Source: Siphonodentalium dalli | Lineage: Eukaryota > Mollusca > Scaphopoda > Gadilida > Siphonodentaliidae | NCBI GenBank assembly: GCA_032622095.1 | Contig: CP136064.1 | Span: forward strand, 260,255,863-260,319,862 | Reading direction: 5' to 3' | DNA length: 64,000 nt | Position numbers and translations under genes: made by a program | In this document: piece by piece, positions 1 through 64,000 of the stretch | How the letters are laid out: every line of letters begins with the position of its first letter | Position numbering within the stretch: the first letter of the stretch is position 1 | Notes under the pieces: model-generated | What the model was told of the DNA's origin: nothing | Database searches by the model: none | The model's input: the letters and a program-made list of their open reading frames with translations, nothing else

Positions 1-18
1 TTACATTTATGCAAAATT

Positions 19-271
19 AAGCCTTGAAATAGGGTGTCTGTCATTTGCAGAATGAGGTTCCCAGAGGGTGAATTTAGTGATGCTACCCCGCATAGTGGGC
101 TAGCATCACCAAATTCACCCTCTGGGGACCTCATTCTGCTTACAACTCAGCAGAATGAGGTTCCCAGAGGGTGAATTTGGTGATGCTAGCCCGCTATGCG
201 GGGTAGCATCACTAAATTCACCCTCTGGGGACCTCATTCTGCAAATGACAGACACCCTATCTCAAGGCTTG
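19..271. repeat. Family A palindromic hAT-like MITE, copy A1
   Basis: Two tandem hairpins, each with arms of the type AGAATGAGGTYCCCAGAGGG, lie between inverted ends AAGCCTTGAAATAGGGTGTC and its complement. No target duplication is visible at this copy. The hAT-like assignment comes from other copies in the window that have clear 8-bp duplications. No coding capacity. Confidence 0.8.
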
Positions 272-309
272 GCCACATATTTCCCTGACATATCAAAGTT
301 GGCTTATAA

Positions 310-719
310 CCTTTCCATGACTGGAGCTTCCTGAAATTTTCTGAAAACCCTGTGCCAATGCATTCTCTTATATATGCGAGTCTCCCATATAAGAAAATGC
401 ACTTGCTTACAAGGTCGAGGTAAATATTGTTAGGCCAATGCATTCTCTTATCCTCCCATAGGGAGCCTCGCATTTATAAGAGAATGTATTGGCACAGGGT
501 TTTCGCAAAATTTCACGAATCTCCAGTGCATTCTCTTATATATGAGATTCTCCCATATGGAGGAGCCTCGCATATATAGAGAATGCACTGGCTTACAAAG
601 TCAAGGTAAATATTGTTAGGCCAATGTATTCTCTTATTCTCCCACAGGGAGCCTCGCATATGAGAATGCATTGGCACATGGTTTTCGCAAAATTTCAGGA
701 ATCTCCAGTCATGAAAGGG
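310..719. repeat. TTAA-flanked piggyBac-like MITE, family B2
   Basis: The ends are CCTTTCCATGACTGGAGC and GCTCC-type CAGTCATGAAAGG; the right TTAA is at 720-723 and the left one has decayed to ATAA. Inside are several hairpins built from AATGCATTCTCTTATATATG. TTAA targets and CCCTTT ends are typical of piggyBac elements. There is no transposase ORF. Confidence 0.75.
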
Positions 720-721
720 TT

Positions 722-1133
722 AAATGTTATGTGATGGTACATATATCTATACAAGCCTTGAAATAGGGTGTCTGTCATTTGCAGAATGAGGTCCCCAGAG
801 GGTGAATTTAGTGATGATACCCCGCATAGCGGGCTAGCATCACCAAATTCACCCTCTGGGGACCTCATTCTGCTTACACCTCAGCAGAATGAGGTCCCCA
901 GAGGGTGAATTTGGTGATGCTAGCCCGCTATGCGGGGTAGCATCACTAAATTCACCCTCTGGGGACCTCATTCTGCAAATGACATACACCCTATTTCAAG
1001 GCTTGTATCTATAAATGTTATGTGATTGTATCTAAATGTTATGTGATTGTATCTAAATGTTATGTGATGGTACATGTATCTATAAATGTTATGTGATGGT
1101 ATTTATAAATGTTATGTGATGGTATCTATGATA
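722..1133 (+). repeat. Tandem repeat AATGTTATGTGAT..., split by a transposon
   Basis: Units of about 20-30 bp reading AATGTTATGTGATGGTATCT recur from 722 to 751 and from 1014 to 1133. Family A copy A2 is inserted between them, so the array is older than the insertion. Confidence 0.7.
752..1005. mobile_element. Family A hAT-like palindromic MITE, copy A2, with 8-bp TSD
   Basis: The element runs from CAAGCCTTGAAATAGGG to its inverted complement and is flanked by the exact 8-bp direct repeat TATCTATA (744-751 and 1006-1013). Inside are two hairpins in tandem. The 8-bp duplication supports hAT-type mobilisation. It is non-coding. Confidence 0.88.
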
Positions 1134-1201
1134 CTGTTGTTGCAATTTCATTTATTGAAAATGATCAGAAAATCCATTCTTTCTTACATTGAGTGTTTTA
1201 A

Positions 1202-1536
1202 CCCTTTACCCAACAGAAGGGCCCTGTGCCAATGCATTCTCTTATATATGCGAGTCGACCATAGGTCGCCTCGCATATATAAGAGAATGCATTGGCTTAA
1301 CACATTAAATTTTTTTAGGCCAATGCATTCTCTTATATATGCGAGGCGACCTATGGCCGACTCGCATATATAAGAGAATGCATTGGCACAGGGCATAACT
1401 GTAACCATCACAATGTGGTCAATGAGCCGGTTCCAATGATATCCATATGTGTATGGTTCTATTGAGACAGACCGAAGATATTTTAGGCTGTTGAAGCTTT
1501 ATTTGGCCGGTTTTGGCCGGTTTGTTGGGTAAAGGG
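1202..1536. mobile_element. TTAA-flanked piggyBac-like MITE, family B1, in intron of gene 1
   Basis: TTAA lies at 1198-1201 and 1537-1540. The ends are CCCTTTACCCAACA and TGTTGGGTAAAGGG. Inside are two hairpins with AATGCATTCTCTTATATATG arms. The right end is only 26 nt from the exon at 1567, so the branch point of that intron must lie in or next to the element. Confidence 0.88.
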
Positions 1537-1566
1537 TTAAAGTGAATTCTCTGGGCTTTTTTTCAG

Positions 1567-2294
1567 AATCCAGCAGTGGTTTGCAAGTTGTAGATGTTAT
1601 GGTACCAAAAACGACACCAAGCTCTAATACAGGGGCTGGTGGCAACAATAGACCTGGTGGCATTCTTGGCAGCCTTTTCGGAGGTGGCAGAGGTGGTAGC
1701 CTCATGGATATGCTCCTGCGAGGACAAACAGGAAGCCCATTAGGCGGAAACATGGGAATATTAAATTCAATTTTGGGCGGAAGAAGTGGAGGAGGTGGTA
1801 CTTCGCAACTATTACAGAGCCTGATTGGTCGAGGCGGTCAGCAGACACAAACAGGAAGTTCATCAAACAATGTCCTGCAAAGCATTCTGGGTAACAGCGG
1901 ACTGGTAAATGGACAAACCCCAGCACTGAATAACCTTCTACAGCAGATAAGGGGCAATGCCGTGTCGACAGGAACACAGGCTAACACTCAAGGCATTCTG
2001 GGTAATGGCGGACAGGCTAATGTACAAAACCCTGCACTGAATACACTTATGCAGCAGATACGAGGTAATGCTGGCTCAACCGGAACACAGACTAACTCGC
2101 AAAACGCTAATTTGAATGCTTTAATGCAAGAAATCAGAGCTCAAGCTGGACAGGCAGCGGCGACGCAACAAAGTGGAGGGGGTATCAACCCACTGTTTGG
2201 ACAGTCGTCATCGAACACCAACTCAAATCAGCCCAACGGAGGAACCAGTAGCAACAGTCTGGCCAGTTTGTTTGGATCATTTGGGCGGAAATGA
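1567..2294 (+). CDS. Last exon of a Gly/Asn/Gln-rich repeat protein (partial)
   Basis: The exon starts after the acceptor CTTTTTTTCAG (intron phase 1) and ends at TGA 2292-2294; it encodes about 242 residues. The N-terminal part is Gly-rich (GILGSLFGGGRGG and GILNSILGGRSGGGG). The middle holds three copies of a repeat of about 35 residues with core ALNxLxQQIRGNA followed by STGTQxN. The tail is Ser/Asn-rich and ends in SLFGSFGRK. There are no Cys residues, membrane segments or catalytic motifs in this exon. Composition is like that of secreted structural or shell-matrix proteins, but this is only a resemblance and no family is recognised. The 5' exons lie left of the window or under the transposons at 19-1536. 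The upstream in-frame GTG at 1542 is intronic. Confidence 0.72.
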
Positions 2295-2316
2295 GTGGGA
2301 GGGTCCCAATGAAATT

Positions 2317-2322
2317 AATAAA
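2317..2322 (+). terminator. Poly(A) signal AATAAA of gene 1
   Basis: A canonical AATAAA lies 22 nt after the TGA stop of the upstream exon. It supports this being the terminal exon, with a very short 3' UTR that would end before or in the palindrome at 2357. Confidence 0.65.
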
Positions 2323-2356
2323 CGTTTGAAGTCAGAGACAACAATCTGTAAAAGTA

Positions 2357-2569
2357 CAGTAATGCTCTAATTAATCGACCTCTTAACCAAAGCAGAATTA
2401 TGGGTAACTTTTCTGGATTTAGTCAGAAATATGGCTTGTTGCCATTCATCGGAAAGCTCTCGGGGAGAGCTTTCCGATGAATGGCAACAAGCCATATTTC
2501 CGACTAAATCCAGAAAAGTTACCCATAATTCTGCTTTGGTTAAGAGGTCGATTAATTAGAGCATTAAAG
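2357..2569. mobile_element. Family C palindromic TA-flanked MITE (mariner-like)
   Basis: A near-perfect palindrome of about 210 bp with ends CAGTAATGCTCTAA and its complement, flanked by TA on both sides. The arms contain GGAAATATGGCTTGTTGCCA. CAGT ends with TA duplications are typical of Tc1/mariner-mobilised MITEs. It lies directly after the poly(A) signal of gene 1. Confidence 0.8.
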
Positions 2570-2744
2570 TAGCTTACAGTATGTAATGAGTGTGTGATAA
2601 GTAAAACACTCAACACCATGGTGATATTTTTTGGAGTGTGATTTTATAGTGATCCACTCAGCACCGAAAGCTTGAGTGGCGAGGATTAGCGAGCGCTATG
2701 GTGTGATTAACATGATGGTGGCAGTTTTATTAAAACCTCACTTC

Positions 2745-3170
2745 ATACGACCATGAATCACCACAACACACCATGAATCACCGCAACAAACTATGAATCA
2801 CCGCAACACACCATGAATCACTGCATCACACCATGAGTCACTGCGGCACACCATGAATCATCGCGACTCACCATGATTGATTAATCACTGCAACACACAA
2901 TGAATCACCGCATCACAACATGAATCACTGCGACACACCATGAATCACTGCGACACACAATGAATCACCGCAACACACCATGAATCACTGCGACACACCA
3001 TGACATGACCATGAATCACAGTGACTCAACATGAATCACTGCAACACACCATGAATCACCGTGACACACCAAAAATCACCACAACACACCATGAATCACC
3101 GCAACACACCATGAATCACTGTGACATACCATAGATCACCGCAACACACCATGGATCATCAGTAATCACC
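2745..3170 (+). repeat. Minisatellite with CACCATGAATCACCGCAACA units
   Basis: About 20 imperfect units of 20-22 bp, CACCATGAATCACCGCAACA and variants. It has no coding potential and no spacer-repeat structure. Confidence 0.9.
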
Positions 3171-3254
3171 AAGAACATGCTCAACACAATTATCAATATT
3201 TAGTTATTACTGTTATGAAATAAATCAAAATGCCGAAAGATATTCCAAGTAGTA

Positions 3255-3515
3255 GTCGGTATTTTGCAGCGATTCTCAGTGGTTCACGGTGATTCTTGGT
3301 ATGTCCTGGTCAGTCTCCAGTCTTTAGTGGTGATTCTCAGTGGTTCATGGTGATTCTCAGTGGTTCGCTGTGATTCTCAGTTGTTCCCGGTGATTCTTGG
3401 TATGTTCATGTCAGTCTCCTGTGTTTAGCGGTGATTCTCAGTGGTTCGCTGTGATTCCCTGCGATTCTCAGTGGTTCGTGGCGATTCTCAGTGATTCGTG
3501 GCGATTCTTGTTAAG
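3255..3515 (+). repeat. Minisatellite GGTGATTCTCAGTGGTTC
   Basis: An array of units of about 18-20 bp (GGTGATTCTCAGTGGTTCGT and variants). The unit shares GGTGATTC with the complement of the preceding array, so the two arrays look like inverted relatives. Confidence 0.85.
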
Positions 3516-3550
3516 CCCTCCAGGCTAGGATTTCTGTCGACTCATATTAA

Positions 3551-3923
3551 CCCTTTACCCAACAAACCGGCCAAAAAAAGCTTCAACAGCCTAAAATATC
3601 TTCGGTCTGTCTCAATAGAACCATACAAATATGGATATCATTGGAACCGGCTCCTTGATCACATTGTGATAGTTACAGTTATGCCCTGTGCCAATGCATT
3701 CTCTTATATATGCGAGTCGACCATAGGTCGCCTCGCATATATAAGAGAATGCATTGGCCTAAAAAAAATCTTTTTTTAACACTTTTTACCATTTTTTCTT
3801 ACATTCTTTAACAATTTTATAATTTTTAATGTGTTAAGCCAATGCATTCTCTTATATATGCGAGGCAACCTATGGTCGACTCGCATATATAAGAGAATGC
3901 ATTGGCACAGGGCCGTTCTGTTC
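3551..3923. mobile_element. Family B1 piggyBac-like MITE lacking its right terminus
   Basis: The left TTAA (3547-3550) and CCCTTTACCCAACA end are intact, and both internal hairpins are present. The right end stops at CCGTTCTGTT, without the expected GGGTAAAGGGTTAA. It is followed by a second copy (3927-3960) of the 34 bp that precede the element (3517-3550). Confidence 0.85.
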
Positions 3924-4189
3924 TAGCCTCCAGGCTAGGATTTCTGTCGACTCATATTAATCCGCTCAATGCAAATTCACCATGGATCACAACAAACAAT
4001 AAATCACTGTGAATCCCGATTATCCAGTGTTGAGTGTTTTGCTTATCGCTCACTATTTAAATACTGTATGTGTACACAAACAGCCAGTAAACACATCAGA
4101 ACCCGTCTGTTGGTAGCAAACTCATGTAGCTCAAATAAACACAAATTAACCCCTGCACAAAGAGAAACAACTGCAATGTGTTTATAACT

Positions 4190-4295
4190 TAATCCTTCTA
4201 TGATAGGAGATTCCTGACATTTTGCTAAAACCCTGTGCCAATGCATTCTCTTATATATGTGATTCTCGCATATATATAAGAGAATACATTGGCAT
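4190..4295. repeat. Partial family B2 hairpin element
   Basis: A decayed left end (CCTTCTATGATAGGAG) and one hairpin (AATGCATTCTCTTATATATG) remain; the right end is absent. The 4296-5038 stretch that follows holds only short local repeats (CATTTTCA...ATTACCATGATCGCATCG, three times at 4297-4440) and otherwise nothing recognisable. Confidence 0.6.
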
Positions 4296-5046
4296 TTTCA
4301 TTGTAATTACCATGATCGCATCGTTCATCGACTTGAGTCATAAACTCATTTTCACTATAATTACCATGATCGCATCGCATCGTTCATAGACTCGAGTCAT
4401 AAACTCATTTTCATTATAATTACCATGTTTGCATCGTTCATAGAGCACAGGAGTGTAGTTTGCACAAATCAATTCATTTGTTTCATAATTCTGTTGAGTA
4501 CACAAGGAGATGGTCCCATAAATGGCCGGATTTATTGTACAGTCCCCCTTTAACCCTGGTTGGTGAAAAGAATAGTGAGATCGGCTTTTATATAGTGCTT
4601 GTTTGGTGAATATGAAATATACATGTATTTATAACTGGACATTAAGAGTATTCAGTCAGTAATACAGACAATGATTGACAACATATTTAATTAAATACAG
4701 GATTTGAACCCAGCAAATGTATGATACAATAAAAATAGATTAGTTTTCATGAAGAGATGATCACATGTTTAAAACACTGCAGGGTATAAAATAATAATTT
4801 TGATGCAAATCTCACACCAACAAATGCTTCTGGCACTAGAAATTGACTTTTCGTTTTATATTTTTCCACACAAATGACTGTGATACAACAATTGTTACTA
4901 TTTTTAAAGCCATAAGCTACACTGCTCAACTATGATCCGTATATGTTGTGATTAAAAATATCTCTATTTTATGTCATTTCTGTTGAATGAATATCACATT
5001 AAATGTTTATCATATCTGTTTTTTTGTTTGGATGTTAATACAAAAC

Positions 5047-5463
5047 CAAGCCTGAGTTCAGTGTGCCTGTCATTTTCAGATTGAGGCACCCAGAGGGTGA
5101 ATTTAGTGACGCTACCCGCACAGTGGGCTAGTATCACCAAATTCAACCTCTTGGGACCTCATTCTACGTTGCCTCATCTGATATGGAAATAGACTCAGAT
5201 TGAAGTTCCCAAATGGTGAATATTCTGATGTACACCCATTGGGAACCTCAATTATGCAATATGTCGTCTGCCAATCTTGGGATATAGAGAAACTAAACTA
5301 AAAAAGAATGTGAAGAAGTTTCTATAGAAGATGAGGCTTAAGCAGAGTGAGGTCCACAGAGGGTAAATTTGGTGATGCTAGCCCACTATGCAGGATAGTA
5401 TAACTAAATTCACCTCTGGGGGACCTCATTCTGCAAATAACAGGCACACTAAACTCAGGCCTG
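5047..5463. mobile_element. Family A long variant, copy A3, 8-bp TSD
   Basis: The ends are CAAGCCTGAGTTCAGTGTGC and its complement, flanked by TACAAAAC at 5039-5046 and 5464-5471. Between the two hairpin arms is an extra segment reading GGGATATAGAGAAACTAAAC, which marks the long subfamily seen also near 18.6, 29.6 and 53.2 kb. Confidence 0.85.
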
Positions 5464-5549
5464 TACAAAACATGTCACATTATAAACAGTTCTCCCTTTG
5501 TTGGAAGTGTTGCAACGGATGAGAGACCAATCTTCAAACTCACATTTAA

Positions 5550-5906
5550 CCCTTTACCCAACAGAACGCCCAGAAACGCCCTAACAGCCTAAATTATCTT
5601 CGGTCTGTCTCAATAAAACCATGGAAATATGGGTATCATTGGAACCGGCTCATTGAGCACATTGTGATAGTTACAGTTATGCCCTGTGCCAATGCATTCT
5701 CTTATATATGCGAGTCGACCATAGGTCGCCTCGCATATATAAGAGAATGCATTGGCCTAAAAAAAACTTTTTTTTAACACTTTTTACCATTTTTTCTTTA
5801 ATATGTGTTAAGCCAATGCATTCTCTTATATATGCGAGGCGACCTATGGTCGACTCGCATATATAAGAGAATGCATTGGCACAGGACCGTTCTGTTGGGT
5901 AAAGGG
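5550..5906. mobile_element. Family B1 piggyBac-like MITE (complete)
   Basis: TTAA is at 5546-5549 and 5907-5910. The ends are CCCTTTACCCAACAGAA and TTCTGTTGGGTAAAGGG, with two hairpins. This copy is a good reference for the family structure. Confidence 0.9.
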
Positions 5907-5978
5907 TTAATATTGGTCAGAAACTAAAATGTTGATGGATGGACAAACAATATGGTGTGAAAAAAAAATCAATGTTAA

Positions 5979-6339
5979 AGATGGTCTGTCTCTTCCGGGC
6001 CACAATTACAACAACACCATTTATATAAAACCAGATTTTGTACATTATATGTCTATAAAGCCCCATTAAAGGCATAATAAAGTGGTTTATTCCAGCAAAA
6101 TATCTGAAGTTAAATGGTAGAGTTCTCCCTCTTGCTACGATCCGAATGTGTGTGAAGTTTCTGTTCTAAAAATAGCCTCTAAAACAATCCTGAAAGGTTT
6201 ATGTATTTAACCATAAAAAATCAAAATTAAATCAATATTAATTGATAGAAGCATTTCTGGACAGGTGGCTTCAATTCATATTTATTATTTTATACTCCGG
6301 AAACTATAATAAAACTTGATAGGAAGAGATAGACCATCT
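5979..6339. mobile_element. Family N TTAA-flanked MITE
   Basis: The ends are AGATGGTCTGTCTCTTCC and GGAAGAGATAGACCATCT, with TTAA at 5975-5978 and 6340-6343. A second copy is at 21866-22211. Non-coding. This is another TTAA-targeting family, without CCCTTT ends. Confidence 0.75.
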
Positions 6340-6449
6340 TTAAAACCTAAAGAGAAACTTGTAATCTTCAGACCTTAAATTGGACATACAGAGCATCTCT
6401 AATGGGTTGCAATTCTATACACAATATATTAACCGAGTTCACTAAATTT

Positions 6450-6838
6450 GATTCAAATCAAATTTAGTGACGTTATCCCGAACGGTGGACTAGCATCACC
6501 AAATTCACCATCTGGGAACCTCATTCTGCTTAGGCCTAATTGCTATGGGAGACCTAGGATCAGACTGAAGTTCCCCAGTTGATGTTCAACCATTAATCAC
6601 CTTGATTATGCATTTTATCTTCAGCAAATTAGGCGATAAAGAAACTTCCCAGAAGGGGAAAGTTACCAAAACAATGTTAATTTGAGAATACATACTTCCC
6701 AGAAGATAAAGCCTAAGAAGAATGAGGTAACCAGATGGTGAATTTGGTGATGCTAGCCCACTGTGTGGGGTAGCATCGCTAAATACACCATCTGGGGACC
6801 TCATTCTGCAAATAACAGACACTCTACCTGCATGCTTG
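6450..6838. repeat. Family A, decayed long copy A4
   Basis: Diverged hairpin arms (AGGTAACCAGATGGTGAATT and AATTCACCATCTGGGAACCT) and the right end region AACAGACACTCTACCTGC are recognisable. The ends are too eroded to place a target duplication. Confidence 0.6.
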
Positions 6839-7016
6839 TTTATAATTGACGAACCTCAGATTATTGACTGACAGTGGTAACTGGCCAATCGCGTTACAGC
6901 TAACGAAGTTCACGGACGATGCATTGCAAAACAAAAGAACCTCTCGGCGATGCATTTACACTCGTTTTAAAACGTTGTTTAACATGATAATATAACTTCT
7001 TTCCGAGCTTTTAAAG

Positions 7017-7228
7017 ATGTCTATGTGTGCTTATGCATCTTGTAATAGTGACAGTCGTTATATAAAACAAATTGGAGCCAGATTCTAACGTTAAATCAAC
7101 GGTGATATTTTGGCCAATTTCGAAGCCGAAAAACCAACAATGAACGATGTTTACGTTGGATCAGACTGTGTAACAAAAGTCACGAAAACTTCAATATTGA
7201 CAGGATTTCAAGGAATACATACGTTTGT
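7017..7228 (+). pseudogene. Decayed THAP-like zinc-finger exon
   Basis: Three reading frames together give a THAP-like pattern. It opens with MSMCAYASCNSDSRYIKQ (first Cys pair), continues in another frame through VIFWPISKPK, and continues in a third with NNERCLRWIRLCNKSHENFN and then NTYVCSK before GTATG, a possible donor. The invariant Trp of THAP domains (CLRWI) and the third Cys (VCSK, where His would come from the next exon) are present. In-frame stops and at least two frameshifts, one at the A-run near 7125, show it is not intact as it stands. THAP domains are DNA-binding domains of P-element-type transposases and of host regulators. No following exon was recognised. Confidence 0.5.
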
Positions 7229-9170
7229 TCAAAGGTATGTTAATATAGTTTATATGTGTATTTCGGATTTTTAAGTGATATAGTTTGCTAAAAAATAACT
7301 TTGGTTTCAAAGAGGGACAAAAAAACAGAACAATGATGCAAACAAATCACCACCGTTCTTTTTCGGTAGACAAATCCTCAAAGAAATCCAACCTTCTACA
7401 ATATTATACCGGATTCAGTAATTATCGTTTCGATGCGGTATACAAGTTTCTTGTTCAAATGATTCTACTCGTCCGTTACCATGTGTACAAGGTAATCAGA
7501 CATGGGGAAGTTAGATTTGAAGGAGCAGTTCTATCTGACATTAATTATGTAACCTAAGACAAAACTTCAACTTTAGACGATGCGTATTATAAACACTACC
7601 GAGATTCGACAACATAAACCGGCATTGTTGAATGTACAAATTAAGTCACAGTTAATAGTGATTAAAAATCTATAATAAAAATTAGAGCAAAACATATTGT
7701 TATTAGTCGATGCATATATGTAGATAGTTGGTTGGAAGTACGAACAGTTTAAACAATATCTTTCTTCCAGAAGGCATATAAGTTTATCACTTCCGTGTTA
7801 TTAAAGCTCATTTTGTTATATTATGCAACAACTAAGGTCTAGTGTCGATTGTCAATGCCTTCGCGGATCAAACGTGTGAAAAATCAAATGAAATGCAGCC
7901 TCGTTTCCTGTGTGTTAATCCGACACATCCGTTATAGGTTGTGACATTCATTATTTCGTCACCTCTTTAAGACCAACATATCAGGTTGAATAACACGGGT
8001 GCTTGTCCCGGCGATTCGAAATGGCCATCGGCTTAAAATTACACTCAAAACCAAACACCAAATATTTTAAGAACAGTTTGCTTCCTTTGTGTGGCATCAC
8101 ATCGGTAAATCAAAGAAAAAAGCCGACGCGTAACTCAGATGAATGGTTGTCACTTTATGGCAAAATCTGATTAGCACGTGCACTGCTTTCTGACGTCATT
8201 TATGTTATGATTTCTTTTGAGAAACTGACATGTCTGGCTGGGTAGGGCCAGTTACTTGCTAAAGTACCGGCACATGTGTGGAAATTAAGATTGAAAGGGA
8301 GGACTACTTTCACTACGTATATACATTGGCACCTACATGTTATCCTTTACAAATAGTTTTTCTCACTTCATAATCATTGCTAGGACGGACGAGCGTTACC
8401 GTGCGAATTTCATTCACACCGAAGAAAAAGAAATCACTTAGGACGAAATTATTTTGCATAATTTTTGTCTGGCACATTATTAATTATTATTGTGCGCAGA
8501 CGTGTCCTGGAACATGAATTGAGTCAGTCTTAAATCATATCAAGACATAATAATTTTTCCCTACTTTGTATATCGTTTTTATTTTATGCCCAATCAATTC
8601 CGGCAATTAGCACCATGCACTCACTCCAGCTCACAGTCTCATAAACCGCCCAGCCGCCAGCGCTTGCAAGAGTTAGCGACAGTATCTAGGAAGTAATACA
8701 GAGGCGTGGTTAAATCGGAAACGAGATTCCCCAATTATGTGGTTCATACGAGACGAGGCTGAATGTGAAGCTATCTGTTGTGCTGTGGTTGATCAGATTG
8801 ACGTCTCGGTAGTATATGATTATGCAATCAAGGGGAGTTGATGGCTATCATATATTGGGCACAATTGTTAATCGCCTTCGCATGTAGCAGTATACATGCT
8901 TTATTCACTTCAATCATGGGCAGTGTTTTTGATGAGAGACGGGAAGTATCCACAAGCCCAACTATATCTTCGACAATCATTCCAGCCCAATTATATCTTC
9001 GACAATCATTCCGCAGAGTGTTCATGATATAGTCGTGAGGCGGAGTCGATTGAAAAATGGCAAATATGATTGGGTCAACTATATTGATAATAGTGTTGAG
9101 TCGTAAACGCTACAGCGAAGGTACCATGTGATTTCAGCAATTCCCAAATAAACAATCCGGTTTATAAAAT
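7229..9170. other. Gene-free stretch, little recognisable
   Basis: AT-rich single-copy-looking DNA. A 90-codon ORF at 7285-7557 has no recognisable motif and no convincing splice context. A 27-bp direct duplication (CCCAAYTATATCTTCGACAA...) lies at about 8958-9012. No other gene or repeat end seen. Confidence 0.5.
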
Positions 9171-9181
9171 AAGTTGGTGAA

Positions 9182-9435
9182 CAAGCCTTGAAATAGGGTG
9201 TCTGTCATTTGCAGAATGAGGTCCCCAGAGGGTGAATTTAGTGATGCTATCCCGCATAGCCGGCTAGCATTACCAAATTCACCCTCTGGGGACCTCATTC
9301 TGCTTACACCTCAGCAGAATGAGGTTCCCAGAGGGTGAATTTGGTGATGCTAGCCCGCTATGCGGGGTAGCATCACTAAATTCACCCTCTGGGGACCTCA
9401 TTCTGCAAATGACAGGCACACTATTTCAAGGCTTG
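9182..9435. mobile_element. Family A hAT-like MITE, copy A5, 8-bp TSD
   Basis: CAAGCCTTGAAATAGGGTG to its complement, flanked by TTGGTGAA at 9174-9181 and 9436-9443. Both hairpins are nearly perfect, so this is a young copy. Confidence 0.9.
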
Positions 9436-9532
9436 TTGGTGAATACGAGCCCAGAAGTTTTATTTTTGCAAGAATATAGAGTGGAAGGTATTTTTATCAA
9501 CGGAATGTGACAGGAAATATATTGTTAGTTAA

Positions 9533-10462
9533 CCCTTTCAGTGCCAGGGACCGATCTCATTGGCCCTAATTTATGGTCTGTAAAATCGTCCCTAAAAATT
9601 GAATTTTTTTTTTTTTTATAGATTTTTTTGGGTTGATTTTTTTGGGTATGCTTAAAGGCACGTGCGGCCTTAATTGTCGAAAATATTCATATTTGTTCCA
9701 AACACCGTAAACAGAAAAACATTAAAACGCATACAGTTCCGTTCATATATACCATGACCATCGCGTAAACAGCATGTTATCATAAAGACCTACTATATTT
9801 TACCTAAGCAAGAGTCTGATTGTGTTACAGAAGACAGCACAATGCTACTGGCTAATCACACACAAATGGCATAAACGCTCTTTATTAGTTCCATATCAGG
9901 TATTCACCAACAAAGAACGCTCTTTATGTTTACCATCATAATATAAACAAACACCAGAAAAGTTACTTTTTATGCTTTTGTTTACATAACAATGGTCAAA
10001 CTTATGACCATAACATACTGTTTATGCGATATTTCTTATTTGTATACGTACACAGTCTGACTACATTTTGATGTTCTTTCTGTGTGTGGCGGTTTTTGAC
10101 GGGTGTAAATATTTTCACAGGATACCCACCGCCAAGGCCAACCGTAACTTTAAGCATGCTATAGCGAATTTAAAAACAAACTGGTTAAAACCTTAGGGGC
10201 ATGTTATAACTCAAAACTATCACCAAGTATTCATAGTAATAATTTTGATGCCCATGAAAAATGTAAGATTCCCTGGCACTAAACCAACAAAATAAGTTTG
10301 TTAAAGAATATAAGAAAAAATTATTAAAATTGTAAAAAATTGTAAAAAATAATAACAAATAATGAAAAATTGTTAGGCCAATGCATTCTCTTATATATGC
10401 GAGTCGACCATAGGCACAGGGTATATGGGTTGATACAAAAATCGGACCTGGCACTGAAAGGG
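9533..10462. mobile_element. Family B3 TTAA element, long copy
   Basis: TTAA is at 9529-9532 and 10463-10466. The ends are CCCTTTCAGTGCCAGGGACC and GGACCTGGCACTGAAAGGG. Near the right end is the left arm of the shared hairpin (AATGCATTCTCTTATATATG) joined directly to GGCACAGGG, so the right hairpin arm is missing. It is about 700 bp longer inside than the 226-bp copy at 52055. No ORF of note. Confidence 0.85.
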
Positions 10463-10466
10463 TTAA

Positions 10467-11238
10467 TATGCATCTAATAGTATGGTCATATCATGACATA
10501 AGAGGAGATGGCATTAATCTATTTCTCCACCCTCTTTTAGAAGACTTCTACTTCAGACGGTGACTACCGTGGTCCTATTCTTCACACACCAATCTGGAAC
10601 ATGTCCAAAGTTTTAGAATAAAAATGTGTGCCATCATGCTCACCGAGAGGGGGTGGGGGGTGATAAATTACATGTACTATGTTTGATCTTAAGATCTAAC
10701 TGCAGAACTTTACGAGTCGCTTTAATACTCCACAACCAAGTTAAAAGACGATATAGATGAATGAAATAAAAATTTGCAACATGAGACCACTAAAATAATA
10801 TATATGTGTTCTCAGGCAATTACATCTCAATTTTAAGATGAGGGATGGACGCTATTTATTTTTATTTTTTCTCAAAATCTGGAAAACATACTGCAGAATC
10901 AAAATAAATTGACTTTCTTAGTTCAAACCCAATATTTCTAACAGAAAATATTGAATAACTATTTGCCAAAACTGTTTAAAAGAACATTTCACTGATTTCA
11001 GTAATGAGGGAGGTGCCAGAGAACACAGAAATTTTAGTTATTTAGTCTAATTAAAAGTTAAAACCGTTGTTCTCGGACAGCTTTATCATCACCCAAACAG
11101 GGTCTCATCAAAACTATTCCTTTGAAATTGATCCAGAATTTTCAACGAGTTCAGAACTCAATTTCTAATTTATCAAAATACAATCACGAATTTATCCACA
11201 ATAAGAAATTAAGATATGTGTCTGTTGAAGTTGCAATG
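10467..11238. other. Gene-free stretch, nothing recognisable
   Basis: AT-rich sequence without plausible exons, repeat ends or clear palindromes. Confidence 0.5.
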
Positions 11239-11246
11239 GCTAAAAG

Positions 11247-11500
11247 CAAGCCTTGAAATATTGTGTCTGTCATTTGCAGATTGAGGTCCCCAGAGGGTGA
11301 ATTTAGTGATGCAACCCCACATAGCAGGCTACCATCACCAAATTCACCCTCTGTGAACATATTCTGCTGAGGTGTAACCAGAATGAGGTCCCCAGAGGGT
11401 GAATTTGGTGATGCTAGCCCGCTATGCGGGGTAGCATCACTAAATTCACCCTCTGGGGACCTCATTCTGCAAATGACAGACACACTATTTCAAGGCAATG
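11247..11500. mobile_element. Family A hAT-like MITE, copy A6
   Basis: The left end is CAAGCCTTGAAATATTGTG. The right end reads CAAGGCAATG instead of CAAGGCTTG. GCTAAAAG flanks both sides (11239-11246 and 11501-11508), within a 14-bp match GCAATGGCTAAAAG. One arm of the first hairpin carries a deletion. Confidence 0.8.
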
Positions 11501-11679
11501 GCTAAAAGGCGTTGGAGGTTAGATTCTACAGATTGGACAGAATTATTCCATAACATAATCCACACAACCGTTACTTTCTGGAATTCTCAGATAAAATAAA
11601 AATAAAATAAATTCTTCCCTCATTCATTTTTCCATATATAATTGCCTGATAACCTGGGGATTTATTTTTAATGACTTAA

Positions 11680-11904
11680 CCCTTTTATGACAGGAGCTTA
11701 CTGAAATTTTGGAAAACCCTGTGCCAATGCATTCTTTTACATATGCGAGTCTCCCATAGGGCCTAACAATATTTACCTTGACCTTGTAAGCCAGTGCATT
11801 CTCTTATATATGCAAGGCTCCCTATGTGAGACTCGCATTTATAAGATAATGCTCTGGCACAGGATCTTTAATGATGAACCAGTGCAGCTCCCGTCATGAA
11901 AGGG
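11680..11904. mobile_element. Family B2 piggyBac-like MITE
   Basis: TTAA is at 11676-11679 and 11905-11908. The ends are CCCTTTTATGACAGGAGC and CCCGTCATGAAAGGG. One full and one half hairpin with the ATGCATTC core lie inside. Confidence 0.85.
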
Positions 11905-11926
11905 TTAATATGGAATAATTTAGCTA

Positions 11927-12476
11927 CCTTACTCGTATTTAAATTCACGCAGTACTATTTTTCGCTCAGTTAAGAATTCGCGCACTTTAAATTCGCACAC
12001 CTAGCTGCACGAATTCAAAACTGAGAAAACTATTTTCGTAATATTTCTGTGATATTTCCGTATATCTTGGAGCTGAGTATATGTGTATATTAAACACCAT
12101 CGCGGCAGATTTGCATCGTGTAGACAATAAACTAGAAACTACACATATCATAATTTTGTGGCGACCTGGACTATTAGCATTTCTTATACAAGCATTTCAA
12201 CAATGTCTATGTTATCATGATTTGTCGCTGGAATTCTGAGCAATGGTCTTGATAGCGGTTAGCCGAATGTAAATATATGCATACATGTATATAGGGGTAA
12301 TTGTCTATTTAACTGTTCATAATATATGTAAACTCAGGAACATAGCACTCTTTTATTTCAAATGGACTGTGGTTTAGATTAAACTTGGCAGTCGTACTAT
12401 TTTTCGCTCAGTTTTAAATTCGTGCACCAATGGGTGCGCGAAAAATAGTACTGCGAGAATTTAAATACGAGTAAGG
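11927..12476 (-). mobile_element. Family E TA-flanked MITE (550 bp), SPDL1 3' side
   Basis: The ends are CCTTACTCGTATTTAAATTC and its complement, with TA at 11925-11926 and 12477-12478, consistent with a Tc1/mariner-mobilised element. Sub-terminal repeats (TACTATTTTTCGCTCAGTT) occur at both ends. The inner border is 17 nt beyond the SPDL1 stop codon. An AATAAA on the minus strand lies at 12352-12357 inside it. A second copy in the other orientation is at 15603-16149. Confidence 0.88.
12352..12357 (-). terminator. Candidate SPDL1 poly(A) signal inside a MITE
   Basis: AATAAA in GAAATAAAAGAG on the minus strand, about 140 nt after the SPDL1 stop. It is the nearest canonical signal I found, and it belongs to the family E element; the related copy at 15.7 kb has the same AATAAAAGAG. 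Use by the gene is inferred. Confidence 0.45.
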
Positions 12477-12495
12477 TACATGTAAATCTGTACAA

Positions 12496-12926
12496 TTATT
12501 TCTTGTTTATAAGGTCCCTGATGTTTATCTTTTTAGAAGGAACTTTCGCCTGCACGACTTTCACAACTCTCGTTTTACAAGTTGGCGCTCTGTTTTCATT
12601 ATCCACAGAAAATGTCGCATCTGAGAACGGATCATTAAACTCGTAAACTTGAACATCATCGGAGATGGAAACTGTCTTTCTTTGCACTATATCCTTTATC
12701 AGTTGGTCTGCATCTTCTGATTTGTTAGCTAAGTTTAAATCAGACGTTGTGTCATTGAACGGATTCCTAGGAAGTATAGATTTTCTGTCGAAACGCTTCC
12801 GAGATGGTTTCTTGGGACTGATTGTTTCTTCCAGCAGTGATATATGACTGTATTCTCTCTCATGAGCCGGAATCTGTATTTTTTCCATTTTTTTCTTCAC
12901 CACTGGAATTTCTATCTTTGTTGCAT
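12496..12926 (-). CDS. SPDL1: SPDL1 exon 10 (C-terminal tail and stop)
   Basis: Acceptor TTAATTCCAG precedes ATGCAACAAAG; the first two bases complete Asp440. It encodes DATKIEIPVVKKK, aligning with human ETVEVPVLKKR, then a basic Ser-rich tail with SRKRFDRKS, a DPFSDATF segment and KKINIRDLINKK before TAA. There is no C-terminal Cys, so no farnesylation signal. The tail is about as long as the human one but not clearly alignable. Confidence 0.9.
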
Positions 12927-15900
12927 CTGGAATTAAATCATAATGAATATGAGTATTTGATAGTCTGGCAACAATGATGCAAGTTTGCATGCGTTGGGGG
13001 CGATGTCTTCTCCATCAACATTGATGGCAGGAAAAATAAAAATATTTAGATTTTTTTTAAATAACTCCAGCAAAGTGATGTGAATAACATCAGTAGACCC
13101 TCTCTGATAGCAATCAATCAAACAAAATTACACTGAGACCCATTACTACGTCTTAAGGACAACAACCCTCCAACAGCTATTTTTAAATAAAGGAGAAAAA
13201 CAAATTAATTGGGCAATTAAAACAATATGTAAGTGTACAATGAAGAAACCAGTTACAGGTTAACATATCCCATGATGGATGCTATAACATTCAAAATAAC
13301 TTTAAAGTGATGTGAAACGCTCCGGTTGGGTGTTCAAATGGAAATGGAGAATAATCTTGCTGAACCCTTTAACCAACAAAGCGGCCAAAAACGCCCAAAT
13401 AAAGCTTCAACAGCCTAAAATATCTTCGGTTTGTCTCAATAAAACCATACAAATATGGATATCATTGGAACCGGTTCATTGACCACATTGTGATGGTTAC
13501 AGTTATGCCCTGTGCCAATGCATTCTCTTATATATGCGAGTCGACCATAGGTCGCCTCGCATATATAAGAGAATGCATTGGCCTAAAAAAAATCTTTTTT
13601 TAACACTTTTTACCATATTTTCTTACATTCAGGCCCCACGCTAGGAGGCGACTCGGGCGAGAATTTCGCCCTCGGGCCGGCGAAGTCACCCTCGGATGTC
13701 CGCAAGGCGAAAACGAAGTCGCCTTCCAAATTTGACAAAACTAGCTCAGGATTTACGGTAATTTTACCGGTGAAAATTAGACTCGTTTCTGCTCGTTTTG
13801 CAAAACAAATATATATAGTCTCAACTGTTCCAACGAGGCATTTTATTTATAAATTATACATGGTGTACCCTATCCACATATTCTAATCAGATTGGGTGCT
13901 TTTGGAAATGGCAAATTGCGCTGAGCAACGAAGTTTATGATGAGCTACTGGTTCGTTTTAAGGAGACTGGAATTTAGACCTTACTTCCGTCGGGTCATTT
14001 TGTAACCGCAAATTGTATAGCCATACATGGTTTCCACTGCTCATGCAGTAGCCAAAGTGAACAAATAATACTGTCTTTGAAATTAAACTAATACATATCT
14101 ATGAATTTTCACTTTTACAAAAGTAGTTTGTGTCGGATTCCGTTTCCCAATCCAACTTTTTACTTTTTGGAATTGCATTTTATTTTGTTTACAAACAAGA
14201 ACACGTGCTTGCTTACTATTAAACACAGAGGTTTGAATGTGCGTTGGAAGTACTTAATTTAATGTTCTTAGTTAAATCAAAGATCTACATAATAAACTAT
14301 TACTATCCAAACTCATTTAAAAGGATTAATTTGTGTCAAAACTATGTGTTTGCAAATTACAATTGTTGTCAATCTATCGCTCAGACCACGTGCTCCGCGT
14401 ATATACCGGTACGTCTTGCAAATTAATTGCATGTAGGCCTACTTCGTTACAATGCAGGTATTTAAATAACCTGCTGGTGCATATTATAAGCTCAACTGGT
14501 CTCTGTTAAGAACACATTAACCACTATTGTGACACGGCTATCAAACTCGTCAAGTTTATTGCTTTAATCGGATTATAATCAGACAACACTGACGGTCGTG
14601 ATGTAGTCCAGACTAAATTAAAAGCTTTTACACCTCCTTAATTAGTCCTTATTGTTTATTTTAACGGACACCCACATTACAGCAATGGCCAAAAGCCATT
14701 TCCAAAAATTTAAATTTATAATAACAATTCAGATATTAAAAGTTATGAAGTAGACAATTAATTTCTTCAGATAAAAGTCAACAGTTTAAAAAAAAATTAA
14801 AGTGATAAATTTAGTTAAAATTTTAGATTATCGATCTATACAGGTGCTATACTTGTGTTGTATCTTGCTAAATATGTTTTATCTTGTTGTTTTATCTTAT
14901 TTATTGATGTGCAGATAAATAAAGCGAATTTTGAAAATTAGTAAGTATTTTTTTTTATAAGTCTCCCTATTCTGGCTCAAGTCTCCCTAAAATCTGCAGA
15001 GGGAGACTTCATTTCTCCCTGTTTTCAATACCTAGCTTGGGCCCTGCTTACATTCTTTAACAATTTTATAATTTTTAATGTGTTAAGCCAATGCATTCTC
15101 TTATATATGCGAGGCGACCTATGGTCGACTCGCATATATAAGAGAATGCATTGGCACAGGGCCCTTCTGTTGGGTAAAGGGTTAAAGTAGTTATTATTAC
15201 GAATATTAATCCAAATTTCCAGCACACACACCGTCATTCTTATATATTAATTAAATCCAATGACTCACGATGGCAAAATCATTTGCGTTAGTTTATCACT
15301 GATTGTTGCGTCCCGAATTATGATGTAAATATTTACAATTATGCGTAGTTCAAACGATGATAGCTATGGAGTGGTATTGTCGATTTATGTGAGATTTTCG
15401 GGGATGTTAGTAGATTGCTACATTCCCACAGTTGTCATAGCGCCTGAGTACTAACTTATCAGTTTCACACACCCGAACAAGTCCGTAATATGTCTTTAAA
15501 AGATGTTATCAACTCCTCAGTCAATCTGACCTATGCTGAGCTCAAAATATCACAAGAAAACTGTGGTGCTATCTGTTTTTCGTGTGCGGTATTTTCATGT
15601 TACCTTACTCGTATTTAAATTCGCGCAGTACTAATTTAAAACTGAGCGAAATATAATATACGACTCCCAAGTTTAATCTATAAGATAAAATAAAAGAGTG
15701 CTATGTTGCTGAGTTTACATATATTATGAACGGTTGAATAGAAAATTACGCCTATACATGTATGCATATATTTACATTCGGCTAACCGCTATCCAGACCT
15801 TGCTCACGATCCTAACAACAAATCATGGTAACGTAGATATTGTTGAAATGCTTGTATAAGAAATATTAATAGTCCAGGTCGCCACAAAATTATGATGTAT

Positions 15901-18900
15901 GCGGTTACTAGTTTATTGTCTGCACGATGTAAATCCGCCGCGATGGTGTTTAATATACACATATACTAAATCCAGCAATGACTAAGAGCCGAAACTGTCA
16001 TCAGCTCCAAGATAAACGAAAATATCACAGAATTATTACAAAATAGTTTTCTCAGTTTTGAATTCGCGCAGCTAGGTGCGCGAATTTAAAGTGCGCGAAT
16101 TCATAACTGAGCGAAAAATAGTACTGCGCGAATTTAAATACGAGTAAGGTAGGTAACATCTAGACAAACTGAATGGTCAATCGCCTCAAATTTTCAAGCC
16201 TGCTGAGTTAATTTAATCACCTGGTTCATATTTCATGCGTAGCTCTTGATTCTTCAGCGTGATATTCATATTACGGTTTTCCAGTTTAGTCTTCTCTTTC
16301 TCGATCTCAAACAAATCTTTCTGTAGCTGTAAGGCTTTATTCTTTTCATCCAGTAAACTAAGGTTCCTATCGGCTAACTCCTGTCGAAGAGATGTGAGTT
16401 CCTCCCTGTAATGAACAGAAACAACAAGTTCAAGCTGGTGTAATACAAATGTAGAGGTTGTTGGCCTCACGTCCCCCAAGAAGGTGGCTTAATTCGACAG
16501 TTGGCTTTCTTTTATGAACAAGAAAGATAAATTTCAGTCTGAATGAACCCAGACTATTGACAGAGTTCATACAGTAAATTGAAGGCAAATTACCATGACT
16601 ATTCCTGTTTGTTATATGCTTGCAGAACTGTAGATCATAGTATGTATCTCTTAGAAGCCACAGTGAAATAGTGTTGAAACGATTATCCGACTAATCAACG
16701 TCAACGTGATAATTAAATTAGTTATCCCAAAATCTGCTAGTTGTTAGTTGGGGAAAAACTACTACCTATTTGCTATCACGATAGCAGTGCCATTGGACTT
16801 AATTATAACACTTAATTAGCATGCTAGAGCCCTATTGTATTGTTCATTTTGATGATGCCAGCATGGCCGCTGCTGTCAGTCATGCACTAACAATGAACTC
16901 AGTGAACTGAACTCAACTTAAGTGCACATATCGGATTGGTTTCTTTTTTGTTGATCATAAAGACTTCAAAGAATCGGTGCCGATTGCTACACTGTGACGT
17001 AATTGATCAGTGATTATTTATTTTATTGGAAAAAAGTGTACTAGAATAGTCATCCCCATAAAATGGCTCAAAGAATATATGAAATGTCTGTTCACATCGG
17101 GAAGCGATCCATGTTTGATCAGAAGTAAGCACCAGTAGAGCGGATTCAGTGGAACATTTTCACGAAAAATAATTGTTGCCCAGCCACCTGTTTATTTCAC
17201 TTAAATTGCACTTCCGTTTTCGGACTCAAATTATGGAGCCATTCACCAGCATATGTATCTATCAAACACTATTGTGTTTATACCATATGGCGCATTTTAT
17301 ACCTATGTCAATAGAAATAGAAAATTTCAGGACGGGTCCGTCTAATTGACGAGTATTCAATTACCTCTGTCGACTCCTGAAAATTCTAAACTGTTTCAAC
17401 ACAACAGTGAAATACGAATTCATTATTTCACTGTGCATATCTTTTGTTATTTCACTGTAGCTTTATGGCGGCTTATGCAAGTGCAAATAAATATGCCCAG
17501 TACATACCGGACTCTACCTGTTTGTAAACACTGACACATGATCTTCAATTAAGTAGAGTTAATAATTTAATTTAGCAACTTTGAGCATTAACCCTTTACC
17601 CAACAGAAGGGCCCTGTGCCAATGCATTCTCTTATATATGCGAGTCGACCATAGGTCGCCTCGCATATATAAGAGAATGCATTGGCTTAACACATTAAAA
17701 ATTATAAAATTGTTAAAGAATGTAAGAAAAAATGGTAAAAAGTGTTAAAAAAAGATTTTTTTTAGGCCAATGCATTCTCTTATATATGCGAGGCGACCTA
17801 TGGTCGACTCGCATATATAAGAGAATGCATTGGCACAGGGCATAACTGTAACTATCACAATGTGGTCAAGGAGCCGGTTCCAATGCTATCCATATTTGTA
17901 TGGTTTTATTGAGACAGACCCAAGATAATTTAGGCTCTTGAAGCTTTATTTGGCCGGTTTTGACCGGTTTGTTGGGTAAAGGGTTAATAAGGCACATATT
18001 ATAACAAGAGCATCACTAGGGAGTGGCAACATATGCCATAATCGGCTATAACTCAGGTGAAAATTGCAGGCAGAACCCAAATTCAAACTTGACCTGTATT
18101 TTGGGCTAGTAAACTCACCAGATCAGACTTACTAAAGTTATCATATGGAAACGAAAAAAGTGAACGGACGGACAGACCGATGGACCGATAACATAGGTTG
18201 TTTTTTCCCAAAAGTGCCTATAAATAGAATGCCTACTTTTTTGTTTGAATACTTCAAACATCTCAATCTTGTCTGGAAATAAATATTGAATTTTCACTCA
18301 GGGCTCTTTTGATAATTCTTTCCAGAAACTCATGAGATATGTCGGCATTCAAACAAAAACTGTGCGTATTCTCTATTTAGATCTACTCTGATAATCAGTG
18401 TATTTTTAAATCTTCAACCAGGTTTCCATCATCAACTCTGCCAGTGATATTGGTAGATGCTGACAAAATGAACATTCCATCGAGGCCTGAGAATATGGTG
18501 CTGGACATTTGCAGAATAAGGTCACAGCGGGCTAGCATCATCCTCTGGGGACCTCATTCTGCATGGCCGCATCTGCTATGGGAGACCTAGATACAGATTT
18601 AAGTTCCCAGATGGTGATGTTCACCCGCTGGGCACCACCCATTGGGCACCTCAATTATGCATTGTGTAATCTGCCAATTTGGGGATGTAGAGAAACTAAA
18701 CTAAAAAAGAAACTTTCTAAAGAAGTTTCTAAGGAAACTAAAATACTTGATAATTTGATAACAATAATAAGGCCAAAGCATAATGAGGGCCACAGAAGGT
18801 GTATTTAGTGATGCTAGCCCACTGTGCAGGGTAGCGTCACTAAATTCGCCTTCATTTCACAAGTACATGGTCGAGATTTGGTTTATTTTCAATTATTTAT

Positions 18901-21900
18901 CAAAATTTACTGTATTTTATTCTTATACTCAATTTTCTTGGTGATGGTATATTTCAAGTTCATATTCATTCGATTGGATTTATTAGTCACATCTGTGTGG
19001 TCTACTTCATTCATATTGTGTAATCACATACAAACAAATATTTCAGATACTTTTCCTTAACTTTTTTACGCCATGAGTGAGATTTCCGGTCTATTCCAAG
19101 AGCCTTGACTCGTGGGGTAGACCGCCAATATCACAAGTGGTGTAAATTTGTTTTATAGATATACTATCTGTATATTATGCAGTAAGGTCGCGAAAGGTCA
19201 AACTGTCTGTAGTTCCTACTTTGTGTATATACTATTTCAATGAAAAAGAAACGGCGATCTATATACGGGTTGTACCGCTATATACATTTAGTGCCGAATA
19301 GAGCAAATGATTATCCTACTGATGTGCACATGTAGTAAAACACCCGATCGTGGTATATATAACCTTGGTGTGGTCTGCTCTCCTACTTGGGAAATAATAC
19401 TCACTCTTTGCATTTTATGATAGTAGTTAGATATTTTGCGTAATCACTGTCTGAACTAGTGTTCTTTGTATCAGCATGTTCTTGGTTGAATTCTTCCAAT
19501 TTCTCCAAATAACTTTTCTACAATATATAATTAATACCATTGACATATCTATGTTTATCCATATTTTCTCACCACATGCAACTATCACACTCTGCTAATC
19601 CCCAGGTTAATCGGGCAAATAAAAGATTTTCTGAATTTCTGTAAACAATTGCACATGTTAGGATACATTTATATATATTTATATATGTAGTTTTTGTAGA
19701 CATGAGTAGCTCTAATCACCGACTACATTTGACAACATGGTAAGCGACATCTCCCTTCACGTAGGCACCATTTGATTGCACAAAACAGTTCTCATTTCTA
19801 ATTACACGTTCCAATACAGACCCAAGATGCCACCTCAGTGGTGTACCTTAGACATAAAACTTTAGGAGGCTGTAAACGTCACTAATACTGTGTAGACGTA
19901 CCTGTAAACGTCACTAATACTGTGTAGACGTACCTATAAACGTCACTAATACTGTGTAGACGTACCTGTGTCTTTTCTAGTTCATCCTTCTCTTTGAGGA
20001 GTTTCATGATATTGTCCCTGGCCTTCATTAGCTCCTCCTGTAGGTGTTTTACTTGGTCATTGTCTGCCGTTCCAGTGGACATCTGTAGCAATACAACCAT
20101 TTGCATCTGGAGAAGAGAATTTATTATTATCTCAAGCGTGACATACGTTTATAAAATAATTTTGTACTCATTATGTATCTTTAATAGTGTGGCCTTGAAT
20201 ATTCTATGATTTCCCTATGGAAATTTTGAGGAACCGTTCAAGTAGTGCTCTTTCTGAGAGTCTGTATTTGGAATAGAGGACATCAATTGCAATCTTGAGG
20301 CTTCGGAACCTGTTATTGATCGAACTTCAATTAGTTTTTGGATACTTTGTGTCAAGGTTGTTAAAAAAATAGTAAAATTAGGTATATTTGCTTGTTTGAT
20401 AAAAGTATAAATTCTAGTTAGTTTCATTGTGAATATCAGATATTTTTTGCCCATTTGCCTAAGTCTTCATCTGTTCAACACACCCAATGCGGGTTTTGTA
20501 AAATTTCCTCGATAAAAAAATTATGTTTTATTTATGGTTGTAACTATGCTATTTATAGATTACTCTGGTTACCAAAAACATTCTATTCATTTTTGCCCCG
20601 GGTAAATTACCCATTCCACACTAGCGTCATAATTGGAATTAGCCCCTGGTGGTAAAGATAATACACAACAATATGCAAATACTAATCGTGTGAATAAAAT
20701 ACCTGATACCTTAAGCTTGTGGTGTTGTTGTTTCTCTAATTCGTACTTCTTCTTAACGGCGTCATACTCAGCTTTCATATTGATAACAACCTTCTCTGCT
20801 GCTATCCTTCGGTCTTCGACCTATAATGACATCGGTCCAAATTAATAAGAAATAGAATCTGACTGTTCCAAGGTTTGCAGTTTCATACATGAAACTAATA
20901 TAAAACTCTTGGTAAAAACTCTTAGTAAATGCATTAAGTTTCAATAACATTTACCGCCAAATGTAGGAATAAAAGCTCGGACAAATTTCTAAGTTAAAAA
21001 AGGGAACAACTCTACTAAGAAAAGTCATATGGACCTCATAATTGCAGGTGCAGAGGTTCCAACGGTACTAAATATCTGTGCCAAGTCTTTTTTTTTACAA
21101 AAAACATTTCTGAAAAATGTAGGAATACAAGCTTGTGCAAAGTTGTGTCCACGGATGGACAGACACACAGACAAGCTGATTCCTATATACCGCCTCATAA
21201 CTTCTTTACGAGGATATAATTACAATGATTACAAAAATAAAACAATAATTTATCAATTCAGCTCCTGCCTAAAATTTCTGTTCTCACAGACAGCATAGCA
21301 GACGTCAGATATATTAAGATTATTATCGGTGATTTATGTCATACTTCATTCCTTGGGTTTTGTTTGTAGTATCATTTAACCCTTCCATGACTGGAGTTTC
21401 CTGAAATTTTGCGAAAACCCTGTGCCAATGCATTCTATTATATAGAGTCTCCCATAGGGCACCTCGCATATATAAGAGAATGCACTGGCTTACAACATCA
21501 AGGTAAATATTATTAGGCCAATGCATTCTCTTATATATGGGAGGAGTCACCCACAGAGAGCCTCGCATATATAAGAGAATACATTGGCCTAATAATATTT
21601 ACCTTGATGTTGTTAGCCAGTGCATTCTCTTATATATGCGAGGCTCCCTATGGGAGATTCACATTTATAGAGAATGCACTGACACAGGGCAGTTTATGCT
21701 GCACTAGCGCAGCTCCCATCATGAAAGGGTTAAAGATGTTGCATCTCGTCCTGGCCACACTTACAATAACAACATAATTTTTATAAAACCAGATTTCAAG
21801 ACTACAAACAACTATTTCCTAAGGTAACTACTCATCAATGATGCTTTTAGTATAGAAAGGGTTAAAGATGGTCTATCTCTTCTGGGCCACAATAACAACA

Positions 21901-24900
21901 TCATTTTAATAAAACCCAATTTCAAGACTAATTTCAAGAATAAAACAGACAAAACAGAAGATTGTGTATATTATTTGTCTATAAGGCATAATAAAGTGGT
22001 TCATTCATGCAAAATATCTTAATCGAAATGGAATTTTGCCATGATGGAGCATGCGAACACGATAGAAATCTCCCGCTTGCTATGCCCCAAAAGAAGCTGA
22101 AATTACTTTCTAAAAATAGCCCGTAAAACTGTCCCAAAATGTTGAATGTATTATACTAAAAAAAATTGAAATAAAATCAATATAAATCTTTTTAGGAAGA
22201 GATAGACCATGTTTAAATTAATGAACCATGTAACAGTAAGCTCAAACTTGTCAATTTCAAGCGACCACAATGTTTACTCAAACAGCCTTGGCATGAATCC
22301 ATTTCCGACATCGGAGACAGTGTCCATAGTCGCGAAGGGCGAAAAAGTAAGTTGAATTACAGCTCTGCGACATCATTGGGCCTTACACTTTCAAAGCCTC
22401 TTAGATTTTCAATGTTCACTGTAATTCACCGACAGAAGCAGAAATTGTAGAACACTGCTGTGAGGATCTTAAAATTCAACCAATCACGTGACTGAATTCC
22501 CTGTCCCTCTGCTGCAGAATGTGTCAACATGAACACTTTGGATTCATTTAATACTCAGTTGTCTGCCCCACATTATGTCAGACCAGCCAATTAACACAGG
22601 GGAAGTAATCAAGGGTGTGTCATCTGCAACATAAATCTGCCTCGTAACAATGAAATGATTCCTGTTGTAACTGTACTAACCTCAGAGAACAATGAGTTTC
22701 CTTTTTTTTTGTGGTCTCCTGTCTGCATTCGTATAGCATCCATTTCGGCTCGTATTTCCAGATTCTCCATTTTTGCCTCCTGAAAATGGAAGATTTGCGT
22801 TAATATATGTTAATATAGGGACAGGCTTAAAAATCTATTCAGAGTTCCGGGCTATACAAAAATTATTCTGTTTTTGAATCAGATTATATTGTATAAAATA
22901 TCACATTATAGATGATGCACCAAAGAGGCAAGTTTATCTATATAAAAAGCCAAGTGTTTGTCTGTGTGTGTATCTGTATGTTTATCTGTCACACTTTTGG
23001 CACATCTATAATATCTCTCACTTACACCCAATTGCGCTCAAATTTTTAACATGTCATGCTGCATGTCTTAGAATACAAAACACAAAATTACAACCCGATC
23101 GGTTAAATAGGTTTCAAATATAGCACGCTTTCTAAGGGTCATAAAGTGATATGTTTTAATCGGGAGATGAAAAGTGCTGTGTGATAAATTTAGAGTTATG
23201 CCACTTGATCCATAGAGTCATAACTGTGCATGTGCCATCATTGAAACAGTGTACTTTTTACGGGCAATTCCCTCGTACATGTATATAATACATAGAATTT
23301 TCTACCCATATATATTTAGTAACATTGAGAGACACTAACAATAACAACATTAACTTGAGGTGGGACTGTCACAGTTGGACTAAGGATCTAATGACGGCCC
23401 CCACACTATAATTGGGCTGCTGTTAAAGACATGTTATGTACTTGTTCGGGTGCGTAAAACTGATAAGTTAGTATTCAGGCAATATGCCAACTGGAGGAAT
23501 GTAACATTCTACTAACATTGCCTAAAATCTGAAGCTAAACGACCCTACCACTCCATAGAAAATATCGTCTGAACTACGCTTAATTGTAAATATTTACTAC
23601 TCGATACGGGACGCATCTATCTGCAATAAACTAACGAAAACAATTTCCCCATCGAGAGTCACTGCAATTAATTAATATATAAGAATGACGGTGTGTGTTG
23701 TCAATTTGGATATAAATTAAAAATTACTACTTTGAACAAGATTATTCTCTATTTCTAATCGATCACCCTGCTGTAATGTTTCACTTTAAGGGCAGCCATA
23801 TTCAAATATGTGTATTCGTAAAAAGATTAAAACATTAGCTCAGTTCAAAAAATTACAAAATTACTAAGTCAAACAGGGGGATTATAACTATAATAATAAT
23901 AAGCTTTAATGGAACTCATAATTGCAGGTGATCAGGTTCCGATGATTATCAATAATTGTGCCAAGTTTAAAAAACTGAAGTAAAACAAGCTCGGACAAAA
24001 TTATAAGGATGCAATTAATTTGTAAGTTGAAAAAGGGGAATAGCTCCACTAGAAAAAGTTAGACAGATCTCATAATAGCAGGTGCACAGGTTCCTATGGT
24101 AATAAATATCTGTGCCCAGTTTTTAAAACATTTACAGAAAAATTAAGGAATACAAGCTCGGACAAAGTTGCATCCATGGACGGACGGACAAGCTAATTCC
24201 AGCAGAATCTGTTATGTCACTTCACTCATTTTGAAATCTCTAACAGGTCCTTGGAAAACATTGGATTTAGAGTAATGGTCTAAATAATCGACTCCTTAAC
24301 CACAGCAGAATTATGGGTAATTTTTCTGGATTTAGTTGGAAATATGGCTTGTTGCCATTCATTCCGATGAATGCCAACAAGCCATATTTCCAACTAAATC
24401 CTGAAAAATTACCCATAATTCTGCTGTGGTTAAGGAGTCGATTATTTAGAGGATTACTGTAAGTCAAAATATTAATTACAAACCTCAAGAGATCTGAAAG
24501 TTGTAGACATTTGCTGCTGCATTTCCGCCATTTCCTGGTTTTTTGTTTCCAGTCTGCTCTGCATTATCTTACAGTTATTTTTGGCATGATCTAATTCTGT
24601 GTCAAGAGTTATGATGGTGGCTCGTAGCTGGGTCTGAAAAACATTATTTTGGAGCAGTTTTTGCATGGGCTGCTTCTGCATCAGGAGATCTATATTTAGG
24701 ACACACAGTGGGAGGATAACTAATCTTGTCCGGAATAGAAGAACAGACCGTAATAGTAGTACAGGGTGGACAAATAGGCAAATTTCAATAATAGTAAAGA
24801 CCGGAGTAGAAGTACAGGGCAGACACATTATTAGATGTCACAATATTTGAACAAGCCAATCATTGGCAATAAATCTGTTAATTTCTCCCTTTATATTTAC

Positions 24901-27900
24901 TAGTACTAGTACTAGTAATTGTCAGTGAATTTAAATTCAATGACATCCAGTTATTTTCAATACCTACTAATACATGTACAAGTATTAATTAGGGGTGCCA
25001 CGATTAATCGTATAATCGATGAACCGTTGATAAAGCCGATAATCGATTACCATTTCCGTCGTCGATTAATCTGCGTTATTTATTTCGGACGTTGGAAAAT
25101 GCCGGTTATTGTTGAATACCCTGATAAGAGATTCCGACAACTTGAGTACTACTAGTATATGTTGCAAACAGCCGGCAGTTCATTTGATGACATGGTTACT
25201 CTTCGAGTCATTGTATATTCTTCAAATTGCATGGCGCCATGATGGCGCACTGCAGCTTTGAACTTATGCCGACATCGTTGTATATTTCTACAAGAAAGGC
25301 GGCACTACGTCTTTGAAATGGACTGACTGTCAGTGAACTGAATGCCCTCGCCCTTGAATCTCATTGGACCAAAGGGGAGTTGATTGACATTCTCTCGATA
25401 TCAGGGAACCTACGGCATTTTAATCAGCGATATTCTCGGCGGTGTCATTTGCAGCAAGTATACTTTGTTTGTATAAGTATACTTAGATGTTACTAGTACA
25501 GGCTATCGCTTATAGTGTGGTGACTGCTAAATGAAATTAACTATTACCAAATTTGCGGGCAGGGGCCCACCTTTGTAATTGTTATCATGCTCTGGAAGTT
25601 CGCTGAAACTTATAGTTTCCGTAACATTAGATTCCTTTTTTTTAGGAACCACCGTCGGTCCGTCGTGCATTCCTACTTTTATATTGCTTGTATGTTTGGC
25701 TGTTAAATTAATCGCTACGTTCGTTCCAATGAACTCACAAATATTATAACCATGACATCGCCGAGAACTGTGCTTGTATTGAACACATTGTGCTCATTAG
25801 TCATTACCGGTGGTTTATGATGCACTTTATTAACACAAAAATTACATCAGCCGAAGCCTCAAACAAGCAGCGAAAGCAGTTAACCAGCATCCAGCCAATA
25901 TGGCAATAGGCCATATTACGGAATACTTCTACTGATGTTATTATTATTATGTACGATTAATCGATTATAGTCGATTATTGACTACCGATTATCGATTATC
26001 AAAATAAATAATCGTGGCACCTCTAGTATTAATACCGGTTTATGTACTAGTAGTAGTGTTAGATGGGGTTGAGTGTCATGACATTGGTGAATAGTCATAC
26101 TTTTGAGATCTGATGATTAGTTGATGCGGACATACTTGCATCATAAGTCACCCTTTCCAATACTGTTACATATATATATTTTTATAAAAGTGGTGTTTTT
26201 TTTAAATTTCAAATTCCAAACGAGCAAGAGTTTTGGTGAGAGACCAATTCGGTTTTATGCTCGTCTATCATTGATTTCCAGAACAAATTTTATACAGAAT
26301 GAAAATATGCCAGAATATAGTTTACGCGAATGAAACTATGTTTACTAGAAAGTCAAACTTGCTCAGTATTACACTAGTCGCCACTGCCTACTAACACCAG
26401 TAATGGTTTTAAAATAAAAAATTAAATTGATTGAAACACCTCTGCATGCTTTACATCGGCTAAAAAAAGTCTGTATACATCACCATTCAGACCGAGAAGA
26501 ATATTTACATTATTTGCTTTCGGTCATACTAATATATCACTTCTGCTTATTTATCGCGTTATGGCATGTTACATACAATCTTGTTTAAAATTAATAAAAT
26601 TAATAAACCGGAATAAGCTCATATAGGGTGGCAATTTTCATGAAAAAAAATAAATGTACATGTACATGTATTCGGGACACAAGAGTATTAATATGTATAA
26701 ATAGGTATACTTAATCAGCGCTGGTGGTATTACTGTTGTCTTATCAACTCACAAAAGACTCATGGTTAAAACAATGACAGTCTATGTATCAGTCTTTATC
26801 TGACTGTGTAACTTATAAATTACATTAATACTGGTCAGGCCTTAAAATTCTTGCTAGAATCAAAATATAGCATTTCTACAGCAAATCAGCTGCTTTTACG
26901 AGAATTAAATATCACAGATTCATCCGTAGGAACGTCCCTCTATGAGGGTAAAGGAACTGGTCACATTGGTTACTAACCAGCTCATCTTGCAGCTCCATCT
27001 TCTCGTGAGTGAGGACAGCTATTTCCTCATTACAGTGGGACGATGTGGTGATGTCATGCTGTTCTGTCTTCTGTGTCAGAAGCTCTTCAAGCTTCTCAAT
27101 CTTTGAGTTAAGCTGGTCAAGATCATCTACATGCTGCTTGTTGTCCGACTGTAGCTCATTTATCTGAAAATAGACGATTATTAACCCTTCCATGACTGGA
27201 GCTATCTGAAATTTTACGAAAACCCTGTGCCAATGCATTCACTTAACAATACTTGCATAAATAAAAGAATGCACAGGATTTTTAAAGCTGCACCAGCTCC
27301 GGCATTCGCAGCTCCGGTCATGAAAGGGTTAAAGTGATGTGAAACACTCTGCTGAGGTGTTCAGAAAGTAATAACAAATAATCATGCCAATACAGTAATG
27401 CTCTAAATAATCGACTCCTTAACCACATCAGAATTATGGGTAACTTTTCAGGATTTAGTCGGAAATATGGCTTGTTGCCATTCATCGGAAAGCTCTCTGA
27501 GAGCTTTCCGATGAATGGCAACAAGCCATATTTCCGACTAAATCCTGAAAAGTTACCCATAATTCTGATGTGGTTTAGGAGTCGATTATTTAGAGCATTA
27601 CTGTAACTTCATAAATTTTATATCCATATTTTATAGGTCCAGTTTCATGGTTGAGGCGAATGTCATTTACGTCATGTGATGTCAATGGGACGCATATATA
27701 GCACACATGTGGCATAGGGATTTGTATATATTTGTAAATAAATTATTTGTAAATAAAGGAAGAACACTGTAATTCTGGGAACAAGTTTGTAATAAAAATC
27801 TAACTTTAGATGACAAGCCAGGGTATATGGGAGCGCACATCAAGCCTTGAAATAGTGAGTCTGTCATTTGCAGAATGAGGTTCCCAGAGGGTGAATTTAG

Positions 27901-30900
27901 TGATGCTATCCCACACAGCGGGCTAGCATCACCAAATTCACCCTCTGGGAACCTCATTCTGCTTAGGCCTTAGCAGAATGAGGTTCCCAGAGGGTGAATT
28001 TGATGATGCTAGCCCACTGTGCGGGATAGCATCACTAAATTCACCCTCTGGGGACCTCATTCTGCAAATGACAGGCTCATTATTTCAAGGCTTGAAGATG
28101 TCAATAACATTTACAGTGATAATGTGATTGAAGAAGTTGGGAAGGGGAACAAATGGAGCAAATTGCTAGTAAAAGATCACTGGAGCAATTTGTCCCCCTC
28201 CCAAAAACATGGCTTTTTAGATCTAGGTACATTATAATTAAATAAGGCAAACTCAGTACAATTTAATTAGACCTGTACATGTATTCATCTGATATATATC
28301 TACATACCAAAATCTGAAGCTAATTACGAATTAGAGCTTAAGTTATCACCCAGAAACCAAAATAGCTATTTTATTCTAAGTAAGCCAAAAAAAAACCATA
28401 TGATGCTCAGTTGCATAAACAATGGTTTCCACATACCGGTACATTCAGGAATATTTTATGGCTAATATACAAACAGAACAGAAGGCGCATCTTAACCCTT
28501 TCTATACTAAATGGTTTCTCCCAGTCAGTTACAAAAGTATACATTGGCAGGTTCTATTATTTATTTGTAGGGATGTTCAGGAATTAAAGCAGACAACAGA
28601 TAATAAAGTACAAAAGAAATCCTATTCATTGAAGAGAAATGTTCAACTTATTACCTGAACATTTCCGAAGAGATAACTACTCACCAATGAGCATTTAGTA
28701 TAGAAATGGTTAATCGAGAATCTTTTAACGAATGAGTTGCGAATGGCAGAAGGATATATTTCAACTATTTAATCCACACCCTTATAGCTGGTAAGCTTAA
28801 TCCTTAAAGGTACTCAACCCGTAAAGAGGGTCCCCATCTCAACAGATTCCAACAACAACAATCCGATCAGAGGGTCCTATATTACTATTTCTTTGGCTTT
28901 GGGGGTAAAAAATATTTGATTCGAGTCGAGGAACCCATCAAACAAAGCTCAGAGTTATTAGATATTGATTTTTGAAAATTCTTATGCTCTCGAGATGAGT
29001 ACCAATAACTGCCGTCAATTTGGTAACCTGCTCGAGATTTTACGCCAAAATTCTATTCAAACAGACAAGGATGGATAACTCTATAATCAAGGGTAATAAT
29101 AACGAATTTTTGACTGTCTTCTGGGCCAGAAAGAATTCCCGATAATGAAAAATAATAGATTTCTAAAATCGATATCTAACAAATCTGAGCTTTGATGGGT
29201 GACTTCCTCGACTCGAATCAAATATTTTTGACCCCCGAAGCCATTGAAATAGTAATTGAGAGGAGTTTTATCGGGTTGAGTACCTTTAACTGTTAATGTT
29301 GAGATAATAAGTTCAAAAAATGGATTAAGGTCATTTGTTGAACTTAATATTTGAACATTTTAAAAAGGAACTACTCGTCAATGAGCATTTAGTAAAGAAA
29401 GGGTTAATTAAGTCTAATAATAAACCATCAGTTATTGAGGTATCAATGCAGATTCGGAGTAATTTAGGTTATCGCTCCTGGTGACAATGTCAACATATTA
29501 CACCGGCTGCAACTTTGTATGATACATGTGCTTCACGCGAACGGTGTGGACAGGCCTGAATGGAGGGTAATTTAGCAATGCTACCCCGCACTGCAGGCTA
29601 GCATCACCAAATCCTCTGGGGACCTCATTCGGAATGGTCTCATCTGCTATGGTAGACCTGGACACAGATTTGGGTTCCCAGATGATGAAGACAGTGACTT
29701 GGGGATACAGAGAACCAAAACTAAAAAAGAAAACTTTCTAAAAAAGTTTCTGAAGAAACTAAAAAACTTGTTAATTTGATAATAAAGATACTTTCCTGAG
29801 GAGATGAGGACTAAGCAGAATGAGGTTCCCAGAGGGTGAATGGCTAACTCTAAATTCACCCTCTGGAGACCTCATTCTGCAAATGTCTGGCACCATATTT
29901 TGAGGCCATGGTGTGGCATAAATATATGTTACTCACTCTTCTCTTATACCCAGTTATCTGCTGAGTGACTTCATTGTCGATGACAGACTGTTTAACTTGT
30001 CTTTCTTTTTTCAAGTCGCTCTTTGATTGGGTGATTTCTTCTTGAAGCCAGACTTCATTCTTCTCTTTTGTCTCAAGTTTCTGTTGTACTGAATATAACT
30101 CCTGCTCTAGATTCTGATTTTAAATTAAAAAATAAAGATTTTTTTTGGCAGATATTAAAAAAATGACATTGTCCTATTTGTTTTTATATGTTTTTTAACT
30201 TAACTGGTACTGCCGAAACCAATCTCAGTCAGACCACAGCACTTAAATGTCTGGAAGATTCCAGTAGCCCTGTGGCGGTCTTGAAACATATTTTTCTATG
30301 ATTTTATTATGATATTCGGATCAAAACAGGAAGAAATAAAAACTACACTCCCATGCATACTTTTGTTGGTGTAGTAAGTACATAATAAATTATTTATGTG
30401 GCAGAAATTTACCATCTGAAAAGTTTACAGGTTCCCGTTTATTTTTGTTTCCACTGAAATTAAATCACCCAAAAAGGAGAACAATTGCAGGCCTTAACTT
30501 TCCATGCAAAAAATCACCAAATCGATTCATGTTAACATTGGCATGACGAACATTGGCGAGAATAAATAATAATACAAGTGCAAACATCTGATTCGCATAG
30601 CAAACTCTTTACATGGAATAACATCAGAGTAATTCGGCTGAAATGGTGAAAGATGTCAGTCAAATGACTGTTAATCATGAAAACCTTTTTTTTAAATATC
30701 CATTTATGCCTCAATAACATACATAGACATGAACATACTGTATATAGATTGCATCACACAGCTTAGACAAGCAGTTCAAGAAAGCTGACATAATTTCAAG
30801 TAAAAGTACTTGAATTTCCATTTTAAAAATACTGTTGTCATGCTAGTAGTTCCACAAAATCTTCATCAAGTTTATCATAAAAATTAAGACAGTAAAGGGT

Positions 30901-31365
30901 CTCAGATTCATTCTAGAAAGTACTTAATAATTAAAACATTCTGGGGAGAGCTCCCCCTTAACATTCCCTCACGTGACAGCCCCCTGCAGCCATCAGAATC
31001 TGCTTCCATGCGGGATATATTGATTCTGAACTATGAAAATGTCAGAATCTCCTGTACTTCCAATGGATTTTATGCCTTGAATTGGTGGTATTAAAATTGT
31101 GGGGTATAAATAGGTGTGTGCACCTTTCTGTACCGTTTTTTTTTTTTTACAAGATACATCAACACAGAATGTCCATAAGTTTCATAGGGAGCTATGTATG
31201 TTAATTTACCTGTAGTCTACCAGTGTAATGTTTAATGGAAGTGTCATATTCTTCTTTCAATTCACCATTGCTCTCAAGAAGTGATTTACCGATCTTAGCA
31301 GCTCTATGAAGGTCAAACTCTTTCTGCCGTAGTTCATCAGTCAACCTCTGTACTTCTGCCTCCAT
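12496..31365 (-). CDS. SPDL1: Spindly, dynein/dynactin adaptor of kinetochores (whole gene span)
   Basis: Ten coding exons on the minus strand join in phase to give 582 residues; human Spindly has 605. Spindly is a coiled-coil adaptor that recruits dynein-dynactin to kinetochores with the RZZ complex and lets checkpoint proteins be stripped on microtubule attachment. Diagnostic features are in the right order: MEAEVQRL start and CC1 box RAAKIG (residues 21-26; the AAxxG motif binds dynein light intermediate chain); a long coiled coil (to about 225); Spindly motif GNSLFSEVEDRR (250-261; binds the dynactin pointed end); KAEYDAVKKKYELEK; LLQM at 299-302; ELRMKYEP followed by EIPVVKKK; then a Ser/Lys-rich disordered tail ending in NIRDLINKK. 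No C-terminal CaaX is present, unlike the farnesylated human protein. The family call comes from recalled similarity, not a search. Introns are large and full of MITEs. Confidence 0.93.
13365..15181. mobile_element. Family B1 piggyBac-like MITE, split by a hAT element
   Basis: The left end is CCCTTTAACCAACA (the TTAA has decayed to TGAA at 13361-13364) and the right end is TGTTGGGTAAAGGG with TTAA at 15182-15185. One hairpin lies left and one right of the inserted hAT element. Without the insertion it would be about 390 bp, like its relatives. Confidence 0.87.
13630..15046. mobile_element. Non-autonomous hAT element, 1417 bp, 8-bp TSD
   Basis: The ends are CAGGCCCCACGCTAG and CTAGCTTGGGCCCTG (imperfect inverted repeats). 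Exact 8-bp duplications CTTACATT are at 13622-13629 and 15047-15054, confirmed by the empty site in the sister MITE at about 3804-3813. Both end regions carry short runs of related motif (GGGAGACTT / GGCGACTCGGGCGA). I see no transposase ORF. Confidence 0.9.
15603..16149 (+). mobile_element. Family E TA-flanked MITE, second copy (inverted)
   Basis: CCTTACTCGTATTTAAATTC to its complement, with TA at 15601-15602 and 16150-16151. It has the same interior as 11927-12476 in the opposite orientation. It lies in SPDL1 intron 9, 71 nt beyond the donor of exon 9. Confidence 0.88.
16221..16405 (-). CDS. SPDL1: SPDL1 exon 9
   Basis: Acceptor TCATTACAG precedes GGAGGAAC; donor CCAG|GTGATT. It encodes EELTSLRQELADRN through ELRMKYEP, residues 379-439, a coiled coil matching the human segment that ends ELKLKYEP. 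The entry phase (1 nt completing Glu378) and exit phase (1 nt of Asp440) fit both neighbours. Confidence 0.93.
16406..17587. other. SPDL1 intron 8, unique part
   Basis: AT-rich intron DNA without further recognisable coding sequence or repeat ends. Confidence 0.5.
17592..17983. mobile_element. Family B1 piggyBac-like MITE in SPDL1 intron 8
   Basis: TTAA is at 17588-17591 and 17984-17987, with ends CCCTTTACCCAACAGAA and GTTTGTTGGGTAAAGGG and two hairpins. The AT-rich middle (AAAATTATAAAATTGTTAAA) is the reverse orientation of the copy at 3551. Confidence 0.9.
18485..18860. repeat. Family A, decayed long copy A7
   Basis: Eroded hairpin arms with the long-variant middle (GGGGATGTAGAGAAACTAAAC). 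The 81-codon ORF across it is a by-product of the repeat. Confidence 0.65.
19405..19517 (-). CDS. SPDL1: SPDL1 exon 8
   Basis: Acceptor ATATTGTAG precedes AAAAGTTAT; donor AAAGA|GTGAGT. It encodes KSYLEKLEEFNQEH through DYAKYLTTIIKCKE, residues 341-378, aligning with the human YYTDLLQMKLDNLNKE region. Exit phase 2 is matched by exon 9. Confidence 0.88.
19871..19966 (-). repeat. Three 32-bp tandem units, each with a splice donor
   Basis: Three 32-bp units (19871-19902, 19903-19934, 19935-19966) differ at one or two bases. On the minus strand each begins AG|GTACGTCTACAC, so the SPDL1 exon 7 donor is followed by two copies of itself at +32 and +64. Confidence 0.9.
19966..20106 (-). CDS. SPDL1: SPDL1 exon 7
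   Basis: Acceptor TTCTCCAG precedes ATGCAAATG; donor ACACAG|GTACGT. It encodes MQMVVLLQM, then DNDQVKHLQEELMKARDN and LLKEKDELEKTQ, residues 294-340, matching human MKLQIATLLQMKGSQ and following. Exactly 47 codons, phase 0 to phase 0. Confidence 0.93.
20710..20820 (-). CDS. SPDL1: SPDL1 exon 6 (second half of the Spindly motif)
   Basis: Acceptor CATTATAG precedes GTCGAAGACC; donor CTTAAG|GTATCA. It encodes VEDRRIAAEKVVINMKAEYD and VKKKYELEKQQHHKLK, residues 257-293, matching human VEDRRAAMERQLISMKVKYQ. 37 codons, phase 0. Confidence 0.95.
21380..21729. mobile_element. Family B2 piggyBac-like MITE in SPDL1 intron 5
   Basis: TTAA is at 21376-21379 and 21730-21733, with ends CCCTTCCATGACTGGAG and CCCATCATGAAAGGG. 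Three hairpin modules with the ATGCATTC core lie inside. Its right TTAA is also the left TTAA of a family N-like sequence (AGATGTTGCATCTCGTCC). Confidence 0.87.
21866..22211. mobile_element. Family N TTAA-flanked MITE, second copy
   Basis: The ends are AGATGGTCTATCTCTTC and GAAGAGATAGACCATG, with TTAA at 21862-21865 and 22212-22215. The left TTAA is shared with a preceding piggyBac-like end (TTTTAGTATAGAAAGGG). Confidence 0.75.
22681..22779 (-). CDS. SPDL1: SPDL1 exon 5 (first half of the Spindly motif)
   Basis: Acceptor CCATTTTCAG precedes GAGGCAAAAATGG; donor TCTGAG|GTTAGT. It encodes EAKMENLEIRAEMDA, then KKKGNSLFSE, residues 224-256. GNSLF is the most conserved block of the family; Ser252 and Phe254 correspond to human Ser256 and Phe258, which are required for dynactin recruitment. 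33 codons, phase 0. Confidence 0.95.
22910..23420. other. SPDL1 intron 4, unrecognised part
   Basis: A stretch reading CACACTTTTGGCACATCT and CTCACTTACACCCAATTG resembles dispersed non-coding repeats, but no ends were found. No exon. Confidence 0.4.
23427..23785 (-). mobile_element. Family H TTAA element (inverted copy)
   Basis: TTAA is at 23423-23426 and 23786-23789. The ends are AGACATGTTATGTACTTG and the complement of AGTGAAACATTACAGC. The interior (CACCGTCATTCTTATATATT on the minus strand) matches the copies at 13.3-15.5 and 58.8 kb. Confidence 0.8.
24270..24459. mobile_element. Family C palindromic TA-flanked MITE
   Basis: TA on both sides (24268-24269, 24460-24461), ends GAGTAATGGTCTAAATAATC and GATTATTTAGAGGATTACTG. 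The central loop has lost part of the AAGCTCTC segment seen in sister copies. It ends 24 nt from the donor of SPDL1 exon 4. Confidence 0.83.
24484..24633 (-). CDS. SPDL1: SPDL1 exon 4
   Basis: Acceptor GTTTTTCAG precedes ACCCAGCTACG; donor CTTGAG|GTTTGT. It encodes TQLRATIITLDTELDHAKNN and later MAEMQQQMSTTFRSLE, residues 174-223. FRSLE joins EAKMENLE of the next exon, paralleling human YYNALEKARVANQDL. 50 codons, phase 0. Confidence 0.92.
24990..26025. mobile_element. Non-autonomous hAT element, 1036 bp, 8-bp TSD
   Basis: The ends are TAGGGGTGCCACGATTAATC and ATCGTGGCACCTCTA. Exact duplications GTATTAAT are at 24982-24989 and 26026-26033. GGGGTGCCACGATTAATCG-type ends occur in many animal hAT elements. 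The sub-terminal DNA is rich in ATCGATTA repeats. There is no intact transposase. It lies in SPDL1 intron 3. Confidence 0.92.
26034..26977. other. SPDL1 intron 3, unique part
   Basis: AT-rich DNA without coding signals or repeat ends that I can recognise. Confidence 0.45.
26978..27163 (-). CDS. SPDL1: SPDL1 exon 3
   Basis: Acceptor CTATTTTCAG precedes ATAAATGAGC; donor GAGCTG|GTTAGT. It encodes INELQSDNKQHVDDLDQLNS through HEKMELQDEL, residues 112-173, a pure coiled coil matching the human EVNELKTKIEKLK to TTLKEEV region. 62 codons, phase 0. Confidence 0.92.
27185..27328. mobile_element. Family B2 piggyBac-like MITE, internally deleted
   Basis: TTAA is at 27181-27184 and 27329-27332, with ends CCCTTCCATGACTGGAGC and GCTCCGGTCATGAAAGGG. 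Most of the hairpin interior is lost. It begins 17 nt upstream of the acceptor-side exon 3 border, and its right TTAA is also the left TTAA of a family H copy. Confidence 0.83.
27393..27603. mobile_element. Family C palindromic MITE inside a family H copy
   Basis: TA at 27391-27392 and 27604-27605, ends CAGTAATGCTCTAAATAATC and complement; nearly perfect 100-bp arms. The family H sequence AGTGATGTGAAACACTCTG (from 27333) resumes after it with ACTTCATAAATTTTATATCC, as in the uninterrupted copy at 57.2 kb. Confidence 0.88.
27841..28094. mobile_element. Family A hAT-like MITE, copy A8
   Basis: CAAGCCTTGAAATAGTGAGTC to its complement with two near-perfect hairpins. The flanks do not show an 8-bp duplication. 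Confidence 0.8.
28496..28709. mobile_element. Family M TTAA-flanked MITE
   Basis: TTAA is at 28492-28495 and 28710-28713. The ends are CCCTTTCTATACTAAATGG and GCATTTAGTATAGAAATGG. The right-end 70 bp (CTGAACATTTCCGAAGAGAT...) recurs at 21.8, 29.34-29.40 and 61.87-61.94 kb. Confidence 0.78.
28808..29285. mobile_element. Family F TTAA-flanked MITE
   Basis: TTAA is at 28804-28807 and 29286-29289, with ends AGGTACTCAACCCGTAAAG and CGGGTTGAGTACCT. The sub-terminal inverted repeats include ATTTGATTCGAGTCGAGGAA. Related copies are at 53471-53912 and 54102-54581, with fragments near 41.8 and 55.4 kb. Confidence 0.85.
29550..29912. repeat. Family A, decayed long copy A9
   Basis: Hairpin arms (AATGAGGTTCCCAGAGGGTG) and the long-variant middle are recognisable; the ends are eroded. 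It stops just before SPDL1 exon 2. Confidence 0.65.
29937..30113 (-). CDS. SPDL1: SPDL1 exon 2
   Basis: Acceptor TTTAAAATCAG precedes AATCTAGAGC; donor AGAAGA|GTGAGT. It encodes NLEQELYSVQQKLETKEKN through TQQITGYKRR, residues 53-111, matching human SYEQEKYTLQREVELK. 59 codons, phase 0. Confidence 0.92.
30114..31209. other. SPDL1 intron 1
   Basis: AT-rich intron without recognisable coding sequence or transposon ends; a poly-T run lies at about 31134-31148. Confidence 0.5.
31210..31365 (-). CDS. SPDL1: SPDL1 exon 1 (first coding exon, CC1 box)
   Basis: The start ATG at 31363-31365 was chosen because MEAEVQRLTDELRQKE aligns end to end with the human start MEADIITNLRCRLKEAE. The CC1 box is HRAAKIGKSLLESNGEL (Ala22, Ala23, Gly26). 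The exon continues upstream to an acceptor TTTTAACAG at 31394-31402, so 31366-31393 is probably 5' UTR spliced to an unseen non-coding exon. The frame stays open there (FQCCKCNTD), so a longer N-terminus cannot be excluded. Donor CTACAG|GTAAAT. Confidence 0.92.
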
Positions 31366-31393
31366 GTCTGTATTGCATTTACAGCACTGGAAA

Positions 31394-33480
31394 CTGTTAA
31401 AAGAATAGACAGCCCTCTTTATTATACTTCCATGGTGTAACCAAGGAAGAATATTGTTTTTCTATTGGGGTCGTTTTCCGTTTATTTGGAAATACTCAGA
31501 AACTAATTGCAGCAGGAACGCGAAATCTCTAGCGAATGTAGGCATCTAAGGTCTACTGAAAAATAAAGGTATCCGGATTTCGGTCCAATGTTTCATTACG
31601 GAGTTATCGCACTTTTACGATTATTTTTCATTACTATTATTAATATACTCCACGATTTTGCAACGCCTTAATATCTGAAAGTATGAGGAGTAGCAAACTG
31701 AAATTTGGTACGTATGTTGGGGCAGAATGGGGCAAATGAGTTCTAAAAAGTAGTCATATAACGGATATTGTCTGCGTTTTCTCAGCAGAGTTATCTCCCT
31801 TTATCTGAAAAAATGTCATTTTATTATCTCGGAAATTATAAGAGTCTGTGCATCGAAAATTCGACTGTATGCACACCTCGATATGCCCTACTGCCCCCGG
31901 GCATCAAAACTTGTGTCCGCGCTTTCCCTGTGGAGTTACCGCCCTTAGATAGGGACACACTATACACCAGGATGCACAGACCGAGGTTTGTTTGTTTTGT
32001 TTTTATAAGTCCAGCGCTATTTTTTTTTATCGCATATTCCGAATGGGAAGAGTGCTTCGGACCCGAATATACAACTTAAAAGTTTTTTCTCCCAAGCCTT
32101 TCCGATATATGGGGAACGGAAAAATTACACCTATTTTCACCGCCAAATCCAAACGGGCTTATGAAATAGCAAGGTATTGCCGTAGCTGGTATGTCGGCAT
32201 ACTGTACGTACGCATCCAACATTTGACCACTATATTTCAAAAGCAACCTGTCCAACGGAGAGTGCGAGTTGGGTGGGTTGAGACTTTTGGAAAATTCCAT
32301 TGAAAATTGTAAAGGGGCAAAATTCAAACATCGAGATACATTTTTTTTACTAGTGCATCTGAATGGTATTGATCACGCGCATCTAGAATGTGATTTTCTA
32401 ATTTTTAGAGGGAACAGTTTACTCGTGACAACGATATATAACATAAATACATTTGACTGGCCTACTATAAATGCAACCTCCTTAACGGAGAGTTTGTGTC
32501 GGGGTGGGTTCAGATTTGGCAAATTCCACCGAAAATCAAATGGGAAAAATTACTCCAAAAATCAGATATTGAGATAAAAACATTTCGACGAGTGGATGTG
32601 GTTAGTAGTATCCACGCGCAAGATTAGTATGATTTTCAAAGTTTTAGAGTGGACGGTTTAACCCTGGTAGCATCTAACGTTGTTAGCGGGTGATATATAT
32701 TACTCAAATTCAAACCCACCCTTCCTGAGGCAAATTCAAACGGTCTTATCAAGCAGCAAGGCTATTGCAGCTAATGCATGAATATGTTCACTGATATACT
32801 ATTGGTATGTCCGCTCTACTATGAAAGTAAACTGCCCAACGGAGAGGGGGCATACGCCCCGGGGAGGGTCGAGGCTTTTGGCAAATTCCACCGAAACTCG
32901 TAAACAGGAAAAAATGGAAAATAGCGAATCAAGTGTTTTATATTGTAGTGGATTTGGGTATTGTAATTTTACGTCGTGGACTATAAAATAAACACCGTTT
33001 GACCTCGTCTGAAGGCGGTCACATTGCGTCACATTTGACCTCAGTAAACAACTGTGGGACAGCCAATCAACGTGTATGATTCGGCCAATTCCGGGAAACA
33101 TCAAAGATCCCCGATGATGATGACAGAAACACTCGAACCACGACAAAGAACAGTTGAACTTAAACATAACTCTTGAACTTGATACACACTGATGATGATA
33201 AGTTTTAAATGATGTGCACATGTTCCTGATATTAAATATATGTGAGTAATAATGTTGTTCTATAATATTCATTGTAGTAGATAAAACCCATATTCAACTT
33301 TACTACAATATTTTGAACACTGCATGTGTTTGGTAGTATATACTATATACGGACAACATTAGTTTTAGAGCGGACGGTTAAGCACTCAGCTAGCATTATC
33401 GATTGTGATATAGTTATCTCTCGATTACAGTTAACTCTATTACAAAGACGTTAAATGACTATAGTGTAGCGATGACGCAC
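31394..33480. repeat. Diverged tandem repeat region upstream of SPDL1
   Basis: Three diverged blocks share CAACGGAGAG ... GGTGGGTTGAG ... GGCAAATTCCACCGAAA (about 32245-32345, 32480-32580, 32835-32930), with TTTTAGAGNGGACGGTTTAA between them (32405, 32645, 33365). ORFs across them (about 100-157 codons) have no recognisable product. A SPDL1 promoter is expected here but cannot be placed. Confidence 0.5.
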
Positions 33481-33487
33481 TGAAATA

Positions 33488-33862
33488 CCCTGCTTGACAA
33501 AACAAGTGTCCATCTAACCGCGGTGCAGTTAGCGTTGCCACCGTGGCTGAAATGCAACTACACCGCGGCTCCACCGGCTAACTACAGTTGGGCCGCGGTG
33601 TACTTGCCGTTCGGCCATGGTGTAATTGCCGCGGTGTACGTTCATTAAACTGAAAAAAGACGATACAAACCAGAAATCTAACCACGGTGTACATGCCGTT
33701 CGGTTGCGGTGTAGTTGCCTTTCGGCCGCAGTGTACTTGCTGTTGGGCCACGGTGTACTTGCCGTTCGGCCACGGTGCTCAACTGCAGTTACAAACTCTG
33801 ACACCGCAGCCGAACGGCAAATACACCGCGGTGCCAATGGACACTTGTTTTGTCCAGCGGGG
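33488..33862. mobile_element. GC-rich TA-flanked inverted-repeat element
   Basis: The ends are CCCTGCTTGACAAAACAAGT and ACTTGTTTTGTCCAGCGGGG, with TA on both sides (33486-33487, 33863-33864). The interior is a cluster of short repeats in both orientations of the form CGGTGTACTTGCCGTTCGGC. Much more GC-rich than its surroundings. ORFs in it are by-products of the repeats. Confidence 0.8.
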
Positions 33863-34710
33863 TACTAATTAATTAACTAAGCGGTCTTTCCTCCGCCATT
33901 AAAACTAAAAGATTCTGAAAGAACTATCCAATAAATGCGAAATAACAGAGTTATGGTACATTTATATGCTTTGCACTCTTTTGATCTACATGTCGATTAC
34001 GATATAATCAGACACGCCAAATTTTGTGACTGAACAGGATTTGGGCATCCTGTGGAGGGGTTATAATTAGCCCTAAAATGTATCCCTACCGAATAAAAAT
34101 GAACTGATTGGCTGGGGTGAATGGTGGCTCAGTTGGCCAGGACCATGATGCATTAGACTGTCATTAATCATCCACGCTGGGTCGAACCAAATGACATAAA
34201 CCTTTGGAATATATATCTTATTTAGAAATGTCAATGCAATTCCACCATCAGATCACAAAGCACCAATATGCATTCGCATGAAGAGGAACACACCGATACG
34301 CATAACACACACATGGAATGGGATACCATGGAAGTATATCTGATTCCATGGAATCTGACCTCTAGTTCAGATTGTTTGGCTTCGGCAACCCTTTGCCATT
34401 GCCCAGTTTGCTTCAGCAAATGTCTTCGCTATTGCTGATTGCCATAGCCAATTATGAGGGATCAAAAGATAAATCATGTAATCATGAGCTGGGACCATGT
34501 ATTGAGGAAATAAATTAACTAAGAAATACATTACCTGCATTATTTTTTCATTATATTATAAAGTTCCCAGGAAAAACCAAAAAGTTCCCACCTTTTGAAC
34601 TGATGGAATGTTATCTACATGTATGATCTAAATGGTGCCCTTCCATCAACATAATTTCTCATGCACAAACATGTAGCACAAGTCATCAAATTGCAAGTTG
34701 TATAAGCCTC

Positions 34711-34973
34711 ATTTCGTTCAGTTTGGTACCCAGCTTTTTTTAATTTTCAGTTGGGTACCCACCTTTATGCAATCTCTCACAGAACCTGTTAAATTTGTGA
34801 ATACTTTTTTATATATGACAATACCAGCGGAGAAGAATTGTAGGCATCGGACATACATGTATTATATATGTCATACAGACTGCTTTCGTAAAGCTGGGTA
34901 CCCAAATGTAAATTTTATAAAAGCAGGGTACCAACTGAAAATTTAAAAAGCTGGATACCCAACTGAACGAAAG
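34711..34973. repeat. Inverted-repeat MITE with TTTCGTTCAGTT ends
   Basis: TTTCGTTCAGTTTGGTACCC at the left and GGATACCCAACTGAACGAAA at the right, with GGGTACC motifs repeated in both arms. The family I element at 34974 is inserted exactly at its right edge. Confidence 0.7.
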
Positions 34974-35155
34974 CACAGTCCCTAGGAATTACTGTTAGTT
35001 AAATAAAATATTATTTAATAATATTAAATCAATATATTATATTATTATATTAATATAAAAACCTTTAGTTATCTCTATATAGTAGAGGTAATATATTTAT
35101 ATATTATATTTTAATCAAGTTGAATATTACATGGACAGTGATTCCTCGGACTGTG
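34974..35155. mobile_element. Family I CACAG-ended MITE, 7-bp TSD
   Basis: CACAGTCCCTAGGAATTACTG to CAGTGATTCCTCGGACTGTG with an AT-rich interior, flanked by ACGAAAG at 34967-34973 and 35156-35162. A second copy in the opposite orientation is at 39803-39989. Confidence 0.85.
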
Positions 35156-35399
35156 ACGAAAGGGGCTGACAGTGACCATTTCAGCATTACTCATTTACTG
35201 TCTGCCCATAATTGATGTTCATCATTGTGTTGTTATGATAAGATAACATTGCAGACTTCACAATTAGCCTACATAAACATTCTCCGATTTAAGGCTTCAT
35301 TCAACTCCCATCTATATTAACGGGGCAGACTTCTCTGGGCCAGTCTTCGTATGGTGGTAATGGTATGGGGCCGTCTTCGCGCGGGGCCGACATCTACAT

Positions 35400-35815
35400 C
35401 TACTTGATACTCCATCGCCCTCAATGTGATGAGGATTATGTGGAGGTCCAGGTGCTACCACAGCCGAGTAACTTTATAACCCTGTGGTGACTCCAGTAGC
35501 GTTCTTTAACGTGCACACACCGAGGCGTGTACACGGGTCAGCCATTAATGTCCGCGCCCGATCGGACAGCGTACTGCACCCACGACAACATACCTGGACA
35601 AGTGTTGTAATGGGGGGGAAGTCGGCATTTTGCATTCGGATCTTGATTCAGTGATCTCGAATGAGACTTTTCAGCCTGACAAACTTGGTATCTGACCGAG
35701 TTCTGATTTTTGTCAGAATACCCTGACCAGGTAACGGCAGGTTGCGATCCCCGGTCCGATAGCACGAGAGACCAGTACGCTACCTCTCGGCTACCGACTA
35801 CCATCAGTAGGTACG
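35400..35815 (-). mobile_element. tRNA-headed SINE (minus strand)
   Basis: Read on the minus strand, the head has an A box (TAGCCGAGAGGTAGCG, about 35778-35793) and a B-box-like GGGGATCGCAACC (about 35740-35752). The body contains GTGTGCACGTTAAAGAAC (about 35504-35521), which is close to GTGTGCATGATAAAGAAC in the other SINE at 41340. The 3' end is not clearly defined. The 89-codon ORF here is incidental. Confidence 0.65.
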
Positions 35816-36689
35816 TTATATGTATGATGTACCTGTCAGATGGCTAAATTTGTCTAAAGCCAATCTATCCCGACCCAAACTAAGCCAGTACCATCCAACA
35901 GCAAAGCGGTTTCAACTTTCAAAACTAATTTTTCTAAAACTGCTGAATCAACTTCAATTTCAAAGTTCAATTTCAAACTTTATTTAATTTTCATTTAGAA
36001 AAACTATCACAAAAGTCAGTGAACAAATAACAAAACACCAGGTGACTAACACCACTTACACTTAGAAATGGTGATATCAATTATAAAGTGTGATCAACGC
36101 ATCTATATGTCAGAAATTACAAAATTACTTTGTTACAACGTTAGCACACAACTGTTTACATTTTCAAATTCCCCTCTAAATGGGAGATAATCCAGTTGTA
36201 AATATTCGAACATTATAAGATACCGTTAGAGACCACTTGAGAACTCTACAGTAGGGAATATCTGCATAATATTCATATGTTGAGGACTCGGTTTTTGGCA
36301 TCAATCCAGGTTGAGCCCATTGTCACTGATACCTAGCTAATCACTCTTTACTAACCACAAATTGGTTTTTCTCCATTTATTTCATAATTCACTATTAGTT
36401 AGCCTGCTGAAACTAATCATGGACAGCTTTATACATACATATAAATCATATATGAGTAAAATTGTGAGGATTCTCTAGGATATTCTAGGATTCCAAGAGC
36501 ACCAGGATTCCACTTAACCAAGTGGTGCCACGAAAAATCAACGTGGGAAATTCTAAGAAGACAAGACAAGACAAGTTGGCAAAATTTGTTAATTGATTTT
36601 ATTAATTTTCGAACCCCAGATAATTTTATATAAAATATATGCCATATTATATACCATTTGAAAGAGGAAGCTCCAGAACATTGTATTAT

Positions 36690-36816
36690 CACAGGAGCTT
36701 GGAATTTGGTCAAAACCCCTCTTTTATTGGCGGAACCACCACCCGGGCCCACCTTTGGTCCCGGTGGTGGTTCCGCCAATAAAAGAGGGGTTTTGACCAA
36801 ATTCCAAGCTCCTGTG
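36690..36816. mobile_element. Near-perfect palindrome, CACAG ends, 7-bp TSD
   Basis: 127 bp: CACAGGAGCTTGGAATTTGG and its complement, arms of about 60 bp around a GGGCCCACCTTTGGTCCC centre. Flanked by GTATTAT at 36683-36689 and 36817-36823. The ends and duplication length match family I. The 193-codon minus-strand ORF across it is an artefact of the palindrome. Confidence 0.85.
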
Positions 36817-37489
36817 GTATTATCAACTTTTTCGGTGTAATAAACAGTGAAAATGTTGTTTTGTCGAGATACCGACCTGTGTTCTTTGCTCGAGTTCAAT
36901 GGAATTAGGGAAATAACTATATATATGCTATTATAAACTTTGAAATATATATGTATATCACTTTCCATTGAAAATACGTTTTTAGTTTGAATTCTGTGAC
37001 TGTGAGCCATATGTTGTTGTGTGCTGAAAATTCCTCAGTTGAATCGGAGCACCCTGCTAGATGGAAGTGGAGTTGTTATGTCTGGATGATCTGTATTCGC
37101 TGAACTTCTTTTATAATCATCATGAATCACAAATAAACATTCCATTCATTGAATGAGTGGAGTTAGTTAGAGTCTAGAGTGTTAATGGGAGGTGCGAACT
37201 CTAGTAGATTAGTATGTTAGTGAGAACATCAAAGGTAGCCACATATATGTAAATTGTTTGTAAATCACTGCATTATGCCTCATGATTGAAGAACGAAGTA
37301 TATTGATTTATACAATCCATTAACATCATTCTAGTTTGGTTGCCCGCGCATAATGCAGCTCAAACACCTGTGCTCGCACACCTGTGCTAATTATCTCTAT
37401 TTGGAAGGTCAATCCACCGATCTCTTTGAATTCTGAGATAATACTTGGGTGGGAGCAATCCATCAAACGCTGAATCATCAATTCCTGAC

Positions 37490-38265
37490 CATTTATAATC
37501 TGTATCTGTATCTGTAGGTATCTCAGCGCAGGAGCCTTGCGACTGTGGGTGCGCCGTTGGGAGGACTTAAGCTGTTTTGTCTGTTGTTTCTTCACATACG
37601 CTCACATCCAGGCTATTCCATTCGAGAATTGTACGAACAAAGAACGAATTTTCGTACTGTGGTGTTACAGCTCTGATTTGCTCGAATGAATTTGAGTTAG
37701 TACACTCTTGTTTTTCGATGATGTTTGTCGTTTCAAAGCCTGGGAATTTTTTCGCCTTAATTTTTCTACCCTCTTTTTTTGGTTTTAGTATGTCATTTGA
37801 GTTTATAGCTGGCACCAGCCCCTGTGCTACCCTGCTAAAGAGTTTCATCCTGAGCCCGCGTCTTCTTGTTTGGAGTGGTACCATGTTTTCATTGTCCAAC
37901 ATCTCTGTCACTGCACCCTCTTTTCTGTCTGTATACTTTCCGGTGATAAACCTTGCAGCCCTTCTTTGAACCTTCTCTAGTGTCTTGATATCTTCCTTCT
38001 TGTACGGGTCCCATACCTCCGTTCCATAATCTAATGCTGATCTAACCATGGACTCATAGGCCATCTTCTTGTGTTTCTTGTCCGCTTTTCTCAGATTCCT
38101 TCTCAAGAAACCAAGGGTGCTGTTCGCTCTTTTTGCTATTTTGTTTATATGAGATGACCATGTAAGGTTGTTGGAAAAATTGAGCCCGAGATATGGATTA
38201 TCTTCAACCTCTTGGAGAATGCGATCACTGATCGGCAACCTGACTGTCCACAACCTGCTTTTAGC
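37490..38265 (-). mobile_element. 5'-truncated non-LTR retrotransposon (RT C-terminal part)
   Basis: The minus-strand ORF (stop at 37567) encodes about 225 residues typical of the region after the reverse transcriptase core in CR1/jockey-type LINEs: NPYLGLNFSNNLTWSSHI, then IAKRANSTLGFLRRNL, ESMVRSALDYGTEVWDP, LEKVQRRAARFITGKY, VPLQTRRRGLRMKLFSRVAQ and, near the end, FFVRTILEWNSL. Catalytic RT motifs and the endonuclease are absent. A 3' tail with ACAGATACAGATAC follows the stop (about 37490-37520). The ORF itself is uninterrupted, so the copy is fairly recent. Confidence 0.85.
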
Positions 38266-38332
38266 AGCTCCCTAAGACTATATGTGTGCTTCTGTCGAGT
38301 GTTGGAGAGCTTCACATTCAATCAGAAAAATG

Positions 38333-39150
38333 CTGTCTTGTTTCAGGAAGGTGAACACAAGTCGGTTCGACGTTGAATTTGTTAAACCTGTGCCTGTTTG
38401 CTTGGACAATGTTATTCCCGAACAGCAGATTCGCCTTAAAAGAAGCATTTGCCAGTAAATTGCCACTTCCTTGATGGACGATGAGACGGGAGAACATATC
38501 TGGTGTGGAGTTGTCGGATTTTCTTGTATGGTTCAGAGATGACATATTTTCCTTCTCATATATCCATGTTTGTTTATAGCAGTTATTGAAGACGATAAGG
38601 TCATTGTCACAAGGCTCCGGTCACATTCGTAGCCAGCTTTTTAATTCGATCACAAATGTAACCAGCTTTTCACCCGCGATCACATCGTAGCCATCTTTTC
38701 TCATTCCATGCTTTATATGGCGCGATATAAGACGTCATCACGTTCGTGACTAAAATGTCGACGTCATGCTCCAGAAATGACTTCGTTTATCAACCTGTAT
38801 TCATTGGATTATTATTCTAGCATTCTAACGATATTGATCGGACACCTCAGGTTATTAGATGAACTATAACATTATATAACATTAAAATTCAAGTTGTTTT
38901 TCATCCATCAACTCAGAAAAATGAGATTAACCTAATCTTGTTTATTGCGGCTCGCATGAATATGAAAAGCTGGCTACAAATGTGATCGCCATAGAAAATC
39001 TGGCTAAATTTGTGATCGATTTAAAAAGCTGGCTACGAATGTGATCGATGCCTTGTGACAATGATCCCATCAGCGTTATTGAATGCCTTCTCCAGTTCGG
39101 ATATAAAACCACAAAGGTCAAGTTCGGTATCCATTAAAACACCTTTCCGT
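38333..39150 (-). other. Unidentified coding-like stretch split by an inverted-repeat element
   Basis: The minus strand shows an open frame on both sides of the insertion at about 38602-39062: LMDTELDLCGFISELEKAF before it, and DLIVFNNCYKQTWIYEKEN through PETRQHFSD (TGA 38316-38318) after it. Removing the insertion would keep one frame approximately open, so this may be an exon or retrogene fragment hit by a transposon. I do not recognise the family, and no splice sites are convincing. Confidence 0.35.
38602..39062. mobile_element. Inverted-repeat element with TTGTCACAAGGC ends
   Basis: TTGTCACAAGGCTCCGGTCA at the left and GATGCCTTGTGACAA at the right, with repeated sub-terminal GCTGGCTACGAATGTGATCG. 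The flanking TCATT/AATGA are part of the palindrome, so a target duplication is not clear. Confidence 0.75.
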
Positions 39151-39329
39151 AAAGCTTGGTAGGCCTATAGGCTACCCAAATACAAATATTATTTATTTAA
39201 CCAAAAAATTAATTCCTATTAACAGAAATTCAATTTCTCTCAACAAGTGTCGGATCTGACTCCACATACAACTTTAAGTGGGACCCATTATTGACTCTGC
39301 ACACATCATCAGCTGGAGCGTCATATAAC

Positions 39330-39425
39330 CATGACGGGGTCCGTGTCGTTTCGGTCCAGAGTCGTTTCGGCTGGGACGTTTCGGCCGGGACGTTTCGGCT
39401 CAGTTTTAGGCCGAAACGACTCACT
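39330..39425. repeat. GTTTCGG short-period repeat
   Basis: Four GTTTCGG motifs at about 14-15-bp spacing (GTCGTTTCGGCTGGGACGTT and similar), followed by the inverted CCGAAACG. No element ends found. The rest of 39160-39770 holds nothing recognisable. Confidence 0.6.
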
Positions 39426-39781
39426 TATTGAGCCGAATAGTCTCAACTTTATCTGACTTTTGATGATATTTTCTTTGAATATTTCGTGCATTTCGTGCAT
39501 TCCTGGAGTCGAGATTAAGGGGCTTTTAGTCGCATACGGTCCATAAAATGTGTGCATAATTTTGACCAAAACTTCTTGACCAACTTCCGGTAATAATAAA
39601 TATCGTATGAGAATAAATAAATCAAAGCCAGTTTTATTTTCAAACTGCATTTTCCAGTTGAATTTAAGCGGAAAATTCACAAAAAAGGTATAAAATGGTG
39701 ATCCGTTGATAAAGCAACTGAGTACATTCCATGACACCTTTTTGTATACTTTTATATTTAGATATATCACAGGTGTTTGAC

Positions 39782-40098
39782 CACAGGCTTTGGTAGTTTT
39801 ATCACAGTCCTAGGATTAGGAATCACTGTCCATGTAATATTAAATTTGATTAAAATATAACAAATAGATCTAGATATATTACCTCTACTATATAGATATA
39901 TATATTAATATAATAACTAACTATAATATATTGATTTAATATTATTAAATAATATTTTATTCAACTAACAGTGATTCCTAGGGACTGTGGTTTTATATAC
40001 CTTTTTCATGAAAATTTTATCCTATCTTAGTAATACTAATAAAGTAAGATAGGATAAAATTTTCATGAAAAAGGTATATAAAACTACCAAAGCCTGTG
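39782..40098. mobile_element. CACAG-ended palindromic MITE, 7-bp TSD, with nested family I
   Basis: CACAGGCTTTGGTAGTTTTA and complement; arms continue ATACCTTTTTCATGAAAATT. Flanked by GTTTGAC at 39775-39781 and 40099-40105. The left arm is interrupted by the family I copy at 39803-39989. Confidence 0.87.
39803..39989. mobile_element. Family I CACAG-ended MITE, nested, 7-bp TSD
   Basis: CACAGTCCTAGGATTAGG to CCTAGGGACTGTG, flanked by GTTTTAT at 39796-39802 and 39990-39996. The intact right arm of the host palindrome shows the pre-insertion sequence with a single GTTTTAT. Confidence 0.88.
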
Positions 40099-40360
40099 GT
40101 TTGACTAGTCGAAAATCAACGGGATACTAAAGATATCAATGTATGGTCAATTTTGGACTAGGGTTTGACAAGATGATATTTTTTGATAGTAAATAAAAAA
40201 AATATAATATATATAATAAATATATATATATAATAATATATAATATAAAGTATAGGGTAGCAACTAGAGGATTAGCGATTTACGTCATATTTTTTTTTTT
40301 TTGTAACACGAAAATCAGAAACGCGAAAAAACGTTACCGCTCGTGGCGCTCTCCATATTC

Positions 40361-40870
40361 ATTGCTATTAATATTATGACTGTTATACATCAATCTGACC
40401 GCTGGGATTTACATTTAGCATGGCATTGGCAATATCACCTTATGTTCTCTTTATATCACCGCGACGGCAGGTTTCATTTTCGAACCGTTTTGCTGATCTC
40501 TCTGCCAAGGAGCCAGGTTACTTCTGTCGGCAAGGTGGACTTTCTTCCCTGATGAAGATCCCCGATGATTCCCGAGGCCATTCGGTATGTTTCGGAAATA
40601 CACAAGAATCTCCGTCGCAGGTTCGGTAGTGATGTTCGGGAATCTTCGGAGGATCTTAGCAACGAGTGATGTTCGGGAATCTTCATCAGGGAAGAAGTCC
40701 ACCTTGCCGACAGAAGTCACCTGGCTCCTTGACGGAGACAGACATCAAACGCTTCGCAAATGAAACCTGTCGTCGCGGTGATATAAAGAGAACATATGCG
40801 ATATAGTCAATGCGAAGCTAAATGTAAGTTACATGCGGTCAGATTGATGTATAATAGTATTAATAGCAAT
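40361..40870. repeat. Long foldback element (about 510 bp)
   Basis: Arms of about 240 bp: ATTGCTATTAATATTATGAC ... ATACATCAATCTGACCGC and its complement at the right, with CTTCCCTGATGAAGATC near the centre. The four ORFs of 69-89 codons in it mirror each other across the strands and are not genes. Its left neighbour (40190-40260) is AT repeat. Confidence 0.8.
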
Positions 40871-41339
40871 GTATCTGAAGATCGCAACGATCGATAACGT
40901 GTTTAACGTTTCCTATTTTCGAGTCATATAGTTATAAATAAATATTTATAGGTCAAATCACTAATCTCCTTGTTTCAATCCTAGTCTTTTATTATTATTT
41001 ATTATTATTTATATTTATTATTATTTGTATATATTTATTATTATTATTATTTATTATCATTCTGACAAACTCCTGTGGATATATTGAGTGTTCAAATCAA
41101 AATCATCTTGTCAAACCCCTATGGTCGGATAAACAACTTTGTCTCATATATTATATATTTCTTATTCCAAAACTTGGCAAAAGTGATAGAAGACCCCCAA
41201 TGCCGTGGAATGTTGACATACACCTTATTTTATACTTAGACTGTTAGAGGTAATATAAATGTTTTCCAGCGAGCCTTTGGAATTATCAGAGTCACCATTA
41301 ATCGGCGGCAATTCAATTGTGACCCTCTTTATCATTTTG

Positions 41340-41770
41340 TGGAGTTGGATGGCCGAGTGGTTAGCCTACTGACCAGGTTTCGCTTGGACCCCAGATCGAT
41401 TCATCTCGATCCAAGACAAAACAAAAGTCAGGAGCTCCAAAACAAAAGTCAGGAGCTCCGAGCGTGCCTATATAAAGTATGGTGATTGCCTCGCTGAGAT
41501 GTCGTTAAGTGGTAGGTACCGGTAATCCTCTCCCGCCCAGTGTCATGTACAGGGATGACACTGGTTTGATCACGCCGTCCCATCAGGTGGGGACGTAAAT
41601 GGATGTCCCATCACCCGTGTACAACCATGTGTGCATGATAAAGAACCCTACTGTGGGCAATGCACCATGGGTTAATGGCAAAATTTCCTGTCAAAATTCC
41701 TCCCTTCGGGGCTTAAGTCAATAGACATTTCAGGTGTTGGTGTAATAGAGTTATCTCTCTTCAGTGAAAT
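41340..41770 (+). mobile_element. tRNA-headed SINE (plus strand)
   Basis: The head GGATGGCCGAGTGGTTAGCC has a perfect A box (TGGCCGAGTGG), and the B-box-like GATCGATTCATC is at about 41395. The body contains GTGTGCATGATAAAGAACCC. An internal 21-bp duplication (AAAACAAAAGTCAGGAGCTC) lies at 41416-41458. A tRNA-Leu/Ser-like origin is suggested by the A-box arm. It is not a functional tRNA, because no cloverleaf closes. Confidence 0.7.
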
Positions 41771-41777
41771 ATGGCTT

Positions 41778-41874
41778 GTTGGGTTCCTCGACTTGAATCA
41801 AATATTTTTTACCCCCGAAGTCAAAGAAATAGTAATTTAGGAGCGTTAAATCGGATTGAGTACCTTTAAACTAA
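41778..41874. repeat. Family F fragment (right end)
   Basis: TCCTCGACTTGAATCAAATA to GGATTGAGTACCTTTAA matches the right part of the family F elements; the left part is missing. Confidence 0.7.
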
Positions 41875-41998
41875 ACAAGTCCCCAGATGAATATTCCATC
41901 CTTTCCATTATCACTTCACTTTATTAGGTAGCACGTCATCTTTGTTTTCGTAGGGGCGACAGGTAGAGTCCCATCTGGGCCATGCCACTCCTGTACTA

Positions 41999-42211
41999 CA
42001 GTAATGCTCTAAATAATCGATCCCTTAACCACAGCAGAATTATGGGTAACTTTTCAGGATTTAGTCGGAAATATGACTTGTTGCCATTCATCGGAAAGCT
42101 CTCTGCGAAAGCTTTCCGATGAATGGCAACAAGCCATATTTCCGACTAAATCCTGAAAAGTTACCCATAATTCTGCTGTGGTTAAGGGGTCGATTACTTA
42201 GGGCATTACTG
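41999..42211. mobile_element. Family C palindromic TA-flanked MITE
   Basis: TA at 41997-41998 and 42212-42213, ends CAGTAATGCTCTAAATAATC and complement, arms over 95 bp. The 128-codon ORF overlapping it is a by-product. Confidence 0.87.
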
Positions 42212-42367
42212 TATGTATATAGTGTACATATGCGGTGGTGAGTTTGAAAAGGACATTTCAGATATTGATGTGGTGCGGTGGAGGAGTAAACAGAGGCGTG
42301 GTTGTCCTTAAGGACAAATCGACACCCTTCAGTAAGAAGTAATGGTCGATATTTATGGAAAGTTAAT

Positions 42368-42645
42368 AATACTTGGAAATTCTCAAACTGATACTGTTTA
42401 TATATTGTAACACTAACACAGCCGAGTGTACACATTCTGAAGAAGAAAAATAACTTTACCTTAAATACTGCCACAATTTCCTTTTTAGTAACATTTAGTA
42501 ATTTGCATGCTGTTGGAAGTTATTAATACTTCGAAATTCTCATACTGTTTATATATTGTAACACAAAGTGACAAACACAGCCGAGTGCACACATTCTGAA
42601 GAAGAAAAATAACTTCACATTAAATACTGCCATTGTTTCCTTTTT
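42368..42645 (+). repeat. Direct duplication of about 110 bp
   Basis: GAAATTCTCAAACTGATACT ... ACACAGCCGAGTGTACACAT ... AAATACTGCCA (about 42376-42471) recurs at about 42533-42633 with few changes. Function unknown. Confidence 0.75.
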
Positions 42646-42649
42646 AATA

Positions 42650-44390
42650 ACATTTAGTAATTTTCATGCTGTGAGTGTGATACCAGACTTCGCAGGTGCG
42701 ATTTACAATGATGCCTGACCCATGTTCTGACATGACATGTGTGTTTAATGGACACTGACCAGAAACCACAGCGTCCTTGATTGGTTCACATTATCCACTG
42801 ACGAGTAACATATCACATTGTAGATATTTAGTTAGAGTTACCTGCCTAACAGGGTATGTATGGACATTTCAGGCCTGTCAAGTTGAGACCAAGTACGGTT
42901 CGCAAACACAGTAAAAGGCTCCTCCAGTTCAAATTTATATATATATAAATAGTACAAACAAGTCCTACTAAAACAAATCCCCCCTCTCTAGAATAATACA
43001 TTTAACAAAAGTCTATACAGCTGTGTGGATGTGTATGTCATCTGCGGTTCTCCTGCAATAAGAGGTATATACAATCCAATAGATAGATAGAGTGTAAATA
43101 GCCCAACGGTAAAAGTTTTAGCAGCTGTAGCCTGGGAAGCTCAAATACGACTTCTATTTGTTACGTATACTCTCAGGTGCCAAATAATAGTGTCAGCACA
43201 ATTATTAATTTTAGATAAAATTCCCAATGATCACTATTATTTGGCATTGAAACATAGTATGAAATTGCCATCACTATTATTAATTTCAGCCTAAATCACC
43301 ACCGTCACTATTATTAGGCCATCATGTTTATTAGGCACCTGAGTGTATCACAGTCCCTAGGGACCACTGTTTGTTAAATGAGTTTACCTATATGTACCAG
43401 TATAATTAACAAATTAGTAGATATATCCAGGCCTGCAAATTTGAGGTGAACCACCGTTCAGTTTGCCTGGAGGTTATCTAAAATTTAAATGCCTCGATCG
43501 AAAAACAGGTCGTGCCAAAGTTTTGTAAATAACTAATTCTCACCTTAATTTTTGCTCAATCAAGTCCCAAAAATGAGACATTCAAATTTATTACTATAGC
43601 TCAATGAGCTGCCCATCTGTTGTTAATATTACCAGTTTTAGTGATTATAACAGTTTGTGTAACTCTCCTGCTAACCTATAGATAATTTTGAAACCTGCAG
43701 GCCTGTATATCTGATAGCAGAGGTAATAATATTTTAATCAAGTTTTATTCAATAAAGACAATATTACAATAAACAGTGATTCCTAGGACTGGCCAGTGTG
43801 AGTATAACCGACATTCTCAACCACTCGGCCATTTCCACTTCGCTGGGAAATAACCTCTTCCATAAATAGACACCATATTCTCGCAATGCTACAATACAAG
43901 GCCCTAATAATAAAGCAATTCCCTTCACTTGTTGGTGCATAGATGTGAATGGAATAGAATGTATTCACTGTATGTCAGTACCCAGTATCTGTGAAAAGCC
44001 GATATATGTCATATAATTACAACTAAATACTACGATTCTCTCAAATGTTTACTACCCCAGACATGCACTCCATATTTGGAAATGATTGTTCGTCATCTTG
44101 GGAAAGCCGCATCATCCTAGAAAATGAAAACTGAATCACATAATACAGATCTAGGGACGTAAACCTATTTGGATTAATGTCAGCTTTTCAAAGAGACTGC
44201 ATGGGTAGTACCAAACTTGACAATGCAGTAATAAATAGTAATGCATAGCAATAATTAGTTAAAGTTTAACAGATGAGTATCCCAGTCAAAAGAGGTATTT
44301 CCCAGTAGAATGCACATTATTATATGCCCGTTTGGAAAAAAACGGTCGTATTATATAAATGGGTTGTCCGTCCGTCGTCCATCCGTCTGT
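42650..44390. other. Gene-free stretch with MITE remnants
   Basis: An inverted-repeat element lies at about 43175-43343 (CTCAGGTGCCAAATAATAGT to TTATTAGGCACCTGAG). A probable decayed family I relative lies at about 43348-43790 (CACAGTCCCTAGGGACC to GATTCCTAGGACTG). No exon seen. Confidence 0.5.
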
Positions 44391-44394
44391 CCGC

Positions 44395-44800
44395 TTTTGG
44401 TTTCCGGATGATAACTTTAGATTGAATGGAGTGAACTGAACCAAATTTGGTATATTAGTTTACCACACCAAAATACAGATCAGGTTCGATTATGGGTTTC
44501 GTCCGCATGATTTTGACTGAGTTATGCCCCTTTATCGACTTAGATTTTACCTGGTTTGCGGTTTCCGGATGATAACTTTAGATTGAATAAAGTGAACTGA
44601 ACCAAATTTGGTATATTAGTTTACCACCCCAAAATACAGATCAAGTTCAAATATGGGTTTCGTCTGCATGATTTTGACTGAGTTATGCCCCTTTTTCGAC
44701 TTAGATTTTACCTGATATGCAGTTTCCAGATGATAACTTTAGTTTGAATCGAGTGAACTGAACCAAATTTGGTATACAGATCAAGTTCAAATATTATTTC
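44395..44800 (+). repeat. Three tandem units of about 161 bp
   Basis: Units begin GGTTTCCGGATGATAACTTT (about 44398, 44559, 44721) and contain GTGAACTGAACCAAATTTGG. They are preceded by GTCCGTCCGTCGTCCATCCG. This kind of repeat recurs near 18.1, 48.9, 57.0 and 62.7 kb. The following 44800-46050 has no recognisable features. Confidence 0.75.
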
Positions 44801-46054
44801 GTCTTAAGTCAAAGGTTTCAAACAAATGAATTAAACCTTGCCCCACTCTACTCCGAGACGTTGAGAATGTATATCCTATAGACTATTTTGATTTATTTTC
44901 CTATTATAGCAGATCTTGTTACCAGTTCTGCTACAAAAAATTGTCTGGCTGCGATTGGTAAATTTGCAAGAGGGAAACCAACACAGTTTTGGCATTATCA
45001 TCAGGTGACTCAGGTCTGACACATCCAACAAGATATTTCATTGGCTACGTTCTGTGTTCCCGTTCCGTGTTTTATACTTTTCGTTTACTTCAGGTTATCT
45101 AGCAGCATTCATTTGAACAAATTTTACCGCCCGCTGGTCTATCACATCATTTCTTCCCCACCCACCCTTAATTTCCCATCATGTTAGGAATTTATTCCAA
45201 ATATATTTTCCTAACATAGGACAGGGGCATATTTAGCCAAAAATTTAAAATATCAATTGAATTGAATACATGTACATATCATACTTATTGAATTATCTTC
45301 TATTATTGTATCTTGATACTATTACTATAAATCAAATTAACTCAAATATAATAGAATTGAGATTTTGACATTTTGTAATTTGTTATTCTACTTATTAATA
45401 TGTTATAAACTTGTATATATTGGGGAGCTAGTACTTACGCTCCCCAGTATATTTTGCCAAATAAATACATATAAAATATATCACTTTGAAAGAGTTCTGC
45501 ATTGGAAAAATAGAAGGTTATGGATTTTTGCATCCAAGTTACATGTATTTGCAAAACATTGTAATGTGTGAAACCATTTGATTGAGGGCTACTTACTTTA
45601 TTTTGTATAGCGGGCCAGCATCTTCATCATATTATGGCTGTATAACATTATAAAGATAACATTTTTGTATTGTCTAAACTACATGTATTTTTGAAAAACA
45701 TATGCTCCTGTTATGAAACACTTACTCTTGCATGTACCTAACAATATAAGCATTCCTTATTACACATGTCAGATCTGATAAGTTATCTGTCTGACATGTT
45801 TGATAAAGAAATAACAACCAGGAGAATGTAGGGGGGGGGGGGTATTAAAGTTCAATTTAAATGACATGGAATCCCATATGTTCTAAACAGTCTATATGGG
45901 ATTTGAATATCTGGCAAGTGAAAAGTGACAGTTAGGGATTTAACACTTTTGCTTCCAATGAGTTAACTTCAACTCCTAAATATATCCTCCGAAATCACAA
46001 ACCATTGGATCTCACAGTGAGAGGTCCTTGGATGATGTGAATATTTGTATTTAT

Positions 46055-46227
46055 ATATCAGTACCCAACTTGAATTCAAAAGCTCAAATAATTTGTCTTA
46101 AGAATGGATTGAAATATTTGGGGTGGGTGGGGTTAGTTTTAAATCTCATAACTGTGTCCCTGTATACTTTAACCCCTCCTTAAGACAAATTATTTGAGCT
46201 TTTGAATTTAAGTTGGGTACTGATGTA
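46055..46227. repeat. Inverted-repeat MITE
   Basis: ATCAGTACCCAACTTGAATT ... AAATAATTTGTCTTAAG and its complement, arms of about 50 bp around a 75-bp loop. Confidence 0.7.
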
Positions 46228-46633
46228 TGGATTGCTGTGATCATATCTTAGATAAATTATCAGTCATATCTAATCGCTATTGGCGAGGTATAGGTTAAAC
46301 ATCTGCCGATCGTGATCGGCCTCTCGTTTTTTTTTTATTTATCTATTTTTTTTTATTTTTTTTTTAATCAATATTTTAAAGGGAAAAAAACTAAATCCGT
46401 TATAACCCCCGACAGGGTATATTCGAGTTTTTAACCGAAAATCTGTCCTTCCAAAGCCAGTGCAGTAAAAAGACTTGTCTAAAAATAGAATGTCACCGCC
46501 TCGCGTTCCGCAACTTCCTGTTTATTGAGGGGTCCGCTTATCCACTGTGATTTTTCACAACCTTGAATATTTGGCGGCCTATCAAATATTCGACGGGCCG
46601 ACCGACATATATAGGCCCACTCCGATAACAAAT

Positions 46634-46738
46634 TGCGTTGATAAATCTGTTGATATATAACACGTTTTGGTAATTTTTTTACTGGAGTTGACAGTGGTTA
46701 GCATTATTTTTTGGTATAATTAATCGATAATCGGTAAT
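46634..46738. repeat. Repeat shared with the interior of the family F copy at 53.7 kb
   Basis: TAACACGTTTTGG ... GTTGACAGTGGTTAGCATTA matches 53747-53838. It lies upstream of the zinc-finger gene. The 46740-47200 stretch after it is relatively CpG-rich and may hold the promoter, but no core element is certain. Confidence 0.5.
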
Positions 46739-47308
46739 ATTTATTGCTCGTAGAAAGGTATAGCTAGTGTATTTCTCCACATATTTCGATACCGGGAAAA
46801 ACTCAAAAGCGAATATTATATACAAGGTGTATTTTTGGAACGCAAACCGTAAATTAATTTGGGCACTGTATTCATCGGCGGTATTAATTTTTCTTCACGT
46901 TCCCGGCCAGTCAGCCCCGCCGGCATTATTGCTGAACGAAAACTACTTCATCTTGTCAAGGATTTTTTGTCTAGTTTTAATCTATTTCGCTGTTGCATAT
47001 AAAATTTAAGCCACAGATATTGAGCGCATGTTTTATATCGCACCCTGATTCGCACTGCGGCTGCAGTTGCACAGACGATCATCGTCTGCTGTCGTCTGCT
47101 AAATAGCGAGCGCGAGCTGTCTGGATTCCAACAGCAAATCAAAATATTGGCGCGTGGTTATAGGAGCTCAAAATAAACCCACGCACTGAACAAATTCCCT
47201 GCGAAATAAGCTTGCATGGATCCGTGCAGTCTCTTGGATCCGTGGTCTGAGAACTTGAGATTATTTTTAACTAATTGGTTCCTGTTCTCTGACAGGCGTG
47301 GATGGAGA

Positions 47309-47534
47309 ATGGAGACACAGGACATGTCCGTTTCTCAGAGCGACTCCGGGATCGTCGTGATAGGGCCGGATAAAATACACAGCTGTCCGGACTGTATGAA
47401 GGTTTTCAGGAGCAAACAACAACTCAATCAACATTCTCTAGTTCATAACGGGATTCGAAAGTACACCTGTACTCAGTGTGAAAAGGCATTCAAACAGCTG
47501 TCCCATCTACAACAACACGCCCGGATACATACAG
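47309..47534 (+). CDS. Zinc-finger gene, first coding exon (ZF1-2)
   Basis: METQDMSVSQSDSG leads into ZF1 (CPDCMKVF) and ZF2 (CTQCEKAFKQLSHLQQHARI). Donor ACATACAG|GTACGT after RIHT plus one base (phase 1). If the ATG at 47216 is used the exon starts there. No Kozak difference settles the choice. Confidence 0.82.
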
Positions 47535-50500
47535 GTACGTCTGGTCTGTGACACCCATGAGTATATGTATTTATTATATGACTATCGTTTTTCTTTCCCC
47601 AATACCGCTATTGTATAGCGATAATTTGCAGTTTGATCCGATGTCATACCACCCTTCCTCATCTCGCATACTGCGCATGACCGGAAAAAGCAGGACAGTT
47701 CTTTCTTTATTTTTGATACTAACGAGCGTGTGAATTGGTTTCATTTCATAATTAATGAGAGAAATTGTGCTTTTTAAATAAAAAATCATGTGGTTTTTAA
47801 ATAAAAAGCATTTCATATAATAAACCTGTTATCGCTGCAGTGAATTGATCTGGGCTTCGCATCACGTCTCGTTGAAGAGGTCAGATCGCTGGATCAAACT
47901 CGACGCCTGCGGCGGCTCGTTTGATCCAGCGATCTGACCTCTTCAACTCGACGTGATACTTCGCCCCAGATCAATTCACTGCATCGATAACATGTATGTA
48001 TGGCCTTGAGACACATGCGATAAATACACATACGTCTGATCTCGGCAGGGTCGTGGCGGGTATTTGTTTGGCGTGGGGGGGGGGGTGTTCAACTTCTAAT
48101 TTCGAATCCATGTCCCCCCCCCCCGAGACTAAAACTCCACCTCTTTAGTTGGAATTTTCCAACTCATATATAGCTCAGACTGTAAAACTGGTCGGCTGTA
48201 TGGTTGAACATTTCCATCTGAAAATTTTATTGAAAGTATGATAATACTTAAATATTTTCTGAAAATAACTTATTTTATTTAATTACATAAGTTTTGGCTG
48301 GAAAAGTTATTACACTATTTTCAACCTACTCTTTGGACTGAAATTTCAACCTTGATTTTGGGTAATGTTTGGGGGTGGGGGCTATAGAAATCACCGGTGT
48401 CAGTGTCTTTTTTTATCTTCAATAATAATAGATGAAATAAAAAAAATGAAAAATGTGGTATGTGAGCTTATTGGTAGGGGCTCAGGTCAAGTTCGAATTA
48501 TGGGTGACATTTGCCTTTTTTCTGCAGTTATGGCCCTTGTTGACTTATTTTGGTTTCCGAATGATAACTTTAGTTTTACTAGTAGTTATCTGATTTTTTT
48601 TAAATTTCATATATGGAGTACTCTCATGAAAATATAGGTCATGTTTAATTTGTGATCACCTCATAGACTTAGAATTTACTGATTATTCTGGTGTCTAATC
48701 AAATAAAACCAGGTTCGTTAACAACATAAGATGGCTGGAAGCAAAATTTGATTCAATGATTGTTCCCAGAATAAAAAATTTCATTTCTGAAAAAGTCACC
48801 AGTCAAATTAAGCCACCTTATTCGTGGGGCATGTGGCCTAGCGACCTTTTATCATTGTTGAAATCGGCAAGCTTTAGAATATCATATTCCTTTTATACGC
48901 CCTTTAAAAAAAAAGGTTGTATCATGTAATCAGTCTGTCCGTCCGTCTTTCGTACCATCTTAACATTTTTGGTTTCCAACCGATAACGCCCCAGCAGTGC
49001 ACTTGTTATGTTTTCCTCTCTCTCTCTCTCTCTCTACAGCATCATATGAAATATCAATAAAGTAATCAATCAGTAATTGTCTTGTCCGTTTCAGGTGAGA
49101 AGCCTTATAAATGTCTTGTTACTGGCTGTAACAGAGGCTTTGCTCAGCTGTCCAATCTGCAGCACCATATGCGAAATCATGATGATCAAGTTAAGAAAGC
49201 ATCCTCTAGAGCATACCAGTGTTCTACGTGTCACAGGACATACGCATTCGAGAACAGTCTGAGAAATCACACTCTCAAGGTAAACATGCCTGCAAATAGT
49301 GTGTCTGTCATTTGCAGAATAAGGTCTCCAGAGGGTGAATTTAGTTATGATATCCCACATTGTATATCAAATATGTGACCCGCCATATCAAATCCAGTCG
49401 TAAGTCGGGATTTTTTTCACCCTGTGCCCATGCATTCTCTTATATATGCGAGTCGACCATAGGTCGCCTCGCATATATAAGAGAATGCATTGGCTTAACA
49501 ATTTTTTATCATTTTTTTTAAATAAATGTTTCTTACAATTTTTAGGACATAAAATAAAAAAAATCCATTACCCTGCAGGGAGCCCCACACATATAGAGAA
49601 GCATATAGAAGAGTGTCGTCTGCTCATGTTTGTCTGGGGCTCTGTATGGGTGAAATTATAAAATTGTTAAAGAATACAAGAAAAAATTATTAAAATTGTA
49701 AAAAATTGTTAGGCCAATGCATTCTCTTATATATGCGAGGCGACCTATGGTCGACTCGCATATATAAGAGAATGCATTGGCACAGGTAAAAAAATCCCGA
49801 CTTACGACTGGATTTGATATGGCGGGTCACAATTATCACAGAGGGTTAATTTAGTTATGATATCCCACACAGTGGGAACCTTCTTATGCTTAGGCCTCAT
49901 CTTCTGGAAAGTATCTATAGTCTCAAATTAAATTTATTTTAGTTACTTTTTCCCTTCTGTTCAGTTTCTATGATACCCTTAATTTGCAGAAGATAAAATG
50001 CATAATCGAGGTGACTAACAGGCGAACGTAACCAACTTCAACTGGGGAACTGGGGAATTTCAATTGATCCTAGGTCTCCCATAGCAGTTGAGTCCTAAGC
50101 AGAATGAGGTTTGCAGAGGGTGATTTGGTGATGCTAGCCCTGCATGCGGGATAGTGTCACTGAATTCACCCTCTGGGGAACTTATTCTGCAAATGACAGA
50201 CACACTATTTGCAAACATGAAGATAAAGGCCAAAATCCAAGATGGCTGCTGTCGAAAATAAAAAATCATTCAAATTCTATAGCTCCTATCAAGACGTGAT
50301 CCAAAACATTCCTGTAAATTTTCAAAACAAATTCTCCAATAAATGCTGGTTGCAGGGTGCGCGGTGGATTCAAATTTGAAATCCAAGATGGCTGCTGGTG
50401 GCCATGTTTTTAGCGAATTTCGGGAAAGAAATGACCGCTCCCATCTAGAGGTCACCCTGAAGATCCCTGAGGTTTGGTGATGACCGGACGAGGCAGGTGG

Positions 50501-52936
50501 CCTGTAGGGTGTGCCAAAGGCTTTGGTCATACAAAGATTAAAATCCAAGATGGCTGCTGGCAGTCACAATTTTCAATGAAATATGGAAACAAATTATGGC
50601 TCCCATCTGGAGGTCACCCAAAAGATCCATATGAAGTTTGGTGACAATCAGATGAGGGATGTGGTCTGTAGGGTTTGGCAAAGGATTTAGTCATGCAAAG
50701 AGTAAAATACAAGATGGCTGCTGGTGGCCATTTTTTTCATAAAAAATTGATATCTCCTATCTAGAGGTGATCCAAAACATGCCTGTAAATTTTCAAAACA
50801 ATTCTCCAATGAATGTGGGCTGCAGGGTGTGGCGATGGATTCAAATTTGAAATCCAATTTCACAAAAAAATGATGGCTCCCATCTAGAGGTCTCCCTGAA
50901 GATCCATATGAAGTTTGTTGACGATCGGATAGAGTCATAGAGATGTGACCTGTAGTGTCTGCTAATGGAAATTGTTGACAGACGGACAGATGGTGGACGC
51001 CAACCTATGGCAGTAGCTCAAACTTGATTTCGTCAAGTTGAGCTAACAATAAAGATGTAAAAAAAGATGACTTTAATCATATTTTTAGAAAGGATATTTT
51101 GGGAGGAGCTTTCTCAGCAAGTATACAAATTGATTGGAAATGCATAAGTGCCATAAAAAGTACATGATTTGAACTAGTGAAAGGTTAAAATGACTATTTA
51201 TTTAATTTTTGAAATTTTATTGTTCTATATTATGCTTGATGTGGTCTTCAGTTAGTATAGATTCCTTCATGTGGTGTACTAGCTTATTAATTAAGTAGTT
51301 TTCTGTGTAGGTCACTCTAAACTTTCCATAACCTGAGATAGGCTCGGCGTGGAAACCCCTTAACCCTTTCATGACGGGAGCTGTGCAGTTGCAGCATTAA
51401 ATACCCTGTGCCATTGCATTCTCTTATATATGCAAGTCTCCCATAGGGAGCCTCGCATATATAAGAGAAAGCACTGGCCAACAAGATCAAGGAAAATATT
51501 GTTAGGCCAATGCATTCTTTTATATTTGCGAAGCACCCTATGGGAGACTCTCATATGTAAGAGAATGCATTGGCACAGGGTTTTCGCAAAAAATCAGGAA
51601 GCTTCTGTCATGAAAGGGTTAGTAATTGATTTTATAACTGATGGGAGATTCCATTTAGTATAAAAAGTATTCATGATTCCAGTCTTCGAGTAAAAACATC
51701 ATGCAAGATCTGATTTTAACACAGTTTACATGTATACTTTGTTCTGCTTAAAATAAAATGTTGGAAAGCAAATGTGACATAAAAACTAGACCAAAACAAA
51801 ACTGCATTTTGTTGCAATGTGTTTTTTAGCTCACTGATTTCAACCATTGTTGTTATACAATCGCTTACCACACTGTCTCAAATTAGTGTGAAAATCAGGT
51901 TTATCCCTAGAATGTTGCTGATTTTGGGGTTTCCAGATGGTCACTTAAGTAATTGTGTTCCTACCTGCCCGTGTTTGAATTTGTACCATGGGTGTATGCC
52001 AGCACTGGCAGTGAAACTTCTTGTTTCCGTAAACGATGAACAACAATTTGTTAACCCTTTGAGTGCCAGGGGCCGATCTCATCGGCCCTAAACCTACAAA
52101 ATAAGTCTGTTAAAGATTATAAGAATAAATTATTAAAATTGTAAAAAAAAAAAAAAATTGTTAGGCCAATGCATTCTCTTATATATGCGAGGCGACCTAT
52201 GGTCGACTCGCATATATAAGAGAATGCATTGGCACAGGGTATATGGGTTGATACAAAAATCGGACCTGGCACTCAAAGGGTTAAACTTTATTCTTATCAG
52301 TATCTTCTCTAATTCATTTAACAGGTTCATACGAAGGACAATTCTTCTGAAAGTTTACCGACAAAAACATACGAGCCACCAATAATGGTTCCTGTAACAT
52401 CAGCTCCTGTGTTTTTAGTGAAAAATATTATCAGTGACTCAACTAACTGTGAACAACAAAACTCTGGACGATCTGTTAGCGTCTGTAGTCCAAGAAGAGA
52501 TGGTGCATCAGACCTGACTCCTATACACCACTCTAGTGCGCCAGATTCAACGTTAAATCAGACATCTCTGGAAATGTTATCAGAACTAACTCCTATACAC
52601 CACTCTAGTCATGAGATGAAAGTATTGCCAGATTCATCATTTAAACAGACATCTCCGCAACCGTTCCTTCCAAAACAAATCGGATTAGAATCAAGACACA
52701 ATTATAATCAAAGATATGATGATTATGTCCGGAGTCAACATGGAAGAAGTTCGGAATGTTTCATTTCTCAAAGTAGCATTGCTTCAAGTTCTGACGATGC
52801 TGGCGCTCTGGTGCAAAACTTACCTGTTCACATGGGAGATAACTCTCCTGTGGCAATCACACATCATGAGGTTTCTCTACCAGGAGATATCAGTGATTGT
52901 GTTCAAGAAATTGTTATATCTAGTACAGATAGTTGA
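47309..52936 (+). CDS. C2H2 zinc-finger protein, rotund/squeeze/ZNF384-like (whole gene span)
   Basis: Three coding exons (47309-47534, 49095-49279, 52325-52936) join to 340 residues. Four C2H2 fingers: 26-46, 54-74, 82-104 (C-X4-C) and 118-139 (H-X4-H), with a TGEKPYKC linker formed across intron 1. QLSHLQQHARIHTG followed by a CLVTGC finger with FAQLSNLQHHMRNH closely resembles the QLSHLQQH and QLSNLQSH fingers of the rotund/squeeze/ZNF362/ZNF384 transcription factors. The fourth finger and the long Ser-rich tail are diverged. Expected role: nuclear sequence-specific DNA binding. The start could instead be ATG 47216 (371 residues), but an acceptor-like TTCTCTGACAG at 47285-47295 favours 47309 or an upstream exon. 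The closest subfamily is uncertain. Confidence 0.83.
47828..47991. repeat. GC-richer palindromic MITE in zinc-finger intron 1
   Basis: GTTATCGCTGCAGTGAATTG ... GAAGAGGTCAGATCGCTGGA and complement; arms of about 75 bp. ORFs nearby are not real. The rest of the intron to 49094 holds a TC microsatellite (49013-49035), a G/C homopolymer pair near 48075-48124 and a diverged copy of the 44.4-kb tandem repeat. Confidence 0.75.
49095..49279 (+). CDS. Zinc-finger gene, exon 2 (ZF3 and most of ZF4)
   Basis: Acceptor GTCCGTTTCAG precedes GTGAGAAGCC; donor CTCAAG|GTAAAC. It encodes EKPYKCLVTGCNRGFAQLSN through NSLRNHTLK, residues 77-137. The last His of ZF4 comes from exon 3. The donor lies inside an 8-bp sequence (AAGGTAAA) duplicated by the adjoining transposon. 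Confidence 0.88.
49285..50219. mobile_element. Family A hAT-like element, copy A10, at a splice donor
   Basis: CATGCCTGCAAATAGTGTGT to CACACTATTTGCAAACATG. Flanks AAGGTAAA (49277-49284) and AAGATAAA (50220-50227) are a one-mismatch 8-bp duplication that covers the exon 2 donor. It is interrupted by the element at 49374-49831. Long-variant interior. Confidence 0.82.
49374..49831. mobile_element. Family K element: shared two-hairpin cassette with CCCGCCATATC ends
   Basis: The ends are TGTGACCCGCCATATCAAAT and ATTTGATATGGCGGGTCACA, followed by TCGTAAGTCGGGATTTTTT. The interior is the same two-hairpin cassette as family B1 (AATGCATTCTCTTATATATG arms). A 29-bp piece of host element A10 is repeated on both sides (49331-49359 and 49841-49869). 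Confidence 0.83.
50225..51045 (-). repeat. Tandem 'AAGATGGCTGCTGG' repeats with a hairpin tail
   Basis: AAATCCAAGATGGCTGCTG or a close variant at about 50231, 50379, 50540 and 50705, each followed by CTCCCATCTRGAGGT. The block ends with GACAGACGGACAGATGG and a hairpin AGCTCAAACTTGATTTCGTC. ORFs of 69-92 codons on the minus strand are by-products. Confidence 0.7.
51364..51618. mobile_element. Family B2 piggyBac-like MITE
   Basis: TTAA at 51360-51363; the right TTAA has decayed to TTAG (51619-51622). Ends CCCTTTCATGACGGGAGC and GCTTCTGTCATGAAAGGG, two hairpins. Confidence 0.83.
52055..52280. mobile_element. Family B3 TTAA element, short copy
   Basis: TTAA is at 52051-52054 and 52281-52284, with ends CCCTTTGAGTGCCAGG and CCTGGCACTCAAAGGG and one complete hairpin. 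It ends 40 nt before the acceptor of the last zinc-finger exon. Confidence 0.88.
52325..52936 (+). CDS. Zinc-finger gene, last exon
   Basis: Acceptor TTCATTTAACAG precedes GTTCATACG. It begins VHTKD, and this His completes ZF4, which supports the splice. The remaining 200 residues are Ser/Thr-rich and likely disordered, with an internal repeat of SDLTPIHHSS / SELTPIHHSS and DSTLNQTS / DSSFKQTS. It ends QEIVISSTDS, stop TGA. No AATAAA close by; the first good candidates are near 55.1 kb. Confidence 0.88.
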   Translation, partial: VHTKDNSSESLPTKTYEPPIMVPVTSAPVFLVKNIISDSTNCEQQNSGRSVSVCSPRRDGASDLTPIHHSSAPDSTLNQTSLEMLSELTPIHHSSHEMKVLPDSSFKQTSPQPFLPKQIGLESRHNYNQRYDDYVRSQHGRSSECFISQSSIASSSDDAGALVQNLPVHMGDNSPVAITHHEVSLPGDISDCVQEIVISSTDS

Positions 52937-52982
52937 AGAGCAATGTTCAATTCTCGATTACACTGCATAGATGACTGGGCCC

Positions 52983-53435
52983 AAGCCTGAGTTTAGTGTG
53001 CCTGTCATTTGCAGAATGAGGTCCCCAGAGGGTGAATTTAGTGATGCTATCCTGCATAGCGGGCTAGCATCACCAAATTCACCATCTGGGGACATCATTC
53101 TGCACAGGCTTCATATTCTCTGTAAAGTTTCTTTATTATCAAATTTCTATAGAAACTTCTTCACATAGATGATATTTCTTTTTTTCAGTTTGGTTTCGCT
53201 ATATCCTCCAAATTGGCAGATGACACATTGCATAATCGAGGTTCCCAATGGGTGCACATGACAATATTCAGCATTTGGGAACTTCAATCTGTGTCTATAT
53301 CTCCCATAGCAGAGGAGGCCATGCAGAATGAGGTCCCCAGAGGTTGAATTTGGTGATATTAGCCTGCTATGTCAGATAGTAACTAAATTCACCCTCTGGG
53401 GACCTCATTCACACATATGACAGACACACTAATGA
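52983..53435. repeat. Family A long variant, copy A11, after the zinc-finger stop
   Basis: CAAGCCTGAGTTTAGTGTGC at the left; the right end is truncated after GACAGACACACTAA. The long-variant middle (GGTTTCGCTATATCCTCCAA) is present. It lies 46 bp after the stop, so it is probably in the 3' UTR. Confidence 0.78.
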
Positions 53436-53470
53436 AGAGTCTCCAGATAAAATAAGTTTATTTTATTTAA

Positions 53471-53912
53471 AGATACTCAATCCGATTTAATGTCCCTAAA
53501 TTACTATTTCTTTGGCTTCGGGGGTAAAAAATATTTGATTCGAGTCGAGGAACCCACCCATCAAAGCTCAGAGTGATCAGATATCGATTTTTGTTATTTC
53601 AATTTTTTGTGGCCCAGAAACACGCCATCAAATGGATGGTCTTGGTCAAAATTGCGGATGAAGATGGATAACTCTAAAAACAAGTGGTAATACGGCCAAA
53701 TTTTGTGAATAATCAAGTGATAATACGGCCATATTTCATTGCACAAAATGTTGATAAATAACACGTTTTGGGAAATTTGATACCATAGTTGACAGTGGTC
53801 AGCATTATTGTGTTGCAATTAATCGATTCTGATAACTAAAGTGTATTTTGAAGAAATGTTGTTGTTGTTGTATCTTGATGATACGAGGACCCACTGATCG
53901 GTTTGAGTACCT
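53471..53912. mobile_element. Family F TTAA-flanked element with variant interior
   Basis: TTAA is at 53467-53470 and 53913-53916, with ends AGATACTCAATCCG and CGGTTTGAGTACCT. The interior includes the segment shared with 46634-46738. Confidence 0.8.
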
Positions 53913-54101
53913 TTAATAATGGCACAAGTATGCCTTTCTAAAAGGCATTAACATGATGACACAATTGTCATTCATAACAATATTTAGACCAATTGCATAA
54001 TATTGACTTCCTTATCATGTGCCGTCATCATTAATCATTTTCTGGAGTGATTTGATCAAATTCACAAAACAGCAATATCCATATTGAAGTATTATAATTA
54101 A

Positions 54102-54581
54102 AGGTACTCAATCCGATAAAACTCCTCTCAATTACTATTTCAATGGCTTCGGGGGTCAAACATATTTGATTCGAGTCGAGGAAGTCACCCATCAAAGCTC
54201 AGATTTGTTAGATATCGATTTTAGAAATCTATTATTTTTCATTATCGGGAATACTTTCTGGCCCAGAACTCAGTCAAAATTGCGTTATTATTACCACTTG
54301 ATTTTAGAGTTATCCATCCTTGTCTGTTTGAATAGTGTTTTGGTGTACACATCTCGCGCAGGTTACGAAACTGACGGCAATTATTAATACTCATCTCGAG
54401 AAACTAACAAATTTCAAAAATCAATATCTAATAACTCTGAGCTTTGTTTGATGGGTTCCTCGACTCGAATCAAATATTTTTTACCCCCAAAGCCAAAGAA
54501 ATAGTAAAATAGGACCCTCTGATCAGATTGTTGTTGTTGGAATCTGTTGAGATGGGGACCCTCTGTTCGGATTGAGTACCT
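54102..54581. mobile_element. Family F TTAA-flanked MITE (inverted relative to 28.8 kb)
   Basis: TTAA is at 54098-54101 and 54582-54585, with ends AGGTACTCAATCCG and CGGATTGAGTACCT. Confidence 0.85.
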
Positions 54582-55239
54582 TTAAATATTGATGACAGCT
54601 TGGAGTTTATGATCAATTTAGCTACGAGATTGAACATACATGAAGGCTTCAATTGGTCATAACGGCATATTGTCATGTGCATTTATATTTTAAAACATGA
54701 CGCATATACATGTGTGTCACTTTGAGAACTATTGTTTTGTTATGCTTATAGATTTTGTTACCTATCTTTTTATAATCTATTCAAGAGTCTCGTTCTTATT
54801 GGTGTCATTAATTATTTTTTTAATCGTAAGATTATGTCTTCTGTTTCTTCTGTTTTTGTTAATAATGTTCCTGTCATTTGCAGATATTTGGTTGGAATTA
54901 ATATCACATCATTAGCTTAACAGGAACTAGTAAAGTTTGTTTATTGCCACTTGTTCTGGTATTGACTGGAGTCTTATGCGGCAATATGCATTGCTTAATT
55001 CTGCTCAATCTACACAACATGAAACGAGGAAATAAATGGTTGCTGGGGATAGCAGGAAGACAGCCTTTTCAGGTTATGCCGTCCCCAATAACTCATTGTA
55101 TAGACTAATTATGTAAATAAAATGTTATATTGAGTTATGAATAAATAATCATAGTCATGGCCATAACACAGGTTCAGACACATGTACGTGTAATGTGTGT
55201 TGCCATTGCCAACGAAAGTCACCTGACTCACGTGACCAT

Positions 55240-55555
55240 CAAGCCTGCAAATAGCATGTCTGTCATTTGCAGAATGAGGTCCCCAGAGGGTGAATTTAGT
55301 AATGCTATCCTGCACAGCGTGCTAGCATCACCAAATTCACCCATCAGCAATTTCATCCAAGACCGTCAGTTTGATGACTTTTCTGAGCAACAGATAATTG
55401 CACATCTCGAGAAATAACAGACTTCAAAAATTGATATCTGATCACTCCGAGCTTTGATGGGTGAGTTCCTTGACTCGATTCAAATATTTTTCACCCCTGA
55501 AGCCAAAGAAATAGTAATTTGGGAGCATTAATTTGAATAATGCATCTTTAAGCAT
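55240..55555. repeat. Family A fragment joined to a family F fragment
   Basis: CAAGCCTGCAAATAGCATGT and one hairpin arm run to ATTCACCC (55345), then family F sequence (TTCCTTGACTCGATTCAAAT) to 55555. Both are truncated at the join. The ORFs are by-products. Confidence 0.7.
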
Positions 55556-55949
55556 ATCGGTGTTCGCACTGTGGACATGTCCCTTGTCTCTACCACTGGA
55601 TTATTGTTTAAATGTTCTGCTACATGTTGGGCCGATATCTCAAAATGTGTAGCTTTGGCACCATAAAATCACATGAGTTTCCTGTCAAGTTCATGTCCAT
55701 AGCAATACCATAGTAACACATGTTACAAGTTACACGTATGTGTAGTTGAACCTGGCTATTGTTTTCTCACAGTTACCTTTTGATGTATGTCATTTCTCAT
55801 TCCATTAGAATGTCAGAGTGCTTATATTTTAATTGTATACAGATTTTTTTTAAGTTAGTACCGGTGAGTCATGTGTTGTTATTTCGGAAAAAATATAGCG
55901 AAGTTTGATATATCTAGTCCATCTGAAATATTATGATTGTTTAAAATAA

Positions 55950-56260
55950 AAGGACCCAACACGCTCGCAGTTGGTAATGTGAAAAATATAAGTCTAAATA
56001 AATCACCACTAAAAATGACATTGAGAAATAGATAAACTTTGTTCTTATATTCTACATGTATATTGATAGTTCTCCAATAAACGAAATTTTGTGTGTTGAA
56101 CCCATTGTTATGTAAACAGAACTGTTACAGTGATTTGTCAACCAAAATCGCTAATCGTTAAAAATATTTAAAATATTTTAGTCTGAATATGATTTTCAGA
56201 ATATTTTTCAATGCTTTGACCTTTTCCAATGTTTACCGTCAAATTTTTATTAAACTTTGT
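55950..56260. repeat. Repeat L, plus copy
   Basis: GACCCAACACGCTCGCAGT ... TTGACCTTTTCCAATGTTTA is repeated in reverse at about 61080-61390. The flanking 56260-57200 holds a degenerate GGGCCATAACTCTGGTGAAA repeat pair (about 56785, 56945) and no exon. Confidence 0.7.
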
Positions 56261-57223
56261 TTATTTCTGTCCCGGTGCAAATTCAACAGAAATGAGCATT
56301 TTTACTTTATTAGTCATGTTTGTTATGTTGTCATAATCTACCTTTGTGATGTAGATTAGATCTATTTAATTATATCTTTTGATATACATGATTGCTGTTA
56401 TCATTGTGAGAAAGTGAAATTAAAATGAGATTTCTCTGGAGAATTCTATTATCATTTGTTCAATCCCATCAAGCAAGTTCAAATAAATGAGAGGTGTGAC
56501 TGTCCCAATGTTACTAAGGGTATCCCCCCCCCTGAGGTGCACATGGGTTACAAAAAGGTAGCCATAGTAATCCTTTCATTACTATACCTGTAGGCCAGTA
56601 CGAGAAAAATTAATTTGAACCAGCATTCCCGAGCCCTCGATATAATTATCGACAACAACACATTAAACACACTTACTGTTCAAGTATATTGAAGTTAATA
56701 ACCTGTTCTGTACTACATGGATTCTCATGAGAACAAGAGCATTGCTGGGGTGTGGCACTATACACCTGTGGTAATTCCAACAAAGGGCCATAACTCTGGT
56801 GAAAATTGCTGGGCGGAACCCAAATTCGAACTTGACCTGTATTTTGGACTAGTAAACAGTTAACTCATACCAATTTCATTCAGTTCAGATTTACTAAATA
56901 TATCATCCGGAAATGAAAATTGAGTGCAAATTCCAACATAGAGGCCCATAACTCTTGTGAAAATTGGCGGGCAGAACCCAAATTTGAACTTCAGCTGTAT
57001 TTTGTGCTAGTAAACCCACATAGCAAATTTCATTCCATTCAGTTGAGAATATCTAAAGTTATCATCCGGATGGACAGACAAACAGACCAATAACATAAAT
57101 ACATTCCGTTTTTTAAAATGGCATATAATAAAAAGGTTCAGGACATGTACGTGGGTCCTATAAACAGAAAATTAACTTTACGTTGCCTAATTGATTCTGG
57201 GTTTATAAGAATGAACATTTTAA

Positions 57224-57584
57224 AGTGATGTGAAACACTCCTCTGAGGTGTTCCGCACAATAACAAATAATCATGCCAAAATAAATTATTTTCATAAATT
57301 TCATATCCAAATAGTCAGAACACAGCGTCATTGTTATAAACAAATTATACGTAGTGACTATTATTGGCACAGTTATTACCGTAATGTTTATGCCCAAAAT
57401 TGCGCCCCGAATAAGACAGTAAATATTTACATTAGTGCATAGTTCAACCATTGCGTTCTCTAAACTGGTCGATGTGGTTGGAATTTTCGACAATGTTAGT
57501 CAATTGCTACATTCCACCAATGGGGATAGTGTTTCAATACTAACTGATGGGTTTTATTCAATGAAATAAGTCCACAATATGTCT
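57224..57584 (+). mobile_element. Family H TTAA element
   Basis: TTAA is at 57220-57223 and 57585-57588. AGTGATGTGAAACACTCCTC at the left and ACAATATGTCT at the right. It lies just beyond the poly(A) signal of the minus-strand gene. Confidence 0.78.
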
Positions 57585-57598
57585 TTAAATATGTCACA

Positions 57599-57604
57599 TT
57601 TATT
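57599..57604 (-). terminator. Poly(A) signal of the minus-strand gene
   Basis: AATAAA on the minus strand (CAAAAATAAATGTG), 58 nt after the TGA stop at 57663-57665. Confidence 0.65.
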
Positions 57605-57662
57605 TTTGGCTAAATGAGCCTACATTAGCCCTTTGCAAATATATATGAAATTGATATTGGGC

Positions 57663-58717
57663 TCACATAGGAGGGCCGACACTTGTGTTATCTTGCGCAG
57701 AAATGTTTTTATGATTCTGCTGATTTAACAAGCACACCTTGAAATGAGCTTGTATGTCACTGTAAGTGTTAAAAGTCATATTACACTCCGTACACATGTA
57801 AACTTTGATTATTCCTGTCTGAGCTAGTGCCTTAAAAGTCACAGGAGTCTGATTTTGAGCAGTAGTGTGTCTCGTCACAGTATGCTGGTTAAAGGCATTA
57901 ACAGTCTCAAATATTTCTTCACACGGGTCGCATCTCAGAGGATCAAGGCTATGCATGTTCTTGAGATGGTTGATATATTCCGTGTAACAGTACGTCAGAA
58001 AAGGGCATAACAAACATCCATGTTCTTTGGTTGATGGTTGAGTGCTTGGAGTTGAAACGTTGGCTTTCGCTTGCATTAATGGTGGATTTTGCAGTAGAGA
58101 AACACCTTGCATGAGAGAACCAGGTTGCTGAACGTTTGTGGGATCTCTCAAACTTCCCTTAATATGAAGTATGGGAGTATTTTGTACAACTGAAACAGCT
58201 TGCATCACTGAGTCCAAAGGCGCAGTATTTGTAGCTGGGACATTAATATGAAACATTGGAGTATTCTGTGCCACAGGAATTGCCTTCATCACGTTCGATC
58301 TCGGTAGAATACTTCTGATGCTAGGTGCGACTCCATGAACATTTGGAATAACTTGCTGAATAACTGGCGAACTTAAAGGCAAATTTTGTACCACTTGAGG
58401 ATTTGTCTCAACCTTTTGAAAAATCACAAGATTTGGTTGACGATTTTGATATCTTGGTTGAAGATCTTGACCTGTAGAAATTGGATTTTGAGCTGTAGAA
58501 ACTGCATTTTGATCTTGTGTATTGTTCATGTTGTGTGAGGAATCATCTATTTCAGCACTGTCGTCTTTTTCATCTGCTATGATTTCAGGTTCTATTTCTT
58601 TCTTTAGATTTGGTTTAAATACAACCAATGGTATCTTAAATTTATCCACATATACTGGTGTAGTCGCGTCACTTTTATCCTTCTCATCCTCAGAGCCACT
58701 CTCAGCGCTATCCCTCT
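57663..58717 (-). CDS. Last exon of an unrecognised zinc-finger-like protein
   Basis: Acceptor TGTTATCTTACAG precedes AGAGGGATAGC; two bases complete a Glu codon begun in the preceding exon. 350 residues to TGA. An acidic start (ESGSEDEKDKSD) is followed by a Gln/Asn/Pro-rich part with three repeats of about 35 residues (VMKAIPVAQNTPMFHI; VMQAVSVVQNTPILHI; LMQGVSLLQNPPLMQ). Then come three finger-like motifs: CLLCPFLTYC...HLKNMH, CDPCEEIFETVNAFNQH...H (both C2H2 with X12) and CTECNMTF...HFKVC (C2HC). A DNA- or protein-binding nuclear role is plausible, but no family is recognised. The ORF extension upstream of 58717 is intron. Confidence 0.82.
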
Positions 58718-58750
58718 CTGTAAGATAACATGAGATAGATTTTACTTTAA

Positions 58751-59108
58751 AGGGATGTGAAACACCCGGTAGGGTGATCAAATAGAAATGGACAATAATC
58801 TTGTTCAGAGTAGTTAGTTTAAAAAAAATATTATATTCAATTGACAACGCTATTCTTATACATTAATTCAATGCAGTGACTCTCGATGGCGAAATCGTTT
58901 TCATTAGTTTATCGCAATATATGCATCCCGAATCGAGTAGTAAATATTTACAATTCAGCATAGTTCAGACAAGGGTTTCCATAGAGTGGTACGGTCGATT
59001 TGCTTCATATTTACGGTGATGTTAGTAGAATGTTATATTCCTCCAGTTTGCATGCGCCTGAATACTAATTTATCAGTTTCATGCAACCGAACAAGTACAT
59101 AACATGTC
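58751..59108 (+). mobile_element. Family H TTAA element, 33 nt from an acceptor
   Basis: TTAA is at 58747-58750 and 59109-59112; AGGGATGTGAAACACCC at the left and AACATGTCT at the right. It lies in the intron of the minus-strand gene; its TTAA begins 29 nt beyond the exon border at 58717. Confidence 0.8.
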
Positions 59109-59213
59109 TTTAAGGGGGACTAAAGGCCTTAGAAGTGGGTTGATGTGAAATAACATAAAAGTCTGTAAAACAACTATCATCAACAAGTACATGAAAATAA
59201 TAGTGTCCCTAAA

Positions 59214-60082
59214 GTCAAGACTTGAAATGGTGTGCCTGTCATTTGCAGAATGAGGTCCCCATAGGGTTAATTTAGTGATACTTTCCCGCACGGCAGGCTA
59301 GCATAACCAAATTCACCCTCTGGGAACCTCATTTTGATGAGGCTTCAACTGTTATGTAATGTAGGCTGGTCGTCAAACCCGAAATGAGGGGTCTACATGT
59401 AAGAAATTTGTAATGAATGTTATTTGATGACATTTGAAGCAGGAATATTAGATTAGATTTTTTCCATTTTGGTGGCCATTTTTGGACAGACATCTACATA
59501 TATGGTTTACAAGTTACAACAAAGCATTGTTTGTGTGTAGTTAATTTTTTACTTATTTGGCATTAGTTGGTGCACCTATCACACAAATTCAACATCAGAA
59601 TGTTCTATACCAACTGCTATCATGGACGCCATTTTGAATAGAAAATTTTACTCAAAGCAGAGTTAAACAGATTTTGGATCTGTGATTCAGGTTTTGGATC
59701 TGTGATTCAGATTTTGGATCTGTGATTCAGGACACATTCCTGCACAAAATGAGACCAAAAACCTTCATTACAAATTTCTTCCAGTCTAACCCTCTGATGA
59801 TCAGCCTTATGGGAGACCAAGGATCAGATTGAAGTTCCCCAGTTGAAGTTGGCGATGTTCACCCATTAGTCACCTCGATTGTGCATTATAACTTTTGCAA
59901 TAGAAACTGAACAGAAGTAACTAAAACAATGTTATTTTGAGACTATAGATACTTCCCAGAATATGAGGTCCCCAGAGGGTGAATTTGGAGATGCTAGCCA
60001 ACTGTTTGGGATAGCGTCACTAAATTCACTCTCTGGGGACCTCATTCTGCAAGTGACGGACACAGTATTTAACGGCTTGCTC
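59214..60082. mobile_element. Family A, long copy A13 with extra insert
   Basis: TCAAGACTTGAAATGGTGTG to ACACAGTATTTAACGGCTTG. The flanks CCTAAAGT and CTCAAAGT match at 6 of 8 positions. It holds a foreign segment of about 450 bp (59345-59790) and a 20-bp triplication TTTTGGATCTGTGATTCAG at 59672-59730. Confidence 0.7.
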
Positions 60083-60548
60083 AAAGTAGTGTACAGGGCT
60101 GGGAACTTGCGTCATAATTTGCTCGAAAATGGTGGCAAGCTGTCTCACATCGAAGTGAGTTTTTACTGTTTTCTTCGCTATATAAATAATTTCAAATAAA
60201 AAAGATAGCAAATGAGCTATGTATCAATTTGTGCTAGTTCACTATGAATCTGGTCCCCATATAAATATGACTATTGAGAAGTTATAAGTGTTTAAGTTAC
60301 TTCGGTCACCATTTGCTGAAATTTGCCAAAATCTCCTCAGAGGGACTAAAGGCCTTTTTTGTGGGTTTATGTAAAATAACATAAAAGTCTGTAAAAAACT
60401 ATCAACAAGTTATTATTAATAAGTCACTAATAATGAGATTTCCCATGTCAAAACCAATGTGATGTAAACATTACTATTACATTATCACATGTCAAAACCA
60501 TTGTTAAGTAAATATTACTGTTACAGTAGAATTATCTATAAAAGTCAA

Positions 60549-61075
60549 ATTACCAGGTCAGGCACATCCTGAATTCCACTATTATAGTGGTATTTGACCA
60601 TTACCGTTTTGTTAATTTGATAAAAGAGGGATAATCCAAAATCATATTTCCCACAAATATTATTCAAAATCAGATCGCACTAACTCGATACCATGCATAT
60701 AGTTTGTCCAGGAGAATTATTAATCATGACGGCACACGATAAGCAACTCAATTAGCATGTAAAATTAGTTGAAATATTGTTATGAAGGAGCGATTGAGTC
60801 ATCCTGCTATTGTCATTTAGAACAGGATATATTAGTAATATTATAATATTATTGAATATCAAAGCTGGCGCAAAAGATTGCACAACGAATTTTGTCGGAA
60901 GACTGTTCATTCGCTGCGATATTGTTATGAGTGACATTTGACTGTGCACTGGTTTGCGCCGTCTTCTATTCCTGACACAAATAAAGGAAACATGAATATG
61001 TTATAGTCAAATATCACTATAATAGTGGAATATCGCTATAATAGTGGAATTCAGGATGTGCCTGACCTGATTACC
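60549..61075. mobile_element. Family J inverted-repeat element
   Basis: CAGGTCAGGCACATCCTGAA and complement, then CCACTATTATAGTG. ATTAC flanks both sides. The second end has a duplicated CACTATAATAGTGGAATATC. It is inserted in repeat L. Confidence 0.78.
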
Positions 61076-61079
61076 GGCA

Positions 61080-61390
61080 ATTAGTCCAAGAAGATGCCAG
61101 TTTAATCAAAACTTGAAGGTAAACATTGGAAAAGGTCAAAGTATAGAAAGATATTCCGAAAATCATATTTAGACTAAATTATTTAATCTTACTACACGTT
61201 TAGCGATGTTTGTTGATGGATAAATTACTGTAATAGTTTTGTTTACATACATGTAACAATGGTTTCAACATGCAAAATTTGATTATTGGAGAACTATCTA
61301 TTTCTCCATGTTCTTCTTAGTGGTGATGTTTTTACAGACGTTTACATTTTTTGCACATTTACTCACTGCGAATTCCTTGGGGTCCTTTAA
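61080..61390. repeat. Repeat L, minus copy
   Basis: Reverse-oriented relative of 55950-56260 (GGTAAACATTGGAAAAGGTC ... GGTCCTTTAAAG). 61391-61865 after it holds no recognisable feature. Confidence 0.7.
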
Positions 61391-61865
61391 AGTTAGATAT
61401 AAATAACATGTTTACAAAACACAAATTCTGAAGAGTATTTGATCGACAAAAACAATACTTATGCATTATAATTTAAACACATGGCCATACACTAGTTAAA
61501 AGTTTTAAATATATAAAAAGCACACCAAGGTCCATCTGAGAACATTACAGTGCATAGATGAAAGATGTTGAAAATTAGAGTTGAGTTTCTTATACATGTA
61601 AATCGTGGATAAGAATATATTCCAGTGACTAGGCAGCATCTTCAAGTTAAGTTAAGGTTTGGGATGTCTAAGGTGCTGCATTGCCTTTGGTGGCTTCATT
61701 GACACATACTCCAACCGAGTAGTCCAGAGACCTCCCAAATCTATTGTGGTTAATATTTAATATAAGCAGACGACAAAGAGAAGGAAAGATTATAAAACTG
61801 CAGAAGGACCCCTGTTTATTGAAATGGAAAATGCTCAGATATTAAATTCAACAAATGGCCTATGG

Positions 61866-61943
61866 CTGTTTGTTGAACTTATTATCTGAACATTTCCGGA
61901 GGGAACTACTCATCAATGAGTATATAGTGTAGTAAAGAAAGGT
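61866..61943. mobile_element. Family M right-end fragment abutting a splice donor
   Basis: TGAACTTATTATCTGAACAT ... ATCAATGAGTATATAG ... AAAGAAAGGT, followed by TTAA (61944-61947). The same right end occurs at 28.64-28.71 and 29.34-29.40 kb. The TTAA is intron positions +3 to +6 of the neighbouring minus-strand exon. Confidence 0.72.
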
Positions 61944-61949
61944 TTAAAC

Positions 61950-62597
61950 CTGTAGCCTCCTCATTATATTTTGTTCCTTCCCTCGGCACCGATTTCTTCT
62001 CAATCGTCTGCTTCTCAGTCGTCTTCGTTCCCTCCTTGACGAGCAGCAGCATATTATCACTGTCGTCTCTTTGTAGTAACATTTTCAAATCTCTTATAGA
62101 TAACAGTTTAAGGGTCTCACATTGGACATTATTATCTGTATTAACTGAGTCACTATTACCTCCCTTTGCCACTGCTGCCTTGACAACCCTCTCATCAAAG
62201 CTTGGTTGTGTATTATAAGCTAACGCGACCTGAGACGACATATAGTTGCTGCCGGTTTTAATAAGCTTCTCTTGTCTATGTACTATATCGTCTGTATTTT
62301 TTCTTTTCTGTGCTTGATTCTGACCCACTGAATCATTTGTCTTCTGGCTTTCATTAAGCTTTTCACATGGTTGAGCTAGCGTAACTGTTCTTATATTTGA
62401 AGCAGACGCCGGTTTGACTGTTACATTATTTCCAGCACCTTGACTTGGAGACAGCGTTGATGTTGGAAGATTCCTTTGTTGATATATGTCGGGATCAGAA
62501 TAGACAAGTGACGTTGATCCTGGATGTGTAATTGCTGTTGAGGACTTCTCAATATCTCCTTTTTCATTCGGTTTCTGCCTTGCTTTTTCACCTTCCT
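61950..62597 (-). CDS. Internal exon of the same unrecognised minus-strand gene
   Basis: Acceptor TTCTGTTTTACAG precedes AGGAAGGTG; donor GCTACAG|GTTTAA. 648 bp, phase 1 in and phase 1 out, joining NEEAT to ERDSAES of the last exon. It encodes 215 full codons rich in Ser, Thr, Asn and Lys: EEGEKARQKPNEKG, QNQAQKRKNTDD (possible nuclear localisation), and a helical LKLLSIRDLKMLLQRDD followed by MLLLVKEG. Likely mostly disordered. The 5' exons are beyond the window end. Confidence 0.8.
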
Positions 62598-62679
62598 CTG
62601 TAAAACAGAAAATGGATGGACTTAGATCATTTAGATAAGCAAATGTCATGTGCTATGCAACACAGATAATATAATTATT

Positions 62680-63370
62680 AATTATACCCCCACTCTCGAA
62701 GAGAATGAGGGGTATACTGGATTGACCTCGTCCGTCCATCCGTCTGTCTAGCTATCGTCTGTCCGTCCATCTATCCCTCCGTTTTTTCGTCCATCCATCC
62801 GGGCAGATATCTCAAACACCAGTTGTCGGATCTGAATGTAATTTAGTATGGATGATCACTACTATGAGGACATTCAACAGTGTTCAATTGTTTTTTCCAG
62901 ATTTTCCATTTTAAAAGTTATTCATCTGGAAATATTGTTATTTTGTCCGTCCGAGGAGATATCTCCACCACCAGTTGACAAATCTCAATGAAATTTGGTA
63001 TGGATGTTCACTACTATGAGGGCAATCAATTGAGTGTTCAATCATTTTATTGAGTGTTCAAACATTTTTTCCCCCGGTTTTTCATTCTAGAGTTATTCAT
63101 CTTTGTAGATTTGGAAGTGTTGGTTTTTTGTCCGTATCCCACCACCGGTTGACGGATATCAATGAAATTTGGTATGGATGTCCACTATTATTACGGCAAT
63201 CAATATTCAATCATTTTGTTCATGTTTTTCCATTCTACAGTTATTTATCTTTTTTTATATGAAAATGTTGGGGGTTTTTCCTGTCCAAGCAGGTATCTCA
63301 CCCATACTTCGTCAGTTCGATTTTGCCAACGTTGGGGTATGCCAGCACCGCCGGTGCAATCTCTTGTTGC
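62680..63370. repeat. Composite repeat with GTCCGTCC and ATGAAATTTGGTATGGATG units
   Basis: It starts with a hairpin (TATACCCCCACTCTCGAAGA / GAATGAGGGGTATAC), then GTCCGTCCATCCG runs, then three diverged units with CACCAGTTGNCRRATCT ... GAAATTTGGTATGGATG ... ACTACTATGAGG (about 62815, 62965, 63145), and ends at GGGGTATGCCAGCACCG. The last segment (GTATGCCAGCAC) recurs near 51.99 kb. ORFs here are by-products. Confidence 0.65.
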
Positions 63371-63373
63371 TAT

Positions 63374-64000
63374 CTAGGTCACTATCAGTCAATGATATCT
63401 AGTACTCATTTTTAAACACTTGTTGAATCTAGGTTTTTATTAGTCAATGATATTTAGTACTGGTTTTTATATGCCCATTGAATCTAGGTTTTTATCAGTC
63501 AATGATATTTAGTACTGGTTTTTATATGCCCATTGAATCTAGGTGTTTATGCCTGTTGAATCTAGGTTTTTATCAGTCAATGGTATTTCATACTTGTTTT
63601 TATATGCCTGTTGAATCTAGGTTTCTATCAGTCAATGATATTTAGTACTGGTTTTTAAACACCTGTTGAATCTAGGTTTTTATTAGTCAATGATATTTAG
63701 TACTGGTTTTTATATGCCCATTGAATCTAGGTTTTTATCAGTCAATGATATTTAGTACTGGTTTTTATATGCCCATTGAATCTAGGTGTTTATCAGTCAA
63801 TGATATTTAGTACTGGTTGTTATATGCCCATTGAATCTAGGTTTTTATCAGTCAATGATATTTAGTACTGGTTTTTATATGCCCATTGAATCTAGGTTTT
63901 TATCGGTCAATGATATTTAGTACTGGTTTTTATACGCCCATTGAATCTAGGTTTTTATCAGTCAATGATATTGCTGGTTTTTAAACGCCTGTTGAATCTA
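63374..64000 (+). repeat. 55-bp satellite array reaching the window end
   Basis: About 11 copies of a 55-bp unit (TCTAGGTTTTTATCAGTCAA ... TTTAGTACTGG ... CCCATTGAA). One truncated unit lies at about 63537-63559, and variants carry TTTAAACACCTG in place of TATATGCCCA. It continues past the window. Confidence 0.92.

Follow-up and report, generated by a model that had tools for sequence, protein, structure and literature searches.

The 64-kb stretch of DNA analysed here (the window) carries non-coding elements in which one hairpin recurs between four different sets of ends, referred to as shells B1, B2, B3 and K. At up to three mismatches the hairpin arm AATGCATTCTCTTATATATG is found 43 times in the window, against a mean of 0.01 in 100 shuffles. 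The claim of the original prediction that the hairpin is common to all four shells is borne out, as are the positions it gave for their ends. Full-length B1 is represented by the element at 17592–17983 (hairpins 17612–17686 and 17766–17840; DNA fold z −22), and further B1 elements with two hairpins lie at 1202–1536 (hairpins 1222–1296 and 1319–1393) and 5550–5906, where both ends were matched; all three have TTAA on either side. The B1 element at 13365–15181, with one mismatch in its end, is interrupted in its spacer by an insertion of ~1.5 kb that separates hairpins 13508–13582 and 15087–15161, and the one at 3551–3925, recognized by arm and end matches around a cassette at 3684–3912, lacks the outer right end and has its left flank repeated at the right as a 34-bp direct repeat. 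B2 ends, with one to two mismatches to CCCTTTCATGACTGGAGC, delimit a composite with several hairpins at 310–719 (ends CCTTTCCATGACTGGAGC...CTCCAGTCATGAAAGGG, TTAA at the right), a TTAA-flanked element with matched ends at 11680–11904, a TTAA-flanked element with three hairpins at 21380–21729 and an element with two hairpins and matched ends at 51364–51618. The predicted B2 list was incomplete: it omits a TTAA-flanked B2 element with a degenerate hairpin at 27185–27328. A degenerate B2-type left end, recognized by eye, accompanies one hairpin found by arm matches at 4193–4294. B3 elements lie at 52055–52280, with one hairpin (52165–52239) and TTAA on either side, and at 9533–10462, where arm and end matches reveal a hairpin represented by a single arm (10380–10399) and an internal TTAA-flanked insert. 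The K element at 49374–49831, with matched ends and no TTAA, contains two hairpins and a K-specific centre.

In its usual form the core starts with CCCTGTGCC, ends with GGCACAGGG and holds a 75-bp near-perfect hairpin twice, in inverted orientation, with an AT-rich spacer between the copies; B3 has one hairpin. The AT-rich spacer had been predicted to be shared between B1 and K, and it is present in both, but it is not limited to them, as similar T-rich units occur in B3 and in a more diverged B2 form, B2*, that combines B2 ends with hairpins of the B1/K type and, in most cases, a spacer made of an AT-rich array. Rfam comparison of four loci returned 26 matches up to E 0.1 and none at gathering score, and we rejected a known RNA gene or microRNA family as the identity of the hairpin. 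Viral contigs contained no exact match to it.

Abundance and insertion sites of the shells

Across the 2.23-Gb genome the exact arm occurs 311,386 times (155,788 + 155,598), and exact ends number 45,789 + 45,832 for B1, 10,785 + 10,812 for K, 11,558 + 11,674 for B3 and 8,986 + 9,203 for B2, part of the last within satellite arrays; the reversed pattern gave zero in each of these counts. Elements are mostly 225–460 bp long. In a census of 40 loci on five contigs, 39 cassettes lay inside a B1, B2, B3 or K shell, 36 called by a shell end at up to three edits and three by reading of broken ends. The pieces selected by their ends, 20 from each of B1, K and B3, are a subset of the listed end pairs that leaves out a close B3 pair at C1:11580827–11580995 (168 bp) that may lack a hairpin; all 60 contained hairpin arms at up to four edits. 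Two B3 copies without a hairpin (L020 and L021) were rejected as empty shells, since by eye they look like microhomology deletions.

Target-site analysis separates the shells into two kinds of transposon. TTAA stands at both flanks in 41 of 44 distinct B1 insertions and 31 of 35 B3 insertions, and among the diverged B2 copies in 7 of 14, with AA/TT beside the ends in 10 of 14; all three shells end in CCCTT. K ends in TGTGACCC, has TTAA flanks in none of 22 insertions and instead shows equal 2-bp flanks in 18 (13 TA/TA and five TT, AA or TG), the flanks of the other four being unequal. B1, B2 and B3 are thus piggyBac-type miniature inverted-repeat transposable elements (MITEs), and K is a different kind of element. 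The genome contains 128 matches to the piggyBac domain PF13843, many of them open, including one element (L178) with perfect 16-bp ends CCCTTTATCTGCTATA at TTAA that share the CCCTT terminus. Among 27 piggyBac loci from these matches, none is an autonomous element with exactly the ends of a cassette shell. The best end match is at L184, where the left side agrees with the B1 end at 13 of 14 bases and no right end was found. No arm lies inside any of the 27 loci; the sole arm match is at L175, outside its CCCTTT end. The core was therefore not seen to derive from these piggyBac elements. Long-spaced end pairs also failed as autonomous elements: inserts in the two included in the ORF search (L074 and L092, with L091, L093, L094 and L114 left out) have no closed ORF above 120 aa, and L093 and L094 each resolve into two separate K elements.

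These data bear on whether the cassette, bounded by CCCTGTG/CACAGGG, is or was a mobile unit in its own right and inserts into other elements. Such a unit would begin at the same base in every setting, as the core does beside each of six flanks (B1 long, B1 short, B2a, B2b/B2*, B3 and K), and a few cores have no known shell (L044 and L172). A cassette end abuts TTAA exactly only 345 times (178 + 167) against the 311,386 arms, however, and eight of nine such loci read, namely five K, two B2-type (L170 and L171) and L166, a B1 element that has lost its short end, retain a known shell or its remains. The ninth, L172, in which two cores adjoin TTTAA within tandem copies of a gene-like stretch, represents one event set against 39 of 40 census cassettes within shells, and no consistent duplication was seen around the core. 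We reject an ordinary TTAA transposon as the main explanation on the strength of the abutment count and the shelled loci, and consider independent mobility of the cassette in any form improbable.

Hairpin conservation across shells

The 75-bp hairpin consensus is identical among B1, B3 and K at 75 of 75 positions, and exact consensus hairpins make up 20 of 37 in B1, 9 of 37 in K and 5 of 18 in B3 at end-selected loci. The original prediction had held that simple descent should leave congruent trees of termini and cassette. Because the shells have no visible alignable sequence in common beyond CCCTTT, we ran this comparison in part, using shell as a label on trees of hairpins and spacers and leaving out of the counts loci picked by a hairpin variant. 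The hairpin tree requires 26 label changes, against 27.9 ± 2.2 in shuffles, and does not sort by shell; the spacer tree requires four, against 39.3 ± 2.5, and does. The trees do not fit simple congruent descent, and since every shell retains its own spacer there is also no sign of continual shuttling of cassettes between shells. A single MITE lineage with fast-diverging ends and an unchanged core would account for the TTAA and CCCTT retained in B1, B2 and B3 and for the lineage-level conservation of the core described below, but it is contradicted by the other ends and other target duplication of K, and ~130 bp of the B1 long end have no visible counterpart in the consensus of the other shells; we regard it as quite unlikely. 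Of the two alternatives originally offered, movement or recombination of the cassette between shells is needed at least for K, because its target duplication differs in kind, and faster divergence of shell than hairpin holds within families, where hairpins have accumulated lineage-level changes far less often than shells or spacers.

We distinguished lineage-shared from private mutations at end-selected loci (18 B1 and 17 K). Lineage-shared differences in B1 number 0 of 2,629 in the hairpin, 39 of 2,250 in the shell and 19 of 1,356 in the spacer, and in K 6 of 2,515 in the hairpin and 14 of 1,527 in the centre. Private mutations in B1 hairpins occur at a ratio of 0.42 to those in the spacer and 0.66 (interval 0.22–2.02) to those in the shell, and in K the hairpin lies below the other parts (ratios 0.26–0.43). 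Since B1 hairpins carry no shared differences, and their private ones show no clear deficit relative to the shell, conservation operates mostly at the level of source copies. Conversion between copies could explain the smaller number of private hairpin mutations, and array contraction in the spacers could inflate their contrast with hairpins. In hairpins of B2 and unassigned elements, double changes at true pairs are complementary in 33 cases, compared with 0–6 when the partners are slid, and the B2 set has 12 non-complementary double changes at true pairs. No compensatory pairs were found inside B1, B3 or K hairpins, whose copies are too young.

A passive passenger, captured a few times by chance, playing no role and kept uniform by recent origin and conversion between abundant palindromes, would be consistent with the youth of the copies (hairpin divergence 0.8–1.5% in B1, B3 and K, estimated, like the earlier rates, from a set that includes loci picked by exact arm) and with the low private mutation of K hairpins. 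The same B1 copies that have no lineage-shared variant in the hairpin show many in shell and spacer, however, and changes in the B2 set are often compensatory. We judge a passive role unlikely.

Proposed re-dressing of a palindromic core

The explanation that we favor, by a modest balance of probability, is that the palindromic core of old piggyBac MITEs has been re-dressed in new ends, crossing between kinds of transposon at least once, and amplified with each set. The cassette would form the palindromic core of non-autonomous DNA transposons belonging to one long-lived group, and B2-shell MITEs of piggyBac type are where the cassette most likely originated. B2*, with its T-rich tandem-array spacer, is the likely donor. 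Among 12 loci with the exact B2* junction, ten adjoin a B2 end at up to three edits and ten carry the spacer array motif, which is absent from L155 and L157, and one B2* locus (L165) is complete with TTAA on either side. Divergence from the hairpin consensus is 5.3% in B2* (13 full-length of 16), compared with 0.9% in B1, 1.5% in K and 1.6% in B3. The core, or a piece of it, may have moved out of B2* to acquire the piggyBac-type ends of B1 and B3 and the ends of K with their 2-bp, mostly TA, duplications, either through rare recombination or through nesting of insertions followed by loss of the old ends. The hairpins are too similar for the order of transfer to be resolvable from them. Each combination of ends and core would then have been multiplied by a transposase fitting those ends, and the core may have been retained through better multiplication of source copies with an intact palindrome, for example if a cruciform helps to pair both ends. 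No direct sign of any activity of the hairpin was seen. A stronger version, which we advance tentatively and think doubtful, makes the double hairpin a superfamily-independent cis-acting amplification module that raises copy number between any ends, piggyBac- or TA-type, and has been re-dressed several times.

Why some MITEs reach huge copy numbers is an open question. Here a single genome places four sets of ends around one core, in two kinds of transposon, and exact ends of the commonest shell number in the tens of thousands; whether ends or core decide success is therefore directly testable by swapping, and the genome preserves, as a natural record, the ways in which new ends are acquired.

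Among known systems, Foldback and Galileo elements have long palindromic structures and chimeric forms, with the long repeats terminal; palindromic structure and chimeric forms are common to both, whereas the palindromes here are internal and the ends differ. K resembles Tc1/mariner-like MITEs in being short, with inverted ends and, in 13 of 22 insertions, TA at either flank; it departs from them in its five other equal flanks, which make a place in that superfamily tentative. B1, B2 and B3 resemble piggyBac/TTAA MITEs in their TTAA duplications, CCCTT ends, lack of coding sequence and coexistence with open transposases, and differ from them in the absence of any arm inside the transposase loci examined. 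Among the literature titles and abstract openings surveyed, the only close precedent is the CMITEs of Acropora corals, a smaller instance of a shared core described in 2010 (PMC2872659). According to the main text of that paper, CMITEs are several TTAA MITE families of ~100 bp, with an estimated ~1,600 copies in A. millepora, that have differing, mostly CCCTTT, ends and a common 75-base internal region more highly conserved than the ends; in one element the internal region was that of a different family, tandem arrays are reported, and neither the origin of the core nor the reason for its being shared is explained (PMC2872659). The elements here, with cores compared by description, likewise have an internal region better conserved between families than the ends, and they fall outside CMITEs proper, which are ~100 bp with TTAA in all families, by their greater length, 311,386 exact arms, double-hairpin core and presence in a non-TTAA element; nowhere does the main text of the coral paper use the terms hairpin, palindrom-, stem-loop or secondary structure. 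Relative to CMITEs, the crossing of transposon kinds, the compensatory changes and the scale are new.

Elements sharing the hairpin core

The original prediction placed one two-hairpin cassette inside elements with four different terminal repeats. Its hairpin arm is indeed repeated: allowing at most 3 mismatches, the window has 43 matches, where shuffled sequence would give 0.01. The four sets of ends, or shells (B1, B2, B3 and K), lie at the positions named, with some corrections. Across the 2.23-Gb genome (9 contigs, the window lying on C4), exact arm matches number 155,788 + 155,598, counts that are lower bounds, and the reversed pattern has 0. The core runs from CCCTGTGCC at its start to GGCACAGGG at its end. 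A hairpin consists of two paired stretches, of 27 and 5 base pairs, separated by a single T-C mismatch, and a 3-base loop; as RNA it folds at -54 kcal/mol (z -13). B1 and K usually carry two hairpins in inverted order, B3 one and B2 a variable number, and the 75-base hairpin consensus is identical across B1 (both sides), B3 and K. The spacer is built from an AT-rich unit: in L156 and L164, two loci of the B2* combination (B2 ends, B1/K-type hairpins and usually an AT-rich array spacer), it is a tandem array with units of about 33-42 bp, and in B1, B3 and K it is a short stretch resembling this B2* array.

B1, B2 and B3 are of piggyBac type, since CCCTT starts and TTAA duplications mark that type: all three start with CCCTT at TTAA, which lies on both sides of 41 of 44 distinct B1 insertions, 31/35 for B3 and 7/14 for B2. 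K elements end in TGTGACCCGCCATATC and have TTAA at 0 of 22 insertions, with equal 2-bp flanks at 18 of the 22 (TA in 13). The same core is thus found in DNA transposons of at least two kinds. The genome holds at least 128 piggyBac domain matches, many open and some representing two pieces of one gene; at locus L178 the 16-bp ends, CCCTTTATCTGCTATA, are perfect and abut TTAA, and L009 bears the end of another MITE (a small non-autonomous DNA transposon) in the window, CCCTTTCTATACT. A further piggyBac locus, L184 (G000 C6:126587900-126593100), has an end, TTAACCCTTTACCCATCACATC, which agrees with the B1 end at 13 of its 14 bases, and is a candidate relative of the B1 transposase; no right end was found at L184. 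An ORF search ruled out the long-spaced end pairs L074 (B1) and L092 (K) as autonomous copies.

The B1 copy at 3551 is an aberrant insertion without the outer right end: a 34-bp direct repeat with TTAA at its end stands on either side (3517-3550 and 3927-3960, by eye), unlike the usual duplication of 4 bp. Reading by eye also places a hairpin-free TTAA-flanked insert (about 9655-10150) within the B3 element at 9533. Another common double-hairpin repeat, with arms beginning CAGAATGAGGTCCCCAGAGGGTGAATTT, occurs at 19-280, 739-1018, 5060-5460 and 49300-49900; the B2 composite at 310-719 lies between two inverted copies of it, and by eye K at 49374 seems nested inside a copy. At the window's end, a sequence with a step of 55 bp (GATATTTAGTACTGGTTTTTATATGCCC) is tandemly repeated (63457-63931).

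Distribution of the core among shells

We took a shell-blind census of 40 loci on C1-C5 picked by a rare arm variant, a choice tilted to more diverged copies. A shell end at up to 3 edits was present in 36 of the 40, and reading by eye found a broken end in three more (L126, B3; L137, K; L144, B2). The totals were B1 16, K 9, B2 9, B3 5 and none assigned 1 (L124), a few of these loci possibly being duplication copies of one another. Among 44 regions drawn from exact arm matches on C1, four (L032, L044, L046 and L048) had no clear shell on reading. Hairpin arms were present in 60/60 pieces picked by ends alone (20 each of B1, K and B3, from the pairs listed). At L172 (G000 C3:22824200-22825420), a gene-like stretch occurs twice in tandem, and both copies hold a cassette that has a T-rich foldback spacer and lacks a known shell. 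Copies of B1 and of the cassette are carried along in long tandem arrays at G000 C1:727806-926263, whose steps are about 14.56 kb and 11.17 kb.

Trees were built for hairpins and for the initial 50 bases of the spacer, with each row labelled by its shell. For end-selected loci (92 rows), in which C1 samples dominate and exact ends are favoured, the hairpin tree required 26 label changes against 27.9 when shuffled (sd 2.2), and the spacer tree 4 against 39.3 (sd 2.5). All loci minus those selected by the arm variant (160 rows) gave 41 against 43.1 for hairpins and 9 against 62.8 for spacers. The shell signal therefore lies in the spacers and is absent from the hairpins, in which no change became typical of any shell; this pattern is not one of simple congruent descent. 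Because the hairpins are nearly identical, the label test alone is no proof of repeated exchange between shells.

Locus L016 joins a B2 shell to a B1/K-type hairpin and a T-rich spacer, and its exact junction occurs 12 times genome-wide. After fetching the other 11 loci, we found a B2 end next to the junction at up to 3 edits in 10 of 12 (L155 at 4, L164 at 6) and the array motif within the first 200 spacer bases in 10 of 12 (absent from L155 and L157). L165 is complete: between TTAA on either side it has the B2b end, two hairpins and a T-rich spacer, and the B2a end. Mean divergence from the B1/B3/K consensus is 5.3% for hairpins of the 12 junction loci and of L170, L192 and L193 (16 hairpins, 13 of them full-length), against 0.9% (B1), 1.5% (K) and 1.6% (B3) for end-selected hairpins. 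B2 includes examples of both types of loop and of spacer and is the most diverged group, which fits an old source of the core, a direction of transfer that we infer. The B2 end is also found in satellite-like arrays with steps of, for example, 37 and 74 bp (G000 C1:3257437-3273395, 4325741-4329315 and 4907345-4924003), as if a MITE tip had turned satellite unit; L018 and L019 have similar steps of about 33.

Conservation of the hairpin

In 18 end-selected B1 elements, differences shared by at least two copies fell at 0/2,629 hairpin sites, 39/2,250 shell sites and 19/1,356 spacer sites, and private differences numbered 21, 28 and 26, respectively. In 17 end-selected K elements, shared differences were 6/2,515 in hairpin, 14/1,527 in centre, 25/2,127 in spacer and 12/993 in inner ends (private 25, 61, 54 and 23). 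Hairpin conservation therefore acts mostly on source lineages. With elements resampled, the private-rate ratio of the B1 hairpin was 0.66 (0.22-2.02) to shell and 0.42 (0.24-0.87) to spacer, and that of the K hairpin 0.26 (0.11-0.97) to centre, 0.41 to spacer and 0.43 to inner ends; a larger B1 set including arm-selected loci had 33 private differences over 4,963 sites of the hairpin and 21 over 4,369 of the shell. Some private mutations are also missing from hairpins, most clearly in K, which selection or conversion could bring about.

The B2 and unassigned group comprises 64 hairpins, from which 34 distinct full-length 75-mers were taken. Their true pairs show 33 double changes that keep complementarity and 12 that do not; sliding the partners by 1-3 leaves 0 to 6 complementary ones. 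Each is a count of sequences rather than events. The chief compensatory change is a loop swap, CGACC/GGTCG to CTCCC/GGGAG.

Possible origin and known precedent

One core occurs with different ends, different target duplications and in the B2* combination. Recombination or nested insertion may have given it new ends, with breaks near the palindrome base, as suggested by its constant start beside six flanks. Structure-specific nucleases could act at the base of a palindrome. An intact palindrome may also aid multiplication of source copies. A study of rice mPing (PMC9921582) reports that internal sequences alter the mobility of this MITE and, by analogy, a role of the palindrome in source-copy multiplication is possible. 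Among open-licence papers, titles and abstract openings yielded no report of a core shared across superfamilies. The S. dalli core is a case of the kind described for coral CMITEs (PMC2872659), in which TTAA MITE families with differing ends share an internal region of 75 bases, its origin unknown. Compared with the CMITEs, the S. dalli core adds a non-TTAA shell, a double hairpin with compensatory change, an array spacer pointing to a donor, and its scale.
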